Shown piece after piece: positions 1 to 53,995 of a stretch of 53,995 bases of DNA. How positions within the stretch are numbered: the stretch's first letter is position 1; each line of letters begins with the position of its first letter. A program made the position numbers and the translations under genes. The DNA is from a virus. The notes beneath the pieces were generated by a model that did not search any database, was not told the DNA's origin, and saw nothing but the letters and a program-made list of their open reading frames with translations. The stretch covers positions 1 to 53,995 of the IMG/VR virus record IMGVR_UViG_3300035698_029023. One strand, given 5' to 3'.

Positions 1-1
1 G

Positions 2-145
2 GAGATCGTGACTGTGCTGCGCGCCATACTGGATTGCGTGGAACGAATTGAGGGGGTGCTAACCCGGAAACGCGAATCGGAGGTGTCACCCACGAAGATC
101 ATGGACGTTGACGGGCCGCTCGACAATGAGGCGGCCATAACCTAA
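2..145 (+). CDS. 3' end of an unidentified protein (truncated by window edge)
   Basis: An open frame enters from the left edge and stops with TAA at 143-145, giving the last 47 residues of a protein. The visible part has an amphipathic helix (VLRAILDCVERIEGVL) and an acidic, polar end. Its position directly before a small virion-type gene suggests a structural or head-assembly protein, but nothing identifies the family. It lies 25 bp upstream of the next start and on the same strand, so it probably belongs to the same late operon. Confidence 0.5.
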   Translation, partial: EIVTVLRAILDCVERIEGVLTRKRESEVSPTKIMDVDGPLDNEAAIT

Positions 146-170
146 ATCCCTTTTGTGTGGGAGCAAGAAC

Positions 171-614
171 ATGGCTTCTGGAACTTATAAAAACGGCGTG
201 AAGATTGACCTCGTGTACCAAGCGGCTGCCTGCCTGGTGGCGGCTGTTCCTGTCGGAACGGTATATGACCAAAACGGGGCGATCCATTCGGCCCAGACCA
301 CGGCGCTGACATCCTCAATGGCAGTAAGCGCCAACATGCTGTCCGGCGTGGCCGCCGGCCGCTACCTCGGATCGTTCACACCCGCCGCCGAGGGTAGCTG
401 GACCGTTGTCATCCAGGACAAGAACGGCGCCGGCGAGGTGTCGAAAACCTACGAGGTGTGCGGACACGACCTTGATTCCGTCGGTGACCAGTCCGCCGCC
501 AACAACTCGGCGATCACCTCGCAGCTTCTGCTTACGCAAAGCACGCTGGGCGGTTACATCAGCAACGTGGAATCGGCGGTCGATCTGATTTCCTCGGCGG
601 CAATCGTCAGCTAA
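171..614 (+). CDS. Small beta-rich virion protein (putative)
   Basis: 147 residues. ATG 171 is preferred over an upstream TTG because a GGGAG ribosome site lies about 7 nt before it. The sequence is rich in Val, Thr, Gly and Ser with alternating hydrophobic residues, and a segment around residues 60-100 (AGRYLGSFTPAAEG then SWTVVIQDKNG) resembles the immunoglobulin-like or beta-sandwich small proteins found in phage structural modules. The gene at 2160 has a comparable layout (a GLYYLDYTF-like strand, then GEFYEDG), so the two may be distant relatives on either side of a glycosyltransferase gene. Function in the particle is inferred from position only. Confidence 0.55.
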   Translation: MASGTYKNGVKIDLVYQAAACLVAAVPVGTVYDQNGAIHSAQTTALTSSMAVSANMLSGVAAGRYLGSFTPAAEGSWTVVIQDKNGAGEVSKTYEVCGHDLDSVGDQSAANNSAITSQLLLTQSTLGGYISNVESAVDLISSAAIVS

Positions 615-630
615 CCCAAGGGAGACACTG

Positions 631-2154
631 GTGAAGATAGCCCACTTTGCTGTATTCAGCCCGCACCAATCGGGAATGTATGCGACGGTCCGTGACCTGA
701 TCCTTGCGGAGCGCCTGCAAGGAATCGATGCGCAGTTCGTCGACTATAGCACCAATGAATCGGGCGCGATGTACAGCAAAGTGGGCCTGTCTGACGGAGA
801 CATCGTAACAGTGTCGCACGACTGGGCATTCAAGGAAGCTGACATCCTGGTCCGGCACGCGATGATCCCGATGCCGATCACCCAGGTCGGAATTCCCATG
901 ATCATGGCCTTGCATGGGCGGCCGGAGTATTCCTTCATGGAGGAGCACTACGGGCGGAATCCAGTGATGCAGATTATCACCCGCCACGAAGTGGATCGGT
1001 CGTATGCTGCATACGTGACGTTCTGGCCGGAGCATCTGCTGTTCTGGAATCTCATAATGCCGAAGCGACCGGTTGCCTATGTTCCTTGCCCGGTAGACCT
1101 AGTGCGGTTCAACCCGAGCGGTCCCAAATTCTCATCGTCACACTGGACAGGTGCCCCGAACGTCATGGTCGCGGATATGTGGCGAGAGGACATCACGCCG
1201 TTTTGCATGATCCCTGCAATGGAAACTTTCCGGCAAGCGTTCTGCAAAGACGCAAAGTTGCACCTCTTCGGCTCGCCGCCGGTAACTAAGGGCTTCACGG
1301 CACAACTGGGTCAGCGTCTTCGGGATAGCGGGCTCGTCGGCGAGGCCAACATGCTTGTGCCGTTTCTTGACAAGGTGTATCGGTCGGCAGACATCCTCGT
1401 CACGCCTCACCGGATCGCCACGCGGGTTATCAGAGAAGCCCTCGCGTCCGGTTGTCCGGTGGTTGCTGGCACCGGCTGTGCCTTCACGCCCTACACGGCT
1501 GATCCACGAGACCCCGACGCTTTCGCGGCGGCAGTGAATCGGTGTTGGGAAGACGTGCAAGAGCAGGACGGGATGAGGGTAGAGGCCCGCACGATGGCCG
1601 AGAAGTCGTTTGGCCTGGAGGCGACCGGCAAGGCCATGTTGGCTTTGGGCGAGAGGATTCTGCAATCTCCCGTGGCCGTGCGCCCTGCCCTTCAGTGGGC
1701 CGGGTATACGATCGACCCGACCGACTGGGTTGTTCTGCGGGACTTTCTGATCCAACAGGGGATCAAGAGCGTCGTAGAGATTGGCCCCGGCCTGTCAACC
1801 GAATTGATGGACAGGCTCGGAGTCAAGGTCTTGGCCTATGAGACTGATCCGATTTACACCGAACGTATCAGGCGCAGGGTCACGGCGGCAAACGTCGAGA
1901 TTCGACAATGGAACGGACAGCGGCTTCCCGACGTAGACGGAGAGCATGGCCTGGCGTTCATCGACGGGCCGGCGGGCGGGGAAACTCGCGAGCCTGCCTA
2001 CGCTGCGATCGCCCGCAGCAATGTCCCGTTCGTCGCTTGTCACGACTGCAAACGAGAGGCGGACAGAGAATGGATCGTCAAGTATTTCTCCGCTTGGACT
2101 GTAGTAGCGACTAACGACGAGTCCGTACAAGGTCTGCTGATCTTGAGAAGGTGA
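631..2154 (+). CDS. Two-domain glycosyltransferase (GT4-like) with C-terminal methyltransferase-like domain
   Basis: 507 residues, GTG start behind a GGAGA ribosome site. Residues 1 to about 345 read as a GT-B fold glycosyltransferase of the GT4 type: an N-terminal lobe starting MKIAHFAVFSPHQSG and a C-terminal lobe with a nucleotide-sugar-binding-like segment near residues 252-280 (DILVTPHRI, then REALASGCPVVAG). Residues 370-507 read as a Rossmann, SAM-methyltransferase-like fold with a glycine-rich motif at about 380 (VVEIGPGLSTEL) followed by an acidic strand end (VLAYETDP). Such proteins normally transfer sugars from nucleotide donors to glycans or proteins in the cytoplasm. Here the gene sits between two small virion-type genes, so virion or host-surface decoration is inferred. 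The methyltransferase-like part could be degenerate; donor and acceptor are unknown. Confidence 0.7.
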   Translation: MKIAHFAVFSPHQSGMYATVRDLILAERLQGIDAQFVDYSTNESGAMYSKVGLSDGDIVTVSHDWAFKEADILVRHAMIPMPITQVGIPMIMALHGRPEYSFMEEHYGRNPVMQIITRHEVDRSYAAYVTFWPEHLLFWNLIMPKRPVAYVPCPVDLVRFNPSGPKFSSSHWTGAPNVMVADMWREDITPFCMIPAMETFRQAFCKDAKLHLFGSPPVTKGFTAQLGQRLRDSGLVGEANMLVPFLDKVYRSADILVTPHRIATRVIREALASGCPVVAGTGCAFTPYTADPRDPDAFAAAVNRCWEDVQEQDGMRVEARTMAEKSFGLEATGKAMLALGERILQSPVAVRPALQWAGYTIDPTDWVVLRDFLIQQGIKSVVEIGPGLSTELMDRLGVKVLAYETDPIYTERIRRRVTAANVEIRQWNGQRLPDVDGEHGLAFIDGPAGGETREPAYAAIARSNVPFVACHDCKREADREWIVKYFSAWTVVATNDESVQGLLILRR

Positions 2155-2159
2155 ATTGA

Positions 2160-2642
2160 ATGTCCACGCTCTATGGAACAGGTTCGCACCGGATCGTCTA
2201 CAAGGCCGAGGGCTTCGCAACCGGCAAAACGGTTACGGCTTATCTGTGGAGCCCGACGTTGGTCAAATCCGCTTTGCAGACGTTGACGGAGGTGTCCGAC
2301 GGCCTGTACTACCTGGATTACACGTTCGCCGCAACGGGTACTTACTTCGGCGAATTCTACGAAGACGGCGTAGCGAAGACGGTCGGGACGTGGCGGGTGA
2401 CAAGCAAAACGGGTTACGGGCTTGCCGCTGACGGACTGGATGCGGTGGCCGTCACGGAGCCCGCTGGCCTGGCAACCAACTTCCGCGAGGTGATTTTGCA
2501 ATTGTACCGGCGCTTCTTTGGCAAGGGTGCCAAGTCGACAACACAAATCATTACCTACCAGGAAGACGGCAGCACGCCGGCTACCACACAGGCGATCACT
2601 GACGACGGGGCCGGAAACGAAACGCAGGGTGAGGCATCCTGA
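2160..2642 (+). CDS. Small virion protein, beta-sandwich type (putative)
   Basis: 160 residues; a GAGAAGG ribosome site precedes the ATG. The N-terminal half (SPTLVKSALQTLTEVSDG, then YYLDYTF and GTYFGEFYEDG) is a pattern common in small phage structural proteins with an Ig-like or baseplate-type beta fold. The C-terminal third contains a short helical stretch (REVILQLYRRFFGKGAK) and a strand pair that recurs in phage head-tail genes (TTQIITYQEDGSTPATTQ). It ends in TGA that overlaps the ATG of the next small gene by 1 bp, indicating translational coupling. The exact place in the virion is unknown. Confidence 0.6.
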   Translation: MSTLYGTGSHRIVYKAEGFATGKTVTAYLWSPTLVKSALQTLTEVSDGLYYLDYTFAATGTYFGEFYEDGVAKTVGTWRVTSKTGYGLAADGLDAVAVTEPAGLATNFREVILQLYRRFFGKGAKSTTQIITYQEDGSTPATTQAITDDGAGNETQGEAS

Positions 2643-2821
2643 TGGCGACCGGAATGAAACTCGTACGACTCGTGAACCTCTGGCCGCCGTTCGGGCATAT
2701 TGCCTCCAGGTTTGTGTATGTGATCCAATTTGGATCGGAGCGCCTGCAAAAGAGCGTGCTTGCAGACGAGTCCGCGAGTGATTCATATTTGTCGTCGGAA
2801 CAGATGAAGAAGTCAAACTAA
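2642..2821 (+). CDS. Small hypothetical protein
   Basis: 59 residues, beginning MATGMKLVRLVNLWPPF and ending EQMKKSN. The ATG overlaps the TGA of the preceding gene, the usual coupling in this genome, which supports it as a real gene despite its size. It has no obvious membrane span: the middle (IASRFVYVIQF) is hydrophobic but short. No family is recognised. The 59-bp gap to the next gene contains no clear signal. Confidence 0.45.
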   Translation: MATGMKLVRLVNLWPPFGHIASRFVYVIQFGSERLQKSVLADESASDSYLSSEQMKKSN

Positions 2822-2880
2822 GTAGTGAAGTCATCATGGATTGTTGACTGCGGCGAACAGTGTGTGATTCGGGGTGACCT

Positions 2881-3828
2881 ATGTCTCTATCGTCAGTTGA
2901 CCGGCGCGTCCGTGAGAACACCTCGGCGGTCTATACGGCCACCCTGAAGGACCAGGATGGCACCGTGATTGCCGCCGGATCTCTCGATGTGCTGACCTTG
3001 ACGCTGTACAACGACAAGGATGGGACGATCATCAACAGTCGTTCCGAGCAGGACGTGCTCAACGCGAACAACGTGACGGTCGATTCGAGCGGCGGATTGA
3101 TCTGGGTTGTCCAGCCGGCCGACAACGTCATCGTGGACACGTCTCTTGTTCCAGGTCAGATCGAGACGCACTACGCCCTGTTTGCTTGGACATGGGATTC
3201 CAGTGCAAAGCAGGGAAGCCACGGGGTACAGATCGACGTTCTTCAGGTGGACGAGGTCACGCTGTCTGCCGGTCCCACGATCATCTCAAGTTGGGGCGGT
3301 GGTACAAGCAATTCGTATGTTGCGTTGACCGCGGCCAACTCGTTCATTGTCAACTGTGTGCTTGACCACTCTGCCTGGGACTCCGCAAGTTCGGACCAGC
3401 GATGCGCCGCTCTGATGGAGGCTGTTCGGGACATCGATGCGCGCCAATATTTCTACACGAAGTACCTTAGCACGCAGATCCTGGAGTTTCCTCGTGCGAT
3501 TGGGCTTTCCTGGTCTGATTCTATCGGTGCTTGGGACCCGACGAACCTTTCCACCACCGAGACGAGGATGCAGCGAGATGTGGAGCAGGCATGCTGTCAC
3601 CAGGCGCTCTTCTTGCTCCAGCAGCAGGCCAAAAGTGCCCACGCAACGCTCCGCGATGTTGGTGTGACGAACGTCAAGCGGAAGGTGGGGCCTGTGGAGG
3701 AGGAGTTCCGGTACGCCAGTCCTACAGAGGATGCCGGGCGTCCCGGAGGAGGCAAGAGGCCGCTCTGCATGGAATCGCTGCAACTGCTTTCCGATTGGAT
3801 TACTTCCAAGAGGATTTATCGCGCGTGA
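2881..3828 (+). CDS. Head-tail connector protein with N-terminal Ig-like domain (DnaT-like/adaptor family)
   Basis: 315 residues in two parts. Residues 1-125 form a beta-rich Ig-like segment (TSAVYTATLKDQDGTVI, then TLTLYNDKDG), similar to those decorating phage structural proteins. Residues about 140-300 match the phage adaptor often annotated as putative DnaT-like or head-tail connector protein: NSYVALTAANSFI followed by a helix with AWDSASSDQRCAALMEAVRDI and a second helix (EQACCHQALFLLQQQA). The family forms the ring beneath the portal. Its place before the head-closure, minor-capsid and tail-completion genes agrees. The fusion of an Ig-like part to the adaptor is somewhat unusual. Confidence 0.65.
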   Translation: MSLSSVDRRVRENTSAVYTATLKDQDGTVIAAGSLDVLTLTLYNDKDGTIINSRSEQDVLNANNVTVDSSGGLIWVVQPADNVIVDTSLVPGQIETHYALFAWTWDSSAKQGSHGVQIDVLQVDEVTLSAGPTIISSWGGGTSNSYVALTAANSFIVNCVLDHSAWDSASSDQRCAALMEAVRDIDARQYFYTKYLSTQILEFPRAIGLSWSDSIGAWDPTNLSTTETRMQRDVEQACCHQALFLLQQQAKSAHATLRDVGVTNVKRKVGPVEEEFRYASPTEDAGRPGGGKRPLCMESLQLLSDWITSKRIYRA

Positions 3829-4184
3829 GTTTTATTCAGTCCCTTTCCGACTTCCTGACGCACTGTGGCCAGGTTCACCAGGTGACCCGGTCTGGGGCTG
3901 GGGCTACGTCGGTTACGACCATGAACACTCTTTCTTGTTTTGCCTACTTTGGCAATCTGGATCGGGTCGTTGAGGGGGACTACCAGAGAACGCGCCCCTT
4001 TGGGTGGTCGGTACTGTTTCCGTCCGATGCGAGGACCTGTGTTGTTGTCGGGTCCCTGGTGACGGCCGTGCTTGATGCGGAGGATCTGACGGTGCTCAGC
4101 ACGGCGACCGTCAAGACGGTAAACCCTTACCGGCACTGGAACGAGGGTCTTGATTTCATCATTGCCGAGGTAAAGCCGAACTAA
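3825..4184 (+). CDS. Putative head-closure (head-tail stopper) protein
   Basis: 119 residues from GTG 3825, whose codon overlaps the TGA of the connector gene (GTGA). An upstream start would run deep into the connector gene and is not needed. The product is mostly beta (GWSVLFPSDARTCVVVGS) and lacks a recognisable motif. Size and position between the connector and the minor capsid gene match head-closure or stopper proteins of siphoviruses, so the role is inferred from synteny. Confidence 0.5.
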   Translation: MSFIQSLSDFLTHCGQVHQVTRSGAGATSVTTMNTLSCFAYFGNLDRVVEGDYQRTRPFGWSVLFPSDARTCVVVGSLVTAVLDAEDLTVLSTATVKTVNPYRHWNEGLDFIIAEVKPN

Positions 4185-4189
4185 GATCA

Positions 4190-5098
4190 ATGGATGCCAG
4201 AGTTGAAGAACTTGTTGATCTCTATGCCGAGAAGTCGGATGAGATCGCTGATCTGATGACCGACTTGGCGCTTGCCGGGCGCGATGATCAGAAGAAGCGG
4301 GCCATCCTGGCGCTGATCCTTCTCGTGCTGGATCGCCTTCGCAGGACCACGTTGACTTGGTCTGAGGAGACCGCTGAGGAGATCTATCGAGAAGCGGATC
4401 GGGAGGCGTCCCTCGCGCTTGAGGAGGTGGGTCTCCTGGAATTCGCCGACTGGGCCCCTGAATGTGACGAGGAGATCCAGCGGATCGTTTCGGGGCACGC
4501 CGTCTACTTCGACGATGCGCTTACCTCGGTTCGTTCCCTGGCTTCCAGGATCCACCAGGGTAGGTTGCCGACTGACATGGTTTCCGGTCGGAATCGGATG
4601 GCGCTGTTGCTGGGAACGCTTTCGGTTGTTGGGATGGCAAATCTTCGTCCTCGTCTGCGGCAGCAACTTCGGCACCGTACGGTGGGAATCATTGCCTCCG
4701 ATGCGAGGCTGCGACGGTTTTCTCCGGATTACTACGCGATGCTGGTGGCGGAGCACATGAGGGCAGATGCCATTTCCCGCGCGACCATTTCTCGGAGCAT
4801 GCTGAATGGACAGGACCTGGTGAAGGTCAGTCCCAACCCAAGCACGATCGGAGATTACTGCGACGAGTACCGCGGGAAGGTCTTCTCGATCAGTGGGCTG
4901 GATCCCCGTTATCCTCCGGTGGCCTCGCTTCCGAGTGGGGGCTGCCCAATGCACCCCAACTGTCATCACACGCTCCAGGTGTACGATGGTGTTGATGATC
5001 GTGGTTTGGTGAATCCGGCGTTCACGCAGTTGGCTGCTACCGGGACGGCGGGTCCAAACGAGTTCCAGCGGCTGTGGAGGGGAAGCAGTGGGCATTAA
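4190..5098 (+). CDS. Minor capsid / head morphogenesis protein
   Basis: 302 residues, starting 5 nt after the previous stop. The N-terminal half is charged and helical. The C-terminal part carries the signature of phage minor-capsid/head-morphogenesis proteins (SPP1 gp7 or Mu gpF type): a conserved DYCDEYRGKVFSISG block, then GGCPMHPNCHHTLQV with the typical HPNC(R/H)H metal-like motif near residue 265. These proteins act in capsid assembly and DNA ejection. The gene overlaps the next by 11 bp. The family assignment is by motif; the order, after the connector rather than next to the portal, is slightly unusual. Confidence 0.65.
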   Translation: MDARVEELVDLYAEKSDEIADLMTDLALAGRDDQKKRAILALILLVLDRLRRTTLTWSEETAEEIYREADREASLALEEVGLLEFADWAPECDEEIQRIVSGHAVYFDDALTSVRSLASRIHQGRLPTDMVSGRNRMALLLGTLSVVGMANLRPRLRQQLRHRTVGIIASDARLRRFSPDYYAMLVAEHMRADAISRATISRSMLNGQDLVKVSPNPSTIGDYCDEYRGKVFSISGLDPRYPPVASLPSGGCPMHPNCHHTLQVYDGVDDRGLVNPAFTQLAATGTAGPNEFQRLWRGSSGH

Positions 5099-5621
5099 GG
5101 TGAAGGGACTTGAGCAGGTGATGTCGAGGATCCAGCAGATCCCGGAGCGGTTGCAGCGCGGGGCGGAGATGTGGGTGCGCACGGTCACGCATCATGCGGC
5201 GGAGCGTGCCGAGGTGAATGCCCCTATTCTCTCGGGTCAGTTGCGGGCCAAGACGATTCCCGTACCGTTGAAGATTGCAAAAAATCACGTTGAAGGGGGG
5301 GTGCGCAGTTTTGCCGTCAATCCGCGGACCGGGGACGAGTATGCCCACCTGATGCACGAGTTCCAATTTCCGGCGGGAGGGTTCATTTGGCGACTGGGGC
5401 CCAAGACCCAGATGCAGCCTAAGACGGTTGAGGGGGGTCCCGGGGGCAAGTACATCAAGAGAGTTGTCGATTACCACGAAGAGAACTACCAAGCTTTGCT
5501 GGCGGTTTTTGTTACGAAAGCGCTAAAAGGAGAACCAGTAACTGGAGGATTGACAGGTGTTGTTGCTGTTGATGGGGCAATGCAGCCCTCTTCGCCAGCG
5601 GCGGCGGTCACAGGTAGCTGA
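5088..5621 (+). CDS. Tail-completion / HK97 gp10-like protein
   Basis: 177 residues from GTG 5088, preceded by a GGAGG ribosome site. The pattern is that of the HK97 gp10-like family: an N-terminal helix with KGLEQVMSRIQQIPERLQRG, then VNAPILSGQLRAK (apparently the family's P-(I/V)-x-(T/S)-G-x-L-R block) and a YAHLMHEFQFP strand. The family forms the first ring of the tail or completes the neck. The C-terminal 35 residues (Ala/Gly/Val/Pro-rich) look like a flexible extension. It is followed immediately by a giant glycosyltransferase gene with 12 bp between stop and start. Confidence 0.65.
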   Translation: MGIKVKGLEQVMSRIQQIPERLQRGAEMWVRTVTHHAAERAEVNAPILSGQLRAKTIPVPLKIAKNHVEGGVRSFAVNPRTGDEYAHLMHEFQFPAGGFIWRLGPKTQMQPKTVEGGPGGKYIKRVVDYHEENYQALLAVFVTKALKGEPVTGGLTGVVAVDGAMQPSSPAAAVTGS

Positions 5622-5633
5622 GTGAGGTCCACG

Positions 5634-8579
5634 ATGCTTTTTGGTTTTGTCACTTCTGGTTTGAAATTCAACGGAGATTCTCTCAAGCGAGGGGCGCTAG
5701 GAGGCAGCGAAACGGCCATGATTTGCATGGCATCTGAGTTGTCGAAGCGGGGACACGATGTCCGTGTGTTTTGCGAATGCGATGCGCCTGGTGACTACGG
5801 AGGTGTTCGGTACCTGACCCGGGAGGAGTTTGCTGCTCAGGTGGCGGTTCGTCCCTTTGACGTGTTGGTTGCCAGCCGCTGGCCGCAGTTCTTGTCGATT
5901 CCTTCTCAGGTGGGTCTGCGTGTTCTGTGGAACCACGACGTGGTCGGCAAGAAGGAGGACTTCATGCCGGTCCTCTGGCAAACCGACTTGTTGCTGTGCC
6001 TGTCCGACTACCACGTCGAGGACTGGTGCCGGGCGGCTCCGGAACTTCGCCCGCACATCTGGAAGACTTCCAACGGGGTCGACAAGGATCTCATCCAGGC
6101 CAACCTCCGTCGCAAGGTTCCGAACAAACTCATCTACACGAGTCGTCCGGAGCGGGGACTGCTCTGTCTGTTGCAGGATATCATGCCGAAACTCTGGGAG
6201 AAGAAGCCCGAGTTGCGGCTGCACTACTGTTCCTACGATCTCGGTGCAGCGATGGAACTGCCAGACGAGATCAAGGCAGTCCATGCCCATTGCGAAGGAT
6301 TGGCCAGGCAGTACGGGGACATGGTCGTGAACATGGGCGGGCTAACGAAGGAGGATCTCTATCGCCAGATGTCCAGCGCCCAGTTGCTGTTGTATCCGAC
6401 GAATTTTCCCGAGATCAGTTGTATCGGTGCAATAGAGGCACAGGCGCTGGGTCTGCCGCTTGTTACTTCTGATTCTTTCGCCCTGTCCGAGACGGTTGGT
6501 GCCGGCGGCATCAAGATTTCTGGGACTCCGGACGATCCGGAGTACGTTGACAAGTTCGTCGAGGCAACCCTGCGGGTGCTCGACGACAAGCAGGAGTATG
6601 CGAAACTTGCCGAGGGAGGGCCACAGTGGGTCAAGGATCAGGGATACACGTGGGATCGTGTCGCTGCTTCCTGGGAAGCGAAATTTTCCGGGATTCTCGA
6701 CAAGCGCTACCGAGGAAACCGGGTTGCCGTGGTCAAGGAGTTGCTGCGGAACAACGACCTCGGTACGGCGGGGCTCGTTGCTCGAAAGGAAGTCAAGGAG
6801 ATGGTGCCCGCCGTTGACCAGATGATCTCCGAGGTTGCCGTTGCCGACGTTTCTCCCGAGGAACTGCTGAAGCAGTACAAGGGTTCTCTGTCGCGATTTA
6901 ACCAGCTCTTCCAATTTCTTGCCTCGGAGGGTTTCGAGGGAACGTTGCTGGATCTGGACTCTGGGCATCTCTCGTTCGGGCTTGTTGCTTCCAAAGCCCT
7001 TCCCAATGTAAAGGTGTCTGTGGTTGCGAGGGACTTCGAGGTGGCCAAGAGTCTGGAATGCTACTGTGAGCGGAGCAAGTTGGAGGTGGACCTCCGCACC
7101 GCTGACACCCCGTTTGCCGATGAGCTGGGCAAGTTTGATGCGGTCTATGTGGGGCACGCGCCCGACATGGCGGCCGATCCGCAGGCGTATCTGCGGCGGG
7201 TGCAGGAACGGTGGGTGAAGGACGGAGGTCTGGTGGTGTTTTCTACACGGTTCGGAACGACCAGGCAGAAGGTTGCCAGCGCTCCGGAGCGGGTGTGGAA
7301 CCTCGGTTCTCTGGACTGGGAGCAGATTCTCCGGGAAACCCAGTTCTGGCTTGCCTTTGCTGACGACCGCACCGATCCTGGGGAGGATATCCGCGGACAC
7401 TGGTGTGGTGTTTTTCACAAGGCGAAGAAGTTTGGCAAGATCGACTTGCAGTCCAAGGTGCGCAGGACTCGTCCCTACCAGGAACTTGCCTTGTGCATGA
7501 TCACGAGGAACGAGGAGGACTCGATCCTTGCTTCGCTGAAGACTGCCAGTGTGGTTGTGGACACGATCGTGGTGGCGGACTCGAAGAGTGACGATCGTAC
7601 GGCTGAGTTTGCGAGAGAGTTCGGTGCCGAGGTGCGTCTCATCGACTTCGACAATTTTTCCCAGGCGCGAAATGCTTCCCGGGAGGGCGTTGATGCGGAC
7701 TGGATCTTGTGGTTTGATGCCGACGAGCGGCTGGTCGGAAGTCCTAGTCTCCGCGGGTACCTGAGCACGGCGATCTTCAACGGTTTTGCCATCCCGCAGC
7801 GGCATCTGATGCTGGACCTGCAAGGCTCCCACGACCTCCCTGTGCGGTTGTTCCGTAACCTTCCGAACTACCAGTGGACCGGGATGATCCACGAGCATGC
7901 GGAGGATATCTCCGAACAGCCCTTCGATGCTGATATCATGCCGGCGATGGTCCTTCCCGATGTGGACATCGCGCATTACGGGTACCTCAACGAAAAGCAG
8001 CGGAGGCAGAAGTGCTCTTACAGGAACATGCAACTGCTGCGGAAGGATATCGAGCAGTGTGCCTCAAAGGGCCGGATGCTCACATGGGTACTGGTGATCC
8101 GGGATTACCTGAACATGGTCAAATGGACGTTGCCCAAGAACGGGGGGCGGATTCGGGAGAACTCACGCGAGCACGAGTTGATCTCGGCGGCCGTCTTAAC
8201 CTATCTGAAGCACTTTTCCGGGGAGCGGACCAAGTATTGGGAGTTGGCCGAACCGATGTACCAGGAGGCGCTGATGCTTCTGGGCCGGAACAAGTTGTCC
8301 CCTGTCGGATTCAGTGTTCCGCCGCTTCACATCGAGTTGGAACTGGCGGGTGCTTTGGGGGGACTTAACCTGAAGCAGTCGGTCAAGCCCAAGAGACAGT
8401 GGTTTGTGTGCCAGGAGGAGTTCCGGCAGTTTATGGCCAACAAGTCGTTACAGATCCTGGTCGGTACCGGAATGGCTGCCGAGGAGGAGTGTGGCGGGGA
8501 TGCTGCGAGGTACATTCCGGAGATTACACAACTCCCAGATGCCGTCTCGCTTCTTGAACAGGGGGTGAATTTGACATGA
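5634..8579 (+). CDS. Trifunctional glycosyltransferase: GT4-like + methyltransferase-like + GT2-like domains
   Basis: 981 residues. ATG 5634 is chosen because a GAGG ribosome site lies 6 nt upstream; a GTG at 5622 would add four residues. Residues 1 to about 355 are a GT-B/GT4-type transferase with GGSET near the N terminus and an E-x7-E motif around 259 (EISCIGAIEAQALGLP). Residues about 430-580 form a Rossmann-like block resembling a SAM methyltransferase (LLDLDSGHLSFG, then FDAVYVGHA), perhaps degenerate. Residues about 616-830 are a GT2-type domain (LALCMITRNEEDSI, then VVADSKSDDRTAEFA, and a FDADER metal site near 692). A helical C terminus follows. Three catalytic units in one phage chain imply ordered building of a short glycan. 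It interrupts the head-tail gene run, so decoration of virion proteins is inferred. Confidence 0.75.
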   Translation: MLFGFVTSGLKFNGDSLKRGALGGSETAMICMASELSKRGHDVRVFCECDAPGDYGGVRYLTREEFAAQVAVRPFDVLVASRWPQFLSIPSQVGLRVLWNHDVVGKKEDFMPVLWQTDLLLCLSDYHVEDWCRAAPELRPHIWKTSNGVDKDLIQANLRRKVPNKLIYTSRPERGLLCLLQDIMPKLWEKKPELRLHYCSYDLGAAMELPDEIKAVHAHCEGLARQYGDMVVNMGGLTKEDLYRQMSSAQLLLYPTNFPEISCIGAIEAQALGLPLVTSDSFALSETVGAGGIKISGTPDDPEYVDKFVEATLRVLDDKQEYAKLAEGGPQWVKDQGYTWDRVAASWEAKFSGILDKRYRGNRVAVVKELLRNNDLGTAGLVARKEVKEMVPAVDQMISEVAVADVSPEELLKQYKGSLSRFNQLFQFLASEGFEGTLLDLDSGHLSFGLVASKALPNVKVSVVARDFEVAKSLECYCERSKLEVDLRTADTPFADELGKFDAVYVGHAPDMAADPQAYLRRVQERWVKDGGLVVFSTRFGTTRQKVASAPERVWNLGSLDWEQILRETQFWLAFADDRTDPGEDIRGHWCGVFHKAKKFGKIDLQSKVRRTRPYQELALCMITRNEEDSILASLKTASVVVDTIVVADSKSDDRTAEFAREFGAEVRLIDFDNFSQARNASREGVDADWILWFDADERLVGSPSLRGYLSTAIFNGFAIPQRHLMLDLQGSHDLPVRLFRNLPNYQWTGMIHEHAEDISEQPFDADIMPAMVLPDVDIAHYGYLNEKQRRQKCSYRNMQLLRKDIEQCASKGRMLTWVLVIRDYLNMVKWTLPKNGGRIRENSREHELISAAVLTYLKHFSGERTKYWELAEPMYQEALMLLGRNKLSPVGFSVPPLHIELELAGALGGLNLKQSVKPKRQWFVCQEEFRQFMANKSLQILVGTGMAAEEECGGDAARYIPEITQLPDAVSLLEQGVNLT

Positions 8580-8800
8580 TGAACCACGTCCAGCAGCGGT
8601 CCATCATTGATAAGGTGGTTGCGCGGCTCCAGCGCGAGGGGTACTACGGTAACCTGGTGCTTCAGTTTCGTGAGGGGAACTGGGTGCTCGCTCGGCATGA
8701 GCAGACATCGCTTCCCGAGGCGATTGCGAAGGGAGGCGTTACGCTCCTTACCCTCCCAGGAGATACCAGAGATGGCGAAAAAGCGCACGGTGGTTCGTAA
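8576..8800 (+). CDS. Small hypothetical protein
   Basis: 74 residues. The ATG at 8576 overlaps the stop of the glycosyltransferase (ATGA), with a second in-frame ATG at 8579. Charged, with one helix (SIIDKVVARLQREGYYG) and a short beta pattern (NLVLQFREGNWVLARHEQ). It may be an accessory of the glycosyltransferase or of tail assembly; no family is recognised. Its 3' end overlaps the next tiny gene by 29 bp. Confidence 0.5.
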   Translation: MMNHVQQRSIIDKVVARLQREGYYGNLVLQFREGNWVLARHEQTSLPEAIAKGGVTLLTLPGDTRDGEKAHGGS

Positions 8801-8870
8801 GGTTCCGAAGAAGCACACGCGGACCGTGTCCAAGATCAAGAGTCGGCAGGCTCGGCGGAGGAAGCGATGA
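8772..8870 (+). CDS. 32-residue strongly basic peptide
   Basis: 32 residues, MAKKRTVVRKVPKKHTRTV and onward, ending RQARRRKR. About half the residues are Lys, Arg or His, so it must bind nucleic acid or a negatively charged protein surface. AGGAGA lies about 10 nt before the ATG, and the TGA overlaps the ATG of the tail-terminator gene, which supports it as a real coupled gene. It resembles a ribosomal or protamine-like tail. Possible roles are packaging charge compensation or assembly bridging, but these are guesses. Confidence 0.5.
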   Translation: MAKKRTVVRKVPKKHTRTVSKIKSRQARRRKR

Positions 8871-9253
8871 GTGACGAAGTTGCCTTTTTGACGGCGGTCA
8901 CATCCTACGTTGGGGCCCACGGTCTGGGGACGGTTGGGACGGACCTTTTTTACAATTATTTTCCTGGTGATCCACGGGATGTGGTGGTCATTATGGGCGG
9001 AGGAGGACCGCCCCATCATTCGGACAAGACACACCGTCGTGGGCTGTCCGTTCAGGTGCGCAATCAGGATTCGGCGGAGGCGCTGACCAAGATCAATTCG
9101 CTCCGGGCCTTGTTTGACGACAAGTGGGGCCGATTGGGAACATCTGACTTCGCAGGTCGGTTCACTGCTGCTGGAGAACTTGGGCCGCCTGTTATTGACG
9201 CAGCCCAGGATACAGTGTACAATAGCAATCATGTGTTTGTTTCCTCACAGTAA
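8867..9253 (+). CDS. Tail terminator / phage minor capsid-like protein
   Basis: 128 residues. The pattern HHSDKTHRRGLSVQVRN followed by DSAEALTKINSLRALFD matches the family annotated as bacteriophage minor capsid or tail-terminator protein, which caps the growing tail tube and binds the neck. Position between the neck gene and the tail tube gene is the classical one. The stop codon lies inside an 8-bp inverted repeat (9238-9260) that may end transcripts or limit read-through into the highly expressed tube gene. Confidence 0.6.
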   Translation: MSDEVAFLTAVTSYVGAHGLGTVGTDLFYNYFPGDPRDVVVIMGGGGPPHHSDKTHRRGLSVQVRNQDSAEALTKINSLRALFDDKWGRLGTSDFAGRFTAAGELGPPVIDAAQDTVYNSNHVFVSSQ

Positions 9254-9260
9254 GGAAACA
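9238..9260 (+). terminator. Stem-loop at end of tail-terminator gene
   Basis: TGTTTCCT at 9238-9245 pairs with AGGAAACA at 9253-9260 around a 7-nt loop, and the T-rich TTGTTTC follows. The stem is only moderately stable, so this is either a weak intrinsic terminator or an mRNA 3'-end stabiliser. It separates the neck genes from the tube gene. Confidence 0.4.
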
Positions 9261-9326
9261 TTGTTTCTGACAAGTTTACGGTGCTGCCCCCTCTGGCGAG
9301 CGACGACCGCGGTTCTGGGGTGACGG

Positions 9327-9340
9327 CGACTAGCTAGTCG
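9327..9340. promoter_or_regulatory. 14-bp perfect palindrome followed by TTTT
   Basis: CGACTAGCTAGTCG is a perfect palindrome, followed directly by TTTTGTC and located 29 bp before the ATG of the tail tube gene. It could be a protein-binding operator, or the short hairpin (five pairs, AGCT loop) of a weak terminator. No promoter boxes are evident in the 115-bp gap 9254-9368. Confidence 0.4.
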
Positions 9341-9368
9341 TTTTGTCTTTCGCTCCCCGGAGGTTCCA

Positions 9369-9992
9369 ATGGGAAAGAGTTACAACAACACCCTTACGTC
9401 GCATGAATGCTCCCTGGGTATCGAGCGGTTTTTCGTCGGGTTGTACCCGACGACCTTCACCGCTACCCGGGTGGACGTGTCGAGTCCGCCTTCTGGCTTC
9501 ATGGACCTCGGTGCTGTGGTGGAGGACACCCCGAGTGTCCGCATCTCGCGAGAGGTTTACAGCCTGTCGACCGGGATGCCCAAGGTGGTCCAGTACGAGA
9601 GTATCGTGGCGGTGGGTGCCGAGATCGGTTTCTCGCTTTACACCAATTCCTGGTGGCAGGCGCAATTTGCCCTTGGCAATGCAACGATCATCACCACGGT
9701 CACCACGATTGCCTCGGGCGCGGTCAGCACTGCGTATTTTGGCAAGGCGACGATTCGGAACTTCGCGCTGCTGGGCGTGTGCGACTTTGCCAACGGTGCC
9801 CAGATCATCCACGAGTTTCCGAAGGTTTCCCCGGCCGGTGACTGGGAAGAGGCGCTGCGTCCTGGAGAGGTGAACCAGATGCCGTTTTCCTTCAATGCGT
9901 TGGGGTTCATTGACACGATTGATTCCTGCAAACACCTGATCGTGGGCAAGCGGCACTACGTTAACGGTGATGGCGTGCTTTGCACGTTCTGA
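9369..9992 (+). CDS. Major tail tube protein (putative)
   Basis: 207 residues, strong GGAGG ribosome site 6 nt before the ATG, consistent with high expression. The sequence is mostly beta strands: GFMDLGAVVEDTPSVRIS near residues 39-60 matches the start of tube proteins (a statement of what the protein does to the sample grid, then a beta hairpin), and YESIVAVGAEIGFSLYTNS fits the tube core. Position between the tail terminator and the chaperone pair is diagnostic of the major tail protein in siphoviruses. The family itself was not matched by search. Confidence 0.65.
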   Translation: MGKSYNNTLTSHECSLGIERFFVGLYPTTFTATRVDVSSPPSGFMDLGAVVEDTPSVRISREVYSLSTGMPKVVQYESIVAVGAEIGFSLYTNSWWQAQFALGNATIITTVTTIASGAVSTAYFGKATIRNFALLGVCDFANGAQIIHEFPKVSPAGDWEEALRPGEVNQMPFSFNALGFIDTIDSCKHLIVGKRHYVNGDGVLCTF

Positions 9993-10027
9993 CCCACTTT
10001 CTGACGAAAGAATCGAGGTAAAGAAAG

Positions 10028-10570
10028 ATGGCAGAGACAAATCAACTTCCTTCTCAACCTACTGTCGAGGCCCACCATCGCAAGCGGCTTGAGGTGTCAC
10101 TCGGATCCCTGACCGACGAGGAAAGGGCGAACTGTTCCAAGGTTCTGTTTCCAGACACACACACTGATACCATAGAGGTTCTGGGAAACGTTCGGAGACT
10201 TCGTCCTACCCCAATTAAGGAATCTCGCCAACTCAACGAGATCCTTCGTCCGGTTGCTGAAAAGATCTCTGAGGCCAGTGAGTCCGAGGAGGAGGTTTCG
10301 GTCGACGACGACGTTCTTGCTGCCCTGTCTCGGGTGGCGGTTTGTCTGGCCGGTTTCTACGAGGGGTGGGAGGACATCAAGGAAGCGGTGACCGCAGAGG
10401 AACTTTCGCAGGTCGAACTGGAGAAGATCGCGTACGTCCAGCAGGACCTGAACGGAGCCAACGATTTTTTGCTGCAACCGTTGCGGGTCGTCATTCTGAC
10501 GCTGCAAGCTCGCGAGATCGTAACGGTGAAGGCTCCGAGCTTGCTGAGTTCGTTTATTTTGCAGCCCTAG
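10028..10570 (+). CDS. Tail assembly chaperone, short form (G-like)
   Basis: 180 residues. An acidic, helical protein with a central stretch of Glu/Ser (EASESEEEVSVDDD) located between the tube and tape-measure genes, the position of the gpG-type tail chaperone. A T-TTT-TTG heptamer at 10465-10471 lies in frame, so a share of ribosomes should shift -1 and make the longer G-T fusion. The normal stop TAG is at 10568-10570. The chaperones bind the tape measure and recruit tube subunits. Confidence 0.65.
   Translation: MAETNQLPSQPTVEAHHRKRLEVSLGSLTDEERANCSKVLFPDTHTDTIEVLGNVRRLRPTPIKESRQLNEILRPVAEKISEASESEEEVSVDDDVLAALSRVAVCLAGFYEGWEDIKEAVTAEELSQVELEKIAYVQQDLNGANDFLLQPLRVVILTLQAREIVTVKAPSLLSSFILQP
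10465..10471 (+). promoter_or_regulatory. Predicted -1 ribosomal frameshift site
   Basis: T TTT TTG is read in frame of the short chaperone as GAT TTT TTG. Both tRNAs can re-pair after slipping one base to TTT TTT, which enters the downstream frame. This is the classical X-XXY-YYZ arrangement and occurs where siphoviruses place it. The downstream frame remains open to 10845. Confidence 0.7.
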
Positions 10571-10845
10571 TGGAGAAGTGGGGTTGCAGTTTTGACGAGC
10601 TGGTGACCCGGCACACCAACGGGCAGTTGATCCTGCTCATGGCTGGTATGTCGGAACTGGAAAGTTACCGTCAGAAGTGTTTGGACGAGGCGGCCGGTCC
10701 GGGGACTCGGTCGGGGCGGGGTTCTGCTGCTCAGCGGGGACGGAGCCACAAGATGACGACGGAGGAAATCAAGCAGATGACTCCCCAGGAGTACCACGTT
10801 TACGTGAACTCGCAACTCGGAGGCGGTTTGACACAGGTGTTATAG
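10471..10845 (+). CDS. Tail assembly chaperone, frameshift extension (T-like)
   Basis: The -1 frame adds 124 residues to 148 of the short form, giving a fusion of about 272. A helical block (ELAEFVYFAALVEKWG, then FDELVTRHTNGQLILLMAG) starts upstream of the only in-frame independent start, GTG 10570, which overlaps the TAG of the short form and lacks a ribosome site. This favours frameshifting over re-initiation. The C terminus is basic then helical (MTTEEIKQMTPQEYHVYV). Role: the T part should contact the tape measure or the tail tube. Confidence 0.6.
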   Translation, partial: AATVAGRHSDAASSRDRNGEGSELAEFVYFAALVEKWGCSFDELVTRHTNGQLILLMAGMSELESYRQKCLDEAAGPGTRSGRGSAAQRGRSHKMTTEEIKQMTPQEYHVYVNSQLGGGLTQVL

Positions 10846-10869
10846 CGGTAGTGTTGCGAGGGGCGTGCT

Positions 10870-13800
10870 ATGGCGATCAATCTTGGTGGGGTTGTTTTTA
10901 CCATCAGCGTCAAGATAGATGGGAACGTCACTAAGAGGGTGTCGGGTCTCGCAAACGCCTTCAAGAAGCTACAGCTTTCTTCTTCGGCTGCCTCCGACTC
11001 GATCTCGTCCGCCGAAGGTTCAATGCGCAAGAGTGCTACCGGTGCGGCAAAGGCTGGTACTGCCGGTGCTCGTCTGGACCGGATCAGCCGGAGTCTGGTT
11101 TCCACTCAGAAGCGGTTGGCGAAGGCAGAGAAAGAACTTGCTGCCACCAAAAAGCGCCTGGCAGAGCAGACGAAACGTCTGGCCGACTCCACCGAGAAAT
11201 TTAGCCAACGGGCGCACGCTGCAAGTCATGCTTTGGCAGCCCTGGGGGTCGGTTTTGCATCGGTGAAGTTGAAGGACTTTATGACTCAGACGGCCCTCCT
11301 GGCCGGTCGTGTTGAGAACCTCCAAACTATTCTGAGAAACGTCGGTGCAAATGCCGGGTACACAGGGACGGAACTCGATGTCCTGGAGAGGAAGATTCGC
11401 CGGCTTGGCATTACAACCCAAGCGGCTCGTGAGGGGCTGACGCTCTTGGCGAGGAACAACCTCGATCTTTCCAAGTCGGCCGTGCTTGCCCGCATTGCGC
11501 AGGATGCTGCTGTCATTGCGGGCGAGAACTCTTCCCAAGCCTACGAGAAGTTGGCCATTGCCATCCAGCGGCTGGACACCCGGTTGCTTCGGAACCGAGG
11601 TATTCTCATCAACCTGCGGAACCTCTACCAGCAGATCGCTGTTGCGACGGGTCGCGTGGAGACAACCCTAACTGCGGCCGAGAAGCAGCAGATTCTGATG
11701 GATGCGGTTATCCGGAAGGGCGTCCAGACCTACGGCACCTACGAAGCGGCCATGAATGACGTGTACAAGCAGTATACGTCCCTGGTGCGCGTGGTTGAGC
11801 AGGCGCAGTTGGAATTTGGTAAGCAGTTCCAGCCGATCTTTAAGCATTATGTTGACATCATTGGGTTGCTGTCGAAGGCGTTCGAGGAAGCCAGCATTGA
11901 GGTTAAGGCAGGAACTGCTGGGTTGTCCACGTTCGTTCTTACGGCGGGCCTAGCGGCAGCCGCTATTTCGTCTGCGAAGGTTGGCTTGGCGGCTTTCGTG
12001 TGGTGGCAGCAGGCGAACGTGGCAGCAACCACTGCGGCGGCAGGTGCCACGCGAGGCTGGCTCGTAGCCCTGAACGCGATTCCAATGGTGAAGGTTGCTG
12101 CTATCATCGGAGGGCTTGTTGCTGGATATGTCACTCTCAGAGCTGTGTTGAAGGATATTGAGGATGACTTCGAGGACCAGAAGACTGCCGCTGCCGAGGT
12201 GACCTCTTCGATGGTCGAGTTGCAGATGGCTGTCCAGGAAATCAGTCGCCTGGAGGAGGCGAACGATGATTCCGCGGTTGCGGTCACGCGGTTGAAGTTG
12301 TCCATTAGCGACTTAAAACTGGCAGCTTTCGAGGCAAACATTGACCTGCGCAATCTTAGCACGACTGCCGAGATGTTGAACAAGATTGGTCTTAAAGCAC
12401 CGGCGGCGATGATGGATACGGTGCAATATATCGGTCTGCTGGAAAAGCGCGCGGTTAGTGCGCAAGAGACGTACGAGAAGTACCGTGCCATCTTTCCGGA
12501 GGATAACTTTCGCAGAAGTCTGGGCGATGTCATGGTGTTGGGTGGCCGTGGTGGGGCTAGGCGGGAGCAGGCTAAAGAGAAAGCGGAAATAGCGCACCAT
12601 GCGTTTGTTGCTGCGGAGGAAAAGTCCAATGCAGTGGAACTTCGTTATCTTAACAAGCGGTCGGAAGAACAGGCGGTGGCTCATCAACTTGCCATGCGTG
12701 CCGAGGGCAAGTTTAATCGGGAACGACAGAAGCTTTTTGATGATGCTCACCTGGACATTATGGTGGAGTTAGAGGAGTACCGGGACAAACTTCGTACGGT
12801 TTTTATGACGGAGGAGGAGATTTTGCGGAGGTCCCGTTTGGATTGGGGGATGCGTGAGAAGCAGACCCGCAAAAATTTCAAGCAGAAGATTGAGGAGGCA
12901 TCCACGGTCGCCGAGAAGGCCGAGGCCGAAGCGCAGTTGGCTGGAACGCTTGCAGCCATTCGTCAGGATGTTCGCGAGCAGACGGCGCAGCAGTTACAGA
13001 TGAGGACCAAGGTTCTCGAAATGGAGGAGGCCACCCTTAAACATGCTCAGACGCGCCGGCTTGAGGAGGTCAGAATCACGGTGAACCTAGAGGAACAACT
13101 TACGGCAATGGAGCGTCTGGAGGACGTGGGCTATGTTAAACTGGCCCAGGAATATCGTGATGCAGCGAAGCGATTTCTCAAGGCCCAGGCGGAGTTTCGT
13201 CGCACTCTTTACGGAAGCGGTACAGCCCGAGGTGAGCTTTTGGAGGCTGAGCACAAGGAGGGCGCCGCGAGCCTTGCGGAAATGCGCAAGGATCTGAATG
13301 ACCTGGAATCGCGTGCGGCATCTGCTCGCCGTCGTGGATCCGAGGCGTTGTCGAAAACTCTCAAACGGCAGGCGGAAGAACTCAAGGATTCGATTGTGGC
13401 TGCTGCTACACATCAGGAGCTTCTGCGGCAACAGATCATTGTTATACGGACTGGACTTGTCGGTCTTCAGGCCGAGTTGTTGAAGACGATTGCGGGGGGT
13501 GGTCGTGCGGCCGAGAACGCAGAGGAGTTACTGGTGTCCGTTGGGAAATCTGTTATCGATGCTGAGAAAAATATCGAGGGTAGTCGGGCGAGGCACATGC
13601 AAGAGCAGCGTAAACGACTGCTGGAGATGATGAAGGTTCAGGACGATGTCTTGGATCATCACGTTCAGAACCAGGAGCGGATTCTTGGGGAAATCGGTGA
13701 CCTGGAGGAGGACACGACCCGCATGACGGAGGAGGCAGTTCGCGACCGCATTGCGGCAAGGAAAAAGGAGTTCCAGGAAGTCAACGACTTCATCCGGCAG

Positions 13801-15642
13801 GTGTCCGTTGACATGGCTGATGAGTTGGCTCCGGGGGTGGGTAAGGTTACCAAGTTGTTCGATACCTTTATTGAGCACATTGACAAGGCGACTACGGGGC
13901 CTCAGCTCGATCGGTTGGTTTCCCTTTTTCCCCAGAAGTTGGTGGCGGAGTCCAAAAAGGACGGGGAGAAGATGATCTCGCTCCAGGAGGACATCGCCGA
14001 ACGGCGCCTGGAGATTGTACGGGAGTATCACCGAGCGCGTGCTAAGGCTTCCGGTGCTTCCCCCTCGGGTCGTCAGCAAGCCTACCTCGATTTTCTGTCT
14101 GCCACGGTGGATGCTCGGCAGGACATTGGGGAGATGAGCAAGGAGCAGGCGAAGCTTCGCCAGCAAGTTACGGAGCGGAGCAAGATCGAGGAGGAGGCCA
14201 AGAAGCGCATTAAGGCAGCAGCAGCGGACCGGCGGAAAATGTTGGATGCAAAGCGGGCGGAGCAAGCGAATGATAAGGTGTTCATCGACACCCTCATCGA
14301 CAAAAAGAAGCACCAGCTTGCTATCGAACAGACGCTGACAAGTGAGACCGCGCAGCAGCGGGACAATCTTCAACAGCAACTTGAGTCGTTGGAGAGGATC
14401 ATTGCTCTGATTTCGGGTGGTGGCCTGAATGCCCTCAAAGATGCCCACCTGGCTGCGACGGTCGAAGAGCGGTGGGAAGATGCCGAGGTACTGAAGGGGG
14501 AAATCGAGAAGGAGGAAGCCCGTCGTCGGAAGATTGATGTCGGGCGGCGGGAGGTTCGGGAAGCATTGGGACGAAAACGTACTGAGGTCGAAGAGAGCCT
14601 CGCGGGCGGGAAGGACATGGAGTCCTTCTTGAAAGCGCAAATTGATCGTTTGTTGCGCCGTGGTAGCAAGGATGAGGCTGCCAGGTTGGAGAAAAAACTA
14701 GATGAGTTGCAGGGGCGCATGGAGGAATCTGTATCTGTTTTGCGGGACATTGATGCACACTTGCGGGACCTGGCTCCCGGTGGTCCGCGTCCGGGGGGTG
14801 GTGCTGCGGGTGGTCCGCCCCCACAGTCCGGTCCCCAGCCTCCACCGCCAGGTCCCGCGGCGCCCGGCCCACCGCCGGCTGGCCGGGGGGCCAGGAAGGA
14901 TCTCACGCCTGATGAGGAGGCTGCATGGGAGGAGAAACTGAAGAGGGTGCCAGTCGGAGAGTCGATACAAAAGCCAGTTTCTGGCAACTGGACTAAAAAT
15001 ATGGGGGATGGACGCTGGGAGACCACCGTGTTGCGACAACCTCGTGGCGGTGGTCCTGTGCGGGATGTGGAATCCAGTATCAGCATGATCACGTCTGTTG
15101 ATCGAGGTCGCGGGGGTCCTACGCAGACCGCCAGGGATTTTGGTCTTGATGCCGTGGAGCGGTCTGGAATGACCAATGTTCCTTACGTAAGGAGTGAGCG
15201 GGAGAAGTCGTTCAAGGAGGACCTTGAGAAAATTCGTCGGGGGCGCAGGGAGGCAGCCAAGCCGACGCCGCCAGGGGAGCGGCGGGAACAGTGGATGCAG
15301 CGCCAGCACGAAAAGTCCGAGGCGTACAAGCGGCAGCAGCGATCGCGTGCCCTTGAGCACGCGATCGGGGGACCGGTTCAGCAGAGGTTTCCCGACCTGA
15401 ATCCTTTTACTGCGGTGCCACAGGCTAAGCAGGCACTCGTGGGTCCGCAAGGGGAGCAGGCGTCTGCGGCCATGCAGGAGCAGCGGAAGGCGGTGGAGAG
15501 TGCCTTGGAAAAGATTGGGATGACGTGGGGGACGATTAAGGATGCCTCTCTCCTTCTGGCCAAAAATGCAAAGGAGAAGGCAGACGCGCTGGCCGCGGAC
15601 GCTCAGACCTATGAGCAGGAAATTCAGGGGATGGCAGAATGA
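10870..15642 (+). CDS. Tail tape-measure protein
   Basis: 1590 residues, the longest gene here. The start MAINLGGVVFTISVKIDG is followed by long charged coiled coils. Two hydrophobic spans lie around residues 352-425 (LSTFVLTAGLAAAAIS and VKVAAIIGGLVAGYVTLRAVL), the usual tape-measure membrane-active region. Residues about 1300-1345 are a Pro/Gly-rich linker. No lysozyme or peptidase domain is recognised. Using about 1.5 angstrom per residue, the rule for siphovirus tails, the tail would be near 240 nm. GAGGGG sits ahead of the ATG. The last bases overlap the next gene by 4 bp (ATGA). Confidence 0.85.
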   Translation: MAINLGGVVFTISVKIDGNVTKRVSGLANAFKKLQLSSSAASDSISSAEGSMRKSATGAAKAGTAGARLDRISRSLVSTQKRLAKAEKELAATKKRLAEQTKRLADSTEKFSQRAHAASHALAALGVGFASVKLKDFMTQTALLAGRVENLQTILRNVGANAGYTGTELDVLERKIRRLGITTQAAREGLTLLARNNLDLSKSAVLARIAQDAAVIAGENSSQAYEKLAIAIQRLDTRLLRNRGILINLRNLYQQIAVATGRVETTLTAAEKQQILMDAVIRKGVQTYGTYEAAMNDVYKQYTSLVRVVEQAQLEFGKQFQPIFKHYVDIIGLLSKAFEEASIEVKAGTAGLSTFVLTAGLAAAAISSAKVGLAAFVWWQQANVAATTAAAGATRGWLVALNAIPMVKVAAIIGGLVAGYVTLRAVLKDIEDDFEDQKTAAAEVTSSMVELQMAVQEISRLEEANDDSAVAVTRLKLSISDLKLAAFEANIDLRNLSTTAEMLNKIGLKAPAAMMDTVQYIGLLEKRAVSAQETYEKYRAIFPEDNFRRSLGDVMVLGGRGGARREQAKEKAEIAHHAFVAAEEKSNAVELRYLNKRSEEQAVAHQLAMRAEGKFNRERQKLFDDAHLDIMVELEEYRDKLRTVFMTEEEILRRSRLDWGMREKQTRKNFKQKIEEASTVAEKAEAEAQLAGTLAAIRQDVREQTAQQLQMRTKVLEMEEATLKHAQTRRLEEVRITVNLEEQLTAMERLEDVGYVKLAQEYRDAAKRFLKAQAEFRRTLYGSGTARGELLEAEHKEGAASLAEMRKDLNDLESRAASARRRGSEALSKTLKRQAEELKDSIVAAATHQELLRQQIIVIRTGLVGLQAELLKTIAGGGRAAENAEELLVSVGKSVIDAEKNIEGSRARHMQEQRKRLLEMMKVQDDVLDHHVQNQERILGEIGDLEEDTTRMTEEAVRDRIAARKKEFQEVNDFIRQVSVDMADELAPGVGKVTKLFDTFIEHIDKATTGPQLDRLVSLFPQKLVAESKKDGEKMISLQEDIAERRLEIVREYHRARAKASGASPSGRQQAYLDFLSATVDARQDIGEMSKEQAKLRQQVTERSKIEEEAKKRIKAAAADRRKMLDAKRAEQANDKVFIDTLIDKKKHQLAIEQTLTSETAQQRDNLQQQLESLERIIALISGGGLNALKDAHLAATVEERWEDAEVLKGEIEKEEARRRKIDVGRREVREALGRKRTEVEESLAGGKDMESFLKAQIDRLLRRGSKDEAARLEKKLDELQGRMEESVSVLRDIDAHLRDLAPGGPRPGGGAAGGPPPQSGPQPPPPGPAAPGPPPAGRGARKDLTPDEEAAWEEKLKRVPVGESIQKPVSGNWTKNMGDGRWETTVLRQPRGGGPVRDVESSISMITSVDRGRGGPTQTARDFGLDAVERSGMTNVPYVRSEREKSFKEDLEKIRRGRREAAKPTPPGERREQWMQRQHEKSEAYKRQQRSRALEHAIGGPVQQRFPDLNPFTAVPQAKQALVGPQGEQASAAMQEQRKAVESALEKIGMTWGTIKDASLLLAKNAKEKADALAADAQTYEQEIQGMAE

Positions 15643-16070
15643 CCTACTGTTCCACCTACGGGTCGCACGTTCTGACGCTGGTCTATTCGGGGACGACACT
15701 CGGTGACCATATTCATGGGATGCAGACCATGCCGCAACGCATGACGGCGGTGCGGCGCTGTCATAACTTCTGGGCCAGCGTTCCCGTGCTGGACGGGCGG
15801 TACCCGGCACTGGTCTACGAGCACACCTTCCTTGTTTACAACGAGGAGGTTAGCGAACTGGACTACCTGCGGTGGTACGCCGAGTTGGCGCAGCAGATTG
15901 CCGGGGATCCCTATCCGCTGGAAGTCCGGATCAACGACAACGTGGCGGTTGCCTTCGGAAATTGTTACGTCGAGCCGGCATCGCAAAAGGAGCCCGACAC
16001 GCTTCTTCTGCATGCGGCTGGTGTGGTGGAACTTCCCTTCATTGGAACCGACATCCCGTCCGTGGTGTAG
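15639..16070 (+). CDS. Distal tail / baseplate protein (putative)
   Basis: 143 residues, start overlapping the tape-measure stop. A compact beta-rich protein (HNFWASVPVLDGRYPALVYEH, then FLVYNEEVSELDYLRWYAELAQQI) with an Asp/Glu-rich centre. Lying directly after the tape measure, it is in the place of the first distal tail proteins. No catalytic motif is visible. Two Cys residues (residues 4 and 42) may be structural. Confidence 0.5.
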   Translation: MTYCSTYGSHVLTLVYSGTTLGDHIHGMQTMPQRMTAVRRCHNFWASVPVLDGRYPALVYEHTFLVYNEEVSELDYLRWYAELAQQIAGDPYPLEVRINDNVAVAFGNCYVEPASQKEPDTLLLHAAGVVELPFIGTDIPSVV

Positions 16071-16079
16071 GAGTAACCC

Positions 16080-17630
16080 GTGGCCACGAATCCTCCCCGC
16101 TCTGGTGACCTGATTGACTTTGACGACATGTCGAAGTTGCTCTTTCTCGTTGATTCCACAACGATCAATTTATCCTCGTCGTACTACAAGATGGAGTCGT
16201 TGCAGACAACGTACGACCAGAAGTCGCTCACCTTTTCCGAGATTGCAACTCCCGATATCTCTTCTCCGAGTTTTGCCCCAAATCATGTTGTCGAGTTGAA
16301 GTTTGATTTTGGAAGTGGTCTGACGACGTACTTCAAGGGAAAGATTCACAAAAGGGTCCGGACAGGGAGGAACGGTGGGGAGGGGTTCCAGTACATTGCT
16401 CACGGGTACCAGTTGTTGGCGAACGAGGCTCCGCTGCGCAATTCCTGGGGACTTCCATACGTCCCGTTTGCGTGTGGGAGTCACATCACGACGGTCGGAA
16501 CCGCAGTTGTCTGGGGGACACCGATCAGTTCGATTGTCACGTCTATCTTTTCCCTCTGCTCCACGGCCCTCCAGACTCTTGGTATCCCAACGGACATTGG
16601 GTCTCCTGGAATTGACGTGTTCACAGGCGTGGTCCAGGAGGACCTGGCTTTCACCAACACGAATTTCGTGGACGCCCTCAATCAGGCCATTTCTCGCGAG
16701 CCGGACAGGAAACTCTTTTTCGACGACACCCAGCAGAAGTGGATCTTTCCGAGCCCACTGACCTGCGGTGTGGAGACTCTTACGGTCAACAGCATCAACT
16801 TACAGGAGTTGGTCTACGACGAGGACATTACGGGGCGGTACACGGCCATCGAGTTGTCGGCAGCCTACGAGGGAACACGCACCATTCCCTCGAAGCAGGT
16901 GGTTGCCTGCTCGCCCGACTGGGACGCTGGTAAGGAGGCCGACTGGTGTTTGCAGAAGTGTGGTGTGGCCGGGGGCGATCAGTTTTGCGATGGCTATGAT
17001 GTGGTCCACCGTCGCTGGAAGTTTGATGAGGGGGTGGATGATCGTTGTCCGATGTCCCCGGCGCAGGCGTACGCGGTGACTGGGCACTGGGATCAGAGTA
17101 CGTACATTCCAGTTGCTGCTGACATCGACTTCAACAACGGTTTGGTGGTAACGTTGGCACCGGTCTTCAAGTGCGGAAACCCGTTTGTGCCAGCGGACAA
17201 GGAGGCTGGAGTTGTGAAGGTTAACGGCCTGGTAGTTTCCTACTGGAAGGTCGATTCCATTCCAGTGCCCGCCTGGCCGACCATCCGCTGTCCGACCACT
17301 GGTTTCGAGGGTACGGCGTATGACTTGTTCGGGGTGGAGAAGGTGAAGTATGAGTTTGTTGACTTCACGGAACTCCAAACCATCAATGCCCAATCGAAGT
17401 TGCGGTTGCTCAAGGACGTGATCATTTCCGGGACTCTGGAACTGGAGGGGGATCCGATCCCGGAACTCATCAATCTCCAGCGGCGCATTTCTGTGCGGCA
17501 CGACACCAACGTGACGGGGCTGGAGACTCTGGCCGCGGTGTACACCGGGTACACGTACACCTTCGGGCAGCGAGGCAAAAACCTGCTGAATCTAACGACC
17601 GACTTGTCGGGGCTGGTGAAGGTGAACTGA
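16080..17630 (+). CDS. Baseplate hub / tail tip protein (putative)
   Basis: 516 residues from GTG 16080 with AGGAG 7 nt upstream. The layout (an N-terminal beta domain, FKGKIHKRVRTGRNGGEGFQ, then an alpha-beta middle with DITGRYTAIELSAAYEGTRT) is like hub proteins that join tube and tip. Two Cys-rich stretches (WCLQKCGVAGGDQFCDG near residue 285 and CGNPF near 370) suggest metal or disulfide sites. The last residue overlaps the next gene by 1 bp. Assignment is by order and general fold pattern only. Confidence 0.5.
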   Translation: MATNPPRSGDLIDFDDMSKLLFLVDSTTINLSSSYYKMESLQTTYDQKSLTFSEIATPDISSPSFAPNHVVELKFDFGSGLTTYFKGKIHKRVRTGRNGGEGFQYIAHGYQLLANEAPLRNSWGLPYVPFACGSHITTVGTAVVWGTPISSIVTSIFSLCSTALQTLGIPTDIGSPGIDVFTGVVQEDLAFTNTNFVDALNQAISREPDRKLFFDDTQQKWIFPSPLTCGVETLTVNSINLQELVYDEDITGRYTAIELSAAYEGTRTIPSKQVVACSPDWDAGKEADWCLQKCGVAGGDQFCDGYDVVHRRWKFDEGVDDRCPMSPAQAYAVTGHWDQSTYIPVAADIDFNNGLVVTLAPVFKCGNPFVPADKEAGVVKVNGLVVSYWKVDSIPVPAWPTIRCPTTGFEGTAYDLFGVEKVKYEFVDFTELQTINAQSKLRLLKDVIISGTLELEGDPIPELINLQRRISVRHDTNVTGLETLAAVYTGYTYTFGQRGKNLLNLTTDLSGLVKVN

Positions 17631-18616
17631 TGGCTGGGGCGAGTGACTACAAGCAGGGTGAGATTGCTCGGTATCTCAAGAAGCTGTTCCTGGACATCAA
17701 GCAACTTGAGGCCCGGGTGAAGGCGGCGGAGAATGCCGGGCGCAACGTCGTCGAGCCGGGGACGGTGTATGCGGGAACCGGTTCCCCGTTTTCGCCGTTC
17801 ATCCAGTACGTGGTCAATGTTACCTCGGTCAACGGGACAAAGTTTTCGGGTAGTATCCAGCGTCCGTACCAGGACGCGGATTCGCCCTGGCAGGACGATC
17901 CTGAGTTCACGGATGCAATCACGGTTCATGTGACGAATCCGACGCCGGTGCCTGCTGTGGGGGACTATGTCCTTGCGCAGTTCACGGGAACCTACGCCAG
18001 TGACTATAAGCCGATCTGGGGGATGTTCGACAGGTACTCACCATGCCAGTGCAATTCCATTACATTGGACTCGACGCTCTTTATCGACGTGGCGGTTTGC
18101 ACCCCATGGAACAAGTGCGGGTCATACTTGGCTGTTCCACAGAAGCGCATTTATCTTCCGCAGGGGTGTATCATTGTCGACATGCCGACCACGTTTGTTC
18201 CGCTTTACGAGTGCCAGTCGGAAGGCGATCCGCCGGATTCGTCCGATTACAGCATGGGCGATTCCAGTGATTTTATCGGCCTTTCGGATAGCGATACGCC
18301 GCCTGTGGACATCTGGTACATCTGGCATCGCGGCGCTGCTGGTGATGGTGAGTGGTGGATTTCAAAGACTGTCGGTGATGAGATTGATGGCCACTGCTGG
18401 CGGAAGTACGACGACGATACAACGCCGCCGGTCGCAGGTGTTTACGGGACCGGGATGCTCACCACCGGTGACGCTACCGTTAGTACCACCGGCGGCATGG
18501 ATGTAAACGTCTCGGGCACCCTTAATCCAGACGCAACTGGCTATTACACGTTTCAGGGATGGGATCACCTGCACAACGGTCTTGGGACCTGGAAGCGCAC
18601 GGGAGGGCTGCCCTGA
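17630..18616 (+). CDS. Tail tip / fibre-like virion protein (putative)
   Basis: 328 residues starting on the last base of the preceding stop. The N terminus is helical (LKKLFLDIKQLEARVKAAEN), then a beta region with Ser/Asp-rich repeats around residues 200-225 (DSSDYSMGDSSDFIGLSDSD) and a Cys pair (CQC). The C-terminal 60 residues are Thr/Gly-rich (TGDATVSTTGGMDVNVSG), typical of fibre or receptor-contact regions. It stops on the ATG of the third glycosyltransferase gene, so its surface-exposed Ser/Thr residues would be natural glycan acceptors. Confidence 0.5.
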   Translation: MAGASDYKQGEIARYLKKLFLDIKQLEARVKAAENAGRNVVEPGTVYAGTGSPFSPFIQYVVNVTSVNGTKFSGSIQRPYQDADSPWQDDPEFTDAITVHVTNPTPVPAVGDYVLAQFTGTYASDYKPIWGMFDRYSPCQCNSITLDSTLFIDVAVCTPWNKCGSYLAVPQKRIYLPQGCIIVDMPTTFVPLYECQSEGDPPDSSDYSMGDSSDFIGLSDSDTPPVDIWYIWHRGAAGDGEWWISKTVGDEIDGHCWRKYDDDTTPPVAGVYGTGMLTTGDATVSTTGGMDVNVSGTLNPDATGYYTFQGWDHLHNGLGTWKRTGGLP

Positions 18617-21234
18617 TGCCGTCGATTCGTTTTGCCTCGCATCGCCAGGTCGCCGATCAGTGTGCCTCCCGGCCGCCGGCGTACCTGCGCGATCTGGAAC
18701 GGGTCATCGTCCGCCGCGACGAACACGGTGTCTGGTACGATGCGGCGCGCCCGGCCTACCAAGAGTTGCTGCTCAAGTACCGTCCACGGCCAGGTCCTGG
18801 ACGGCTTGCGGCTGGGGGGAATCAATGGCAGGCGTGGCGCGAAGAGGGTGGCCGATGGGTGCCCAAGGGTTGGATCAAGCCGGGCTACTACGCCGATCCG
18901 CCGCAGTTCGACCCGCTGCCGGGCGAGAAGTTCTCGACGCCCGGCTTCGAGGCGACGTGTTTCTGGGCACCACAGACCGCTGTTTCCGTGGACGTGGTGA
19001 TTCCGCTGGGGCGAGGTAGCCAGCATGGCGATGCCGAACTGCGCTACGCGCTGCGGTCGATTGAGAAACACGTCAAGAACCTTGGCCAGGTGTGGGTCGT
19101 CGGTCACTGCCCAACGTGGCTGCGAGGCGTGCGGTACATTCCCTGTGGCGACCCCAGCCGGATCAAAGACGCCAACATCCTGGCGAAGATCGAGGCGGCG
19201 TGTCGGGCGGGTTGTTCCGAACGGTTTCTCTTCTGGTCGGACGATCAGGTCTTGCTCCGTTCACTGGTCTTCTCGCAGTTCGGCCCGTACACCTGGGGCG
19301 ACGTTCGACCCGGCAACGGCCAAGCCAATCGCTGGCATCGGCGACTGGTGGCCACCCGCGACTGGCTACGGTCGGAGGGATTCACGAGTTGGCACTGTGA
19401 CACGCACGTCCCAATTCCGATGGAGCGGTCGCGCCTGTTGGAACTGTCCGAGTTGACCCGTGACAACTGGCAGCGCGGCGACGGCATGACGGTGGGGACG
19501 TGGTACGTCAATGCTTCGGAGTCGCACCCGAAGTCGATGGGTGATTGCAAGGCGACGATAGAGGGTCGGCTTCCGGTCAAGGAAATCCGTTGCCGCATCG
19601 CCGGGCGGTGGTTCGCGGGTTACAATGAGGCCGGTTTCACGCCCGAACTGCGGAAGCTGCTGGACAAGTTATTTCCCAAGAGATCCCGATTCGAGGATGG
19701 GTACGCAGCTACACCGCCGCGATTCGGTCGACCGGCAGGTGTTGGAATTGATCCGCGAATCAGCCAGAAGATCGAAGTTATGCGGCAGTCCATCGTACAG
19801 GAATGTCCCGCTGAAATGAGCGGTCGTGGAATTGTTACGTGTGCAGGCGGACCACTCTACCAGGCAAATGCTTACGTTCTATTTCGCCTGCTGCGCCACT
19901 TGGGATGCACGCTGCCGATTGAATGCTGGTACGACGGAGAGACGGAGGAAGACCCGGCATGGGCCACGCTGGTGTCGCCGCTCGGCGTTCGGTGCCGCGA
20001 CGTTCGGTCTGTTGGTTTCCGCAGGCTGCCCGAGTGGACCGGAGTACGCTGGCACGGCAATCGGCAATACACGTCCCAGCAGCTAAACGGATACGGGATG
20101 AAACCCTACGCAATTGCTAGGTCCGACTTCGCGGAAGTGCTTTATCTGGATGCTGACGACGATCCGGTGCGCGATCCTGCCTTTTTGTTTGAGTGTGAGG
20201 ATTATCGCAAGAACGGCTTGATGCTCTGGCCGGACAAGGGAAATGTGCCGGTGTCGGAAGGCTTTGGATTGAGAAAAGATCAAGTGACTTGCACCACTGA
20301 AAGTGGACAACTACTGTTGGACAAGCACCGCGCTTGGGACGTGGCTGCGCTTGCTGAATGGTTTGCGGAACACCGCGATTACTTCTTTCAGCATTCCTGG
20401 GGAGAGAAGGAATTTCACCACTTTGCCGGCATCTGTTGTGAACGGCCATTTGTCCTGGCACCGCCCGTGGCGATGAACAACCATACCAGCATGATCCAGC
20501 ACGCGCCGAACGGAGAACCGCTTTTTTACCACCGCACAACTCGTTCATCTAAGTGGCCCGTATCGGGAGAAGCACCGCGCGTCGATGGTTTTCCTTGGCA
20601 CGAAGAATGTGTTGGGTGGCTTCGTGAGTGGAGACTTTGGCGAGCACGAATTGCGACGAGGAAGTGTCGGATTACGCTGGTGATGGTAGTGTGCAATGAG
20701 GAAAAACGATTACCAGGGATGTTGACAGATACAGCTCCCTACGTCGACGAAATCGTGATCGTTGTACAAGAGTCCCATGATCGCACGCTGGAAATTGCTC
20801 GGAAGTTCGCCGATGTGCTGGTTGAACATTCCTGCCTGGGGCACGCTGGTCCGAGTACACCTGCTGCGTATGCGCACGCAAACGGTGACTGGGTACTTTT
20901 TCTTGATCCCGACGAGCGACTATCGGACTGGGGGAAAGAGAATCTCCGTGTATGGACGGCAGCGGAGATGGACTTCTATTGGCTTCGGGAACTGAGCACG
21001 GTCGACGGCGCATTCATGGAAGACAAACCGCATGGACGGCTATTTCGCCGCGGTAAGGGGGTTGTCGCAAAGACTGTTCACACCGACAAGCGGCCAGTGG
21101 ACGGCGCTCGAACGATGGCAGTTACAGATCGGGTGGTCATCGAGCATTTCAAAACTGGGGACGAACAGGCTTTGGACGATGCCCGCTACCGTTCCGTATC
21201 ATCACGATCTGTCGAGAAAGCTCCAACGGGTTGA
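18616..21234 (+). CDS. Three-domain glycosyltransferase: Stealth-like + MNN1/GT71-like + GT2-like
   Basis: 872 residues, ATG overlapping the previous TGA (TGATG). Residues about 120-300 resemble the conserved core of Stealth-type hexose-phosphate transferases: VDVVIPLGRGSQ, then ELRYALRSIEKHVKNLG, and a SDDQ site near 205. Residues about 400-560 match MNN1-like GT71 mannosyltransferases, with GIVTCAGGPLYQANAYVLFR and a LYLDADDD metal site near 508. Residues about 684-860 are a GT2-like unit (ITLVMVVCNEEKRLPGM, then FLDPDERLS near 761). No transmembrane segment is seen, so it acts in the cytoplasm. The three units suggest transfer of a phosphosugar and at least two sugars. Family calls are by motif; substrates are unknown. 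Confidence 0.7.
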   Translation: MPSIRFASHRQVADQCASRPPAYLRDLERVIVRRDEHGVWYDAARPAYQELLLKYRPRPGPGRLAAGGNQWQAWREEGGRWVPKGWIKPGYYADPPQFDPLPGEKFSTPGFEATCFWAPQTAVSVDVVIPLGRGSQHGDAELRYALRSIEKHVKNLGQVWVVGHCPTWLRGVRYIPCGDPSRIKDANILAKIEAACRAGCSERFLFWSDDQVLLRSLVFSQFGPYTWGDVRPGNGQANRWHRRLVATRDWLRSEGFTSWHCDTHVPIPMERSRLLELSELTRDNWQRGDGMTVGTWYVNASESHPKSMGDCKATIEGRLPVKEIRCRIAGRWFAGYNEAGFTPELRKLLDKLFPKRSRFEDGYAATPPRFGRPAGVGIDPRISQKIEVMRQSIVQECPAEMSGRGIVTCAGGPLYQANAYVLFRLLRHLGCTLPIECWYDGETEEDPAWATLVSPLGVRCRDVRSVGFRRLPEWTGVRWHGNRQYTSQQLNGYGMKPYAIARSDFAEVLYLDADDDPVRDPAFLFECEDYRKNGLMLWPDKGNVPVSEGFGLRKDQVTCTTESGQLLLDKHRAWDVAALAEWFAEHRDYFFQHSWGEKEFHHFAGICCERPFVLAPPVAMNNHTSMIQHAPNGEPLFYHRTTRSSKWPVSGEAPRVDGFPWHEECVGWLREWRLWRARIATRKCRITLVMVVCNEEKRLPGMLTDTAPYVDEIVIVVQESHDRTLEIARKFADVLVEHSCLGHAGPSTPAAYAHANGDWVLFLDPDERLSDWGKENLRVWTAAEMDFYWLRELSTVDGAFMEDKPHGRLFRRGKGVVAKTVHTDKRPVDGARTMAVTDRVVIEHFKTGDEQALDDARYRSVSSRSVEKAPTG

Positions 21235-21971
21235 CCCTTGCTGCTTTCGACAAATCCGCGAAGCTCTCCGTTCGGAGTTAAAAGGAGCACGTTGCCGTCA
21301 GTAACGATGACCCATCTTCGCTCAATCGACCATGTCTTTTTCCAATCTTGCGTTTTCGCTGTGTTCTCGTGGGCAACTGTTCCGTTCGGCTGAAACGTGA
21401 ACGGAAAATCGCTATTGCGTTTGCTGCCCCAGCAGAGGTACCACGAGTGACCGAAAAGGCGGGCCTTAAACGAGATCAGGTCTGGATCATTTCCCCGCCC
21501 TAGTCCTGCCAACCTCCCCTCCACCGCTGTCCGCTGGAACCCTTTCAGGCCCTCCAGTGCTCGCAGGTAGCACTTGGCAGCCTCCAGGCGGCCCCTGAGC
21601 CGCTCTGCTGGCCGCTGGTCGTCGGCTTCATTCCATAGGTGGTGACCTTCAGCGGCCCACGAGGCGGCGTCCTGAGTTGTCTGGGGGCCGAACCCGTCGA
21701 CCAGGTCCTCGACGGCTAGGATCCCCACGGTGGAGTCCCCGGCGGTGATTGCCAGGTCCCGGGCCTTGGCGAGCAGGGCGTACTTGGCCGCGGGGCGTGA
21801 CCCGGCGGCAGTCTCAATCAGTTTCCGAGCCAGAGCCACCCTCTCTCGGTCCGTGTTGGCGGCCTTCAACTCTTGGCCGAAGACCTCCCCGACATCGGCC
21901 TCGGCAGCGGCAAGCGCGTCGGGAGCGGGGACGGGGAGCAGCGAAACGGCAAGGATGAGCAGTGTGTTCAT
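21186..21971 (-). CDS. Secreted planctomycete-type protein with helical repeat and beta-rich tail (possible lysogenic-conversion gene)
   Basis: 261 residues. The N terminus is a signal peptide (MNTLLILAVSLLPVPAPDAL). The following segment (EVFGQELKAANTDRERVALA, then KYALLAKARDLAITAGDS) is a helical repeat seen in many secreted proteins of Planctomycetes. The last 90 residues are beta-rich (FTFQPNGTVAHEN, then WSIERRWVIVTDGNVLLLTP), like lipocalin-like stress or quality-control domains. The gene faces the main operon, overlaps the end of the glycosyltransferase gene by 49 bp and has its own promoter. This is the clearest clue to the host. It may be expressed from the prophage, or it may be a recently captured host gene. 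Confidence 0.65.
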   Translation of the reverse strand: MNTLLILAVSLLPVPAPDALAAAEADVGEVFGQELKAANTDRERVALARKLIETAAGSRPAAKYALLAKARDLAITAGDSTVGILAVEDLVDGFGPQTTQDAASWAAEGHHLWNEADDQRPAERLRGRLEAAKCYLRALEGLKGFQRTAVEGRLAGLGRGNDPDLISFKARLFGHSWYLCWGSKRNSDFPFTFQPNGTVAHENTAKTQDWKKTWSIERRWVIVTDGNVLLLTPNGELRGFVESSKGQPVGAFSTDRDDTER

Positions 21972-21997
21972 GGGATCTCTCCTGGGATTTTGTCCGT

Positions 21998-22026
21998 ATT
22001 ATATCACAACTCGTGATTTTTCGCTA
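21998..22026 (-). promoter_or_regulatory. Promoter with overlapping inverted repeat, driving the secreted-protein gene
   Basis: Read on the - strand: TAGCGA, 17 bp, then perfect TATAAT (21998-22003). ATCAC and GTGAT arms at 22003-22017 flank a 5-nt centre and overlap the -10 box, so a repressor could block it. Transcription would begin near 21990. An AGGAGAG ribosome site and ATG (21971) follow. Confidence 0.6.
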
Positions 22027-22088
22027 CCCCCAGATAGTGGGGCATTTTCTCTTTGTCCTCCTCAGACACATGTTTATCTGGATTCTAT

Positions 22089-22132
22089 CAAACATCGGTT
22101 CGGACTGCGGTATAATATAACGAGCCCGGCTC
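22089..22132 (+). promoter_or_regulatory. Promoter and operator-like repeat opening the replication operon
   Basis: CAAACA (22089-22094), 16 bp, TATAAT (22111-22116). GAGCCCGGCTC (22122-22132) is an inverted repeat centred near the predicted start site and could be an operator. It is divergent from the - strand promoter at 21998. The resulting leader of about 95 nt contains the conserved intergenic element before the helicase gene. Confidence 0.6.
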
Positions 22133-22161
22133 TTACGAAATGTTGTCGGGAAGGAAGTTTC

Positions 22162-22195
22162 TTTATCCCCGCGCAGGGGGTTTGTACCTGCGACA
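22162..22195 (+). repeat. Conserved intergenic element, copy a
   Basis: ATCCCCGCGCAGGGGG followed by TTTGTACCTGCGACA, starting at TTTA. Nearly the same sequence recurs at 34562, 43775 and 47596 (reverse), and more weakly at 44642. Here it lies inside the leader of the UvsW-like helicase gene, 21 bp before the ATG. That gene has no evident Shine-Dalgarno, so the element could affect translation. Confidence 0.7.
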
Positions 22196-22216
22196 CCCGA
22201 TCTTTGATGGTTCCCC

Positions 22217-23653
22217 ATGAAACTTGTCGCTGAGACAGTTTGGACGTGGGTGTACGGCTACAAGGGGGGTCTGTTGGACCCCGTCACGTCGTACTTTCAG
22301 CCCGGGGCTTGGTTCAGCCGTATCTATCAGGAGGGGCTCTGGGACGGCCGTGTCCGTTTTGTCCGTTGGTCCAAGTCCGCTCGCCAATACTATTTTCCCA
22401 CCGGCCTGCTGGATCGGGTAACGAACCACCTCTCCGAGATCGGCAAGCCTTTTTCCCTGGAGGACCATCGGGAGTTCGACGCGGCGACTCCCTGCTACGA
22501 ACTCAATGATACTGCTGGAACGATTCGCCTTGACCATGGTCAATGGGACTTTCAGGCCGAGGCGATCGACGCCGTGCTGGCAATGGGACGTGGAATTGTC
22601 AAGGTGCCCCCGGGTGGAGGCAAGAGTGAGATCGGGGCGGCGATCATCAAGAGCATTGGTAAACCAACTGTCTGGTTTACTCATCGGAAGGGTCTTCTGT
22701 ACCAGACGCGGGATCGGCTCCAGAAACGACTCGGGGTTCCCGTTGGTCTCGTTGGGGACGGGAACACCGATTATCAGGATGTCACGGTGGCAATGGTGCA
22801 GTCGTGCAGTGCCCGCGGGCACGACAAGTTTCTGAACAGCCGGCGGGTCCTGATCGGTGATGAGATCCACCATCTGCGAGACAGCCGTCAGTGGTTCGAC
22901 AATGTTGCCGCCGTTCCCGCGCCCTGGCGAATCGGTCTCTCGGCCACCCCCGACGAGGACGGTGCTGGACTGGCGCTGTTGGCAATGACGGGCCCGGTCG
23001 TGTACACGGTTGCGGTCGAGGAACTGATCAGTCGCGGTGTGCTAGTGCCCCCGAGACTCTGGTACCTGCCGATTTCGTTTCCAAAGATTACGTCTTCCAA
23101 GTGGGCGGATATCTATAAGAGTGGGATTGTTGAGAATGACCACCGCAACGATACGATTGTGCAGGTGGTGCGCAGATTTTGGCAAGACAAAAAACCGACG
23201 CTGGTGCTAGTGCATCGAATCAAGCACGGCCAGAACCTGACGGAGAAGCTCAACAGTGCGGGAGTTCCGGCGGCGTTCATTGAGGGGAAGGTGTCACAGT
23301 CAAAGCGTGTGCAGATTCTCAACGATCTCTGGGCGGGGAAGTTGGCCGCCGTGGTTGCGGTGGCCGCAACGCTGGGGGAAGGAATCGATCTGCCGAAGTT
23401 GCGTGCGCTGGTGAACGCGACGGGGACTCGGGGTGGTGGTGACGCCTCCAGTGAGTGGGAGACTGGGAGAGCAACGATCCAATTTCTCGGGCGGGCCGTG
23501 CGCGCGGCTCCGGGAAAGACGTATGCAGACTACGTTGATTTTGCCGACAACACGCACGAGTTGCTCCGCACCGCCAGTCTCGCGCGGCTGGCAACATTGG
23601 AGGAACAGGGATATGGGAGTCGGGTCGGATACTGGAAAGACTACTCTCCGTAA
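22217..23653 (+). CDS. UvsW-like superfamily 2 DNA helicase
   Basis: 478 residues. The helicase motifs are clear: Walker A PPGGGKSE near residue 132, motif Ia (PTVWFTHRKGLLYQTRDRLQ), a DEIHH box near 215, LSATP near 245, and motif VI QFLGRAVRAAPGK near 425. The order and the N-terminal extension resemble T4 UvsW, a helicase that unwinds R-loops and remodels recombination intermediates to switch replication modes. The gene heads the replication operon. No clear ribosome site precedes ATG 22217. Another ATG at 22207 is out of frame. Confidence 0.8.
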   Translation: MKLVAETVWTWVYGYKGGLLDPVTSYFQPGAWFSRIYQEGLWDGRVRFVRWSKSARQYYFPTGLLDRVTNHLSEIGKPFSLEDHREFDAATPCYELNDTAGTIRLDHGQWDFQAEAIDAVLAMGRGIVKVPPGGGKSEIGAAIIKSIGKPTVWFTHRKGLLYQTRDRLQKRLGVPVGLVGDGNTDYQDVTVAMVQSCSARGHDKFLNSRRVLIGDEIHHLRDSRQWFDNVAAVPAPWRIGLSATPDEDGAGLALLAMTGPVVYTVAVEELISRGVLVPPRLWYLPISFPKITSSKWADIYKSGIVENDHRNDTIVQVVRRFWQDKKPTLVLVHRIKHGQNLTEKLNSAGVPAAFIEGKVSQSKRVQILNDLWAGKLAAVVAVAATLGEGIDLPKLRALVNATGTRGGGDASSEWETGRATIQFLGRAVRAAPGKTYADYVDFADNTHELLRTASLARLATLEEQGYGSRVGYWKDYSP

Positions 23654-24083
23654 GTATCGTGGGGCTGGGCGGGTTCCGAGCGAGTTGTTCCCACAGGAAC
23701 TTCGTACCCTGGTCCTAGCGTTTGCCTACGAGCGCGAACGCTGGAGTGGTGGGCAGTGGAACTACTACCTGTTTCGCTCGTTGGATCCTGATTTCTTACG
23801 GCGAGACAGGTACTTCAAGACGCTCAACACGGTGCGCGAATGGTTGGAAACTGGAGGGTGGGAAGTTTCGTTGGAGCACAACGGGTGGCAGGGTTATTTG
23901 TCCTATGTATTTGCACACTTCCGGAAGTTAAAGGCGATTCCTATGCCCTGTCAAATTAAGAACCCGGTGCTGCTGAAGCAGTATTTCCGACAGCCTGTTG
24001 AAAATCCCGAGGTGCCACGACGGACCCCCGAGCAACTGCGAGCCATTTATCGACAGATTCTGGACCTTGGCGACGACGAGTAG
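23613..24083 (+). CDS. Hypothetical protein in replication operon
   Basis: 156 residues. ATG 23613 has a GGAGGAA ribosome site and overlaps the helicase by 41 bp; earlier in-frame starts would lie deep in the helicase gene. The protein is basic and aromatic (WSGGQWNYYLFRSLDPDF), with a helical tail (RRTPEQLRAIYRQILDLGDDE). No family is recognised. Its place between two helicase genes suggests a loader or accessory role, which is a guess. Confidence 0.55.
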   Translation: MGVGSDTGKTTLRKYRGAGRVPSELFPQELRTLVLAFAYERERWSGGQWNYYLFRSLDPDFLRRDRYFKTLNTVREWLETGGWEVSLEHNGWQGYLSYVFAHFRKLKAIPMPCQIKNPVLLKQYFRQPVENPEVPRRTPEQLRAIYRQILDLGDDE

Positions 24084-25382
24084 TTGGTGGCGGAAACACA
24101 CACGCTTTACGACCTTCACTTTCAGAAGCAGCTCGTTGCCTTCATGCTCCGGGATGCCGGTTTTCTGCGCATGGTTGCGGCGGAGATCAGGCCCGAGTAT
24201 TTCTCCGACGAGGCGTTGCAGCGGGTCGTGCGGCTGATCCTCCAGTTTTACGCGCGGGAGGGCACGGCACCCGACAGACTTGTGTTCCGGGAACTCGATA
24301 AGTTTGTCGAGAGCGGTCTTCTGAAGGAGCAGGATGCGAGGATCGTTTCGCAACTCATTGACGATCTCTACGAATATGAACTTGCCAACCGGGAGTATCT
24401 CTTTCGCGAGGTACACACGTTTCTGCGGTTCCAGCAGATCGAGGTCAGTTTTCCGGAACTGGCTGACCTGTCGCGGCGATACGAGTTTGAAGAGGCGCGT
24501 CGGCTGGCCAAGAAAATGTTTTTTGACCAGCCTCTACAGGAGAAACAAGGTCGGTTGTATTCGGCCTCCGCCACGGAGAGGATCCATCGTCGGACACAGG
24601 AAGCCAAGCGCCGCTGTTGGACCCTCATTGAGGAGGTCGACGATCGCATTGACGGGTTGCGGCCCGGGGAGGTGGGTGTTTGGCAGTCGCAACTGTCAAG
24701 TGCTGGCAAGACTGCTGCTCTCGTGCTGCTGGCCAGGAACTTCGTGTTCCAGAGGAAAAAGGTAGCCATCTATTCTCTGGAGGAGAGTATTGAGGCTTTT
24801 GAGGACCGGCTCGACCAGTGTCTGTCCGGCATCACTAAGGAGGATCTTCAGAACCAGGTGCTTATTGAGCGGCGGATCCGGAGGTATTTGGATCGTGGGG
24901 CAGTGTGGATGGAGAAATTTCCCGAGGCGACGACCAGGGTCTCGGACCTCCGCGAGTATACCGAGATGCTTCGGGCTACCCGGAGCTTCTATCCCGATGT
25001 CATCCTAATCGACTACTGTTGCAAGTTGGCACCGGAAACACCTTCGTTGAGGAACGATATCCATGCTTGGGGTGAGGAGGTCTATCAACACTGGAGAGGG
25101 TGGATGGGGGAGGAGCAACTTGTTGGGTGGACGGGGATGCAGAGTAATCGTGGGGCGATTTTGGCCAAGGCAGCGGGCCAGGAGCACACGGGTGGCAGCA
25201 TCAAGAAGACGCACATTGCCGATCTAGTGCTTTCGATCAATCGTTCCGAGCGGGACGTGGAGAACAAGCAACTGTCCATTCGGGTCGTGAAAAATCGCAA
25301 CGGTCCGGCAGAGTACACGTTCAAAATCAATTCCGACTTTTCCATTATGTCGTTTCGCGTCTTTCCAAAGGAGTATCCATGA
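24084..25382 (+). CDS. DnaB-like replicative helicase
   Basis: 432 residues from TTG 24084 (GTG 24087 is an alternative). The N-terminal domain is DnaB-N-like (LHFQKQLVAFMLRDAGFLRM, then EYFSDEALQRVVRLI), and a linker is followed by a RecA fold. Walker A is an atypical SQLSSAGKTA near residue 210; VAIYSLEES and VILIDYCC follow, and GSIKKTHIADLVLSI matches the later DnaB motif. These hexamers unwind DNA at the fork and recruit primase. The start overlaps nothing: it begins right after the previous TAG. It stops on the ATG of the next gene by 4 bp. Confidence 0.75.
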   Translation: MVAETHTLYDLHFQKQLVAFMLRDAGFLRMVAAEIRPEYFSDEALQRVVRLILQFYAREGTAPDRLVFRELDKFVESGLLKEQDARIVSQLIDDLYEYELANREYLFREVHTFLRFQQIEVSFPELADLSRRYEFEEARRLAKKMFFDQPLQEKQGRLYSASATERIHRRTQEAKRRCWTLIEEVDDRIDGLRPGEVGVWQSQLSSAGKTAALVLLARNFVFQRKKVAIYSLEESIEAFEDRLDQCLSGITKEDLQNQVLIERRIRRYLDRGAVWMEKFPEATTRVSDLREYTEMLRATRSFYPDVILIDYCCKLAPETPSLRNDIHAWGEEVYQHWRGWMGEEQLVGWTGMQSNRGAILAKAAGQEHTGGSIKKTHIADLVLSINRSERDVENKQLSIRVVKNRNGPAEYTFKINSDFSIMSFRVFPKEYP

Positions 25383-26095
25383 GCGGGCACAAGGAGGAAG
25401 AACTTTTCATTCCGATGCAGTTAGAACCTGCAAGTGCTGAGTTTGTAAAACTGCCGATTCACAGGGAGCGTCGTTTGGTACGGCGCATCTTTGATCGCTT
25501 GGGCGGTGTCCGTGCGTATCTGGCTGGTGGTTTTGCGCGGTATTGTGTCTCGCCCCGTTCCTCGCCGGCAGACTACGGAGATATCGACATTTTCTGCGAG
25601 AACATTTCTGCCTATCGGGCGGCTCTTCAAAGTTTTCGGGTACCCGCGAATCAGGATGGAGAGAAGTGTTTATGCGGAATGGTGCTGACGGAAGGCAACC
25701 AGCGATATCAGCTTATTGAGCCTCGGCGAGGCAGGACGTATGTCAGTGGGGGTTCCTGGCAGAGTGTCATCCGGGACTTTGATTTGACCGTCTGTGCGGT
25801 TGCAATCACCGGTCCGACGGAAGCCTACGGAGTGTGTGATTTTTGGGGAGACGAGGTGAATAGGCGACTGCACTTTCAGAAGGTGGTCAACCCGTTTCGA
25901 GCGTTCCAGCGTGTGACGAAGTACGTTGCCAAGGGGTATCGTTTTGGCCAACTGGAGATGCGGAAAGTGTTCGATGCGTACGAGCAGATGAGTTTTGAGG
26001 CAAAACTGGCGGAGTTTGGAACGCCAGGCAATGCCATCGTCGACACATCCGGGGCCTTCTACGGTGAATGGACCACAGCAGAACCGATCCAGTGA
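25379..26095 (+). CDS. Nucleotidyltransferase-fold protein
   Basis: 238 residues. The segment VRAYLAGGFARYC (residues 40-55) followed by YGDIDIFCEN carries the GG...DxD metal signature of nucleotidyltransferase-fold proteins (poly(A) polymerase head or toxin-antitoxin-like transferases). A third Asp is likely in DFDLTVCAV near residue 135. A helical C terminus follows. It lies between helicase and primase genes, so it may modify an RNA, a protein or a primer. In phages such domains are also seen in defence or host-takeover roles. Confidence 0.55.
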   Translation: MSGHKEEELFIPMQLEPASAEFVKLPIHRERRLVRRIFDRLGGVRAYLAGGFARYCVSPRSSPADYGDIDIFCENISAYRAALQSFRVPANQDGEKCLCGMVLTEGNQRYQLIEPRRGRTYVSGGSWQSVIRDFDLTVCAVAITGPTEAYGVCDFWGDEVNRRLHFQKVVNPFRAFQRVTKYVAKGYRFGQLEMRKVFDAYEQMSFEAKLAEFGTPGNAIVDTSGAFYGEWTTAEPIQ

Positions 26096-27053
26096 GACGA
26101 GTCTTCGGGATGCGATTGAGCACTTTCCGCTGGCGCGTTGGCTGAGTGATCGCGGATTCCCTGCTGACGGGGAGAACGTGCGGATCAACTGTCCGCACTG
26201 TGGTGGACACCGTACGCTCAGTCTCCAGATTCGTCGTAAGGTATGCCGCTGTTTCAAGTGCGACGAGGGAGGTGCGGGAGGTAGTCGGTGGAATGGTCGT
26301 GGTTCCCTGGTGGACATATTGTGCCTTCTGTCCGGCATGTCGCGGGCCGCTGCCGTGCAGGAGATCTTTGCGCTGTCCGGGGTTCCCGATCGGGATGTTC
26401 CACAGCGTGCCGTCCCGGTTCGCCCGGCGACCATCATTCCCCGGGAAGCGATTGCGTTGCGGCTCCTTACTGCTTCCCACCCAGCCCTTGCAAGGCTTTT
26501 CGATCGCGGTCTTTCCCACCTGCTGCCACAACTTTACGTTGCTGCCCGAGGTGCCTATGCGCACCGTTGGATCCTGCCGTGCTATCACTGCGGTGAATTG
26601 GTGGGCTTCGAGGCGAAGGGCTACCTTCCGCACACCCGCCCCCCGAGTCTGTTTCCGGACTGGTTTTCCAGTTCCGAGACGATCTACACCACCTACGGGT
26701 GGGACACTTCGCTTGACTGGGTCGTGATCACTGAGAGCATCTTCGACGCAGAGACCCTGGCTTGCAATGCTGTCGGTCTCTACGGCTCGGTCCTTCACAC
26801 CGGTCAGTTGGAGAGGTTGCTCACCATGCGGCAGACGGGTCTCCGGCGGCTGGTCTGGTTTCTGGACGCGGATGCTTGGAGAAAACAGGCAAAGTCCATC
26901 CTGCTGCACACTCGCGCCTTCTTCGACAATTACGTGGTGGACGTGCCGCCGGGAACAGATCCCAACAGTCTGGGGTACCGTCGCTGCTGGAATCTGGTGA
27001 AGATGGCGAAGTTAGTGAACACGTCGGTCGACATTTTTGCGAGACTACCGTAA
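26064..27053 (+). CDS. DnaG-like DNA primase
   Basis: 329 residues from GTG 26064, overlapping the preceding gene by 32 bp; the start is uncertain, as ATG 26031 and TTG 25995 are in frame. A CHC2-type zinc finger has CPHCGG (near 42) and CFKC (near 63). A Toprim fold follows, with an ITESIFDAE acidic site (near 222) and VWFLDADAW (near 264) for the metal pair. It makes RNA primers with the DnaB-like helicase. The length is short compared with bacterial DnaG (about 580), because the C-terminal helicase-interaction region is missing, as in many phage primases. Confidence 0.75.
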   Translation: MNGPQQNRSSETSLRDAIEHFPLARWLSDRGFPADGENVRINCPHCGGHRTLSLQIRRKVCRCFKCDEGGAGGSRWNGRGSLVDILCLLSGMSRAAAVQEIFALSGVPDRDVPQRAVPVRPATIIPREAIALRLLTASHPALARLFDRGLSHLLPQLYVAARGAYAHRWILPCYHCGELVGFEAKGYLPHTRPPSLFPDWFSSSETIYTTYGWDTSLDWVVITESIFDAETLACNAVGLYGSVLHTGQLERLLTMRQTGLRRLVWFLDADAWRKQAKSILLHTRAFFDNYVVDVPPGTDPNSLGYRRCWNLVKMAKLVNTSVDIFARLP

Positions 27054-27060
27054 AACACCC

Positions 27061-27089
27061 TCGACAACTTGTTGGTAGCCTGTTATAAT
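27061..27089 (+). promoter_or_regulatory. Promoter for the flap-nuclease/clamp/polymerase operon
   Basis: TCGACA (27061-27066), 17-bp spacer, TATAAT (27084-27089). The predicted transcript starts near 27096 with a 35-nt leader before GTG 27131. It lies between primase and nuclease genes and would let the second half of the replication block be expressed independently. Confidence 0.65.
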
Positions 27090-27130
27090 GATTGGCGAAA
27101 CGGATTGATTCCACATGCCAGGGGAACTGC

Positions 27131-28033
27131 GTGCATCTACTCGTGGACGGTAATCTGCTGGCGGAGCGCTGTCGCCATTCTCCCCTGCGGCACTTGGGGA
27201 CGCGGGACGGGCGCCCAACAGGTGTGGTCTACGGGACTCTCCGGGCCGTTGCTTGGTATCGTAAGACGCTGGGAGTGCTGCCGCGCAGTGTGACGGTGGT
27301 TTGGGATGGCGGGCTGGCCCCGGGACGGTTGGATCTTTACCCCGACTACAAGCTTCCCCGCCGCGCCGCAAGGGAGGCTGCCAGTCCAGAGGAGCAGGAG
27401 GAGTACCGCGGCTTCCGGGTACAGCTTTCGTCTGTTCGGGACGGGCTGCGGTATCTTGGTGTCCGCCAGGTCCGGGTTGGGGGATGCGAGGCTGATGACA
27501 TCATTTCGGTCCTTGCTCACTTCCAAGATCGGTTGGGTGAGGTGTCCGTGATTGCCAGTACCGATCACGATTTCCACCACATTCTCTCTCCCACCGTGCT
27601 CATGTTTGATCCGCCCTCCGGTCGTACGATCCGGTGTGAGGATGTCTTGAGCGAAGCGTGCCCGACGACGGAGCACCTGCTTGTTGCCAAGGCAATCATT
27701 GGCGATTCTTCGGACAATATTGCCGGCATTCCAACGATTGGGAAGGCCAGGACGAGCGAGATCTTGCGTGCCTGGGGAAAACCGCCCGATGAGTTGCCGG
27801 AGAAGGTACAGGGGTGGCTGAAGACGGTCGTGGTGACTCACCGGAAAATTCTTGATCGTAACCTGCGACTCATGCGTTTGCCCCGGAACTGGGGCGAGAG
27901 TTTCTATACCCTGGAACAGGCGATTGAGGCGATGAGCCAGTACGGCGATGTGCCCCAGACCGATTGGCGGGCGTTCGCCGAGTTGTGCGTCGAATTGGAA
28001 TTCGAGAACGTTCTCCAGGAACTTAACTTTTGA
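27131..28033 (+). CDS. 5'-3' exonuclease / flap endonuclease
   Basis: 300 residues from GTG 27131, with AGGGGA 6 nt upstream; an earlier TTG at 27092 would overlap the promoter's start site. Motifs are those of the FEN/T5 exonuclease family: DGNLL at the N terminus, TVVWDGG, EADDII near 117, STDHDFH near 140, and the DNA-binding block IIGDSSDNIAGIPTIG near 190. It would remove RNA primers and flaps. It partners the polymerase coded downstream, which lacks a 5' nuclease domain. Confidence 0.8.
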   Translation: MHLLVDGNLLAERCRHSPLRHLGTRDGRPTGVVYGTLRAVAWYRKTLGVLPRSVTVVWDGGLAPGRLDLYPDYKLPRRAAREAASPEEQEEYRGFRVQLSSVRDGLRYLGVRQVRVGGCEADDIISVLAHFQDRLGEVSVIASTDHDFHHILSPTVLMFDPPSGRTIRCEDVLSEACPTTEHLLVAKAIIGDSSDNIAGIPTIGKARTSEILRAWGKPPDELPEKVQGWLKTVVVTHRKILDRNLRLMRLPRNWGESFYTLEQAIEAMSQYGDVPQTDWRAFAELCVELEFENVLQELNF

Positions 28034-28043
28034 GGGAATGCCG

Positions 28044-28631
28044 ATGGAATCCGGAACGAATGGAGCGGATCGCAAAGAAGATCTGCGCAGACGGCTTGGT
28101 GACGGAGAGTTTCGCGGTTTGGTGGTGGAGGCTGCTGCGTGGATGCGGCCGAAGTTTCCAGCTTGGAACCGACAGTGTTTCGACGAGTGCCTGTCGGATA
28201 TGGACTTCTTCTCCCTGGAAGCGATCGATAAATACGATCCCGACAGGGGAACGAAGTTTTCGACGTTTCTTCGGGGACACCTGCGGCAACGTGCGACGAG
28301 GATCCTCTGTTCTGTGTGGCGCGTCCGAGCGGAGGTGCCTTTGGGGATTCTTGGCTCTCTGTCGGACACCTCCAGTCCATGGCGGATGGCCTCGGTGCGG
28401 TCGCCGCGGGAGCAGGAGAGAGCGGTGGCGCGTGTGCTGACGCTCTCGGACGAGTCCCGGACAACATTTGCGAGGTTGTTGGCCGTGAAGGACTTCGCTG
28501 CCATGCTGGCCTGCGTCCGGCGTCCGCGTTGTCGGCGCCTATCGTCCAGATGGGAGGGTGTAGATCGGGCTCGGATCCTATCCCTGCGCCGGGAAGTCTT
28601 GGCGAGTTCGGAGGAATTCGATGCGACGTGA
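28044..28631 (+). CDS. Sigma-70-like factor (phage late sigma candidate)
   Basis: 195 residues; ATG 28044 has a GAGGG ribosome site at the right distance, while ATG 28038 is too close. Residues about 50-85 (DMDFFSLEAIDKYDPDRG, then TKFSTFLRGHLRQRA) match region 2 of sigma-70, including the RNA-polymerase-binding and -10 contact helices. Residues after 120 are Arg-rich and helical. The compact layout is like phage sigma factors (T4 gp55). Its neighbour two genes on is a sliding clamp, the partner of gp55 in T4. Could also be a divergent regulator; specificity is unknown. Confidence 0.6.
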   Translation: MESGTNGADRKEDLRRRLGDGEFRGLVVEAAAWMRPKFPAWNRQCFDECLSDMDFFSLEAIDKYDPDRGTKFSTFLRGHLRQRATRILCSVWRVRAEVPLGILGSLSDTSSPWRMASVRSPREQERAVARVLTLSDESRTTFARLLAVKDFAAMLACVRRPRCRRLSSRWEGVDRARILSLRREVLASSEEFDAT

Positions 28632-28962
28632 GTGTCGGGCCTGCCAGGTGTGGGTGGTGTTCCAAGGCGACGAGGATGTGGGCTGGTGTCACCTATGGCC
28701 CACCAAAAAGAAGAAGGCTGCGAATGATTTCTGTGGCCAGTTTTGCCCGCGTCCTCCGGGAGACGATGTGCTTGCAACCGACCTGGAGATGCTTCCGGCT
28801 GTGTCGGACAGGACTCGTCGGATCTGTTGGTCGCTTGGCCTCCGACAGGTAGGCGACGTGTACTTGGTGGGGCGGGCAGCAATCGTATTGAACGGTCGCC
28901 CCGAGAAACAAACCATCCATGAGCTGGCCTCGGCAATGAGGGTGTTGGGAGTTCTATGGTAA
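28621..28962 (+). CDS. Small Cys-rich protein next to the clamp gene
   Basis: 113 residues, overlapping the sigma-like gene by 11 bp. It begins MRRECRACQVWVVF with a CxxC pair; two further Cys (CGQFC) near residue 38 could complete a zinc site. A basic stretch KKKKAAND follows, then a helix-rich end (RRICWSLGLRQVGDVYLVG). No family is recognised. Lying between sigma and clamp, it could be an adaptor of RNA polymerase or clamp, but this is inference from position. Confidence 0.45.
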   Translation: MRRECRACQVWVVFQGDEDVGWCHLWPTKKKKAANDFCGQFCPRPPGDDVLATDLEMLPAVSDRTRRICWSLGLRQVGDVYLVGRAAIVLNGRPEKQTIHELASAMRVLGVLW

Positions 28963-29996
28963 CTGTCCAGGCGAAATCTTTGCAGGAACTGGTCGGTCGG
29001 GTTGCCTTGGTAGCCTGCAAGGACAGTTCGATCGCTGTGTTCCGGCAGGTCTGCCTGCGAGGCGGGTTGATGTCTGCCTACGATGGTTGCTATGGGGTGA
29101 TCTCGCGTTCACCGTTTCCCGATATCTGCTGTTGTGTTCCCGCGGATCGCCTGGAGACCGTGGTGCGGGGCCTGTCGGGAGACATTGCCGTGTCCCAGGT
29201 AAAGCATGGCCTGGTCCTGAAGTCGGGTCGGCACACAACGCGCTTGCAGACGGCCGATGCTACCCCCTTTCCAGAAATTCTGCCGACGCACGTGTGGCCG
29301 TATTATACGGGTGCCGATTTTGTGGCAGCCCTCGAACGGATTGCCTTCTGCGCCTCAGACGAGAGTGCAAGGACGGCCCGGTTTTCCGGTGCAGGATTCC
29401 GAGGTCGGTACTGTTACGCTACCGATGGACACCGGGCGTCCCGCGCGGACCTGTCCGGGGAAGTGGAGAGTCCGATCTCCATTCCTCGTGGGGCCCTGCG
29501 GCGGATTCTTTCGTTCGGGGAGCCGTCTCGGATCCACCGTGACGACAACCGGCTGGTCTGTAGTTACGACGAGCACCATACGGTTGTGGTGGCTTCGGTG
29601 TCGGCTCTGGCTTATCCCTTTGACGCGATCGATCAACAGTTCGGGCGTGTTCTGCGGCCGGCTGATGACTGCGTATTTCCAGACGAGATGGTCTCCGCAA
29701 CGCAGCGTGTCTGTGGTCTTCTTGGGACACAATCTCATAAGGAGATCCGACTGGAGAATACTGCTGCGGGTGTTTTAACGGTGCGGAGTGTGGAGTCGGA
29801 GATTGGCTTGTCTGAGGAGCAACTGTCCTGGGACTACCAAACGCCGTTCCAGGTCAAGTTGGATGCTGGACTGTTCATTGACGCGGTCAAGCGCACGAGG
29901 AAAGGCAATCTGACAGATGTGGTGACCGGAGGAAGGAGTCACATCCGGTTTTATGGGAAGGAATTCGAGCATGTTCTAGCCCTGCGAGCGGAATAG
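28956..29996 (+). CDS. DNA polymerase III beta-like sliding clamp
   Basis: 346 residues, overlapping the previous gene by 7 bp. The middle domain contains FVAALERIAFCASDESART and YATDGHRASRADLSGE, the typical second-domain pattern of bacterial DnaN (ATDGHRL), with IPRGALRRIL of the third. Length is close to the bacterial clamp (about 366). A ring clamp fits the polymerase downstream and could also couple late transcription through the sigma-like factor. Overall similarity to bacterial DnaN is low outside these motifs. Confidence 0.7.
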   Translation: MVTVQAKSLQELVGRVALVACKDSSIAVFRQVCLRGGLMSAYDGCYGVISRSPFPDICCCVPADRLETVVRGLSGDIAVSQVKHGLVLKSGRHTTRLQTADATPFPEILPTHVWPYYTGADFVAALERIAFCASDESARTARFSGAGFRGRYCYATDGHRASRADLSGEVESPISIPRGALRRILSFGEPSRIHRDDNRLVCSYDEHHTVVVASVSALAYPFDAIDQQFGRVLRPADDCVFPDEMVSATQRVCGLLGTQSHKEIRLENTAAGVLTVRSVESEIGLSEEQLSWDYQTPFQVKLDAGLFIDAVKRTRKGNLTDVVTGGRSHIRFYGKEFEHVLALRAE

Positions 29997-32468
29997 ATGC
30001 CTCAGCTTTCTCTTCTCCATACCGTTGGCAATCGTGTTCGCACGGATCTCCGCTGCGCTGCTTGCGATCTCTGCGAGAATCCGGTCATGCGCACCAATCG
30101 CATGGATGGGGTCGGGAACACCAGCCCAACATACATGTTCGTCGGGTTCCATCCGGGCGAGGAGGACGACCGCATCGGGGCCCCGTTCACGGGTGGCAAC
30201 GGTCGGTTGTTGAAGTCCATGTTGCTGGAGGCGAGGGTTCCCGTTTCCGACAGTTTCTACACGAACTGCCTGCGATGTTTTCCCGGGGACATCAATGTTA
30301 AGGAGCGCCAGTGGAAGGCGTGCCAGGACTACCTGCGCACTGAGATTCGTCGGGTGCGTCCAAAACTCATTGTTGCCATGGGTGCCAAGGCACTGACCTG
30401 GCTTACGGGACATACGGGGGTCACCAAGCTGCGCCGCCGTGGACTTCCCTGCATCGTTCCGGTGGGCTTTGATCTGTTGGTCTTTCCTATCCGCCAACCC
30501 GTGTCGTTGTATCACTGCGACACGGAAGAGGAGAAGGTTTCGCTCCGATCTTTGATGGTTTCCGATCTGCGGTGGCTGCGGGAGCAGGTGGAGCAGGGGC
30601 GGATCCAGCGACGGGGGGACATCGAGACAGACTACCAGACTGCCAGGACACCGGAGGACGTGGATCGGTTCTTTGAGGAGTTCGAGCGGTACGATACGTT
30701 GTCGTGCGACTTGGAGACAGGAGACACGGCATTTCAACCCCGTCTCTTTCCCGAGGAAGACTGTCGTGTCATTTCCATCGGGTTCTCGTTCGGACCAGGT
30801 GTTGGCAGGGCTATCCCGATCCATGCTCGTGGGCTCACGCGGTTGCAATGGTGGGACGAGAAGTACCTCCACGATCATTTGATTCCGCGCATCGCAGACC
30901 TGCTCCGGCGAAAGACTGTTTTCGGGCACAACTTCGTCCAGTTCGACCAGAAGTGGATCCGTCACGGGTTTGGTGTTGAGCGGTGCAAGGTTGACTTTGA
31001 CACGATGTTTGGCCACTACCTGCTCGACGAGGAGAAGGGCACCCACGGACTGGAACGTCTGGCGCTTCTGTTTACTACGATGTCGCCGTGGAAGAGTCAG
31101 TTCACTCTGGCCGACACCGAGCAGATGTGCCAGTATCTCTGCCACGATGTGGATGCGACCTTCCGAATTCGGCAGCATGTTGAGGGGCAACTCAGTCCCA
31201 TCCAGAAATGGCTTCTCTCGGATCTGCTTCTGCCAGTTGCCGATGTTCTCCTGGACATGGAGTGGCGGGGGGTGGCTGTTTCGCAAGAGAACATTTCCAA
31301 GCTGGACCAGTACCTCTCCGAGCGCATCTGCGAGGAGATACGGTTGTTGCGTGATTCCCAGGCAGTGCAGGCATTCGAGATAGCTAAGAACTGTTCGTTC
31401 AATCCCGATTCGTTTGATCACTGCGGCCAACTCATGGAGAAGTTTCTCAACTTGCGGTGCTTCAAGTTGACGCGGGGCGGCCAGTATTCCACGGATTCGG
31501 AGGTGCTGGCCAAGTATGTACGGGTGTCGGAGGTCGGGTCTATCCAGAGCATCAGGCGGCTCCGCAAGTTGCACAGTACCTATTGTGTGGGTGTGCAGCG
31601 GACAGTGCGGAAGGACGGGCGGGTACACACGACCTACAAGCTCCACGGAACGGTGACGGGACGGCCGTCTAGTTCCGATCCCAACCTGATGAACATTCCC
31701 AGAGACGATACCGCCGGTAAGGTGCTCGAAGACGGGAAGGCCATCAAGGCAATGTTCTGTGCCAGTGACGGGCATGTTCTTCTCCAGGCTGACTATTCCC
31801 AGATTGAGCTGCGCATATTGGCGGCGTTGTCTGACGACGAAGCGCTCAAGGACATCTATCTCAATGGTCTCGATGCCCATACGGCAACGGCGGCAAAGGT
31901 GTACGGGATCTCGCTGGAAGAGGTTACAAAGGCACAGAGAGCAAATTCAAAATGTATTAACTTCGGGGTAGTGTACGGTATGTCGGAAGAGAGTCTTCTG
32001 AAGAAGTTTATTGATGCAGGCAACACCGAACAGCAGGCACGCGAATTCTACCAAATGCACCGGTGTACCTTTTCTGGTGTTTGGCGGTTTATGGCCGAAC
32101 AGGAGCGGATCATTCGCGCACAGGGATGGCAGGAAGCGCCGCTGGGGCGCAGGCGCCGGTATGAGGAGATCACGCCGCATGCCATCCGGCAGGCGTACAA
32201 CTTTTTGATTCAGAACGGCGCGAGCGAGATAACGCTGCTCGCCCTGGTGCGCTGTCGTCGTGCCCTTGATGCGTTGGGGATGCCGGTGAAGTTGCTCCTG
32301 ACCGTGTACGACAGCATCGTTTTTGACGTGCCCCAGGGGCTGGAGGAGGAGACGTGCCGGGTCGTGCGTGCCGTGATGGAGGGGTTCCGCTTCCCCTGGC
32401 TGACGGTTCCGATCGTGGTTGACCTGGAAATCGGTCCAGACTGGGGAAATCTGGAAAAAGTGGTCTAA
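29997..32468 (+). CDS. Uracil-DNA-glycosylase-like / DNA polymerase I fusion
   Basis: 823 residues starting directly after the clamp's stop. Residues 1 to about 165 resemble family-4 uracil-DNA glycosylase: CAACDLC near 20, PGEEDDRIGAPFTGG near 55, FYTNCLRCFPGDIN near 85 and a later Cys, probably an iron-sulfur site. The first catalytic motif has Phe in place of Glu (FHPG), and the HP(S/A) motif reads IRQPVSL, so activity may be lost. Residues about 230-400 are a 3'-5' exonuclease (CDLETGD). The rest is the family A polymerase: DYSQIELR near 598, RANSKCINFGVVYG near 648 and VYDSIVFD near 770. No 5' nuclease domain is present; it is encoded separately. Confidence 0.8.
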   Translation: MPQLSLLHTVGNRVRTDLRCAACDLCENPVMRTNRMDGVGNTSPTYMFVGFHPGEEDDRIGAPFTGGNGRLLKSMLLEARVPVSDSFYTNCLRCFPGDINVKERQWKACQDYLRTEIRRVRPKLIVAMGAKALTWLTGHTGVTKLRRRGLPCIVPVGFDLLVFPIRQPVSLYHCDTEEEKVSLRSLMVSDLRWLREQVEQGRIQRRGDIETDYQTARTPEDVDRFFEEFERYDTLSCDLETGDTAFQPRLFPEEDCRVISIGFSFGPGVGRAIPIHARGLTRLQWWDEKYLHDHLIPRIADLLRRKTVFGHNFVQFDQKWIRHGFGVERCKVDFDTMFGHYLLDEEKGTHGLERLALLFTTMSPWKSQFTLADTEQMCQYLCHDVDATFRIRQHVEGQLSPIQKWLLSDLLLPVADVLLDMEWRGVAVSQENISKLDQYLSERICEEIRLLRDSQAVQAFEIAKNCSFNPDSFDHCGQLMEKFLNLRCFKLTRGGQYSTDSEVLAKYVRVSEVGSIQSIRRLRKLHSTYCVGVQRTVRKDGRVHTTYKLHGTVTGRPSSSDPNLMNIPRDDTAGKVLEDGKAIKAMFCASDGHVLLQADYSQIELRILAALSDDEALKDIYLNGLDAHTATAAKVYGISLEEVTKAQRANSKCINFGVVYGMSEESLLKKFIDAGNTEQQAREFYQMHRCTFSGVWRFMAEQERIIRAQGWQEAPLGRRRRYEEITPHAIRQAYNFLIQNGASEITLLALVRCRRALDALGMPVKLLLTVYDSIVFDVPQGLEEETCRVVRAVMEGFRFPWLTVPIVVDLEIGPDWGNLEKVV

Positions 32469-32507
32469 CATCTTCTGCAAGCGTGGTATAATACCTTGTC
32501 CGACAAG
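32465..32507 (+). promoter_or_regulatory. Promoter with operator-like inverted repeat at the start site
   Basis: CTAACA (32465-32470), 16 bp, TATAAT (32487-32492). CTTGTCCGACAAG (32495-32507) is an inverted repeat covering the expected transcription start. It lies between the polymerase and a small gene and would drive the UvsY-gp32 group. Confidence 0.6.
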
Positions 32508-32516
32508 TTATGGAAC

Positions 32517-32765
32517 ATGCTTTGGGAGGTCATCTCGCTCTGGGACGCCGGTCGGTGCAAGGCGGCCCGGGTTGCGTGGCGGGAACTTCCTCTCGATTTC
32601 CGTGGCCGGGTTCTCCGATTTGTGTTGGTCCTGCTTCGGGAGGGCTATGAGGACTTTCCTGTTGTGGTGTGTTCCTCGAACTACGGGCCCGTGACATTCA
32701 GTGAGGCATTTTTTGACAAGTTGTCGCGGATCGTGCCAGAGGTGAATCGTGTACATGCGAGATGA
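32517..32765 (+). CDS. Small hypothetical protein ahead of UvsY-like gene
   Basis: 82 residues from ATG 32517. An in-frame TTG at 32496 lies within the promoter's inverted repeat and probably precedes the transcript, so the ATG is preferred; no good ribosome site is seen. The product is helical with Trp and Arg (MLWEVISLWDAGRCKAARVA) and ends SRIVPEVNRVHAR. The stop overlaps the next gene (ATGA). Function unknown. Confidence 0.45.
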   Translation: MLWEVISLWDAGRCKAARVAWRELPLDFRGRVLRFVLVLLREGYEDFPVVVCSSNYGPVTFSEAFFDKLSRIVPEVNRVHAR

Positions 32766-33313
32766 GGACGATGGCTGAGGAAGAGATTGGGAAGATCGAG
32801 CGCATCGATGAGACATTTCACCGGCTTGCTGCCGACGAGGATGTGTTTGACTGGGAGTCACGGTTGGACTGTGTCCTGAATCCAGACAATGTGACGAGTC
32901 ACCTGTTTGAGCACACTGCTACGTATCGCAAGTGGGCGTTACTGTCTGAACTTGCCGAGCGGCAGTTTCACGACTTGGAAGACAATTTGGAGGCCGTGCG
33001 GTGCGACTGTCGCCAGCGCGCTAGGCAGTCCCTCGAAACGGACAAAGTAAAGATCACCGAGGATCGGGTGAAGGAACTGGCTGTACTGGATCCTGCTTTC
33101 AGGGCTGTCTTGGCCCAGTACCGGCAGGCGCAGCATGTGTATGAACGGTTTCACCGCATGGAAAACGCGATGTTTTTTTCTCATCGAGCCATGCTCCAGA
33201 GTATCAATGCCCGACAGGTGCGGGAGCGTTCTTGGGATCCGACATCCAGCAGCCGCCCGCCCAATTGGGACGATGCTAAAACCTCGTATCAAGAACAGAA
33301 GAGAGAAACCTAA
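32762..33313 (+). CDS. UvsY-like recombination mediator (putative)
   Basis: 183 residues; ATG 32762 overlaps the preceding stop, while ATG 32771 is a nearby alternative with a GAGG site. Strongly helical and charged, with WALLSELAERQFHDLEDNL and FRAVLAQYRQAQHVYERFHR separated by a loop (residues about 60-145). This helical layout and the position before a single-strand binding protein and RecA gene match UvsY-like mediators that load UvsX onto gp32-coated DNA. The family link is by pattern and synteny, not by catalytic residues. Confidence 0.5.
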   Translation: MRTMAEEEIGKIERIDETFHRLAADEDVFDWESRLDCVLNPDNVTSHLFEHTATYRKWALLSELAERQFHDLEDNLEAVRCDCRQRARQSLETDKVKITEDRVKELAVLDPAFRAVLAQYRQAQHVYERFHRMENAMFFSHRAMLQSINARQVRERSWDPTSSSRPPNWDDAKTSYQEQKRET

Positions 33314-34509
33314 TGACAGCTCAGGATCAGCAGGATCGGTGGAAGAAGAAGATGTACCAATGGGAGCAGTCGGGCGATCGTGCCCCACGCTGGACCCCAA
33401 ATCGCGGACGGAACCAGATCCGTATCATTCCGGCTTTCTCGGATGGTGGGGACTTTTTCAAGGAATACCAGGCTGCTTTCAAGGTGGGTCCGAATCAGAA
33501 GATGGTCGTTCCCCGGGCCCAGTATGGTCTTGGTGACACCCCGTTCCAGACGTATTACGACGCGCTGGTTGCCAGCGATGATCCGGCTAAGCAGGAAGAG
33601 GCTTCGCGGATCAAGCCCGGTGTTCAGGTTATCGTGTTCGTCATTGACCGCGCCGACGAGGCCAAAGGGCCTCAGATTTGGTATGCCACGGAGCGGCAGA
33701 TGCGAGATGTGATGAAGTACGTGGTGGACCCGCGGTACGGTGATATCACGACTGCGGTGCCCAATCAGGACGGCCGCGGGGCTCGGGATCTGATTATCGA
33801 TTTCACTCCCAAGGGCCAGAGTGGCAACCGGTACGCAAAGTACGAGATCCTGCCGGATGCGGGGCCGAGCAATCTCGGTACGGACGAGCAAACGGCCGAG
33901 TGGTTGGCTGTGGACCTCTTTGAGAAGTACAAGGTGGGGCGCCCATCCGATGCGGAGTATATCGAGGCGGTGCTCAACGGAACGGATGGGGAGTTTGTGG
34001 CAGCACAGCGTAGTGGGGAGGCGGACGGTAATCCGCGCCCACAGCATCCCGTGTCGTCGCCCCCGCTGGCTCCACCTTCTCCAGGGGCTCCCGCGCCGCC
34101 TGTCCCGGCTGGTCCGGTTCTCGTTTTTCCCGCAGGCGTTTCGGCGGATCAACTCCTCTGGGTGATCGAGGCTCCCGGGCAGCAGCCGGTCCAGAAGCCG
34201 GCGGCCGAGATTGTACAGACATTGGCCACCGGCACGGACTGGACAGTGCATCATGGCAACGCCTGGAAGCCGGCCTCCGAGCACGGGTTTTCGGTGGCGG
34301 TGCCTCCCTCCACGCCGCCGACCGCCCCGCCTGCTTCCTCCCCACCGATGGCTCCCCCGGCGCCCGTGCCTCCCAGTGAAGAGGATGCCATCCAGGCGCA
34401 GATCGAGGAGCTTCAGCGGCGAAAAGCGGCGCAGGGACAGGTGCCGGAGGACGGCAAGCCGGAGAGCAGTTCGGCGGCACAGGAGTTACGCCAGACTCTG
34501 GGCGGGTAG
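33313..34509 (+). CDS. Single-stranded DNA-binding protein, gp32-like
   Basis: 398 residues; ATG overlaps the previous TAA. Residues 1 to about 220 have the pattern of the T4 gp32-like family: a basic Trp/Arg-rich N terminus (RTAPRWTPN-like), RNQIRIIPAFSDGGDFFKEY, VQVIVFVIDRADEAKG and a repeated VDPRYGDI-like strand. The remaining 170 residues are Pro/Ala-rich linkers around a small folded part (LLWVIEAPGQQP to NAWKPASEHG), with an acidic tail, a form that often binds partners. It coats replicating DNA for UvsX and polymerase. A strong terminator follows. Confidence 0.6.
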   Translation: MTAQDQQDRWKKKMYQWEQSGDRAPRWTPNRGRNQIRIIPAFSDGGDFFKEYQAAFKVGPNQKMVVPRAQYGLGDTPFQTYYDALVASDDPAKQEEASRIKPGVQVIVFVIDRADEAKGPQIWYATERQMRDVMKYVVDPRYGDITTAVPNQDGRGARDLIIDFTPKGQSGNRYAKYEILPDAGPSNLGTDEQTAEWLAVDLFEKYKVGRPSDAEYIEAVLNGTDGEFVAAQRSGEADGNPRPQHPVSSPPLAPPSPGAPAPPVPAGPVLVFPAGVSADQLLWVIEAPGQQPVQKPAAEIVQTLATGTDWTVHHGNAWKPASEHGFSVAVPPSTPPTAPPASSPPMAPPAPVPPSEEDAIQAQIEELQRRKAAQGQVPEDGKPESSSAAQELRQTLGG

Positions 34510-34525
34510 TTGTGAGTGGACCGTC

Positions 34526-34552
34526 GAGCCGGGGGCACTTGGCCCCCGGCTC
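34526..34552 (+). terminator. Strong hairpin terminator before recA
   Basis: GAGCCGGGGGC (34526-34536) pairs perfectly with GCCCCCGGCTC (34542-34552) around a 5-nt loop, followed by TCTCCTCTGATC, which is only moderately T-rich. It ends transcription of the single-strand binding gene or acts as an attenuator ahead of the conserved element and UvsX. The 11-bp GC-rich stem is the strongest hairpin seen in the window. Confidence 0.7.
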
Positions 34553-34561
34553 TCTCCTCTG

Positions 34562-34593
34562 ATCCCTGTGCATGGGGTTTGTACTCGTGACGA
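34562..34593 (+). repeat. Conserved intergenic element, copy b, containing the recA start
   Basis: ATCCCTGTGCATGGGG followed by TTTGTACTCGTGACGA. Relative to the other copies, the change CAG to CAT creates ATG 34572 and TGCG to CGTG creates GTG 34587, both in the UvsX frame. The element therefore overlaps the start of that gene instead of lying ahead of it. Confidence 0.65.
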
Positions 34594-35729
34594 AACCGAC
34601 AAAAAGTAAAGGTGTGATGCGAGAAGCGCTGCAAAAGACCGGAGGGGCTGGCACCGTCAAGTCCGGCACGGATGTGATCTGGAACATTGACGTGATGCCA
34701 ACCGGGATAGCGGGTGTTGACCACACCCTGTGTGGCGGTCTTGCATACGGCCGCTTTGCCGAGGTCTATGGAGACTTTGCGTCTGGCAAGACGGCGCTTC
34801 TGTACATGGCGTTGGGAGAGAACCAGCGTCGTGGAGGTGTCTCGGTGCTCATTGAGCGTGAGATGTCCTATGATCCGGAGTTCTTCCGTGCGATGGGCGG
34901 CGATCCAGAGGCGCTGCTGATTCCGTCTCCGTCGAAAGTTAGCACGGTCGAGAAGATCTTCGGGTTTGTCCATGAACTGTGCATGAACGTCTTGCAACTT
35001 CGCAAGGAGAAGAACAACGATCCGGTTGCGGTCGGTCTCGATTCCATTGCTACGGCGAGTACGGAGCACTTGGAAGATGTAGGAATGGACAAGGTTGACA
35101 TGTCCAAGGCCAAGATGATCGGTCAGGGAATCAATTACGTTTCCGATCCGATCTACGTTGCGAACGTTGCCTTTGTCATTATCAATCAGATGCGAGACTC
35201 CATGTCTCCCTACGAGGCGTCGACCACGCCGGGGGGACGCTCGTTGAAGTTTCAGGCAACCCAGCGTGTGCAGCTTCGGTTCGACGGTTCCGAGTCAAGG
35301 AGCATGATCTTCGTCGATGTTGGCGGGGCCAAGGTGCCTATTGGACGGAAGTTGTGCGGTCACGTTCAGAAGTCGAAGTTGGGCACTCCGTACGGACAGT
35401 TCTGGATGTCCTTCTACACGCAGGCCGGGTATCCGCATCCGATCTACGGTTACCAGACTACCCTGGGTGTCGATAAGTGTGAGGCGCTCTGGGAATACTA
35501 CCGCAACGGCAGGTACACAGTTGCGGATACCAAGAAGCGCGCCATCCAATCCCCGTCCAAGGGCTGGTACGTCCTGCACGAGGCAATTGATACTTCACAG
35601 GCCAAGTTTCGTGCCAAGGATTGGCCCGAGAAGCTGGAAAAACACCCGGAACTTTGGAGACTCCTTTACGATGATCTCGAAGGCCAAGCTAAGGGACATC
35701 CTGGAGCAGTACGCGCGGTTGCATCCTAG
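34587..35729 (+). CDS. UvsX/RecA-like recombinase
   Basis: 380 residues from GTG 34587, with GGGG 8 nt upstream; ATG 34572 adds five residues and lacks a ribosome site. The RecA core is clear: GDFASGKTA Walker A near residue 70, VLIEREMSYDPEFFRAMGG, VAVGLDSIATAS (Walker B region), VAFVIINQMRD, and a DNA-binding loop with TTPGGRSLKFQATQRVQLR. Length and missing C-terminal RecA domain resemble T4 UvsX rather than bacterial RecA. It performs strand exchange in recombination-dependent replication. The terminator and conserved element in front suggest controlled expression. Confidence 0.8.
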   Translation: MTKPTKSKGVMREALQKTGGAGTVKSGTDVIWNIDVMPTGIAGVDHTLCGGLAYGRFAEVYGDFASGKTALLYMALGENQRRGGVSVLIEREMSYDPEFFRAMGGDPEALLIPSPSKVSTVEKIFGFVHELCMNVLQLRKEKNNDPVAVGLDSIATASTEHLEDVGMDKVDMSKAKMIGQGINYVSDPIYVANVAFVIINQMRDSMSPYEASTTPGGRSLKFQATQRVQLRFDGSESRSMIFVDVGGAKVPIGRKLCGHVQKSKLGTPYGQFWMSFYTQAGYPHPIYGYQTTLGVDKCEALWEYYRNGRYTVADTKKRAIQSPSKGWYVLHEAIDTSQAKFRAKDWPEKLEKHPELWRLLYDDLEGQAKGHPGAVRAVAS

Positions 35730-36042
35730 TGTGAACTACGCTCCGGCTGAGTTTGCGCATTGGATCTTCTCGCGGTACCTGGATCACGTCCTGAACACGG
35801 ACGGCCCGCCCGAGGTTCGTGTGATGGCTGCCCTGGCCATCTTGGAGGACGAGCTGTCGGAGCACAACGTTGAAAGTCTTGAGTGTTTTTGCGCCGCTGG
35901 GACGGTGTTCACCGCTTGCCTTGCTGAGGGGCATGGTCTTGCTGGGGAGTACATGGAAACAGTGAGTCTCTCCGAGAGACATCTGCTGGCCGATGCTTTG
36001 ATACGGCTGGCCGCTGAGGTCGTGAAGCAGAGGAACCAGTGA
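35671..36042 (+). CDS. Hypothetical helical protein
   Basis: 123 residues from ATG 35671 (GGAG about 10 nt upstream), overlapping UvsX by 59 bp. Fully helical and acidic (LRDILEQYARLHPSVNYAPA, then LADALIRLAAEVVKQRNQ). No family is recognised. The large overlap and coupling suggest that it acts with UvsX or belongs to DNA metabolism. Confidence 0.5.
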   Translation: MISKAKLRDILEQYARLHPSVNYAPAEFAHWIFSRYLDHVLNTDGPPEVRVMAALAILEDELSEHNVESLECFCAAGTVFTACLAEGHGLAGEYMETVSLSERHLLADALIRLAAEVVKQRNQ

Positions 36043-36043
36043 G

Positions 36044-36562
36044 ATGAGCAGCCGCAAGGTAGGATTTGGACACCAACGTCCCTATGAAGGTGCAACCGTT
36101 GAGTGGCTAACGCCGCCCGAGATCATTGCTGCCCTCGGCGAGTTTGATCTGGATCCGTGTGCTGCGGTGGGGCAACCATGGCGTACGGCAAAAGTGATGT
36201 ACAACAAACTTGACGATGGTTACGTCAAGCCGTGGATGGGGCGGGTCTTCTTAAATCCTCCGTACGGTCCCGAGACGGCGCGGTGGCTCAAGCGCCTCGC
36301 AGAACATGGCTGTGGCACTGCCCTGATTTTTGCAAGGACGGAAACGAGATACTGGCACGAGTTGGTGTGGTTCACGGCCTCGGCGGTGTTGTTCTTGTCA
36401 CGGCGGTTGCAGTTCTACCGTCTTGACGGTTCCCAGCCGAAGAACAATGCCGGAGCGCCATCTGCTCTGGTAGCCTACGGACAGGACGACGCCAACGATC
36501 TCCTGGCGAGTGGTATTCCTGGTGCGTTTGTCGATCTTTCCGATTGTAGGAGGGTAGCGTGA
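36044..36562 (+). CDS. Phage N6-adenine DNA methyltransferase (Dam family)
   Basis: 172 residues, ATG one base after the previous stop. WLTPPEIIAALGEFDLDPCA near residue 20-40 and NPPYGPETARWLKRLA near 70-86 are the hallmarks of the phage Dam-like family, with LFLSRRLQFYR later. It would methylate adenine in phage DNA, protecting it from restriction or marking it for packaging or timing. The short length is normal for the family. It overlaps the next gene by 4 bp. Confidence 0.75.
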   Translation: MSSRKVGFGHQRPYEGATVEWLTPPEIIAALGEFDLDPCAAVGQPWRTAKVMYNKLDDGYVKPWMGRVFLNPPYGPETARWLKRLAEHGCGTALIFARTETRYWHELVWFTASAVLFLSRRLQFYRLDGSQPKNNAGAPSALVAYGQDDANDLLASGIPGAFVDLSDCRRVA

Positions 36563-36753
36563 TACACGTTTTGACTTTCACTGTCGGCTTGCTTTTGCTT
36601 GTGGGCGGTTTCCTCACGATGAAGGCCCCGATGCTCAGAATCCACTGGAGGTTGGTGTTCACTAATCTTCTCTGCATAGTTGTTGGTTATACCGCCGGTT
36701 GGATCCTGATGAGTTGGGTGCCTGCTTTTGTTTGGGGGAGTTGTTCACGATGA
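36559..36753 (+). CDS. Small two-span membrane protein
   Basis: 64 residues from GTG 36559. Two hydrophobic stretches (LTFTVGLLLLVGGFLTM and LLCIVVGYTAGWILMSW) with an Arg-bearing loop between indicate two transmembrane helices with short tails. Position inside the replication block argues against, but does not exclude, a holin; a membrane anchor or superinfection-exclusion protein is equally possible. Confidence 0.5.
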   Translation: MIHVLTFTVGLLLLVGGFLTMKAPMLRIHWRLVFTNLLCIVVGYTAGWILMSWVPAFVWGSCSR

Positions 36754-36788
36754 CGGGGGAGGTTCTGAAAATTTGGAGGGCGACATGA
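36750..36788 (+). CDS. 12-residue ORF linking two small genes (possible microprotein)
   Basis: MTGEVLKIWRAT, from ATG 36750 to TGA 36788. Its start overlaps the previous stop and its own stop overlaps the next start, each by ATGA. It may serve only to pass ribosomes down the mRNA. Confidence 0.3.
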   Translation: MTGEVLKIWRAT

Positions 36789-36862
36789 AATTTCGCAAAA
36801 AACCGGGTGTCATCTTCAAGATTACCCCTGATCCAGTAGAACCGACAGGAGCGCCAACATGA
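36785..36862 (+). CDS. 25-residue peptide
   Basis: MKFRKKPGVIFKITPDPVEP to GAPT. ATG 36785 has a clear GGAGGG ribosome site 6 nt ahead and the stop overlaps the ATG of the next gene (ATGA). The FRKKPGVIF start resembles short basic phage peptides. No function is known. Confidence 0.45.
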   Translation: MKFRKKPGVIFKITPDPVEPTGAPT

Positions 36863-37242
36863 TCTGGCCCACTGAAATCTGCCTCGGGCCGTATACTTAT
36901 GTAGTGGAGTACGTCCAGCACCTCGAAGAGGTGGACTCCGACAAGCGAGATGGGAGTCTGATAGGCCAGCACGACCCGTGGCGGTCGCGGGTGGCCGTTT
37001 TCGTGGGGCCCAATGGCATGAGGCGTCACGCAGACGAGATATTCGTGACCCTGCTCCACGAACTCGTTCATGCGATATTCCGACAGAACCCTCTCCTGCG
37101 AGGGTGTTTGGATCCCGACGCGCCGGACGAGGAGTTTATCGATGCGTTTGTGACGAGCTTGGCGGAGTTGTTGGTTCGGAATGGAATGTTCCTGCTACCG
37201 GATATTTCGGAGCTTCCGGTGGCTTCTGATTCGTCGAGGTAA
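36859..37242 (+). CDS. Small zinc metallopeptidase-like protein (HExxH)
   Basis: 127 residues. HELVH near residue 68-72 is a zincin HExxH motif, and DEEFIDAFVTSLAEL about 28 residues later could supply the third metal ligand. A beta strand (YTYVVEYVQHLEEV) at the N terminus and a VAVFVGPNG strand fit small phage metalloproteases. In SprT-like proteins such domains act in DNA-protein crosslink repair, which would suit the replication context. Substrate unknown. Confidence 0.6.
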   Translation: MIWPTEICLGPYTYVVEYVQHLEEVDSDKRDGSLIGQHDPWRSRVAVFVGPNGMRRHADEIFVTLLHELVHAIFRQNPLLRGCLDPDAPDEEFIDAFVTSLAELLVRNGMFLLPDISELPVASDSSR

Positions 37243-37244
37243 CC

Positions 37245-38330
37245 GTGAAAATCCTCTTCTTTTCCGATCTCCACGCACACAACTACCAGCAGTTTTCTGT
37301 CTGCGCAGCGTCTGGACTGAACTCTCGCTTCGTGGATTGTCTGAACGTGGTGGAGCAGATTGCGGACCTTGCAAGATCGGAGAACATTGACGTTGTGGTC
37401 TTTGCCGGAGACCTGTTTGAAAGCCGCACCAAGATCGACGTGGAAGTGTGGACCGAGACGTGGCGGGCGATCCGTGATCTGTCAGATCATGCGGAGGTTT
37501 ACCTGCTCCGTGGCAACCACGACGAGAGTTCCCGGATTGGAGGTTGCTGTTCGCTGACCCCATTTTCTCCCCGGGCAGAGGTTGTACAAGGTTCCCTTGC
37601 AACCCCGATGCGGGGCCGTTCGGTGGTTGGTTCTGCGGGGGGGCCAGTGGACTGTTACTGCATTCCCCATTTGGCCGACAAGGTTCATCTCCAGGAAGAG
37701 CTACGGGCGGTCACAGATTGTGACATCCTACTCATGCACCAGGGACTCCAGGAAGCCCTTCCAGGTCCGAACGATGTCCACACGCACGAGATCGAGCTTG
37801 GCGACTTGCCACTGGATCGTGTTCGTCACTACGTGTTGCTAGGGCATATCCACAAGCGGCAGACGTTGCCAGGTACGAACGGGAAAGTTCAGTACGTTGG
37901 CAGTCCGATGCAACTGAATTTCGGGGATCGGGACGAGAAGAGAGGCTTCCTGATCCTGGATACGGCGAACTGGGAGATCGAATTCCGGGAGTCGTCGGCA
38001 CCGAAGTTTCAAGTGCTTGGGTTCCCGGAGGATGCGCTCGACCCGGCCGGCGAAGACCTCTCAGGGGTGAATCCGGCGGTCAACCACGTCAAGGTGGTTT
38101 ACCATCCGCGCTGGCGGCAGTCGGTTGCGGCGCTCAAGGAGCGGTGGCCTCGCCTCCGCTTGGAGGAACAGACAGAAACGGCATCGCGGGCGGCCCGTAT
38201 CACACGGGAAGCTGCGACGGACGATTCCGCTTTGCTCCAGGAATACTTGGTCCAGACCGGGTGTAGGGATCTCGATCCCGATGCCTTGCTGGATGAGGGG
38301 TTGGCAACACTTCACGATGGGCGTGTTTGA
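37245..38330 (+). CDS. sbcD: SbcD/gp47-like recombination nuclease subunit
   Basis: 361 residues, GTG start just after the previous stop. Calcineurin-like phosphoesterase motifs in order: FSDLHAH at 7, FAGDLFES near 52, LLRGNHDE near 86, LLMHQG near 165 and LGHIHKRQ near 198. The pattern and C-terminal cap fit the Mre11/SbcD/T4 gp47 nuclease that, with SbcC/gp46, resects DNA ends. The partner SbcC gene lies at 41208, separated by five genes, which is unusual because the pair is normally adjacent. Confidence 0.8.
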   Translation: MKILFFSDLHAHNYQQFSVCAASGLNSRFVDCLNVVEQIADLARSENIDVVVFAGDLFESRTKIDVEVWTETWRAIRDLSDHAEVYLLRGNHDESSRIGGCCSLTPFSPRAEVVQGSLATPMRGRSVVGSAGGPVDCYCIPHLADKVHLQEELRAVTDCDILLMHQGLQEALPGPNDVHTHEIELGDLPLDRVRHYVLLGHIHKRQTLPGTNGKVQYVGSPMQLNFGDRDEKRGFLILDTANWEIEFRESSAPKFQVLGFPEDALDPAGEDLSGVNPAVNHVKVVYHPRWRQSVAALKERWPRLRLEEQTETASRAARITREAATDDSALLQEYLVQTGCRDLDPDALLDEGLATLHDGRV

Positions 38331-38541
38331 TTCTGAGGGTGCTGTTTTCACGCCGTCTCAGGCGGTTGTCTACGGATTTATTCTGGGACTCCGGTACCTT
38401 GGACGTGAGAAAGCAACGGTGGAGGAGATGGCTTCTGGTCTGGGCCTTCCCATAGAAACGGTTGACCAACTGACCGATGAACTCACAGCAATGGGGATGT
38501 TTGACGTGTACATGTTTCCCCACGGCTTTTCAGACAACTAG
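38317..38541 (+). CDS. Small winged-helix-like protein (putative)
   Basis: 74 residues from ATG 38317, overlapping the SbcD gene by 14 bp. The pattern YLGREKATVEEMASGLGLPI followed by ETVDQLTDELTAMG resembles a helix-turn-helix/winged-helix unit. It could bind DNA as a regulator. No wing residues can be confirmed by eye. Confidence 0.45.
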   Translation: MGVFDSEGAVFTPSQAVVYGFILGLRYLGREKATVEEMASGLGLPIETVDQLTDELTAMGMFDVYMFPHGFSDN

Positions 38542-38544
38542 GGA

Positions 38545-39159
38545 ATGCAGATGCTGGCAATCAATCCGTGTGTGCCTTCCGAGATCCGCGCCAATTTGTT
38601 GGGGCGTACGTTCGGGAAGTTGAAAGTTATCGGATTCGCAGGTCGCTGTGAGTATGGTACGCAGGGAGAGAAGGCAACCTGTTGGCAGTGCCGCTGTTCC
38701 TGCGGGCGCATTGTGAACATTCGGCACGGTAACCTGGTCGGGCGAGGTGTGCGTAGTTGTCGGGAGTGCAGTTATCCCCGTCCGTCTTTGCGGGGTCCGC
38801 GGTTTCCGGGCAGCGCTTGTCTGCGTGAGACCTGGGTACGTCTGCGGAGTTCCGGATCGTTGTGCAGGAGGTGGGAGCGGTACACGACCTTCGTTCGGGA
38901 GATGGGCGAACCCCACGAGGGGGCGAGGATACACCGTATTGATGTCAAGAAACCGCACAGTCGGACCAACTCATTCTGGGGAACTCTGTGGGAGATTGGC
39001 GAACGACGCATTGATCTTGCCTTGTCGTTTCTGGGGACCACTCGTGAGGACAAGCAGGTCGTGGACCGACTACGTCGTGTGAGCAGGCAGCGGATTCAGC
39101 AAATCATTGCCAAGGGGCGGAGGATGGGCCAGTGGCCTATAAGGCTTCCGTTGCCATGA
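38545..39159 (+). CDS. Zinc-finger DNA-binding protein of phage HNH/AP2-associated type
   Basis: 204 residues (ATG 38545; ATG 38551 is an alternative). The N-terminal block ANLLGRTFGKLKVIGFAGRC, then WQCRCSCGRIVNIRHG and RSCRECSYPRPS, with paired Cys, is the zinc-ribbon leader found in many phage HNH and AP2-type proteins. No HNH residues are visible afterwards. The C-terminal third is basic and helical (VVDRLRRVSRQRIQQIIAKG), probably DNA-binding. It might be a free-standing homing or regulatory protein. Confidence 0.5.
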   Translation: MQMLAINPCVPSEIRANLLGRTFGKLKVIGFAGRCEYGTQGEKATCWQCRCSCGRIVNIRHGNLVGRGVRSCRECSYPRPSLRGPRFPGSACLRETWVRLRSSGSLCRRWERYTTFVREMGEPHEGARIHRIDVKKPHSRTNSFWGTLWEIGERRIDLALSFLGTTREDKQVVDRLRRVSRQRIQQIIAKGRRMGQWPIRLPLP

Positions 39160-39190
39160 ACATCAACGTTATACACTAAGGAGGCTGTCC

Positions 39191-39601
39191 ATGCGAACGG
39201 TCGCCATTGCGCTTGTGGTTTTAGGTGGAACGCTATTCTTTTTCGGGGCTGGGGCCGGAACAGTTTGGGTCGAACTCGGGATTCCGGTGGTGGCGTTGGC
39301 TGTTGTCATTCTTTCCATTGTACTCGGGTGCGGGCTTGGGTGTCGCGACGATCTTATCGAAAGGCAGACCGCAACCGCCGCCGAGAATGAGAGGCAGAGT
39401 TCTCTCGCAGCGACTTGTATCCATGGTGAGAGGGCACAGCATGAGAAGGTGCTCGATGATCTCATTTCTCTGTCGGGCCGACTTCACAAATTTTCAGATG
39501 AACTTGCCTCAGTAGTACAGGTTGCTGCACTTAGTGCCGAGGAGGCAACAGGGTACCAAGCCACCTTTACCCATGGGGATGTCCCCCAACCAAAGAAATA
39601 A
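39191..39601 (+). CDS. Two-span membrane protein with cytoplasmic/periplasmic coil
   Basis: 136 residues with an AAGGAGG ribosome site. Two hydrophobic spans (VAIALVVLGGTLFFFGAGAG and VELGIPVVALAVVILSIVLG) are followed by a long polar helical tail (ERQTATAAENERQSSLA, then VLDDLISLSGRLHKFSDEL). The layout could fit a holin or a membrane anchor, and the tail a partner-binding coil. No lysis gene was found nearby to support the holin reading. Confidence 0.5.
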   Translation: MRTVAIALVVLGGTLFFFGAGAGTVWVELGIPVVALAVVILSIVLGCGLGCRDDLIERQTATAAENERQSSLAATCIHGERAQHEKVLDDLISLSGRLHKFSDELASVVQVAALSAEEATGYQATFTHGDVPQPKK

Positions 39602-39611
39602 GGAAGTGACC

Positions 39612-40250
39612 ATGATGATTCGCATTCTGGCCACAGGACTGTTCTGCCTGTGCTGTGCCCTAATAGTGTTACCCTGGGTCCGGTTTGTGGCGAACTCTCC
39701 CGCGGCAACAACGGTCCCGGAAGCACCGACTGCCGCCCACCAGCAGGTTGATGTCGCCGGCCGCGTTTTCCAGCGGCGCATCTTTGGCTTCTATGACTAC
39801 GGAAGGTGGTACGAGGTGCGGAAGGATCGCCTGGTCAGCGCGCCGGGATTCCCGGACCTGTCGCAGTACGATGCCGCAGCACTGCGCATCGGGGCCGGTG
39901 TCGAGTTGTCCCTGGGGAACCCGGAGCAGTATACCGTTGACGAGTTCTTGCTGTTGAAGGCTGCCATTGCGCATCCGGCCTGCGACGACCGTACACGGCA
40001 CCTGTTGCTCTACGGGCACTACCGACCCCCGTTCCAGCACAATCGGTACCTGGAAACCGGTGATATCACGCTCGCCAGTCCACCATTTTTGCTGACGGTT
40101 CGTGGCCGGCAACTGTGGCGATCGGCCGTGGGGAAGGTGGTCGCGTACTGGGAGACCCGGCAAGCACGGCAGAATTCCCAGCAAGAGGCGTTTTCGCACG
40201 TCCTGCAAGCTTCGGGGTTTATTTCTGCGGATCTGGTACCGTCCGAGTAG
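39612..40250 (+). CDS. Membrane-anchored or secreted hypothetical protein
   Basis: 212 residues; ATG 39612 has AGGAAG ahead. An N-terminal hydrophobic segment (ILATGLFCLCCALIVLPWVR) is a signal or anchor, followed by a Pro/Ala linker and a folded, polar body (RRIFGFYDYGRWYEVRKD, then DYLRWY-free; helical end VGKVVAYWETRQARQN). Likely in the envelope. Follows the two-span membrane gene by 10 bp, so the two may act together. Confidence 0.5.
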   Translation: MMIRILATGLFCLCCALIVLPWVRFVANSPAATTVPEAPTAAHQQVDVAGRVFQRRIFGFYDYGRWYEVRKDRLVSAPGFPDLSQYDAAALRIGAGVELSLGNPEQYTVDEFLLLKAAIAHPACDDRTRHLLLYGHYRPPFQHNRYLETGDITLASPPFLLTVRGRQLWRSAVGKVVAYWETRQARQNSQQEAFSHVLQASGFISADLVPSE

Positions 40251-40319
40251 GTGGGAACGATTCGTCCACAATCTGCGACATCTGCGGGAAGGAGATGTGA
40301 CACGTCCGTGGGAAGGCTG

Positions 40320-41174
40320 ATGCAAACATCCACTAAGGTAATCGACCCTATGAGGTTCGGTTCCTTATTTGCTGGAATTGGCGGATTTGATTTAGGGCTA
40401 GAACGAGCAGGGATGGTATGTTCTTGGCAAGTTGAGATAAATAAATTCTGTATCCAAGTCTTGAAAAAACACTGGCCTAATGTACGTCGCATGGAGGACG
40501 TTAGGATATTTCCACCAAAGCCACGACGGGAGTGGCAGGTAGACCTAATTGTTGGGGGGTTTCCCTGTCAAGATATTAGTTTAGCTGGCAAGGGGGAGGG
40601 GTTGAAGGGTAAGGATTCAAGTCTCTGGAAGGAATTTGTCCGTGTTGTTTGCCTCTTACGACCGACTTACGCAGTCATGGAGAATACGGCCAACCTCCAC
40701 AACAAAGGTCTCCCAAGTATACTCGGGGAAATGGCCGAGTTGGGGTATGATGCAGAATGGGCAGTGTTACCGGCTACGGCCGTTGGTGCTCCCCACATTA
40801 GGCCGAGGCAATTTATTGTGGCCCACACCAACCGCGAGCGAAGCAACCGGGTATATGAGTGGGAGCAAAAGAGATGTTTGGCGGCCAACCCTGTTATCTG
40901 CTGTAAGAATGTGCCCGACAGGACACCCACCGAAAATCCGTCGGGCATCTTTGCCAAAGTCTTACCTTGGTGTGAGAACTCCAGTGCCCAGGTCGGAGTG
41001 GGCCAGTGGGGTATTGAACCCCAGGTGGGAAGAGTGGTTGATGGGGTTTCCAGTCGGGTGGTGCGACCTCAGTATTCCGCACTAGGTAATGCAGTGGTGC
41101 CACAGTTAGCCGAATTTATCGGACGTGCTATAGTGGAACGGCATTCGCAAGTTATGGAGAGCAATAGGTTATGA
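40320..41174 (+). CDS. dcm: DNA cytosine-C5 methyltransferase
   Basis: 284 residues from ATG 40320 (GGAAGG ahead); ATG 40350 and GTG 40251 are alternatives. Motifs are in order: SLFAGIGGFDLGLERAGM near 13, VDLIVGGFPCQDISLAGKG (Cys nucleophile in PCQ) near 75, MENTANL (motif IV, ENV altered to ENT), HIRPRQFIVAH (motif VIII), and GNAVVPQLAEFIG (motif X). The region between VIII and X is short, so target recognition is limited. The gene is visibly AT-richer than its neighbours and lies between membrane and SbcC genes, suggesting recent acquisition. Role: protection from restriction. Confidence 0.8.
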   Translation: MQTSTKVIDPMRFGSLFAGIGGFDLGLERAGMVCSWQVEINKFCIQVLKKHWPNVRRMEDVRIFPPKPRREWQVDLIVGGFPCQDISLAGKGEGLKGKDSSLWKEFVRVVCLLRPTYAVMENTANLHNKGLPSILGEMAELGYDAEWAVLPATAVGAPHIRPRQFIVAHTNRERSNRVYEWEQKRCLAANPVICCKNVPDRTPTENPSGIFAKVLPWCENSSAQVGVGQWGIEPQVGRVVDGVSSRVVRPQYSALGNAVVPQLAEFIGRAIVERHSQVMESNRL

Positions 41175-41207
41175 AAACAGTTGATCTTGTGACGTAAGGC
41201 CATGTGA

Positions 41208-43388
41208 ATGGACATCCTCAATTTGGAAGCCACCGATCTGTTCAGTTACCAGCAGCTCGACCTGCCGCTGAGTGATCTGGGCTTGGTCCTTGTCGAGGGA
41301 GACAACCGCGACGATGGTGGCAGCAACGGTGCCGGCAAGACCAGCATCTTCAAGTGTCTTGCCTGGACCTTGTTCGGGAGTTCTTTGTTCCCACAGAAGG
41401 CGGACAAGGTGATCCGGCAGGACACCGCAACCAAGGAGTCGGTCGAGGGAAAAACCCGTGGCATCGTGACCATCCGACTAGATGGGCACGTCGTCGAGGT
41501 CCACCGACACCGGAAGCACCACAAAGAACGGAACAAGTTGCTGCTGTTTATCGACGGCAAAGAGATCACGTCATCCAGTGATCGGGAGACCCAAGCCAAA
41601 CTGGAGAACCTGATCCAACTGGACGCGACGACGTTCAGCAACGTCGTCATGTTTCCGCAGGGCTTTCAGGGTTTTGCGGCCGGCACGGATGCGCAGCAGA
41701 AGGCCATCTTGGATCGTATCCTGGGCATGGATCGTTTTGTCACGGCGCACGATCGCCAGAGGGAGCAACTGGCCACCATCAAAACTTCGGTTGGCCAGGT
41801 GGAGGCTTCCGCGCAGTCTCTGCACGCACGTGTGCTAGAAGCCGAGGCTGAGGTCCTCCGGTTGGAGAATGCGGAGCAACAGTTCATTCTTGCCCACGAG
41901 CAACAGATTGCCGATGCGAAGCAGCAGTTGGAACATCTTTCAGAGGCTCCGGTTGTCGTGGATCCCATCCTGGGGGAGAAGTTGGCCCGGTGCCAGCAAC
42001 AGGCCGCCGAGCATGACAAATACCGGACGGTCGCCGAGAAGGCGCAAGGAGAAATTGCGCATAGAAGGGAGAGGGCAGCCTCGATCACGGGGCGCATTTC
42101 GGCTCTCTGGGGAACGCTGGCCGGCGCCCCGGAACAGCCTCCGAAGCAGCCTCCTGAGAACACCACAGACTACTACGAGCGACTGATTGAAGAAGCGGGG
42201 CGTCTCCAGGACAGGGCCAATTGTCGCACTGAGACTCTTGACACCGAGATCGCGGATCTGGAACGGAGGATTGCGGAGAAGACCTCGGCCACAACCTGCG
42301 ATCGCTGCGGCCAGGATTTGTCTCAGGAAGCCCGGGACCACATGTTTGGGGGGATTGAGGAGGATCTGTTCAACCTACAGTTGCGGCGAGAATCTGTTGT
42401 TCAGGAGCTTGTTGCTCACCGGATGTCTCTCAAGGCGAACCAAAAGCGGTACGAGGAGGCCCGGCAACATGCTTCCTGGGAGGCGGCCAACGGTACCAGG
42501 GAACAGGTGGCCAAACTCCAAGAGGAGCGCCGGCAACTGGGAGCGGACATCGCCGAATTCGGGAATGTCCTCTCCGATGCCTCTCAGCTTGCCCAGGAGG
42601 CCCGGATTGCCAAGGAGGAGTCGGAAGACCTGCGAACGGAGATCGCCTTGCAGGGGGCCGCACAGAGGCTGTGGGAGCAAAGCGTGGCCACGGCGAGGGA
42701 GCGCCTGCACGCGGTCGAGTGTCAGATGTCGCCTTATACCCCCTTGCTGGGTGATGCTCAGGCCAAGGTGACTCATTTGGAGGGGGCCCTCGGGCAGCAG
42801 AAAGGGTGGTTGGAATTCTTGGCTAGGCAGCAGCGGTACGTGGAGTTCTGGGTCCACGGTTTCTCCAACAGGGGGGTCAAGAGCCTGCTCCTTTCAACGG
42901 TGACGGAGGAGTTGAATTCACGGGCCAATATCTACCTGTCGCACCTGTCGGGTGGGCGGGCAACCGTCAACTTCCAGACTCAGACTGTACTGGCTTCTGG
43001 TGAACTGCGGGAGAAATTCCGGGTTGCCGTCTCCTACGCGCACGGTGCAGGTGACTATGAGGGAATTTCTGGTGGCGAGATGCGGCGTGTGGACATTGCT
43101 GTCCTCTTTGCCCTGGGGGACCTGGCTGCTGCAAGGAGTGTTGCTCCGGTTCATCTTCGGCTCTTGGACGAGCCATTTGACAATCTTGATAACATCGGCA
43201 AGGAGGCGGTGGTAGACTTGTTGCGTAGTGAACTGTTGCCGCGGATCGGGACTCTTTTGGTAATGAGCCATGACGAGGATCTGAAGAGCTACTTTAACAA
43301 GCGGATTGTGGTTGTCAAAGAGAAGGGAGTCAGTAGAATAGAAACTGATGTTAACTCCGTGTTCACAACATTGCCCGAGGAGACCTAA
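41208..43388 (+). CDS. sbcC: SbcC/gp46-like recombination ATPase subunit
   Basis: 726 residues. Rad50-like layout: Walker A NGAGKTS at residue 44-50, long coiled coils about 170-350 and 400-580, a CDRCGQDL zinc hook near 365, signature ISGGEMRRVDIA near 620 and Walker B LRLLDEPFDNLD near 650, then VMSHDED. It would work with the SbcD-like protein to resect or cleave ends and to start recombination. It is separated from its partner by six genes, including the methyltransferase and membrane genes, so the pair has been split by insertion. Confidence 0.8.
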   Translation: MDILNLEATDLFSYQQLDLPLSDLGLVLVEGDNRDDGGSNGAGKTSIFKCLAWTLFGSSLFPQKADKVIRQDTATKESVEGKTRGIVTIRLDGHVVEVHRHRKHHKERNKLLLFIDGKEITSSSDRETQAKLENLIQLDATTFSNVVMFPQGFQGFAAGTDAQQKAILDRILGMDRFVTAHDRQREQLATIKTSVGQVEASAQSLHARVLEAEAEVLRLENAEQQFILAHEQQIADAKQQLEHLSEAPVVVDPILGEKLARCQQQAAEHDKYRTVAEKAQGEIAHRRERAASITGRISALWGTLAGAPEQPPKQPPENTTDYYERLIEEAGRLQDRANCRTETLDTEIADLERRIAEKTSATTCDRCGQDLSQEARDHMFGGIEEDLFNLQLRRESVVQELVAHRMSLKANQKRYEEARQHASWEAANGTREQVAKLQEERRQLGADIAEFGNVLSDASQLAQEARIAKEESEDLRTEIALQGAAQRLWEQSVATARERLHAVECQMSPYTPLLGDAQAKVTHLEGALGQQKGWLEFLARQQRYVEFWVHGFSNRGVKSLLLSTVTEELNSRANIYLSHLSGGRATVNFQTQTVLASGELREKFRVAVSYAHGAGDYEGISGGEMRRVDIAVLFALGDLAAARSVAPVHLRLLDEPFDNLDNIGKEAVVDLLRSELLPRIGTLLVMSHDEDLKSYFNKRIVVVKEKGVSRIETDVNSVFTTLPEET

Positions 43389-43391
43389 ACG

Positions 43392-43763
43392 ATGCAGAAC
43401 GACCCGTATTTCATTGGTGGGGGTATTGCTCCCGAACTGGCGCAGGCCCGCTTCCGGGATGAGGAACAGAACCGGCGCCGAGAAAACATTCGCAAGCTGG
43501 TCCAGGAGACCGAGAATACGGTGTCTGGGGCATCCTTGCCGGCGGGGGATGGGAAGACGGTGGAGAAGTCCTCGGACACAGAGAAGCCACCGGCCACCTT
43601 GGAGATGCTCCCCGACCCAGAACTTCAGGAACTGGCGAACCGTTTCCTACCGCGAGTCGATCGTCGGTGGAGCAGGACCAGGTTGATCGAGATGCTGGTG
43701 CAGGCGGGAGTCAGCGCGGCCACCGTGCTAGATGCGCCACCGCCCCCTGAAGCTTCCAAGTAG
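43392..43763 (+). CDS. Hypothetical protein with C-terminal SAP-like helices
   Basis: 123 residues, 3 bp after SbcC. An acidic, disordered start with Arg-rich patch (EEQNRRRENIRKLVQETEN), then a compact helical end (LQELANRFLPRVDRRWSRTR, then LIEMLVQAGV) that looks like a small SAP-type DNA-binding unit. It ends in a Pro-rich tail (APPPPEASK). The codons for this tail form the duplicated block also present near 44613. Confidence 0.45.
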   Translation: MQNDPYFIGGGIAPELAQARFRDEEQNRRRENIRKLVQETENTVSGASLPAGDGKTVEKSSDTEKPPATLEMLPDPELQELANRFLPRVDRRWSRTRLIEMLVQAGVSAATVLDAPPPPEASK

Positions 43764-43774
43764 TTGGTGTGTTG

Positions 43775-43805
43775 ATCCCTGCGCAGGGGGTTTGTACTTG
43801 CGACA
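43775..43805 (+). repeat. Conserved intergenic element, copy c
   Basis: ATCCCTGCGCAGGGGG followed by TTTGTACTTGCGACA. It lies 11 bp after the gene at 43392 in the convergent space before the - strand resolvase gene. Apart from tiny frames (for example 43894-43977, 27 basic residues) no + strand gene follows it, so here it may mark a lost gene or work from a longer transcript. Confidence 0.65.
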
Positions 43806-43936
43806 ATCGCGGGCGCAGTTCCGGCTTGTGGCGGATTCGCTGACCAAGTTATTGGGGAGACGACAACGCTGAATTCTGCCAAGACCGAAGACGATGGAAA
43901 GATGGATTGCGAAGAAGATGGCCAGAGAGCAGTCGA

Positions 43937-44506
43937 CTAGGCGGTCTTCTGGGCGCCAAGCGGATACTGGGCGATGACACCGATGGCATCCCGCACAGCG
44001 GTGGCTGAGACCGTCTCGCAGAAGTGTTTTATGTTCGCCAGTACGGGATTTGGGTTTCGCAGAAAGTGGCCTCGCAGAAACTGAGGTTCCTGTCGTGCCT
44101 GGGGCGGAAGTCGATCCAGCAGTTGTTCCCGGATGCAGATCCGTGCAACACCGTAGTCCTGTTTCCATACGAGAATCGGTTCACAGTGGCGGCCCGTCTG
44201 TTCCGCGGCACGCTCTGCATCGGGGACGCACTGTCCCCACCACCAATCTGCGATCTGTCCCTTTCCGGGGCCATGTCGCTTGTTTCCGAGGAGGGCATCA
44301 ACGGACACCTCGTGGTGGTGCTTGCACTCAACAACGACAGGAAACGATTCCGGGGGGAGCAGATCGCCAAAGGTCCAGATCTTCCCGTGCCATCGGAGGG
44401 CCCCCGAAGCGGGTAGTCGGTGGAACTCCTCCCCCGACCAGGATGACATAATTTTTGCCACCTCCCGCTCGAAGGTGTTTCCCTTGGTTTTTGCCAGTTT
44501 TCCCAT
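43937..44506 (-). CDS. Holliday-junction resolvase-like PD-(D/E)xK nuclease
   Basis: 189 residues. The start KLAKTKGNTFEREVAKIM, then RLPASGALRWHG and GDLLPP, and VVVECKHHHE near 60 correspond to the Glu, Asp and Glu-x-Lys triad of the archaeal Hjc-type resolvases. C-terminal 90 residues are unfamiliar. It lies on the - strand, facing the replication operon. Resolvase would cut branched DNA from recombination-dependent replication before packaging. Confidence 0.7.
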   Translation of the reverse strand: MGKLAKTKGNTFEREVAKIMSSWSGEEFHRLPASGALRWHGKIWTFGDLLPPESFPVVVECKHHHEVSVDALLGNKRHGPGKGQIADWWWGQCVPDAERAAEQTGRHCEPILVWKQDYGVARICIREQLLDRLPPQARQEPQFLRGHFLRNPNPVLANIKHFCETVSATAVRDAIGVIAQYPLGAQKTA

Positions 44507-44527
44507 TGTTTTCCAGCGGAAACTGTG

Positions 44528-44539
44528 ATAACATGTTAT
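44528..44539. promoter_or_regulatory. 12-bp palindrome upstream of the resolvase gene
   Basis: ATAACATGTTAT is a perfect palindrome 21 bp upstream of the start codon of the - strand resolvase gene. ACACTTTTAGTGT, another small inverted repeat, lies 4 bp further. The region 44510-44600 is unusually AT-rich. An operator is likely, though the -10/-35 boxes are not clear. Confidence 0.45.
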
Positions 44540-44612
44540 TGGACACTTTTAGTGTATCTCTTGTCGGAAAAAAATGCAAGCCTAAAAATCTTTTATGAAG
44601 AGGAGGGGTCAG

Positions 44613-44661
44613 TGCCCCCCCGAAGCTCCCAAGTAGTCTGTGGGTTCGTACTGGTGGCACA
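44613..44661 (+). repeat. Degenerate copy d of the 43742-43805 block
   Basis: The segment GAAGCTCCCAAGTAGT (44622-44637) repeats GAAGCTTCCAAGTAGT of 43749-43764 with one change. GGGTTCGTACTGGTGGCACA (44642-44661) then repeats the right half of the conserved element. The palindromic half (CCCTGCGCAGGG) is missing. This is a decayed duplication of the end of the gene at 43392 plus the element; the gene at 44686 now follows it. Confidence 0.6.
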
Positions 44662-44685
44662 ACACTAACTCTCGGAGTTTCTTCC

Positions 44686-44985
44686 GTGGCTAGGCGTCTC
44701 CGTTGTGGCATGCGTGTTCTGGTCGATTTCTACGACCATTCCGAGGACTCTTCCGATCCGGAACGATTCCTTGTCTACGGCGAGGTTGGGAAGATTACTC
44801 GTCGAGAACTCTGTTTGGATTGCTGGGCGTACTACGATCCGAAGATTCCCCACGACGACAACGAAAAACGGTTCACGATCCTTCGGTCGACAATCAATGC
44901 AGTTGGACTAATCGAAGTCGTCGAATGGATCAAGCGACCAAAGAACGAGGACGGAGCCCCCGGTGAAGAAAAAAGAGGTCGATGA
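44686..44985 (+). CDS. Small hypothetical protein
   Basis: 99 residues from GTG 44686, with GGAG 9 nt upstream. Charged and aromatic (RCGMRVLVDFYDHSED), with a possible Cys pair (LCLDCWAYYDP) and an acidic tail. The stop overlaps the next ATG. It is placed after copy d of the conserved element, as other genes follow the other copies. Function unknown. Confidence 0.45.
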   Translation: MARRLRCGMRVLVDFYDHSEDSSDPERFLVYGEVGKITRRELCLDCWAYYDPKIPHDDNEKRFTILRSTINAVGLIEVVEWIKRPKNEDGAPGEEKRGR

Positions 44986-46316
44986 TGCCACGTCGAGATT
45001 TGGATCCCCAGGTGCTCTTGGATGCGCTCCAGGCTGCTGGATGGAACAAGGAACATGCGGCCAAGCAACTGAACATCCCGAGAACCACGCTGCGGGATGC
45101 TGTTGTTCGTCTAGGTCTTTCGCCGGATACGCCACAAAAAAAAGAGGACGTTACCTCAAGCGCGCCTGCTGTTCAAGTGCAGGGAGGCAATGCGGCCTGC
45201 GTGCTGACGTTGCGGACCAAAACCATACGCACGCTGGCGGACGCGCTGGCCGAGGGACACGTTGATACAAACATCTGGGAGGTGGAGCGTTGGGTACTCA
45301 ACAAGTGGGACTGTGTATCCCGAGTTGCGCAGGGAAGCGGAGAGGAGCGCAGCGAGCACCTGGAGGCAACGGAGTTGTGGCAGGTTAAGGTCTGGTTCAC
45401 GAGGAAGACCCCTGAGAAGCGGGCCATTGAGGACTTGCTGACGGATCTCAAGAAGTCGGGTCCGGTTGCTTCCCGGGCAAAGGTTCCCACGAGGAGCAAG
45501 ACCGCTCCGCGTCGGGCCCTCGAAATTTGTATTATGGATCCCCATCTCGGGCTGGAGTGTTTTCGTCCCGGTAGCGATCATGCGTGGAGCATTGACACAT
45601 GCGAGCAGTTCTTTCTGCGGGCAATTAAGGATCTCCTCGCGAAAGCCGGTACCTACGCACCTTTCGACGAGATTCTGTGGGTGTTCGGAAACGACTTTCT
45701 GCACTCGGACACGGTTTTCAATACGACGACGAAGGGTACGCCACAACCCGAGGCGGTTACCTGGCACGAGACCTATCGTCGTGGGGTAGAGTTGGCAATT
45801 AGCGCAGCAAATTGCCTCAAGGAGGCGGGGCCCCTGCGCATCGTACAGATTTCGGGGAACCACGACCAGCAGTCCAGTTATACGCTGGGCTGGGTCTTGT
45901 GGGCGTACTTCCACAACGACCGGAACGTCGAGGTGGAGGTTTCACCGAGTCCCTACAAGTTTTGGCATTATGGGGTCAACCTCGTCGGTTTTGACCACGG
46001 GCACATGCGGCGAATTGACAAGTTGGCTGCCGTGATGGCCAATGAGTGCCGGGACGTGTGGGGAGAGACGTGGTACCGGGAATGGCACCTGGGAGATCAG
46101 CACCGGAAGGGGTCCGGGAGGCCATCGGTGCTTGCGGAGCAGGGAGTCGGTGTTGAGTTCTTGACTGGACTCACACCGGCAAATGAGTGGCACCGGATGA
46201 ACACCTTCAACCACCAGCCTCGTGGTGCCGTGGCCTATGTCTGGAACAAGACGACTGGACCGGAGGCGAGGTTGCACTGGAACATTGAACTCTACACGGG
46301 AAAGCCCGCGGGATAG
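44982..46316 (+). CDS. HTH-metallophosphoesterase fusion
   Basis: 444 residues. Residues 1-48 carry a Fis-type helix-turn-helix (LLDALQAAGWNKEHAAKQLN, then IPRTTLRDAVVRLG). Residues about 185-444 are a calcineurin-like phosphoesterase with IMDPHLGL, FGNDFLHSD near 245, ISGNHDQQSS near 290 and FDHGHMRR near 335. Similar HTH-phosphoesterase proteins occur in many phages without known function. They may act on DNA or nucleotides near a bound site. Its TAG lies within a 22-bp tandem repeat. Confidence 0.65.
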   Translation: MMPRRDLDPQVLLDALQAAGWNKEHAAKQLNIPRTTLRDAVVRLGLSPDTPQKKEDVTSSAPAVQVQGGNAACVLTLRTKTIRTLADALAEGHVDTNIWEVERWVLNKWDCVSRVAQGSGEERSEHLEATELWQVKVWFTRKTPEKRAIEDLLTDLKKSGPVASRAKVPTRSKTAPRRALEICIMDPHLGLECFRPGSDHAWSIDTCEQFFLRAIKDLLAKAGTYAPFDEILWVFGNDFLHSDTVFNTTTKGTPQPEAVTWHETYRRGVELAISAANCLKEAGPLRIVQISGNHDQQSSYTLGWVLWAYFHNDRNVEVEVSPSPYKFWHYGVNLVGFDHGHMRRIDKLAAVMANECRDVWGETWYREWHLGDQHRKGSGRPSVLAEQGVGVEFLTGLTPANEWHRMNTFNHQPRGAVAYVWNKTTGPEARLHWNIELYTGKPAG

Positions 46317-46356
46317 TATCTTGATCCCAGCGACATAGTATCTTCATCCCAGCGAC
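46313..46356. repeat. 22-bp direct repeat, two copies, at the end of the phosphoesterase gene
   Basis: ATAGTATCTTGATCCCAGCG plus AC is followed immediately by the same 22 bases with one change (C for G at position 11). The stop codon of the gene at 44982 lies in the first copy. It separates two convergent gene groups and may be a protein-binding or transcription-ending signal. Confidence 0.6.
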
Positions 46357-46372
46357 GAGGAGCGGCTGCGAG

Positions 46373-46747
46373 TCACCCCTTCGCCGTCCGTTTCCGCGGC
46401 TTCCTGGCAACCAGTGGCTTCCTGGCAACCAGTTCCTGCTCGAATCTCTTCCGAAGGTTTTCCAGGTCTTCAGTGGAAAGGTGGTCGACGGATACCTCAA
46501 CTGCGACTTGGAGTGCCCGTGCATCCCGCGGCTGCGGAATGTGAATGGAGCCTCCCAGTGACCGAAGCGCGTCGTAACTGGCCGAACTGTTCGATCCGGC
46601 CTTAACGAAGCAGGTTACTCCGGTTGGCAGGGGAGGGATGGTCACCGCGTAAATCTTGTCATCTTCTCTATTGGTCTTGTGTTCCACCGCCTTGTCGTAC
46701 GTTGGGAAGACAGCTAAGTCGCCGGGGTCGCGTGCATGTCGGGGCAT
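46373..46747 (-). CDS. Hypothetical basic protein with repeated C terminus
   Basis: 124 residues; ATG 46747 has AGGAG 8 nt upstream and overlaps the recombinase's end by 34 bp. A basic, compact body (DDKIYAVTIPPLP) is followed by a helix (VSVDHLSTEDLENLRKRFEQ) and then by the twice-repeated ARKPLV unit ending RKRTAKG, encoded by 18-bp tandem repeats at 46398-46433. It may accompany the recombinase. No family is recognised. Confidence 0.5.
   Translation of the reverse strand: MPRHARDPGDLAVFPTYDKAVEHKTNREDDKIYAVTIPPLPTGVTCFVKAGSNSSASYDALRSLGGSIHIPQPRDARALQVAVEVSVDHLSTEDLENLRKRFEQELVARKPLVARKPRKRTAKG
46398..46433. repeat. 18-bp perfect tandem repeat in coding sequence
   Basis: GGCTTCCTGGCAACCAGT occurs twice in a row, giving the repeated ARKPLV peptide at the C terminus of the - strand protein. 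It is of the length that slippage or unequal recombination can change. Confidence 0.55.
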
Positions 46748-47499
46748 GGGGTAGACTCCTGTTCTAGTTTTCGCTCTCGTTGTAGGATTTTCCATACGGT
46801 GCCACGCTTCCATGGGCCGCCGCGACGAGTGTGACAACCCTGAGCGTTGAGCGCCTCGGCAATTTTTCCCGCGCTCCGGTTCTCCCGGTGTAGTTGTCTG
46901 ATCAGTCGAAGGGATACCTGTTCTTTGGGGTGTTTTGGGTGGTCTCCGTATCGCTTGGGACCCTCACACCTGCCCGTTTCGGCCCGCTGCCGTTTTCGGG
47001 CGCACTCCAGTTTGTAGGAAATCATTTCCCGGTCGTATTCTGATACCGCGCCGAGAACCTGCCGGATGAATTTGCGGGTTGCAGCCACGCAGCGATCTTC
47101 GGAGGGTTCCAGATTGATCCCCTCACACGATACCAGTGAGGCCCCGCGGTTTCCAATCTGTCGGTAAATCCACTCCTGGAGCATCACGTCTCGGGCTAGC
47201 CGTTCGAGCTTCTCGACGATCACGATGACGTTCGGACCGTATTTCTGCGTTTCCAAGTCGTGCAGGAGGCGCAGAAGACCAGGGCGGTGGATCAGTTCGT
47301 CCGTGGACCGGATACCAACTGCTGATTTGCCAGTGACTCCTTTGTCAGCATACTCCTCAACTAGGGGTATCTTTAGGGAGGTCGATTTCTCGTTGACCCG
47401 CCGCCGTTGTCTCGGCAGTCCGTCCTTGTCCTCGGTTCCGTTGCCCACCTGGCCAAGGCCGGATACTCGGAGGTAACTGACTGCGCTTTGTTGGGTCAT
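46714..47499 (-). CDS. Serine recombinase / small integrase-invertase
   Basis: 261 residues from ATG 47499 (AGGAAG upstream). The N-terminal catalytic domain shows AVSYLRVSGLGQ with the active Ser, VEKLERLARDVMLQEW near 100 and a GAVSEYDREMISYK region near 170. A C-terminal recombinase helix-turn-helix (SAGKIAEALNAQGCHTRRGG) follows. The length is between resolvase/invertase and large integrases, and no zinc-ribbon end is present. It could integrate, invert or resolve DNA. A promoter and hairpin region lies directly upstream, which may contain the target site. Confidence 0.75.
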   Translation of the reverse strand: MTQQSAVSYLRVSGLGQVGNGTEDKDGLPRQRRRVNEKSTSLKIPLVEEYADKGVTGKSAVGIRSTDELIHRPGLLRLLHDLETQKYGPNVIVIVEKLERLARDVMLQEWIYRQIGNRGASLVSCEGINLEPSEDRCVAATRKFIRQVLGAVSEYDREMISYKLECARKRQRAETGRCEGPKRYGDHPKHPKEQVSLRLIRQLHRENRSAGKIAEALNAQGCHTRRGGPWKRGTVWKILQRERKLEQESTPCPDMHATPAT

Positions 47500-47553
47500 T
47501 GTGCTGCTTCCTACAACATGTTGTCGGCGTACGTCTGTCAGGCAGTACGATAC

Positions 47554-47581
47554 ATTATACCACAATATGCTGGGATAGCAA
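47554..47581 (-). promoter_or_regulatory. Recombinase promoter
   Basis: Read on the - strand, TTGCTA, 16 bp, TATAAT. The transcript would start near 47547 with a leader of about 48 nt before ATG 47499. Copy e of the conserved element lies about 15 bp upstream of the -35 box, a position an activator could use. Confidence 0.6.
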
Positions 47582-47595
47582 GTGCAATTTTTCCA

Positions 47596-47628
47596 GTCGC
47601 AAGTACAAACCCCCTGCGCAGGGATAAA
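47596..47628 (-). repeat. Conserved intergenic element, copy e (reverse)
   Basis: On the - strand it reads TTTATCCCTGCGCAGGGGG followed by TTTGTACTTGCGAC. It is almost identical to copies a and c, despite lying 25 kb from copy a and in the opposite orientation. Confidence 0.7.
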
Positions 47629-47702
47629 GTGGAGGGGGAATCATCGGCGGTGATAACTAGCATGACCGCCACAGGATGGTTATGCTTTCAGACTCCCCAC
47701 TT

Positions 47703-47719
47703 CCGATCACTTTGATCGG
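47703..47719. repeat. 7-bp inverted repeat with 3-bp centre near the recombinase
   Basis: CCGATCA-CTT-TGATCGG. A candidate binding site for the serine recombinase or a small hairpin in a - strand transcript. Confidence 0.4.
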
Positions 47720-47743
47720 CTACACAATGTCGACGGAAACAGG

Positions 47744-47757
47744 GCCCCGTAAGGGGC
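47744..47757 (-). terminator. Short GC hairpin downstream of the 47799 gene
   Basis: GCCCC-TTAC-GGGGC on the - strand, followed by CCTGTTTCC. Five pairs and a weak T tail make it a poor but possible terminator for the - strand genes ending at 47799. Confidence 0.35.
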
Positions 47758-47797
47758 AGATCCCGCCGTTGAGGGACCATCCTCGCGCCCAGGTTGT

Positions 47798-47825
47798 ATT
47801 ATACGGTATCCTGTTTGCGGTGCAA
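47798..47825 (-). promoter_or_regulatory. Promoter at the end of the 47799 gene
   Basis: TTGCAC, 16 bp, TATAAT on the - strand; the -10 box overlaps the stop codon of the gene at 47799. Transcription would cross the 300-bp control region, copy e of the element and then the recombinase gene, giving it a second, longer mRNA. Confidence 0.5.
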
Positions 47826-48269
47826 CTCCAGCAGTTCTCGCCGTTCCCGGTCAAGTTTTTTGCGGTCAACTCTGAAGAACTCGTCGAACAGGGTGGCTGC
47901 ATTCAAGGGTGTTCCTGGTTCGGCCGTGGCCCACGCCAGGCAGACCCCGTGGACATCGCATAGCCATTCCAGGAACTCGTCTACGGCCATCCACCGCTCC
48001 GAAACTCGCTCCCAGTTTTCGAGTTCGCTGCCGGCCGTTGGTTGTGGGGGTTCCTCTGTCATACTGGTCCCGATTGGTCTGGCAACGGTGTTGAGCCGTT
48101 TCCCAATGTCTCGCAGCCAGTCTTTCCAGTCCGCTGTCACGACGTGTGGCGTGTCCTTTTGCACACGCATGATCAGGTTGGCCAGGCGGATGAGTGTATC
48201 GCCAGGCCGCTCACCCCCGACGAGAGCTGAAACCACGGCGTGCAGTTTTTCTGTTTCGTTGCTGTCCAC
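47799..48269 (-). CDS. Hypothetical protein upstream of recombinase
   Basis: 156 residues from GTG 48269, directly after the TAA of the next - strand gene (no gap). Helical, with repeated Trp and Glu (VVTADWKDWLRDIGKRLN, then DEFLEWLCDVHGVCLAWATA) and a coiled end (RKKLDRERRELLELHRKQ). No family is recognised. Likely cotranscribed with the two upstream genes. Confidence 0.5.
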   Translation of the reverse strand: MDSNETEKLHAVVSALVGGERPGDTLIRLANLIMRVQKDTPHVVTADWKDWLRDIGKRLNTVARPIGTSMTEEPPQPTAGSELENWERVSERWMAVDEFLEWLCDVHGVCLAWATAEPGTPLNAATLFDEFFRVDRKKLDRERRELLELHRKQDTV

Positions 48270-48740
48270 TTACTTCTCGTTGATCGTTGCACGGAGGTAG
48301 AGGGGTTTGTTTCCTACTCGGATCCTTGGGCCGAGGAAACTCGTGAACCCGTCAATACACATCCTGTGTGCGATGGGCGTCCATTTGCTTCCTGGGCACC
48401 GGATCGAAATGACAACCTCTTCGTTGTTATCCTTGTCCAATTCGATGCGCACATTTGTCCTATTGCGACTCGTTGCGCAGAGGCGCAGTGTACAGTGGCC
48501 AAGATAGTTGCCGCGAGTTTCTGTCAGGACCAGGTCAATCCACCTCTTGTCGATTTCCTTGCGAAGTATTGGGCTGCATGCACTGCGCAGAATGTGGGTC
48601 TCTTCGTCGTCAAAACCCACAGAGTGGACTTCGAGGATTCCTTTCTTGATCACAAGGTCGATGTACTGGTAGCCTTCGTAACGGCCACAATAGAGTTCGA
48701 CATCCAACTTTCTCAACACTCTCTCGCCGTTGGTACTCAT
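48270..48740 (-). CDS. Hypothetical protein
   Basis: 156 residues. The centre is beta-rich (DVELYCGRYEGYQYIDLVIK, then TEDNEEVV-like acidic turn), with CTLRLCATSRNRTN and a C-terminal Arg-rich part (GPRIRVGNKPLYLRATINEK). No catalytic motif is seen. It overlaps the methyltransferase's 3' end by 4 bp, so they are coupled. Confidence 0.45.
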   Translation of the reverse strand: MSTNGERVLRKLDVELYCGRYEGYQYIDLVIKKGILEVHSVGFDDEETHILRSACSPILRKEIDKRWIDLVLTETRGNYLGHCTLRLCATSRNRTNVRIELDKDNNEEVVISIRCPGSKWTPIAHRMCIDGFTSFLGPRIRVGNKPLYLRATINEK

Positions 48741-49549
48741 ACTCTCAACGCTCCTTTCCTGACGCGCTCAAAGGCGCTCTGGGCATAACTTGGAGAGATC
48801 TCGATCCCGACCGAACGCCGGCCAAGGGTTCTTGCAACCGCCAGTGTGGTCCCAGATCCCAGAAACGGGTCCAGTATCCAACTGTCCTTGTTCGAGCATG
48901 CACGGACAACGCGCTCCAGGTATTTTTCTGGGAGTTGGTTGGGATGTGCGGGCTGCCGTTCCTTGTTGTTCCCCTGGACACGTCCCCAGCAGTCCCCGTC
49001 ATTGTCGTTGCACCACACGTCCAGCGGGACACGTTCGCCGGGGGTTGCCGTCTTCTGTGTCCTGGAGTCGGCATACGTAGTCGCACGATCGCTCGGAACC
49101 AGGATGGCGTCGGGGTTCCAGATGCGGTCCTTCTCCGACTTCACGAAGTGCAGCACATGCACCTTGCTGCGGATGTATCGACCACGAGTACACTGACCAA
49201 AGCGGTAGTGCCAGATGCACCAGTTGACTCTGGTCAGTCCAGCACTCATACAGTACATGTCCACTACACTGACGATCTCGTCTGGAACATTGACAACCAA
49301 GGTTCCCTGGTCAGAGAGGCGGTGAAAAGTTTCATCCAGCCACTCTTTGGTAAAGGCAACGTATTTCTGGAATCCCAGATTGTCCTTCCACGTGGAATAT
49401 GGTACCCCGTAGTCAAACGGCGGATCCGCAAAGATGAGATCGAACTGTTGTTGGAGCAGGGACATCAAGGATCGACAGTCCCCTGTGAAGATGTCGGTGG
49501 CGGGATTTGGCGTGTGGTAGGTCATCCCAATATTTGGATTCGGAATCAT
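48737..49549 (-). CDS. Site-specific DNA methyltransferase (N4-cytosine or N6-adenine, beta class)
   Basis: 270 residues from ATG 49549, AGGAAG upstream. DLIFADPPFDYGV near residue 40 is the catalytic DPPF motif, and DPFLGSGTTLAVARTLGRRS near 235 is the SAM-binding motif; catalytic before SAM-binding is the beta-class order. A separate target-recognition region lies between (residues about 110-220). It is the third DNA methyltransferase of the window and is in a group with the radical-SAM-like protein. A role in self-protection or modification of the genome is likely. Confidence 0.75.
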   Translation of the reverse strand: MIPNPNIGMTYHTPNPATDIFTGDCRSLMSLLQQQFDLIFADPPFDYGVPYSTWKDNLGFQKYVAFTKEWLDETFHRLSDQGTLVVNVPDEIVSVVDMYCMSAGLTRVNWCIWHYRFGQCTRGRYIRSKVHVLHFVKSEKDRIWNPDAILVPSDRATTYADSRTQKTATPGERVPLDVWCNDNDGDCWGRVQGNNKERQPAHPNQLPEKYLERVVRACSNKDSWILDPFLGSGTTLAVARTLGRRSVGIEISPSYAQSAFERVRKGALRV

Positions 49550-49581
49550 AGTGTTACTTCCTAGGGCATCGCGGGATGTGG

Positions 49582-49728
49582 TTAGGAGACATCGGGTTTC
49601 TCATTTCCGTGAATCACGATCGTCCCCACTTTCACCACGCCCTGCGGCGTTAGCTGCACGAGTGTCCAACCGGCGAGGATGGGACCGAGGTTGAGGGCCG
49701 GGAAGAGGAGGGAATGGCAGTCAGGCAT
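49582..49728 (-). CDS. 48-residue small protein
   Basis: MPDCHSLLFPALNLGPILAG and onward, ending HGNEKPDVS. The ATG overlaps the 3' end of the radical-SAM-like gene by 8 bp and no other gene occupies this space. The ribosome site is weak. The hydrophobic first half could be a beta hairpin. Function unknown. Confidence 0.35.
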   Translation of the reverse strand: MPDCHSLLFPALNLGPILAGWTLVQLTPQGVVKVGTIVIHGNEKPDVS

Positions 49729-50635
49729 CGGGGGTTTCTCTCATTCGCTCCATCGTGGCATAGTATTCTCGGAGGCAGTTTCCACAGTGCCGACAGGCCG
49801 AACCGCCTGGGATGTCCTCAGTGCCACAGGAGTGGACCCAGGGACTGTGGCCATAGGTGTCCATGATTTCCCACCATGCGTAGTGCAAGATGGCCCAATA
49901 CTCGTTGAGCGTCCGCTTGCGGAGGGAGTAGTTCCGCCGGTGGCTTTCGGGGATCTTGTCGGCCGAGTAAACAAAGCAATATGGCAACAATTCAGTGCGG
50001 TCCCGAAGGGGGCGGTGATCTTCGGGGTCGGCAAGCGGATTTGGATACCCCGAATTGTCTTGCTGCCACCGTTCGCAATCGAAATGCACATCGGCAGACT
50101 GCTCAAAATCACGCTTGACTGCGAGTCGGCGATCGCTGGCGTCAAAATAGGCCATGAAGGTCAGTACCACGGGCACCTCGCGGGCGACGTAGTAGATGAT
50201 GGCTTCTTCCAATCGGCCGAGGTTCCAGGTGTTGGTGCGGAACCGGACGTACATCAGGTTTCGCGGGATGGGGTCCAGTTCGTGAAAGTCCGTGTTGGTC
50301 ATCAGGCCCGGGTTGATGGTCAGCACGACGGGGCCGGGAAAGTCCTCCAGGTCTTTCGGGATTGCTGTGTTATAGAACTTGTGCGGGAAGTGGCTCGTGG
50401 CGTTGAGTACCGCCTCCCGCTGGACGTTGGAGTCGTTGCCATCGTTGACACGGACCACCCGGTCTCGTGCTTCGTCGTGGGTGGGCATGTTCGGCAGGTT
50501 CTCGTTGAGCGGTTCCAGGTAGCTCCGGCCGCTCTGGAAAAAGCAGTCCTCGCAGCCATTGGGGCATCGGCCGGTCTGCGGGATGCAGCAAATAATTCCG
50601 CTGCTTTTGGTCTTGGGGTTTTCACGATACGTCAT
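49721..50635 (-). CDS. Radical-SAM-like protein with extra Cys cluster
   Basis: 304 residues; AAGGAG precedes ATG 50635. The N terminus contains CPNGCEDC (residues 24-31), the C-x3-C-x2-C motif of radical SAM enzymes, followed by a helical-strand pattern (PVVLTINPGLMTNTDFHELD, then REVPVVLTFMAYFDAS) compatible with a partial TIM barrel. Near residue 270-290 a second Cys group (CGTED, CRHCGNCLREYY) may bind another iron-sulfur cluster or zinc. In phages radical SAM enzymes can modify nucleotides, tRNA or proteins. It is next to a DNA methyltransferase and a zinc ribbon. Substrate unknown. Confidence 0.6.
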   Translation of the reverse strand: MTYRENPKTKSSGIICCIPQTGRCPNGCEDCFFQSGRSYLEPLNENLPNMPTHDEARDRVVRVNDGNDSNVQREAVLNATSHFPHKFYNTAIPKDLEDFPGPVVLTINPGLMTNTDFHELDPIPRNLMYVRFRTNTWNLGRLEEAIIYYVAREVPVVLTFMAYFDASDRRLAVKRDFEQSADVHFDCERWQQDNSGYPNPLADPEDHRPLRDRTELLPYCFVYSADKIPESHRRNYSLRKRTLNEYWAILHYAWWEIMDTYGHSPWVHSCGTEDIPGGSACRHCGNCLREYYATMERMRETPDA

Positions 50636-50795
50636 CTGGGTTCTCCTTTTGTTCTTCAGGGATTTTTGTTGGTCTCTCTTCGCAGAGGCATGATGGGCAC
50701 CACCAGAACCCGCTCCGGCTCCACTGGAGCGGCACGCCGCAGTTGTCGCAGTGGCGGGAGCTGCCGTAGGGGACGCGGCGGCCGTCGGGATTCAT
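50622..50795 (-). CDS. 57-residue zinc-ribbon protein
   Basis: MNPDGRRVPYGSSRHCDNCG begins a product with CDNC and CPSCLC pairs around a Trp-rich middle (WSRSGFWW), a typical zinc ribbon. AGGAG lies 7 nt before ATG 50795, and it overlaps the start of the radical-SAM-like gene by 14 bp, so the two are coupled. It may deliver DNA, RNA or metal to its neighbour. Confidence 0.6.
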   Translation of the reverse strand: MNPDGRRVPYGSSRHCDNCGVPLQWSRSGFWWCPSCLCEERPTKIPEEQKENPDDVS

Positions 50796-50797
50796 GG

Positions 50798-51355
50798 CTA
50801 GGCTCCTGCGTCTTCGGCGGCCGTCGCTTCGACGGCCTCGTAGTGATACCTGTCAATTGCGATCGACAGTTTCACTAATTTTTTCCTGCACTCCTCGGCA
50901 GCGGCTATCCCATCACCCTCACGAAACCCAAGAGTACATGCCCCATGATGAACCGAGGCACTCCGCCATTCCACGCCTGCGTCCACAATGGCCCGTAGCT
51001 CCTCGGCCTCTTGCTCCAGCTCGGCGATGCGATCTGCCGCCAGCCGCAGTTGTGCAGCCTCCTCTGGGCAGCCATCGCCTTCGGCCAGCTCGGCGGTGAG
51101 CCGAAGGAACTTGGTTAGGTCGGTGGCCTTTTCCCTGCGGGCGTTGGCAGCCTGGAGGTTGGCGAGCTTGGCCTGCCATTCGACGACCCGCTTCCGGGCC
51201 TTATCCACGTCGCCCATGATGGTCTCGCGACATGTTCCGGTCCCCACTGTCACCTTGCCGCCGAGAACCAAATCTACAAGGCACATGCAGCGGTACAGTT
51301 GCGACTTTAGCAAAATGCGGTCGGCCTTCGTCGGGTCCATTTGCTCAGGCATCAT
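50798..51355 (-). CDS. Accessory protein with coiled RIAELE segment
   Basis: 185 residues; AGGAAG precedes ATG 51355. After a Cys/Arg N terminus comes a long helix (LANLQAANARREKATDLTKF) and the coiled AADRIAELEQEAEELRA found in two other genes of this region, then a His-rich strand (VEWRSASVHHGACTLGFREG). It ends ATAAEDAGA, the shared kind of C terminus. Similar coiled accessory proteins occur in many phages. Role unknown. Confidence 0.5.
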   Translation of the reverse strand: MMPEQMDPTKADRILLKSQLYRCMCLVDLVLGGKVTVGTGTCRETIMGDVDKARKRVVEWQAKLANLQAANARREKATDLTKFLRLTAELAEGDGCPEEAAQLRLAADRIAELEQEAEELRAIVDAGVEWRSASVHHGACTLGFREGDGIAAAEECRKKLVKLSIAIDRYHYEAVEATAAEDAGA

Positions 51356-51383
51356 GTCTTCCTTTCTGCGGCGTCGGCCGCGG

Positions 51384-51770
51384 TTAACATGGGTTCAACC
51401 GTTTCCGCAATTCTCCCTTGGCATCGTCGATGTTCCTTGAGTTACGCTCCAAGGCTTCATGGTCAAGAAACGCCTGATTGATGTGCTCAAGCTCACGCCG
51501 ATTGATTACCCCATCAGCAAATAAACCCTGAACGAATGGAGCAATCACCGGGTGAAGGCCCACTATCACCTTTACCGAATCGTAGTCGTAGCCGCTTATC
51601 TCGGCTGCCTGGTCAACAACCTCCTCATCACTAGGGGCGCGCGACTCGCCCCAGATAGCTTCTTCGAGCTTGCCTAACCGGTCGGATTGTCTCCCGACGA
51701 ATACGGCGAGGACAACCACCACGGTCCCTATGGCTGCGTAAGCAGTGAGGCCACAAAATGTTTTTCCCAT
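51384..51770 (-). CDS. Single-span membrane protein with helical tail
   Basis: 128 residues from ATG 51770 (AAGGAAAG upstream). MGKTFCGLTAYAAIGTVVVV continues into LAVFVGRQSDR, one transmembrane helix, and a polar helical body (EVVDQAAEISGYDYDSVKVI, then HINQAFLDHEALERN). Possibly a membrane regulator or exclusion protein. Overlaps the preceding gene by 43 bp. Confidence 0.5.
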   Translation of the reverse strand: MGKTFCGLTAYAAIGTVVVVLAVFVGRQSDRLGKLEEAIWGESRAPSDEEVVDQAAEISGYDYDSVKVIVGLHPVIAPFVQGLFADGVINRRELEHINQAFLDHEALERNSRNIDDAKGELRKRLNPC

Positions 51771-52021
51771 TTCACTTTCCTTTCGGTTGTACGGCCGGGG
51801 CCGCAGTTGCTGCATTCGTACCACCAGCCGGCGGCCAGCAGGACCTCGGCGGGAACCGGCCCGGGTGCGTACTGGTCGAATTGGGGCCGTCGCACGCAGG
51901 TTACCTCGCAAAACTCAATGTCCAATTCGCCGGCCCCCCGCGCCTTGGCCTTTTCGCGAGAATCCACGAATACGATGCGCTCGTACTTCTCGCAGTCGCT
52001 GCCGACCTGAAACGCTTTCAT
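51728..52021 (-). CDS. Small zinc-binding-like protein
   Basis: 97 residues from ATG 52021, with GAGGTGGG ahead. MKAFQVGSDCEKYERIVFVD begins an alpha-beta body; Cys pairs (FCEVTC near 40, CSNCGPG near 75) suggest a zinc site. The ribosome site is part of the C-terminal codons of the upstream gene. Confidence 0.5.
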   Translation of the reverse strand: MKAFQVGSDCEKYERIVFVDSREKAKARGAGELDIEFCEVTCVRRPQFDQYAPGPVPAEVLLAAGWWYECSNCGPGRTTERKVKWEKHFVASLLTQP

Positions 52022-52335
52022 TTCCCACCTCCTGCCTCGGCGGCTGCGTATAACCGGCAAGCCAGTCCATGTTGGGCCAAGACTGCCACGACGTGCGAGA
52101 CACCGTATCTGTCGTGTTCGACACTTGCCAGATGATCGATCGCCGCAGCGGCGCAGCGTAGATCGTCGCATGCTGGGCGACCAGCCCGCAGCCCCTTGAC
52201 CTCCTTCTCCAATTCGGCGATGCGGTCGTGGGCGGTATTGCGATTGCTACTGGCCGAGGTCAAGCAGGCGTTGATTGTATCCGCCGCGTTCTGCGGATTT
52301 CGTAGTACGTCTTTCGCTGTCCAATCCTGGCTCAT
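52018..52335 (-). CDS. Accessory protein with RIAELE coil
   Basis: 105 residues; GAGG precedes ATG 52335. NTAHDRIAELEKEVKGLRA is the coiled block shared with the genes at 50798 and 52888. A second helix (AAIDHLASVEHDRYGVSHVV) follows, and it ends YAAAEAGGGK, the common C-terminal type. The codons of that end contain the next gene's ribosome site. Confidence 0.5.
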   Translation of the reverse strand: MSQDWTAKDVLRNPQNAADTINACLTSASSNRNTAHDRIAELEKEVKGLRAGRPACDDLRCAAAAIDHLASVEHDRYGVSHVVAVLAQHGLACRLYAAAEAGGGK

Positions 52336-52577
52336 GTCACCTCGCTTTCTGCGGCGGTTGCCGCTTGATATCCCAGCACGACCAGCACGGGCGAGGCCAT
52401 GATCTCGTCTGCGATGGTCGGCAGATCGAGCTTCCTTAGAATGTGCAACGTCCGCCAACGCTCCTCCTCCGCTCCGCACATCGCGGCATTTCGCAGTGCC
52501 ATGCGAAGCGTCGTTTTGCCGGCCTTCACTTCTCGCTCGAAGGCGAGCATTTGGTGTCGTCGTGTTTTGTAGCTCAT
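52332..52577 (-). CDS. Small accessory protein
   Basis: 81 residues from ATG 52577 (GAGGAAAAG ahead). Basic helix (MSYKTRRHQMLAFEREVKAG), then TTLRMALRNAAMCG and a small domain ending QAATAAESEVT. The C-terminal block is of the shared type. Function unknown. Confidence 0.45.
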   Translation of the reverse strand: MSYKTRRHQMLAFEREVKAGKTTLRMALRNAAMCGAEEERWRTLHILRKLDLPTIADEIMASPVLVVLGYQAATAAESEVT

Positions 52578-52660
52578 GGCTTTTCCTCTGCGGCCTTGGC
52601 CGCGTTCAGAAGTATCTGGCCGACAGATACCAGTCGGCCGCTTCGGCGGCTGCTTCACAC
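52574..52660 (-). pseudogene. 3' remnant of a lost cassette gene
   Basis: In the frame that ends with TGA at 52574-52576, the last codons read LVSVGQILLNAAKAAEEKP. This is the shared C-terminal type, but a stop codon lies just upstream and no start is visible. It looks like the tail of a deleted relative left as a ribosome-site donor for the gene at 52577. Confidence 0.45.
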
Positions 52661-52670
52661 CAATAATCGT

Positions 52671-52850
52671 TCAATATAGACTAATGAGCAACAAACACCA
52701 AAGGCCGATTAAGACAATGCAAAACACAACAGCCATCCCCACGTAGGTTTTGTAGCATCCACACGATGGCTTTCCATTGGTAACCCTTGCCGAACAGTAA
52801 GAACAGCGATACTCTGGTTCTGGTGGCGGTGGTGGTGCGTAAATACTCAT
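52671..52850 (-). CDS. Zinc-ribbon plus membrane-span protein
   Basis: 59 residues from ATG 52850 (GTG 52898 would add 16). MSIYAPPPPPEPEYRCSYCS has a Pro-rich start and a CSYC/CGC zinc site, followed by one transmembrane helix (MAVVFCIVLIGLWCLLLISL). Resembles small membrane-anchored zinc proteins. Start uncertain because no good ribosome site is seen before ATG 52850. Confidence 0.45.
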   Translation of the reverse strand: MSIYAPPPPPEPEYRCSYCSARVTNGKPSCGCYKTYVGMAVVFCIVLIGLWCLLLISLY

Positions 52851-52887
52851 GTTGCATATCCATGCGTTCGTGTGCGATTGTGTATGC

Positions 52888-53301
52888 TCACCCTTCACCC
52901 CCTGCCGCCTCGGCGGCGTCTAGCAACCCCTGAATCACCCGGCCGTCTTCGGGCGTGGCGTCACCAGGATCGCAGTTGCGCCTGATGAGGGCCTCCAGTT
53001 CGGCGATGCGGTCGTTCGCGTCCTGCAACTCGTGGAGGGCACGGGGGAGGAGGTCGCGGGCGAGGAAAATAAAATCGGCGTCGGCCGCGGCTTGTTTGCT
53101 GTTGGTTATAATCGTATGCCGTGTGTATTTCACAGGGCAATCGGGGCCAATGCCGTAGTGGATGGCATCCCATTTGTCGTCCGGATCGGGGTCCAGGTTT
53201 TCGTAGCCCCGCGTCCGGGCTTCCCACGGCCCCTCCGTCGCCGCCTCGCAGACCTCCAGCCCCGCGGCGATTTCGTCGGGGGTGAGTTTGGGTTCGTTCA
53301 T
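52888..53301 (-). CDS. Ea22-like accessory protein
   Basis: 137 residues from ATG 53301 (AGCGAGAAG ahead). The pattern LEVCEAATEGPWEARTRG, then ADADFIFLARDLLPRALHEL and NDRIAELEALI is that of a wide phage family called Ea22-like, found near integration or early regions. The C terminus LLDAAEAAGGEG is the shared type. Exact function is unknown. Confidence 0.55.
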   Translation of the reverse strand: MNEPKLTPDEIAAGLEVCEAATEGPWEARTRGYENLDPDPDDKWDAIHYGIGPDCPVKYTRHTIITNSKQAAADADFIFLARDLLPRALHELQDANDRIAELEALIRRNCDPGDATPEDGRVIQGLLDAAEAAGGEG

Positions 53302-53765
53302 GTCTTCTCGCTTTCTGCGGCCGGGGCCGCGGTTAGTTGCACGAATGATTTGCATTCCCTCCTGGCAGGCCCAGAGCCAATCTCGCACATCCGGTGCGCG
53401 TTGTACCTAATTGTGCCGGACTCTAGCTTGGCGCACTGCCAACACCGGGAGGCCCCCCATGCCCGTAGAGCTTGGAGCTTTTGCTTGGCAGACTCAGTTT
53501 CAATCGCCTTCTTCCATTGCTTAGGGAAGCCATCGTGGTAGCCGCCCAGGTCTTCATGGACCCAGGTATTCTCAAAGCACTTTGGGCATTCAGCTATCAG
53601 GGTGAAACAGCCGGCCCGTGGTATCCTGGGGTGTAGGCATAGCGTATGGGCATTTAGGCTCCACTTACTCCAGTCCATCTGATGCCCACAGTGCGGACAA
53701 GTATCAAAGTCACCGCGGTGACCTGCAAGCTGTTCATCGCCCGATTGCAATAGCCTGCGCTTCAT
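53298..53765 (-). CDS. Zinc-binding accessory protein
   Basis: 155 residues; ATG 53765 is preceded by GGAGAAGG. Two Cys pairs (DTCPHCGHQ near 23; ECPKCFENT near 60; later CWQC) suggest zinc ribbons. The C terminus LTAAPAAESEKT is the shared type whose codons hold the ribosome site of the following gene. Function unknown. Confidence 0.5.
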   Translation of the reverse strand: MKRRLLQSGDEQLAGHRGDFDTCPHCGHQMDWSKWSLNAHTLCLHPRIPRAGCFTLIAECPKCFENTWVHEDLGGYHDGFPKQWKKAIETESAKQKLQALRAWGASRCWQCAKLESGTIRYNAHRMCEIGSGPARRECKSFVQLTAAPAAESEKT

Positions 53766-53995
53766 GGCTTGGCCTTCTCCACCTTCACCCGCCACACCCA
53801 GGCGGTGCGGTCGAGGTTGGGGTACATTTCGGCAAGCGCCTCCTGTGACGTTATGTGTGCATGCGCCGGCGGTGGGCCAGTCACCCAGCATTCGAGGTCG
53901 GGGTGGTCACCGCACGCGGGCAGGATGTCCATGTACACGCCGCACTGCTCGATTTCGTCTAGCGTCAGCTTCCCCACCTGCACCGGCGGCTTCAC
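53762..53995 (-). CDS. Small hypothetical protein at window edge
   Basis: 77 residues or more, beginning at or before the window edge (GTG 53995 is a possible start). It carries TLDEIEQCGVYMDILPACGD and ends KVEKAKP, another member of the shared C-terminal type. It could be complete or truncated. Confidence 0.4.
   Translation of the reverse strand: MKPPVQVGKLTLDEIEQCGVYMDILPACGDHPDLECWVTGPPPAHAHITSQEALAEMYPNLDRTAWVWRVKVEKAKP

Follow-up and report, generated by a model that had tools for sequence, protein, structure and literature searches.

Multidomain glycosyltransferase genes in the virion region of a tailed phage suggest self-encoded virion glycosylation

The window, by which we mean the whole 53,995-nucleotide stretch analysed (positions 1 to 53,995 of IMG/VR record IMGVR_UViG_3300035698_029023), comes from an uncultured, lytic tailed phage, and its virion region contains three genes for multidomain glycosyltransferases (GTs) whose products are probably soluble, late-expressed enzymes that assemble glycans on proteins of the phage's own particle. 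Self-encoded virion glycosylation, as proposed in the initial annotation, is the best-supported explanation for these genes: the domains, the gene order and the pairing of the third gene with a tail-region protein all speak for it, and glycans would be expected on the particle. The three genes and their neighbours are:

631-2154, plus strand: gene 1, 507 aa; GT4 unit (residues ~1-345) and class-I methyltransferase-like C-terminus (~345-507)
2881-3828, plus strand: head-tail adaptor Ad1 (phrog_477, 4.3e-12)
4190-5098, plus strand: minor head protein (phrog_4611, 1.4e-16)
5622-8579, plus strand: gene 2, 985 aa; GT4 (~1-360), methyltransferase-like (~360-620) and GT2 (~618-815) units, and an uncharacterised C-terminus (~815-985)
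10028: tail assembly chaperone, recognisable in the tail module
10870-15642, plus strand: tape measure protein (phrog_167, 5e-4, plus length and position)
17630-18616, plus strand: tail-region protein, candidate acceptor, 328 aa
18616-21234, plus strand: gene 3, 872 aa; Stealth/GNPTAB-like N-module (~125-365), GT71-like unit (~403-610) and GT2 unit (~686-830)

All three open reading frames lie where they had first been placed (631, 5634 and 18616) and amount to 7.1 kb altogether, gene 2 having two alternative starts, GTG 5622 or ATG 5634. Their position in the virion region also holds, but the idea that they interrupt the head-tail and tail gene order does not apply to gene 3, which terminates the tail module and is followed 982 bases later by a helicase gene. 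The window was found to contain no terminase, portal or major capsid gene; these presumably lie to its left, and the left side of the record is probably incomplete.

Most units in the three proteins match known domains well beyond chance. The initial count of at least six transferase units stands with six sugar-transferase units, while the two methyltransferase-like units counted beside them are weakly supported. The GT4 unit of gene 1 matches PF13692 above the cut-off (2.4e-8, residues 194-308), and that of gene 2 matches PF00534 (1.3e-8); both GT2 units match PF00535 (2.8e-8 in gene 2, 1.1e-8 in gene 3), and the GT71 unit of gene 3 matches Mannosyl_trans3 (PF11051, 1e-23, 84.5 bits against a cut-off of 22). 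Of the catalytic motifs, DxD was seen in GT71 (LYLDADDD) and in each of the two GT2 units, and EX7E in the GT4 unit of gene 2; the GT4 unit of gene 1 lacks the first Glu of EX7E. The methyltransferase likeness is weak both in the C-terminus of gene 1 (Pfam 0.11; NCBIfam Erm/KsgA 0.0006-0.0016, in the motif-I region only) and in residues ~360-620 of gene 2 (Methyltransf_11, E=0.0025, under the cut-off). An AlphaFold model of gene 1, made without an alignment, reached a pLDDT of only 34 and was left out of the evidence.

The first unit of gene 3 has a more unusual identity. Its N-module, which follows a 110-residue N-terminal extension, gave a good predicted model (pLDDT 82.6), for which Foldseek returned CpsY (2.7e-12) and the animal GlcNAc-1-phosphotransferase GNPTAB (2.3e-11); the top 13 PDB folds are all CpsY or GNPTAB (2.7e-12 to 5.6e-9), and the module thus has the Stealth/GNPTAB catalytic fold. 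A Stealth_CR2 Pfam match at 3e-5 is sub-threshold (24.6 versus 39.4 bits); a profile search (zebrafish GNPTAB, 4e-9) and the CpsY fold both confirm it. The unit resembles sugar-phosphate transferases, with a fold of Stealth type and not that of an ordinary glycosyltransferase. Gene 3 also matches PHROG 7999 (6.9e-23), a family of unknown function, and genome scans with the N-module alignment and the GT71 part returned no cellular relative.

With CpsY and GNPTAB the N-module shares a GT-A-like fold and the CR3 HxP, and in part the ELRYxLRS and (N/S)DD motifs. In CR2, the gene 3 clade keeps ELRYALRS and the DD of NDD, with Ser in place of the initial Asn, and the CR3 histidine (His264, GNPTAB His956) is kept in 25 of 26 sequences. 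Unlike these enzymes, gene 3 is fused to GT71 and GT2 units, and the likely column of the essential CR3 arginine (CpsY Arg419, GNPTAB Arg986; HKRT/PRS), whose equivalence to the CpsY column we infer, holds Gly in the gene 3 clade. The CR4 tetrapeptide C[LI]ND, as defined in PMC10668966, is absent from the N-module sequence. Because neither the likely arginine column nor CR4 agrees, we considered but rejected a place for gene 3 among the Stealth enzymes proper, and since the essential arginine is seemingly replaced, phosphotransfer chemistry is doubtful.

The GT2 units of genes 2 and 3 have as their best match among solved structures GmaR, a flagellin O-GlcNAc transferase whose function as a protein glycosyltransferase has been described (PMC9638930). 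For gene 2, the matches are GmaR at 4.2e-14, the SunS-type structure 7msk at 2e-6 and NCBIfam SunS, a peptide S-glycosyltransferase, at 1.3e-6. The likeness to GmaR and SunS runs across the GT domain, with DxD, but no TPR was recognised in the window proteins. The same GT2 units resemble lipopolysaccharide transferases (PHROGs 13126 and 841), with scores to PHROGs of GtrB-like and of beta-1,4-glycosyltransferase type, and capsule enzymes, CpsY among them, are the best-known bearers of the Stealth fold; both findings would suit enzymes that remodel the host surface, altering capsule, teichoic acid or lipopolysaccharide, for example to exclude competitor phages or to block re-adsorption to debris. 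We consider this unlikely. None of the three proteins has a transmembrane segment (top 19-residue hydropathy 1.18-1.67), and neither a flippase of the GtrA type nor a polyprenyl-phosphate GT, as expected of a GtrABC-type system, was recognised among the ORFs scanned. Lysogenic conversion is likewise unlikely, since no integrase was recognised among these ORFs, and remodelling enzymes would not be expected to sit late among virion genes or to pair specifically with a tail protein.

It is this pairing that forms the strongest evidence for the proposed acceptor. The Ser/Thr/Gly-rich protein encoded before the third gene had been singled out as an acceptor candidate, and this suggestion gains support from gene-order comparison. 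When L011, L045 and L047, three otherwise unrelated phage contigs, were compared with 27 window proteins, only the tail-region protein and gene 3 had homologues, and these stood side by side in all three. In the window, gene 3 starts with the ATG at 18616, which shares bases with the TGA stop codon of the gene before it, and this start/stop overlap is kept where measured. The tail-region protein family has five members, with gene 3 or its homologue directly next in four; a second scan using the family added no further members. The remaining member, in L046, has no gene 3 homologue within the 2 kb before the contig ends; a radical-SAM gene lies upstream of it. In the window protein, a conserved motif (VCxxWNxCGxYLxxPQKRIY) and a Trp-rich C-terminal domain accompany a Ser/Pro/Asp/Gly-rich linker (~aa 197-226), 23 of 30 residues around aa 199-228 being S, T, P, G or D. 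The C-terminal GT units vary between gene 3 relatives, from GT71 plus GT2 in the window to GT2 in L011.

Relatives of the N-module extend this pattern. In 15 distinct loci of actinophage type, a single-domain PHROG-7999/Stealth-like gene comes immediately after the gene for the major tail protein, and a Stealth-like gene does so in the Streptomyces phage TurkishDelight as well, where a dual-GT4 gene precedes and the Stealth-like gene follows the major tail protein gene (gp20/gp22); in contrast to the window, these are separate genes and the candidate acceptor is the major tail protein. GT genes move freely among phages, and Stealth-like genes also occur away from structural genes, in Gordonia phage OneUp and in cyanophage-like moron clusters, which would fit loosely attached cargo (morons) with no particular virion acceptor and a position of historical origin. 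We find this quite improbable: the candidate acceptor and gene 3 stay paired, with overlapping start and stop where measured, in virion modules that are unrelated to one another, and in divergent loci the Stealth-like gene is still found behind the gene for the major tail protein.

For virion glycosylation, the following scheme can be proposed. A GmaR-like GT2 unit, the Stealth-like unit or both would start the glycan by attaching a sugar or sugar phosphate to Ser/Thr, further sugars would be added by the GT4 and GT71 units and by the other GT2 units, and the two methyltransferase-like units may cap or decorate these sugars. Gene 3 would most likely modify the tail-region protein, a putative virion component, in the Ser/Pro/Asp-rich linker between its two conserved domains, translational overlap favouring co-expression of the two, while genes 1 and 2 could have their targets among head-tail or decoration proteins encoded nearby. 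The result might be a variable glycan coat serving stability, adsorption or masking. Self-encoded virion glycosylation is favoured by the GT set in the virion region, the conserved pair, the varying C-terminal GTs, the Stealth-like genes after major tail protein genes, the GmaR/SunS likeness, the lack of transmembrane segments, and the comparable sets and precedents in other phages; L046, Stealth-like genes outside structural regions, the lipopolysaccharide-transferase likeness and the unconserved CR3 arginine count against it. It is tempting to speculate, and we do so tentatively, that modifying tail proteins is the dedicated role of gene 3 and of the PHROG-7999 family at large, the Stealth/GNPTAB-type module transferring sugar phosphate (or sugar, in the arginine-less clade) to give a phosphodiester-linked or hybrid glycan. 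Acceptor and enzyme might then form a two-gene cassette that moves between unrelated phages, with swappable C-terminal transferases setting the glycan type.

Phage GTs are classically DNA-modifying enzymes, and the window does contain Dam-like and C5-methyltransferase genes. We searched the window genes for a role in DNA modification and found it unsupported. It is highly improbable that the phage uses these transferases to add glucose to modified bases of its DNA: no hydroxymethylase or other base-precursor gene was seen among the ORFs scanned, in a record probably incomplete leftward, the GTs lie among late structural genes apart from the replication genes, and the GT2, GT71 and Stealth folds match protein or polysaccharide transferases.

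Among phages, a few mycobacteriophages are known to have glycosylated virions, and the target proteins of the enzymes are hard to predict. A candidate acceptor and a fused transferase kept as a cassette across unrelated virion modules would allow substrate and site to be predicted directly. In addition, PHROG 7999 now has a Stealth-like fold, and its location among tail genes and presence in cultivated mycobacteriophages such as Fionnbharth make it testable in laboratory phages. Self-glycosylation in some phages, and GT plus methyltransferase sets in structural operons, were already known; what is new is that gene 3 accompanies the same tail protein in phages that are otherwise unrelated, and that a sugar-phosphate-transferase-like module, previously unrecognised there, occurs in phage tail operons.

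The initial view that such a GT set in a late structural operon was unrecognised is overturned by Corndog (cluster O), whose structural operon includes an O-methyltransferase and three GT genes (gp35-gp38; PMC4351075). Its authors propose capsid-protein modification, the enzymes being seen in infected cells and not identified in virions. Window and Corndog share a methyltransferase and several GTs within the structural operon; in Corndog these are single-function genes between portal and protease, not fused multi-GT polypeptides, and neither a Stealth nor a GT71 unit is mentioned in the passages on them, whereas gene 3 has both. Mycobacteriophage capsid and tail-tube subunits are reported to be glycosylated, in connection with phage-encoded GTs (Freeman et al. 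2023, cited by PMC12619734 and PMC11256854). As in that type of virion glycosylation, several GT genes, with the weakly supported methyltransferase units, lie within the structural region of the window; according to those citing texts the mycobacteriophage glycans are experimentally shown, while here they are predicted from genes and different acceptors would be expected.

Genes 1 and 2 are each known from one example only: gene 1 has no homologue among phages or viral contigs, and single-sequence scans of viral contigs gave no match for its C-terminus, for gene 2 or for the window DNA polymerase. In independent phages, GT/methyltransferase sets adjoin capsid or portal genes, and two spring phages (L003 and L004) carry GT2-TPR-GT4 fusions.

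The three large genes lying among the virion genes of this uncultured tailed phage probably serve virion protein glycosylation; their acceptor, linkage chemistry and purpose are all what we infer. The relevant features are:

Virion region, left end to ~21 kb: Ad1 adaptor, minor head protein, tail assembly chaperone and tape measure recognisable
Gene 1, 631-2154: GT4 domain above the Pfam cut-off; C-terminus class-I methyltransferase-like near motif I only
Gene 2, 5622 or 5634-8579: GT4, weak methyltransferase-like stretch, GT2
Gene 3, 18616-21234: Stealth_CR2-like match, strong GT71 match, GT2

The initial annotation had counted six transferase and two methyltransferase-like units here, and the domain matches and motif inventory bear this tally out, the methyltransferases being least certain. 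DxD is intact in both GT2 units (genes 2 and 3) and in GT71, and EX7E in the GT4 of gene 2, while the gene 1 GT4 is missing the first Glu. No membrane segments were found in the three proteins. Downstream of the virion genes lie genes for helicases, a family A DNA polymerase with an N-terminal uracil-DNA glycosylase superfamily domain (29997-32468; PF03167, 4e-18), clamp, RecA-like protein, SbcCD and exonuclease. Genes for terminase, portal and major capsid, none of which was found in the 53,995-base window, are presumably located beyond its left end. Dam-like adenine (36044-36562) and C5-cytosine (40251-41174) DNA methyltransferase genes also occur in the replication half.

Among all solved structures, GmaR is the first match for the GT2 units of both gene 2 and gene 3 (8.4e-15 and 1.9e-8); it transfers GlcNAc onto flagellin (PMC9638930). 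SunS-type peptide S-glycosyltransferases come next in both cases. These matches favour protein acceptors for both units. This likeness nevertheless falls short of proof because their neighbourhood also scores to PHROG beta-1,4-glycosyltransferase and GtrB-like families. We regard remodelling of the host surface as unlikely, and modification of DNA as very improbable.

The first unit of gene 3 is here called the N-module. Its model, built from a 26-sequence alignment, reaches a pLDDT of 82.6 and exceeds 90 over most of the catalytic core; its PDB structural neighbours 1-13 are animal GlcNAc-1-phosphotransferases and CpsY, an exopolysaccharide phosphotransferase of M. tuberculosis. An independent sequence profile finds GNPTAB at 4e-9, aligning ELRYSLRS, NDD and the HMP histidine. 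GNPTAB has Asp408 (of NDD) and His956 as catalytic residues and also needs Arg986 (PMC11418123), while CpsY has an essential arginine at position 419 (Arg419; PMC10668966). In the alignment, gene 3 and its close relatives retain DD and His264, with Ser replacing the first N of NDD; the column most likely corresponding to the CR3 arginine holds Gly in this clade and HKRT in actinophage relatives, and the CR4 motif C[LI]ND is absent from the N-module. Thus the modelled fold is that of Stealth proteins and the unit appears catalytic, but phosphotransfer is doubtful, since an essential arginine seems to be replaced; it may have turned into ordinary sugar transfer. The first ~110 residues (18616-18945) form an N-terminal extension outside this fold, full length in comparison contig L011 and shortened in L045 and L047; this extension might serve for docking to the tail protein.

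The candidate acceptor is the tail-region protein encoded at 17630-18616, whose family combines a conserved Cys/Trp motif with a Ser/Pro/Asp-rich linker and a C-terminal domain rich in Trp. Scans with this protein and the N-module yielded the phage contigs L011/L044, L045, L046 and L047. In L011, L045 and L047 its homologue is directly followed by a gene-3 homologue with 48-65% identity over the N-module, the L045 and L047 contigs stopping within that gene. None of the remaining window proteins (27 compared in all) has a significant match in these three contigs. Because the L011 virion module has no detectable similarity to that of the window, the pair appears to have travelled as a cassette. 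After the N-module, the window has GT71 and GT2, whereas L011 has GT2 directly. The L011 contig likewise terminates inside the gene-3 homologue; such ends in all three might reflect assembly broken by strain variation in exchangeable C-terminal units, or chance. L046 is the exception, with no gene-3 homologue found in the 2 kb after the tail protein. There, a radical-SAM gene immediately precedes the tail protein homologue (L046:8273-9160 and 9182-10534), and its product may modify the tail protein in place of a gene-3-type enzyme.

Related placements recur elsewhere. TurkishDelight has a single-domain Stealth-like gene immediately after its major tail protein gene, and the same arrangement is seen in 15 distinct actinophage-type loci, which share ancestry rather than being independent and come from a scan seeded with the TurkishDelight gene; in some of them a dual-GT4 gene lies ahead of the tail protein gene. 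The Stealth-like gene of K-type mycobacteriophages (Fionnbharth gp6) is found two genes upstream of that for the terminase small subunit. Gordonia OneUp and cyanophage-like moron clusters are counter-examples to placement by tail genes; that the three window genes are unattached cargo seems to us rather improbable. The N-module family is PHROG 7999, listed as of unknown function; members of this Stealth-like family occur among loci L012-L028, L038 and L039 and at L050:1273-1959, and the gene comes after that for the major tail protein in many actinophage-type loci and close to the terminase in Fionnbharth-type mycobacteriophages.

The initial annotation recognised no parallel to such a composition within a late structural operon, but precedents exist in Corndog and the cited mycobacteriophage glycans. 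According to PMC4351075, Corndog and its relatives encode an O-methyltransferase, two GTs and a GlcNAc-transferase in the interval from portal to protease; these enzymes were detected in infected cells and not identified in particles, and the authors propose capsid modification. For mycobacteriophages, Freeman et al. 2023, as cited in PMC12619734 and PMC11256854, is credited with glycans at the C-termini of capsid and tail-tube subunits. Unlike in these phages, the window's units are fused into three large multi-unit polypeptides, include Stealth-like and GT71 units, and involve a candidate acceptor and an enzyme that appear to move as a pair. Between or beside the capsid and portal genes of unrelated spring phages are GT2-TPR-GT4 fusions, along with more GTs and methyltransferases. 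In the Manatee Spring podovirus MW202718, a GT and methyltransferase run that includes such a fusion follows the major capsid gene (L003:18705-27536). Manatee Spring phage MW202497 has a chaperonin (Cpn60/GroEL) gene flanked by two GT genes and located ahead of the portal gene (L004:5640-7205).
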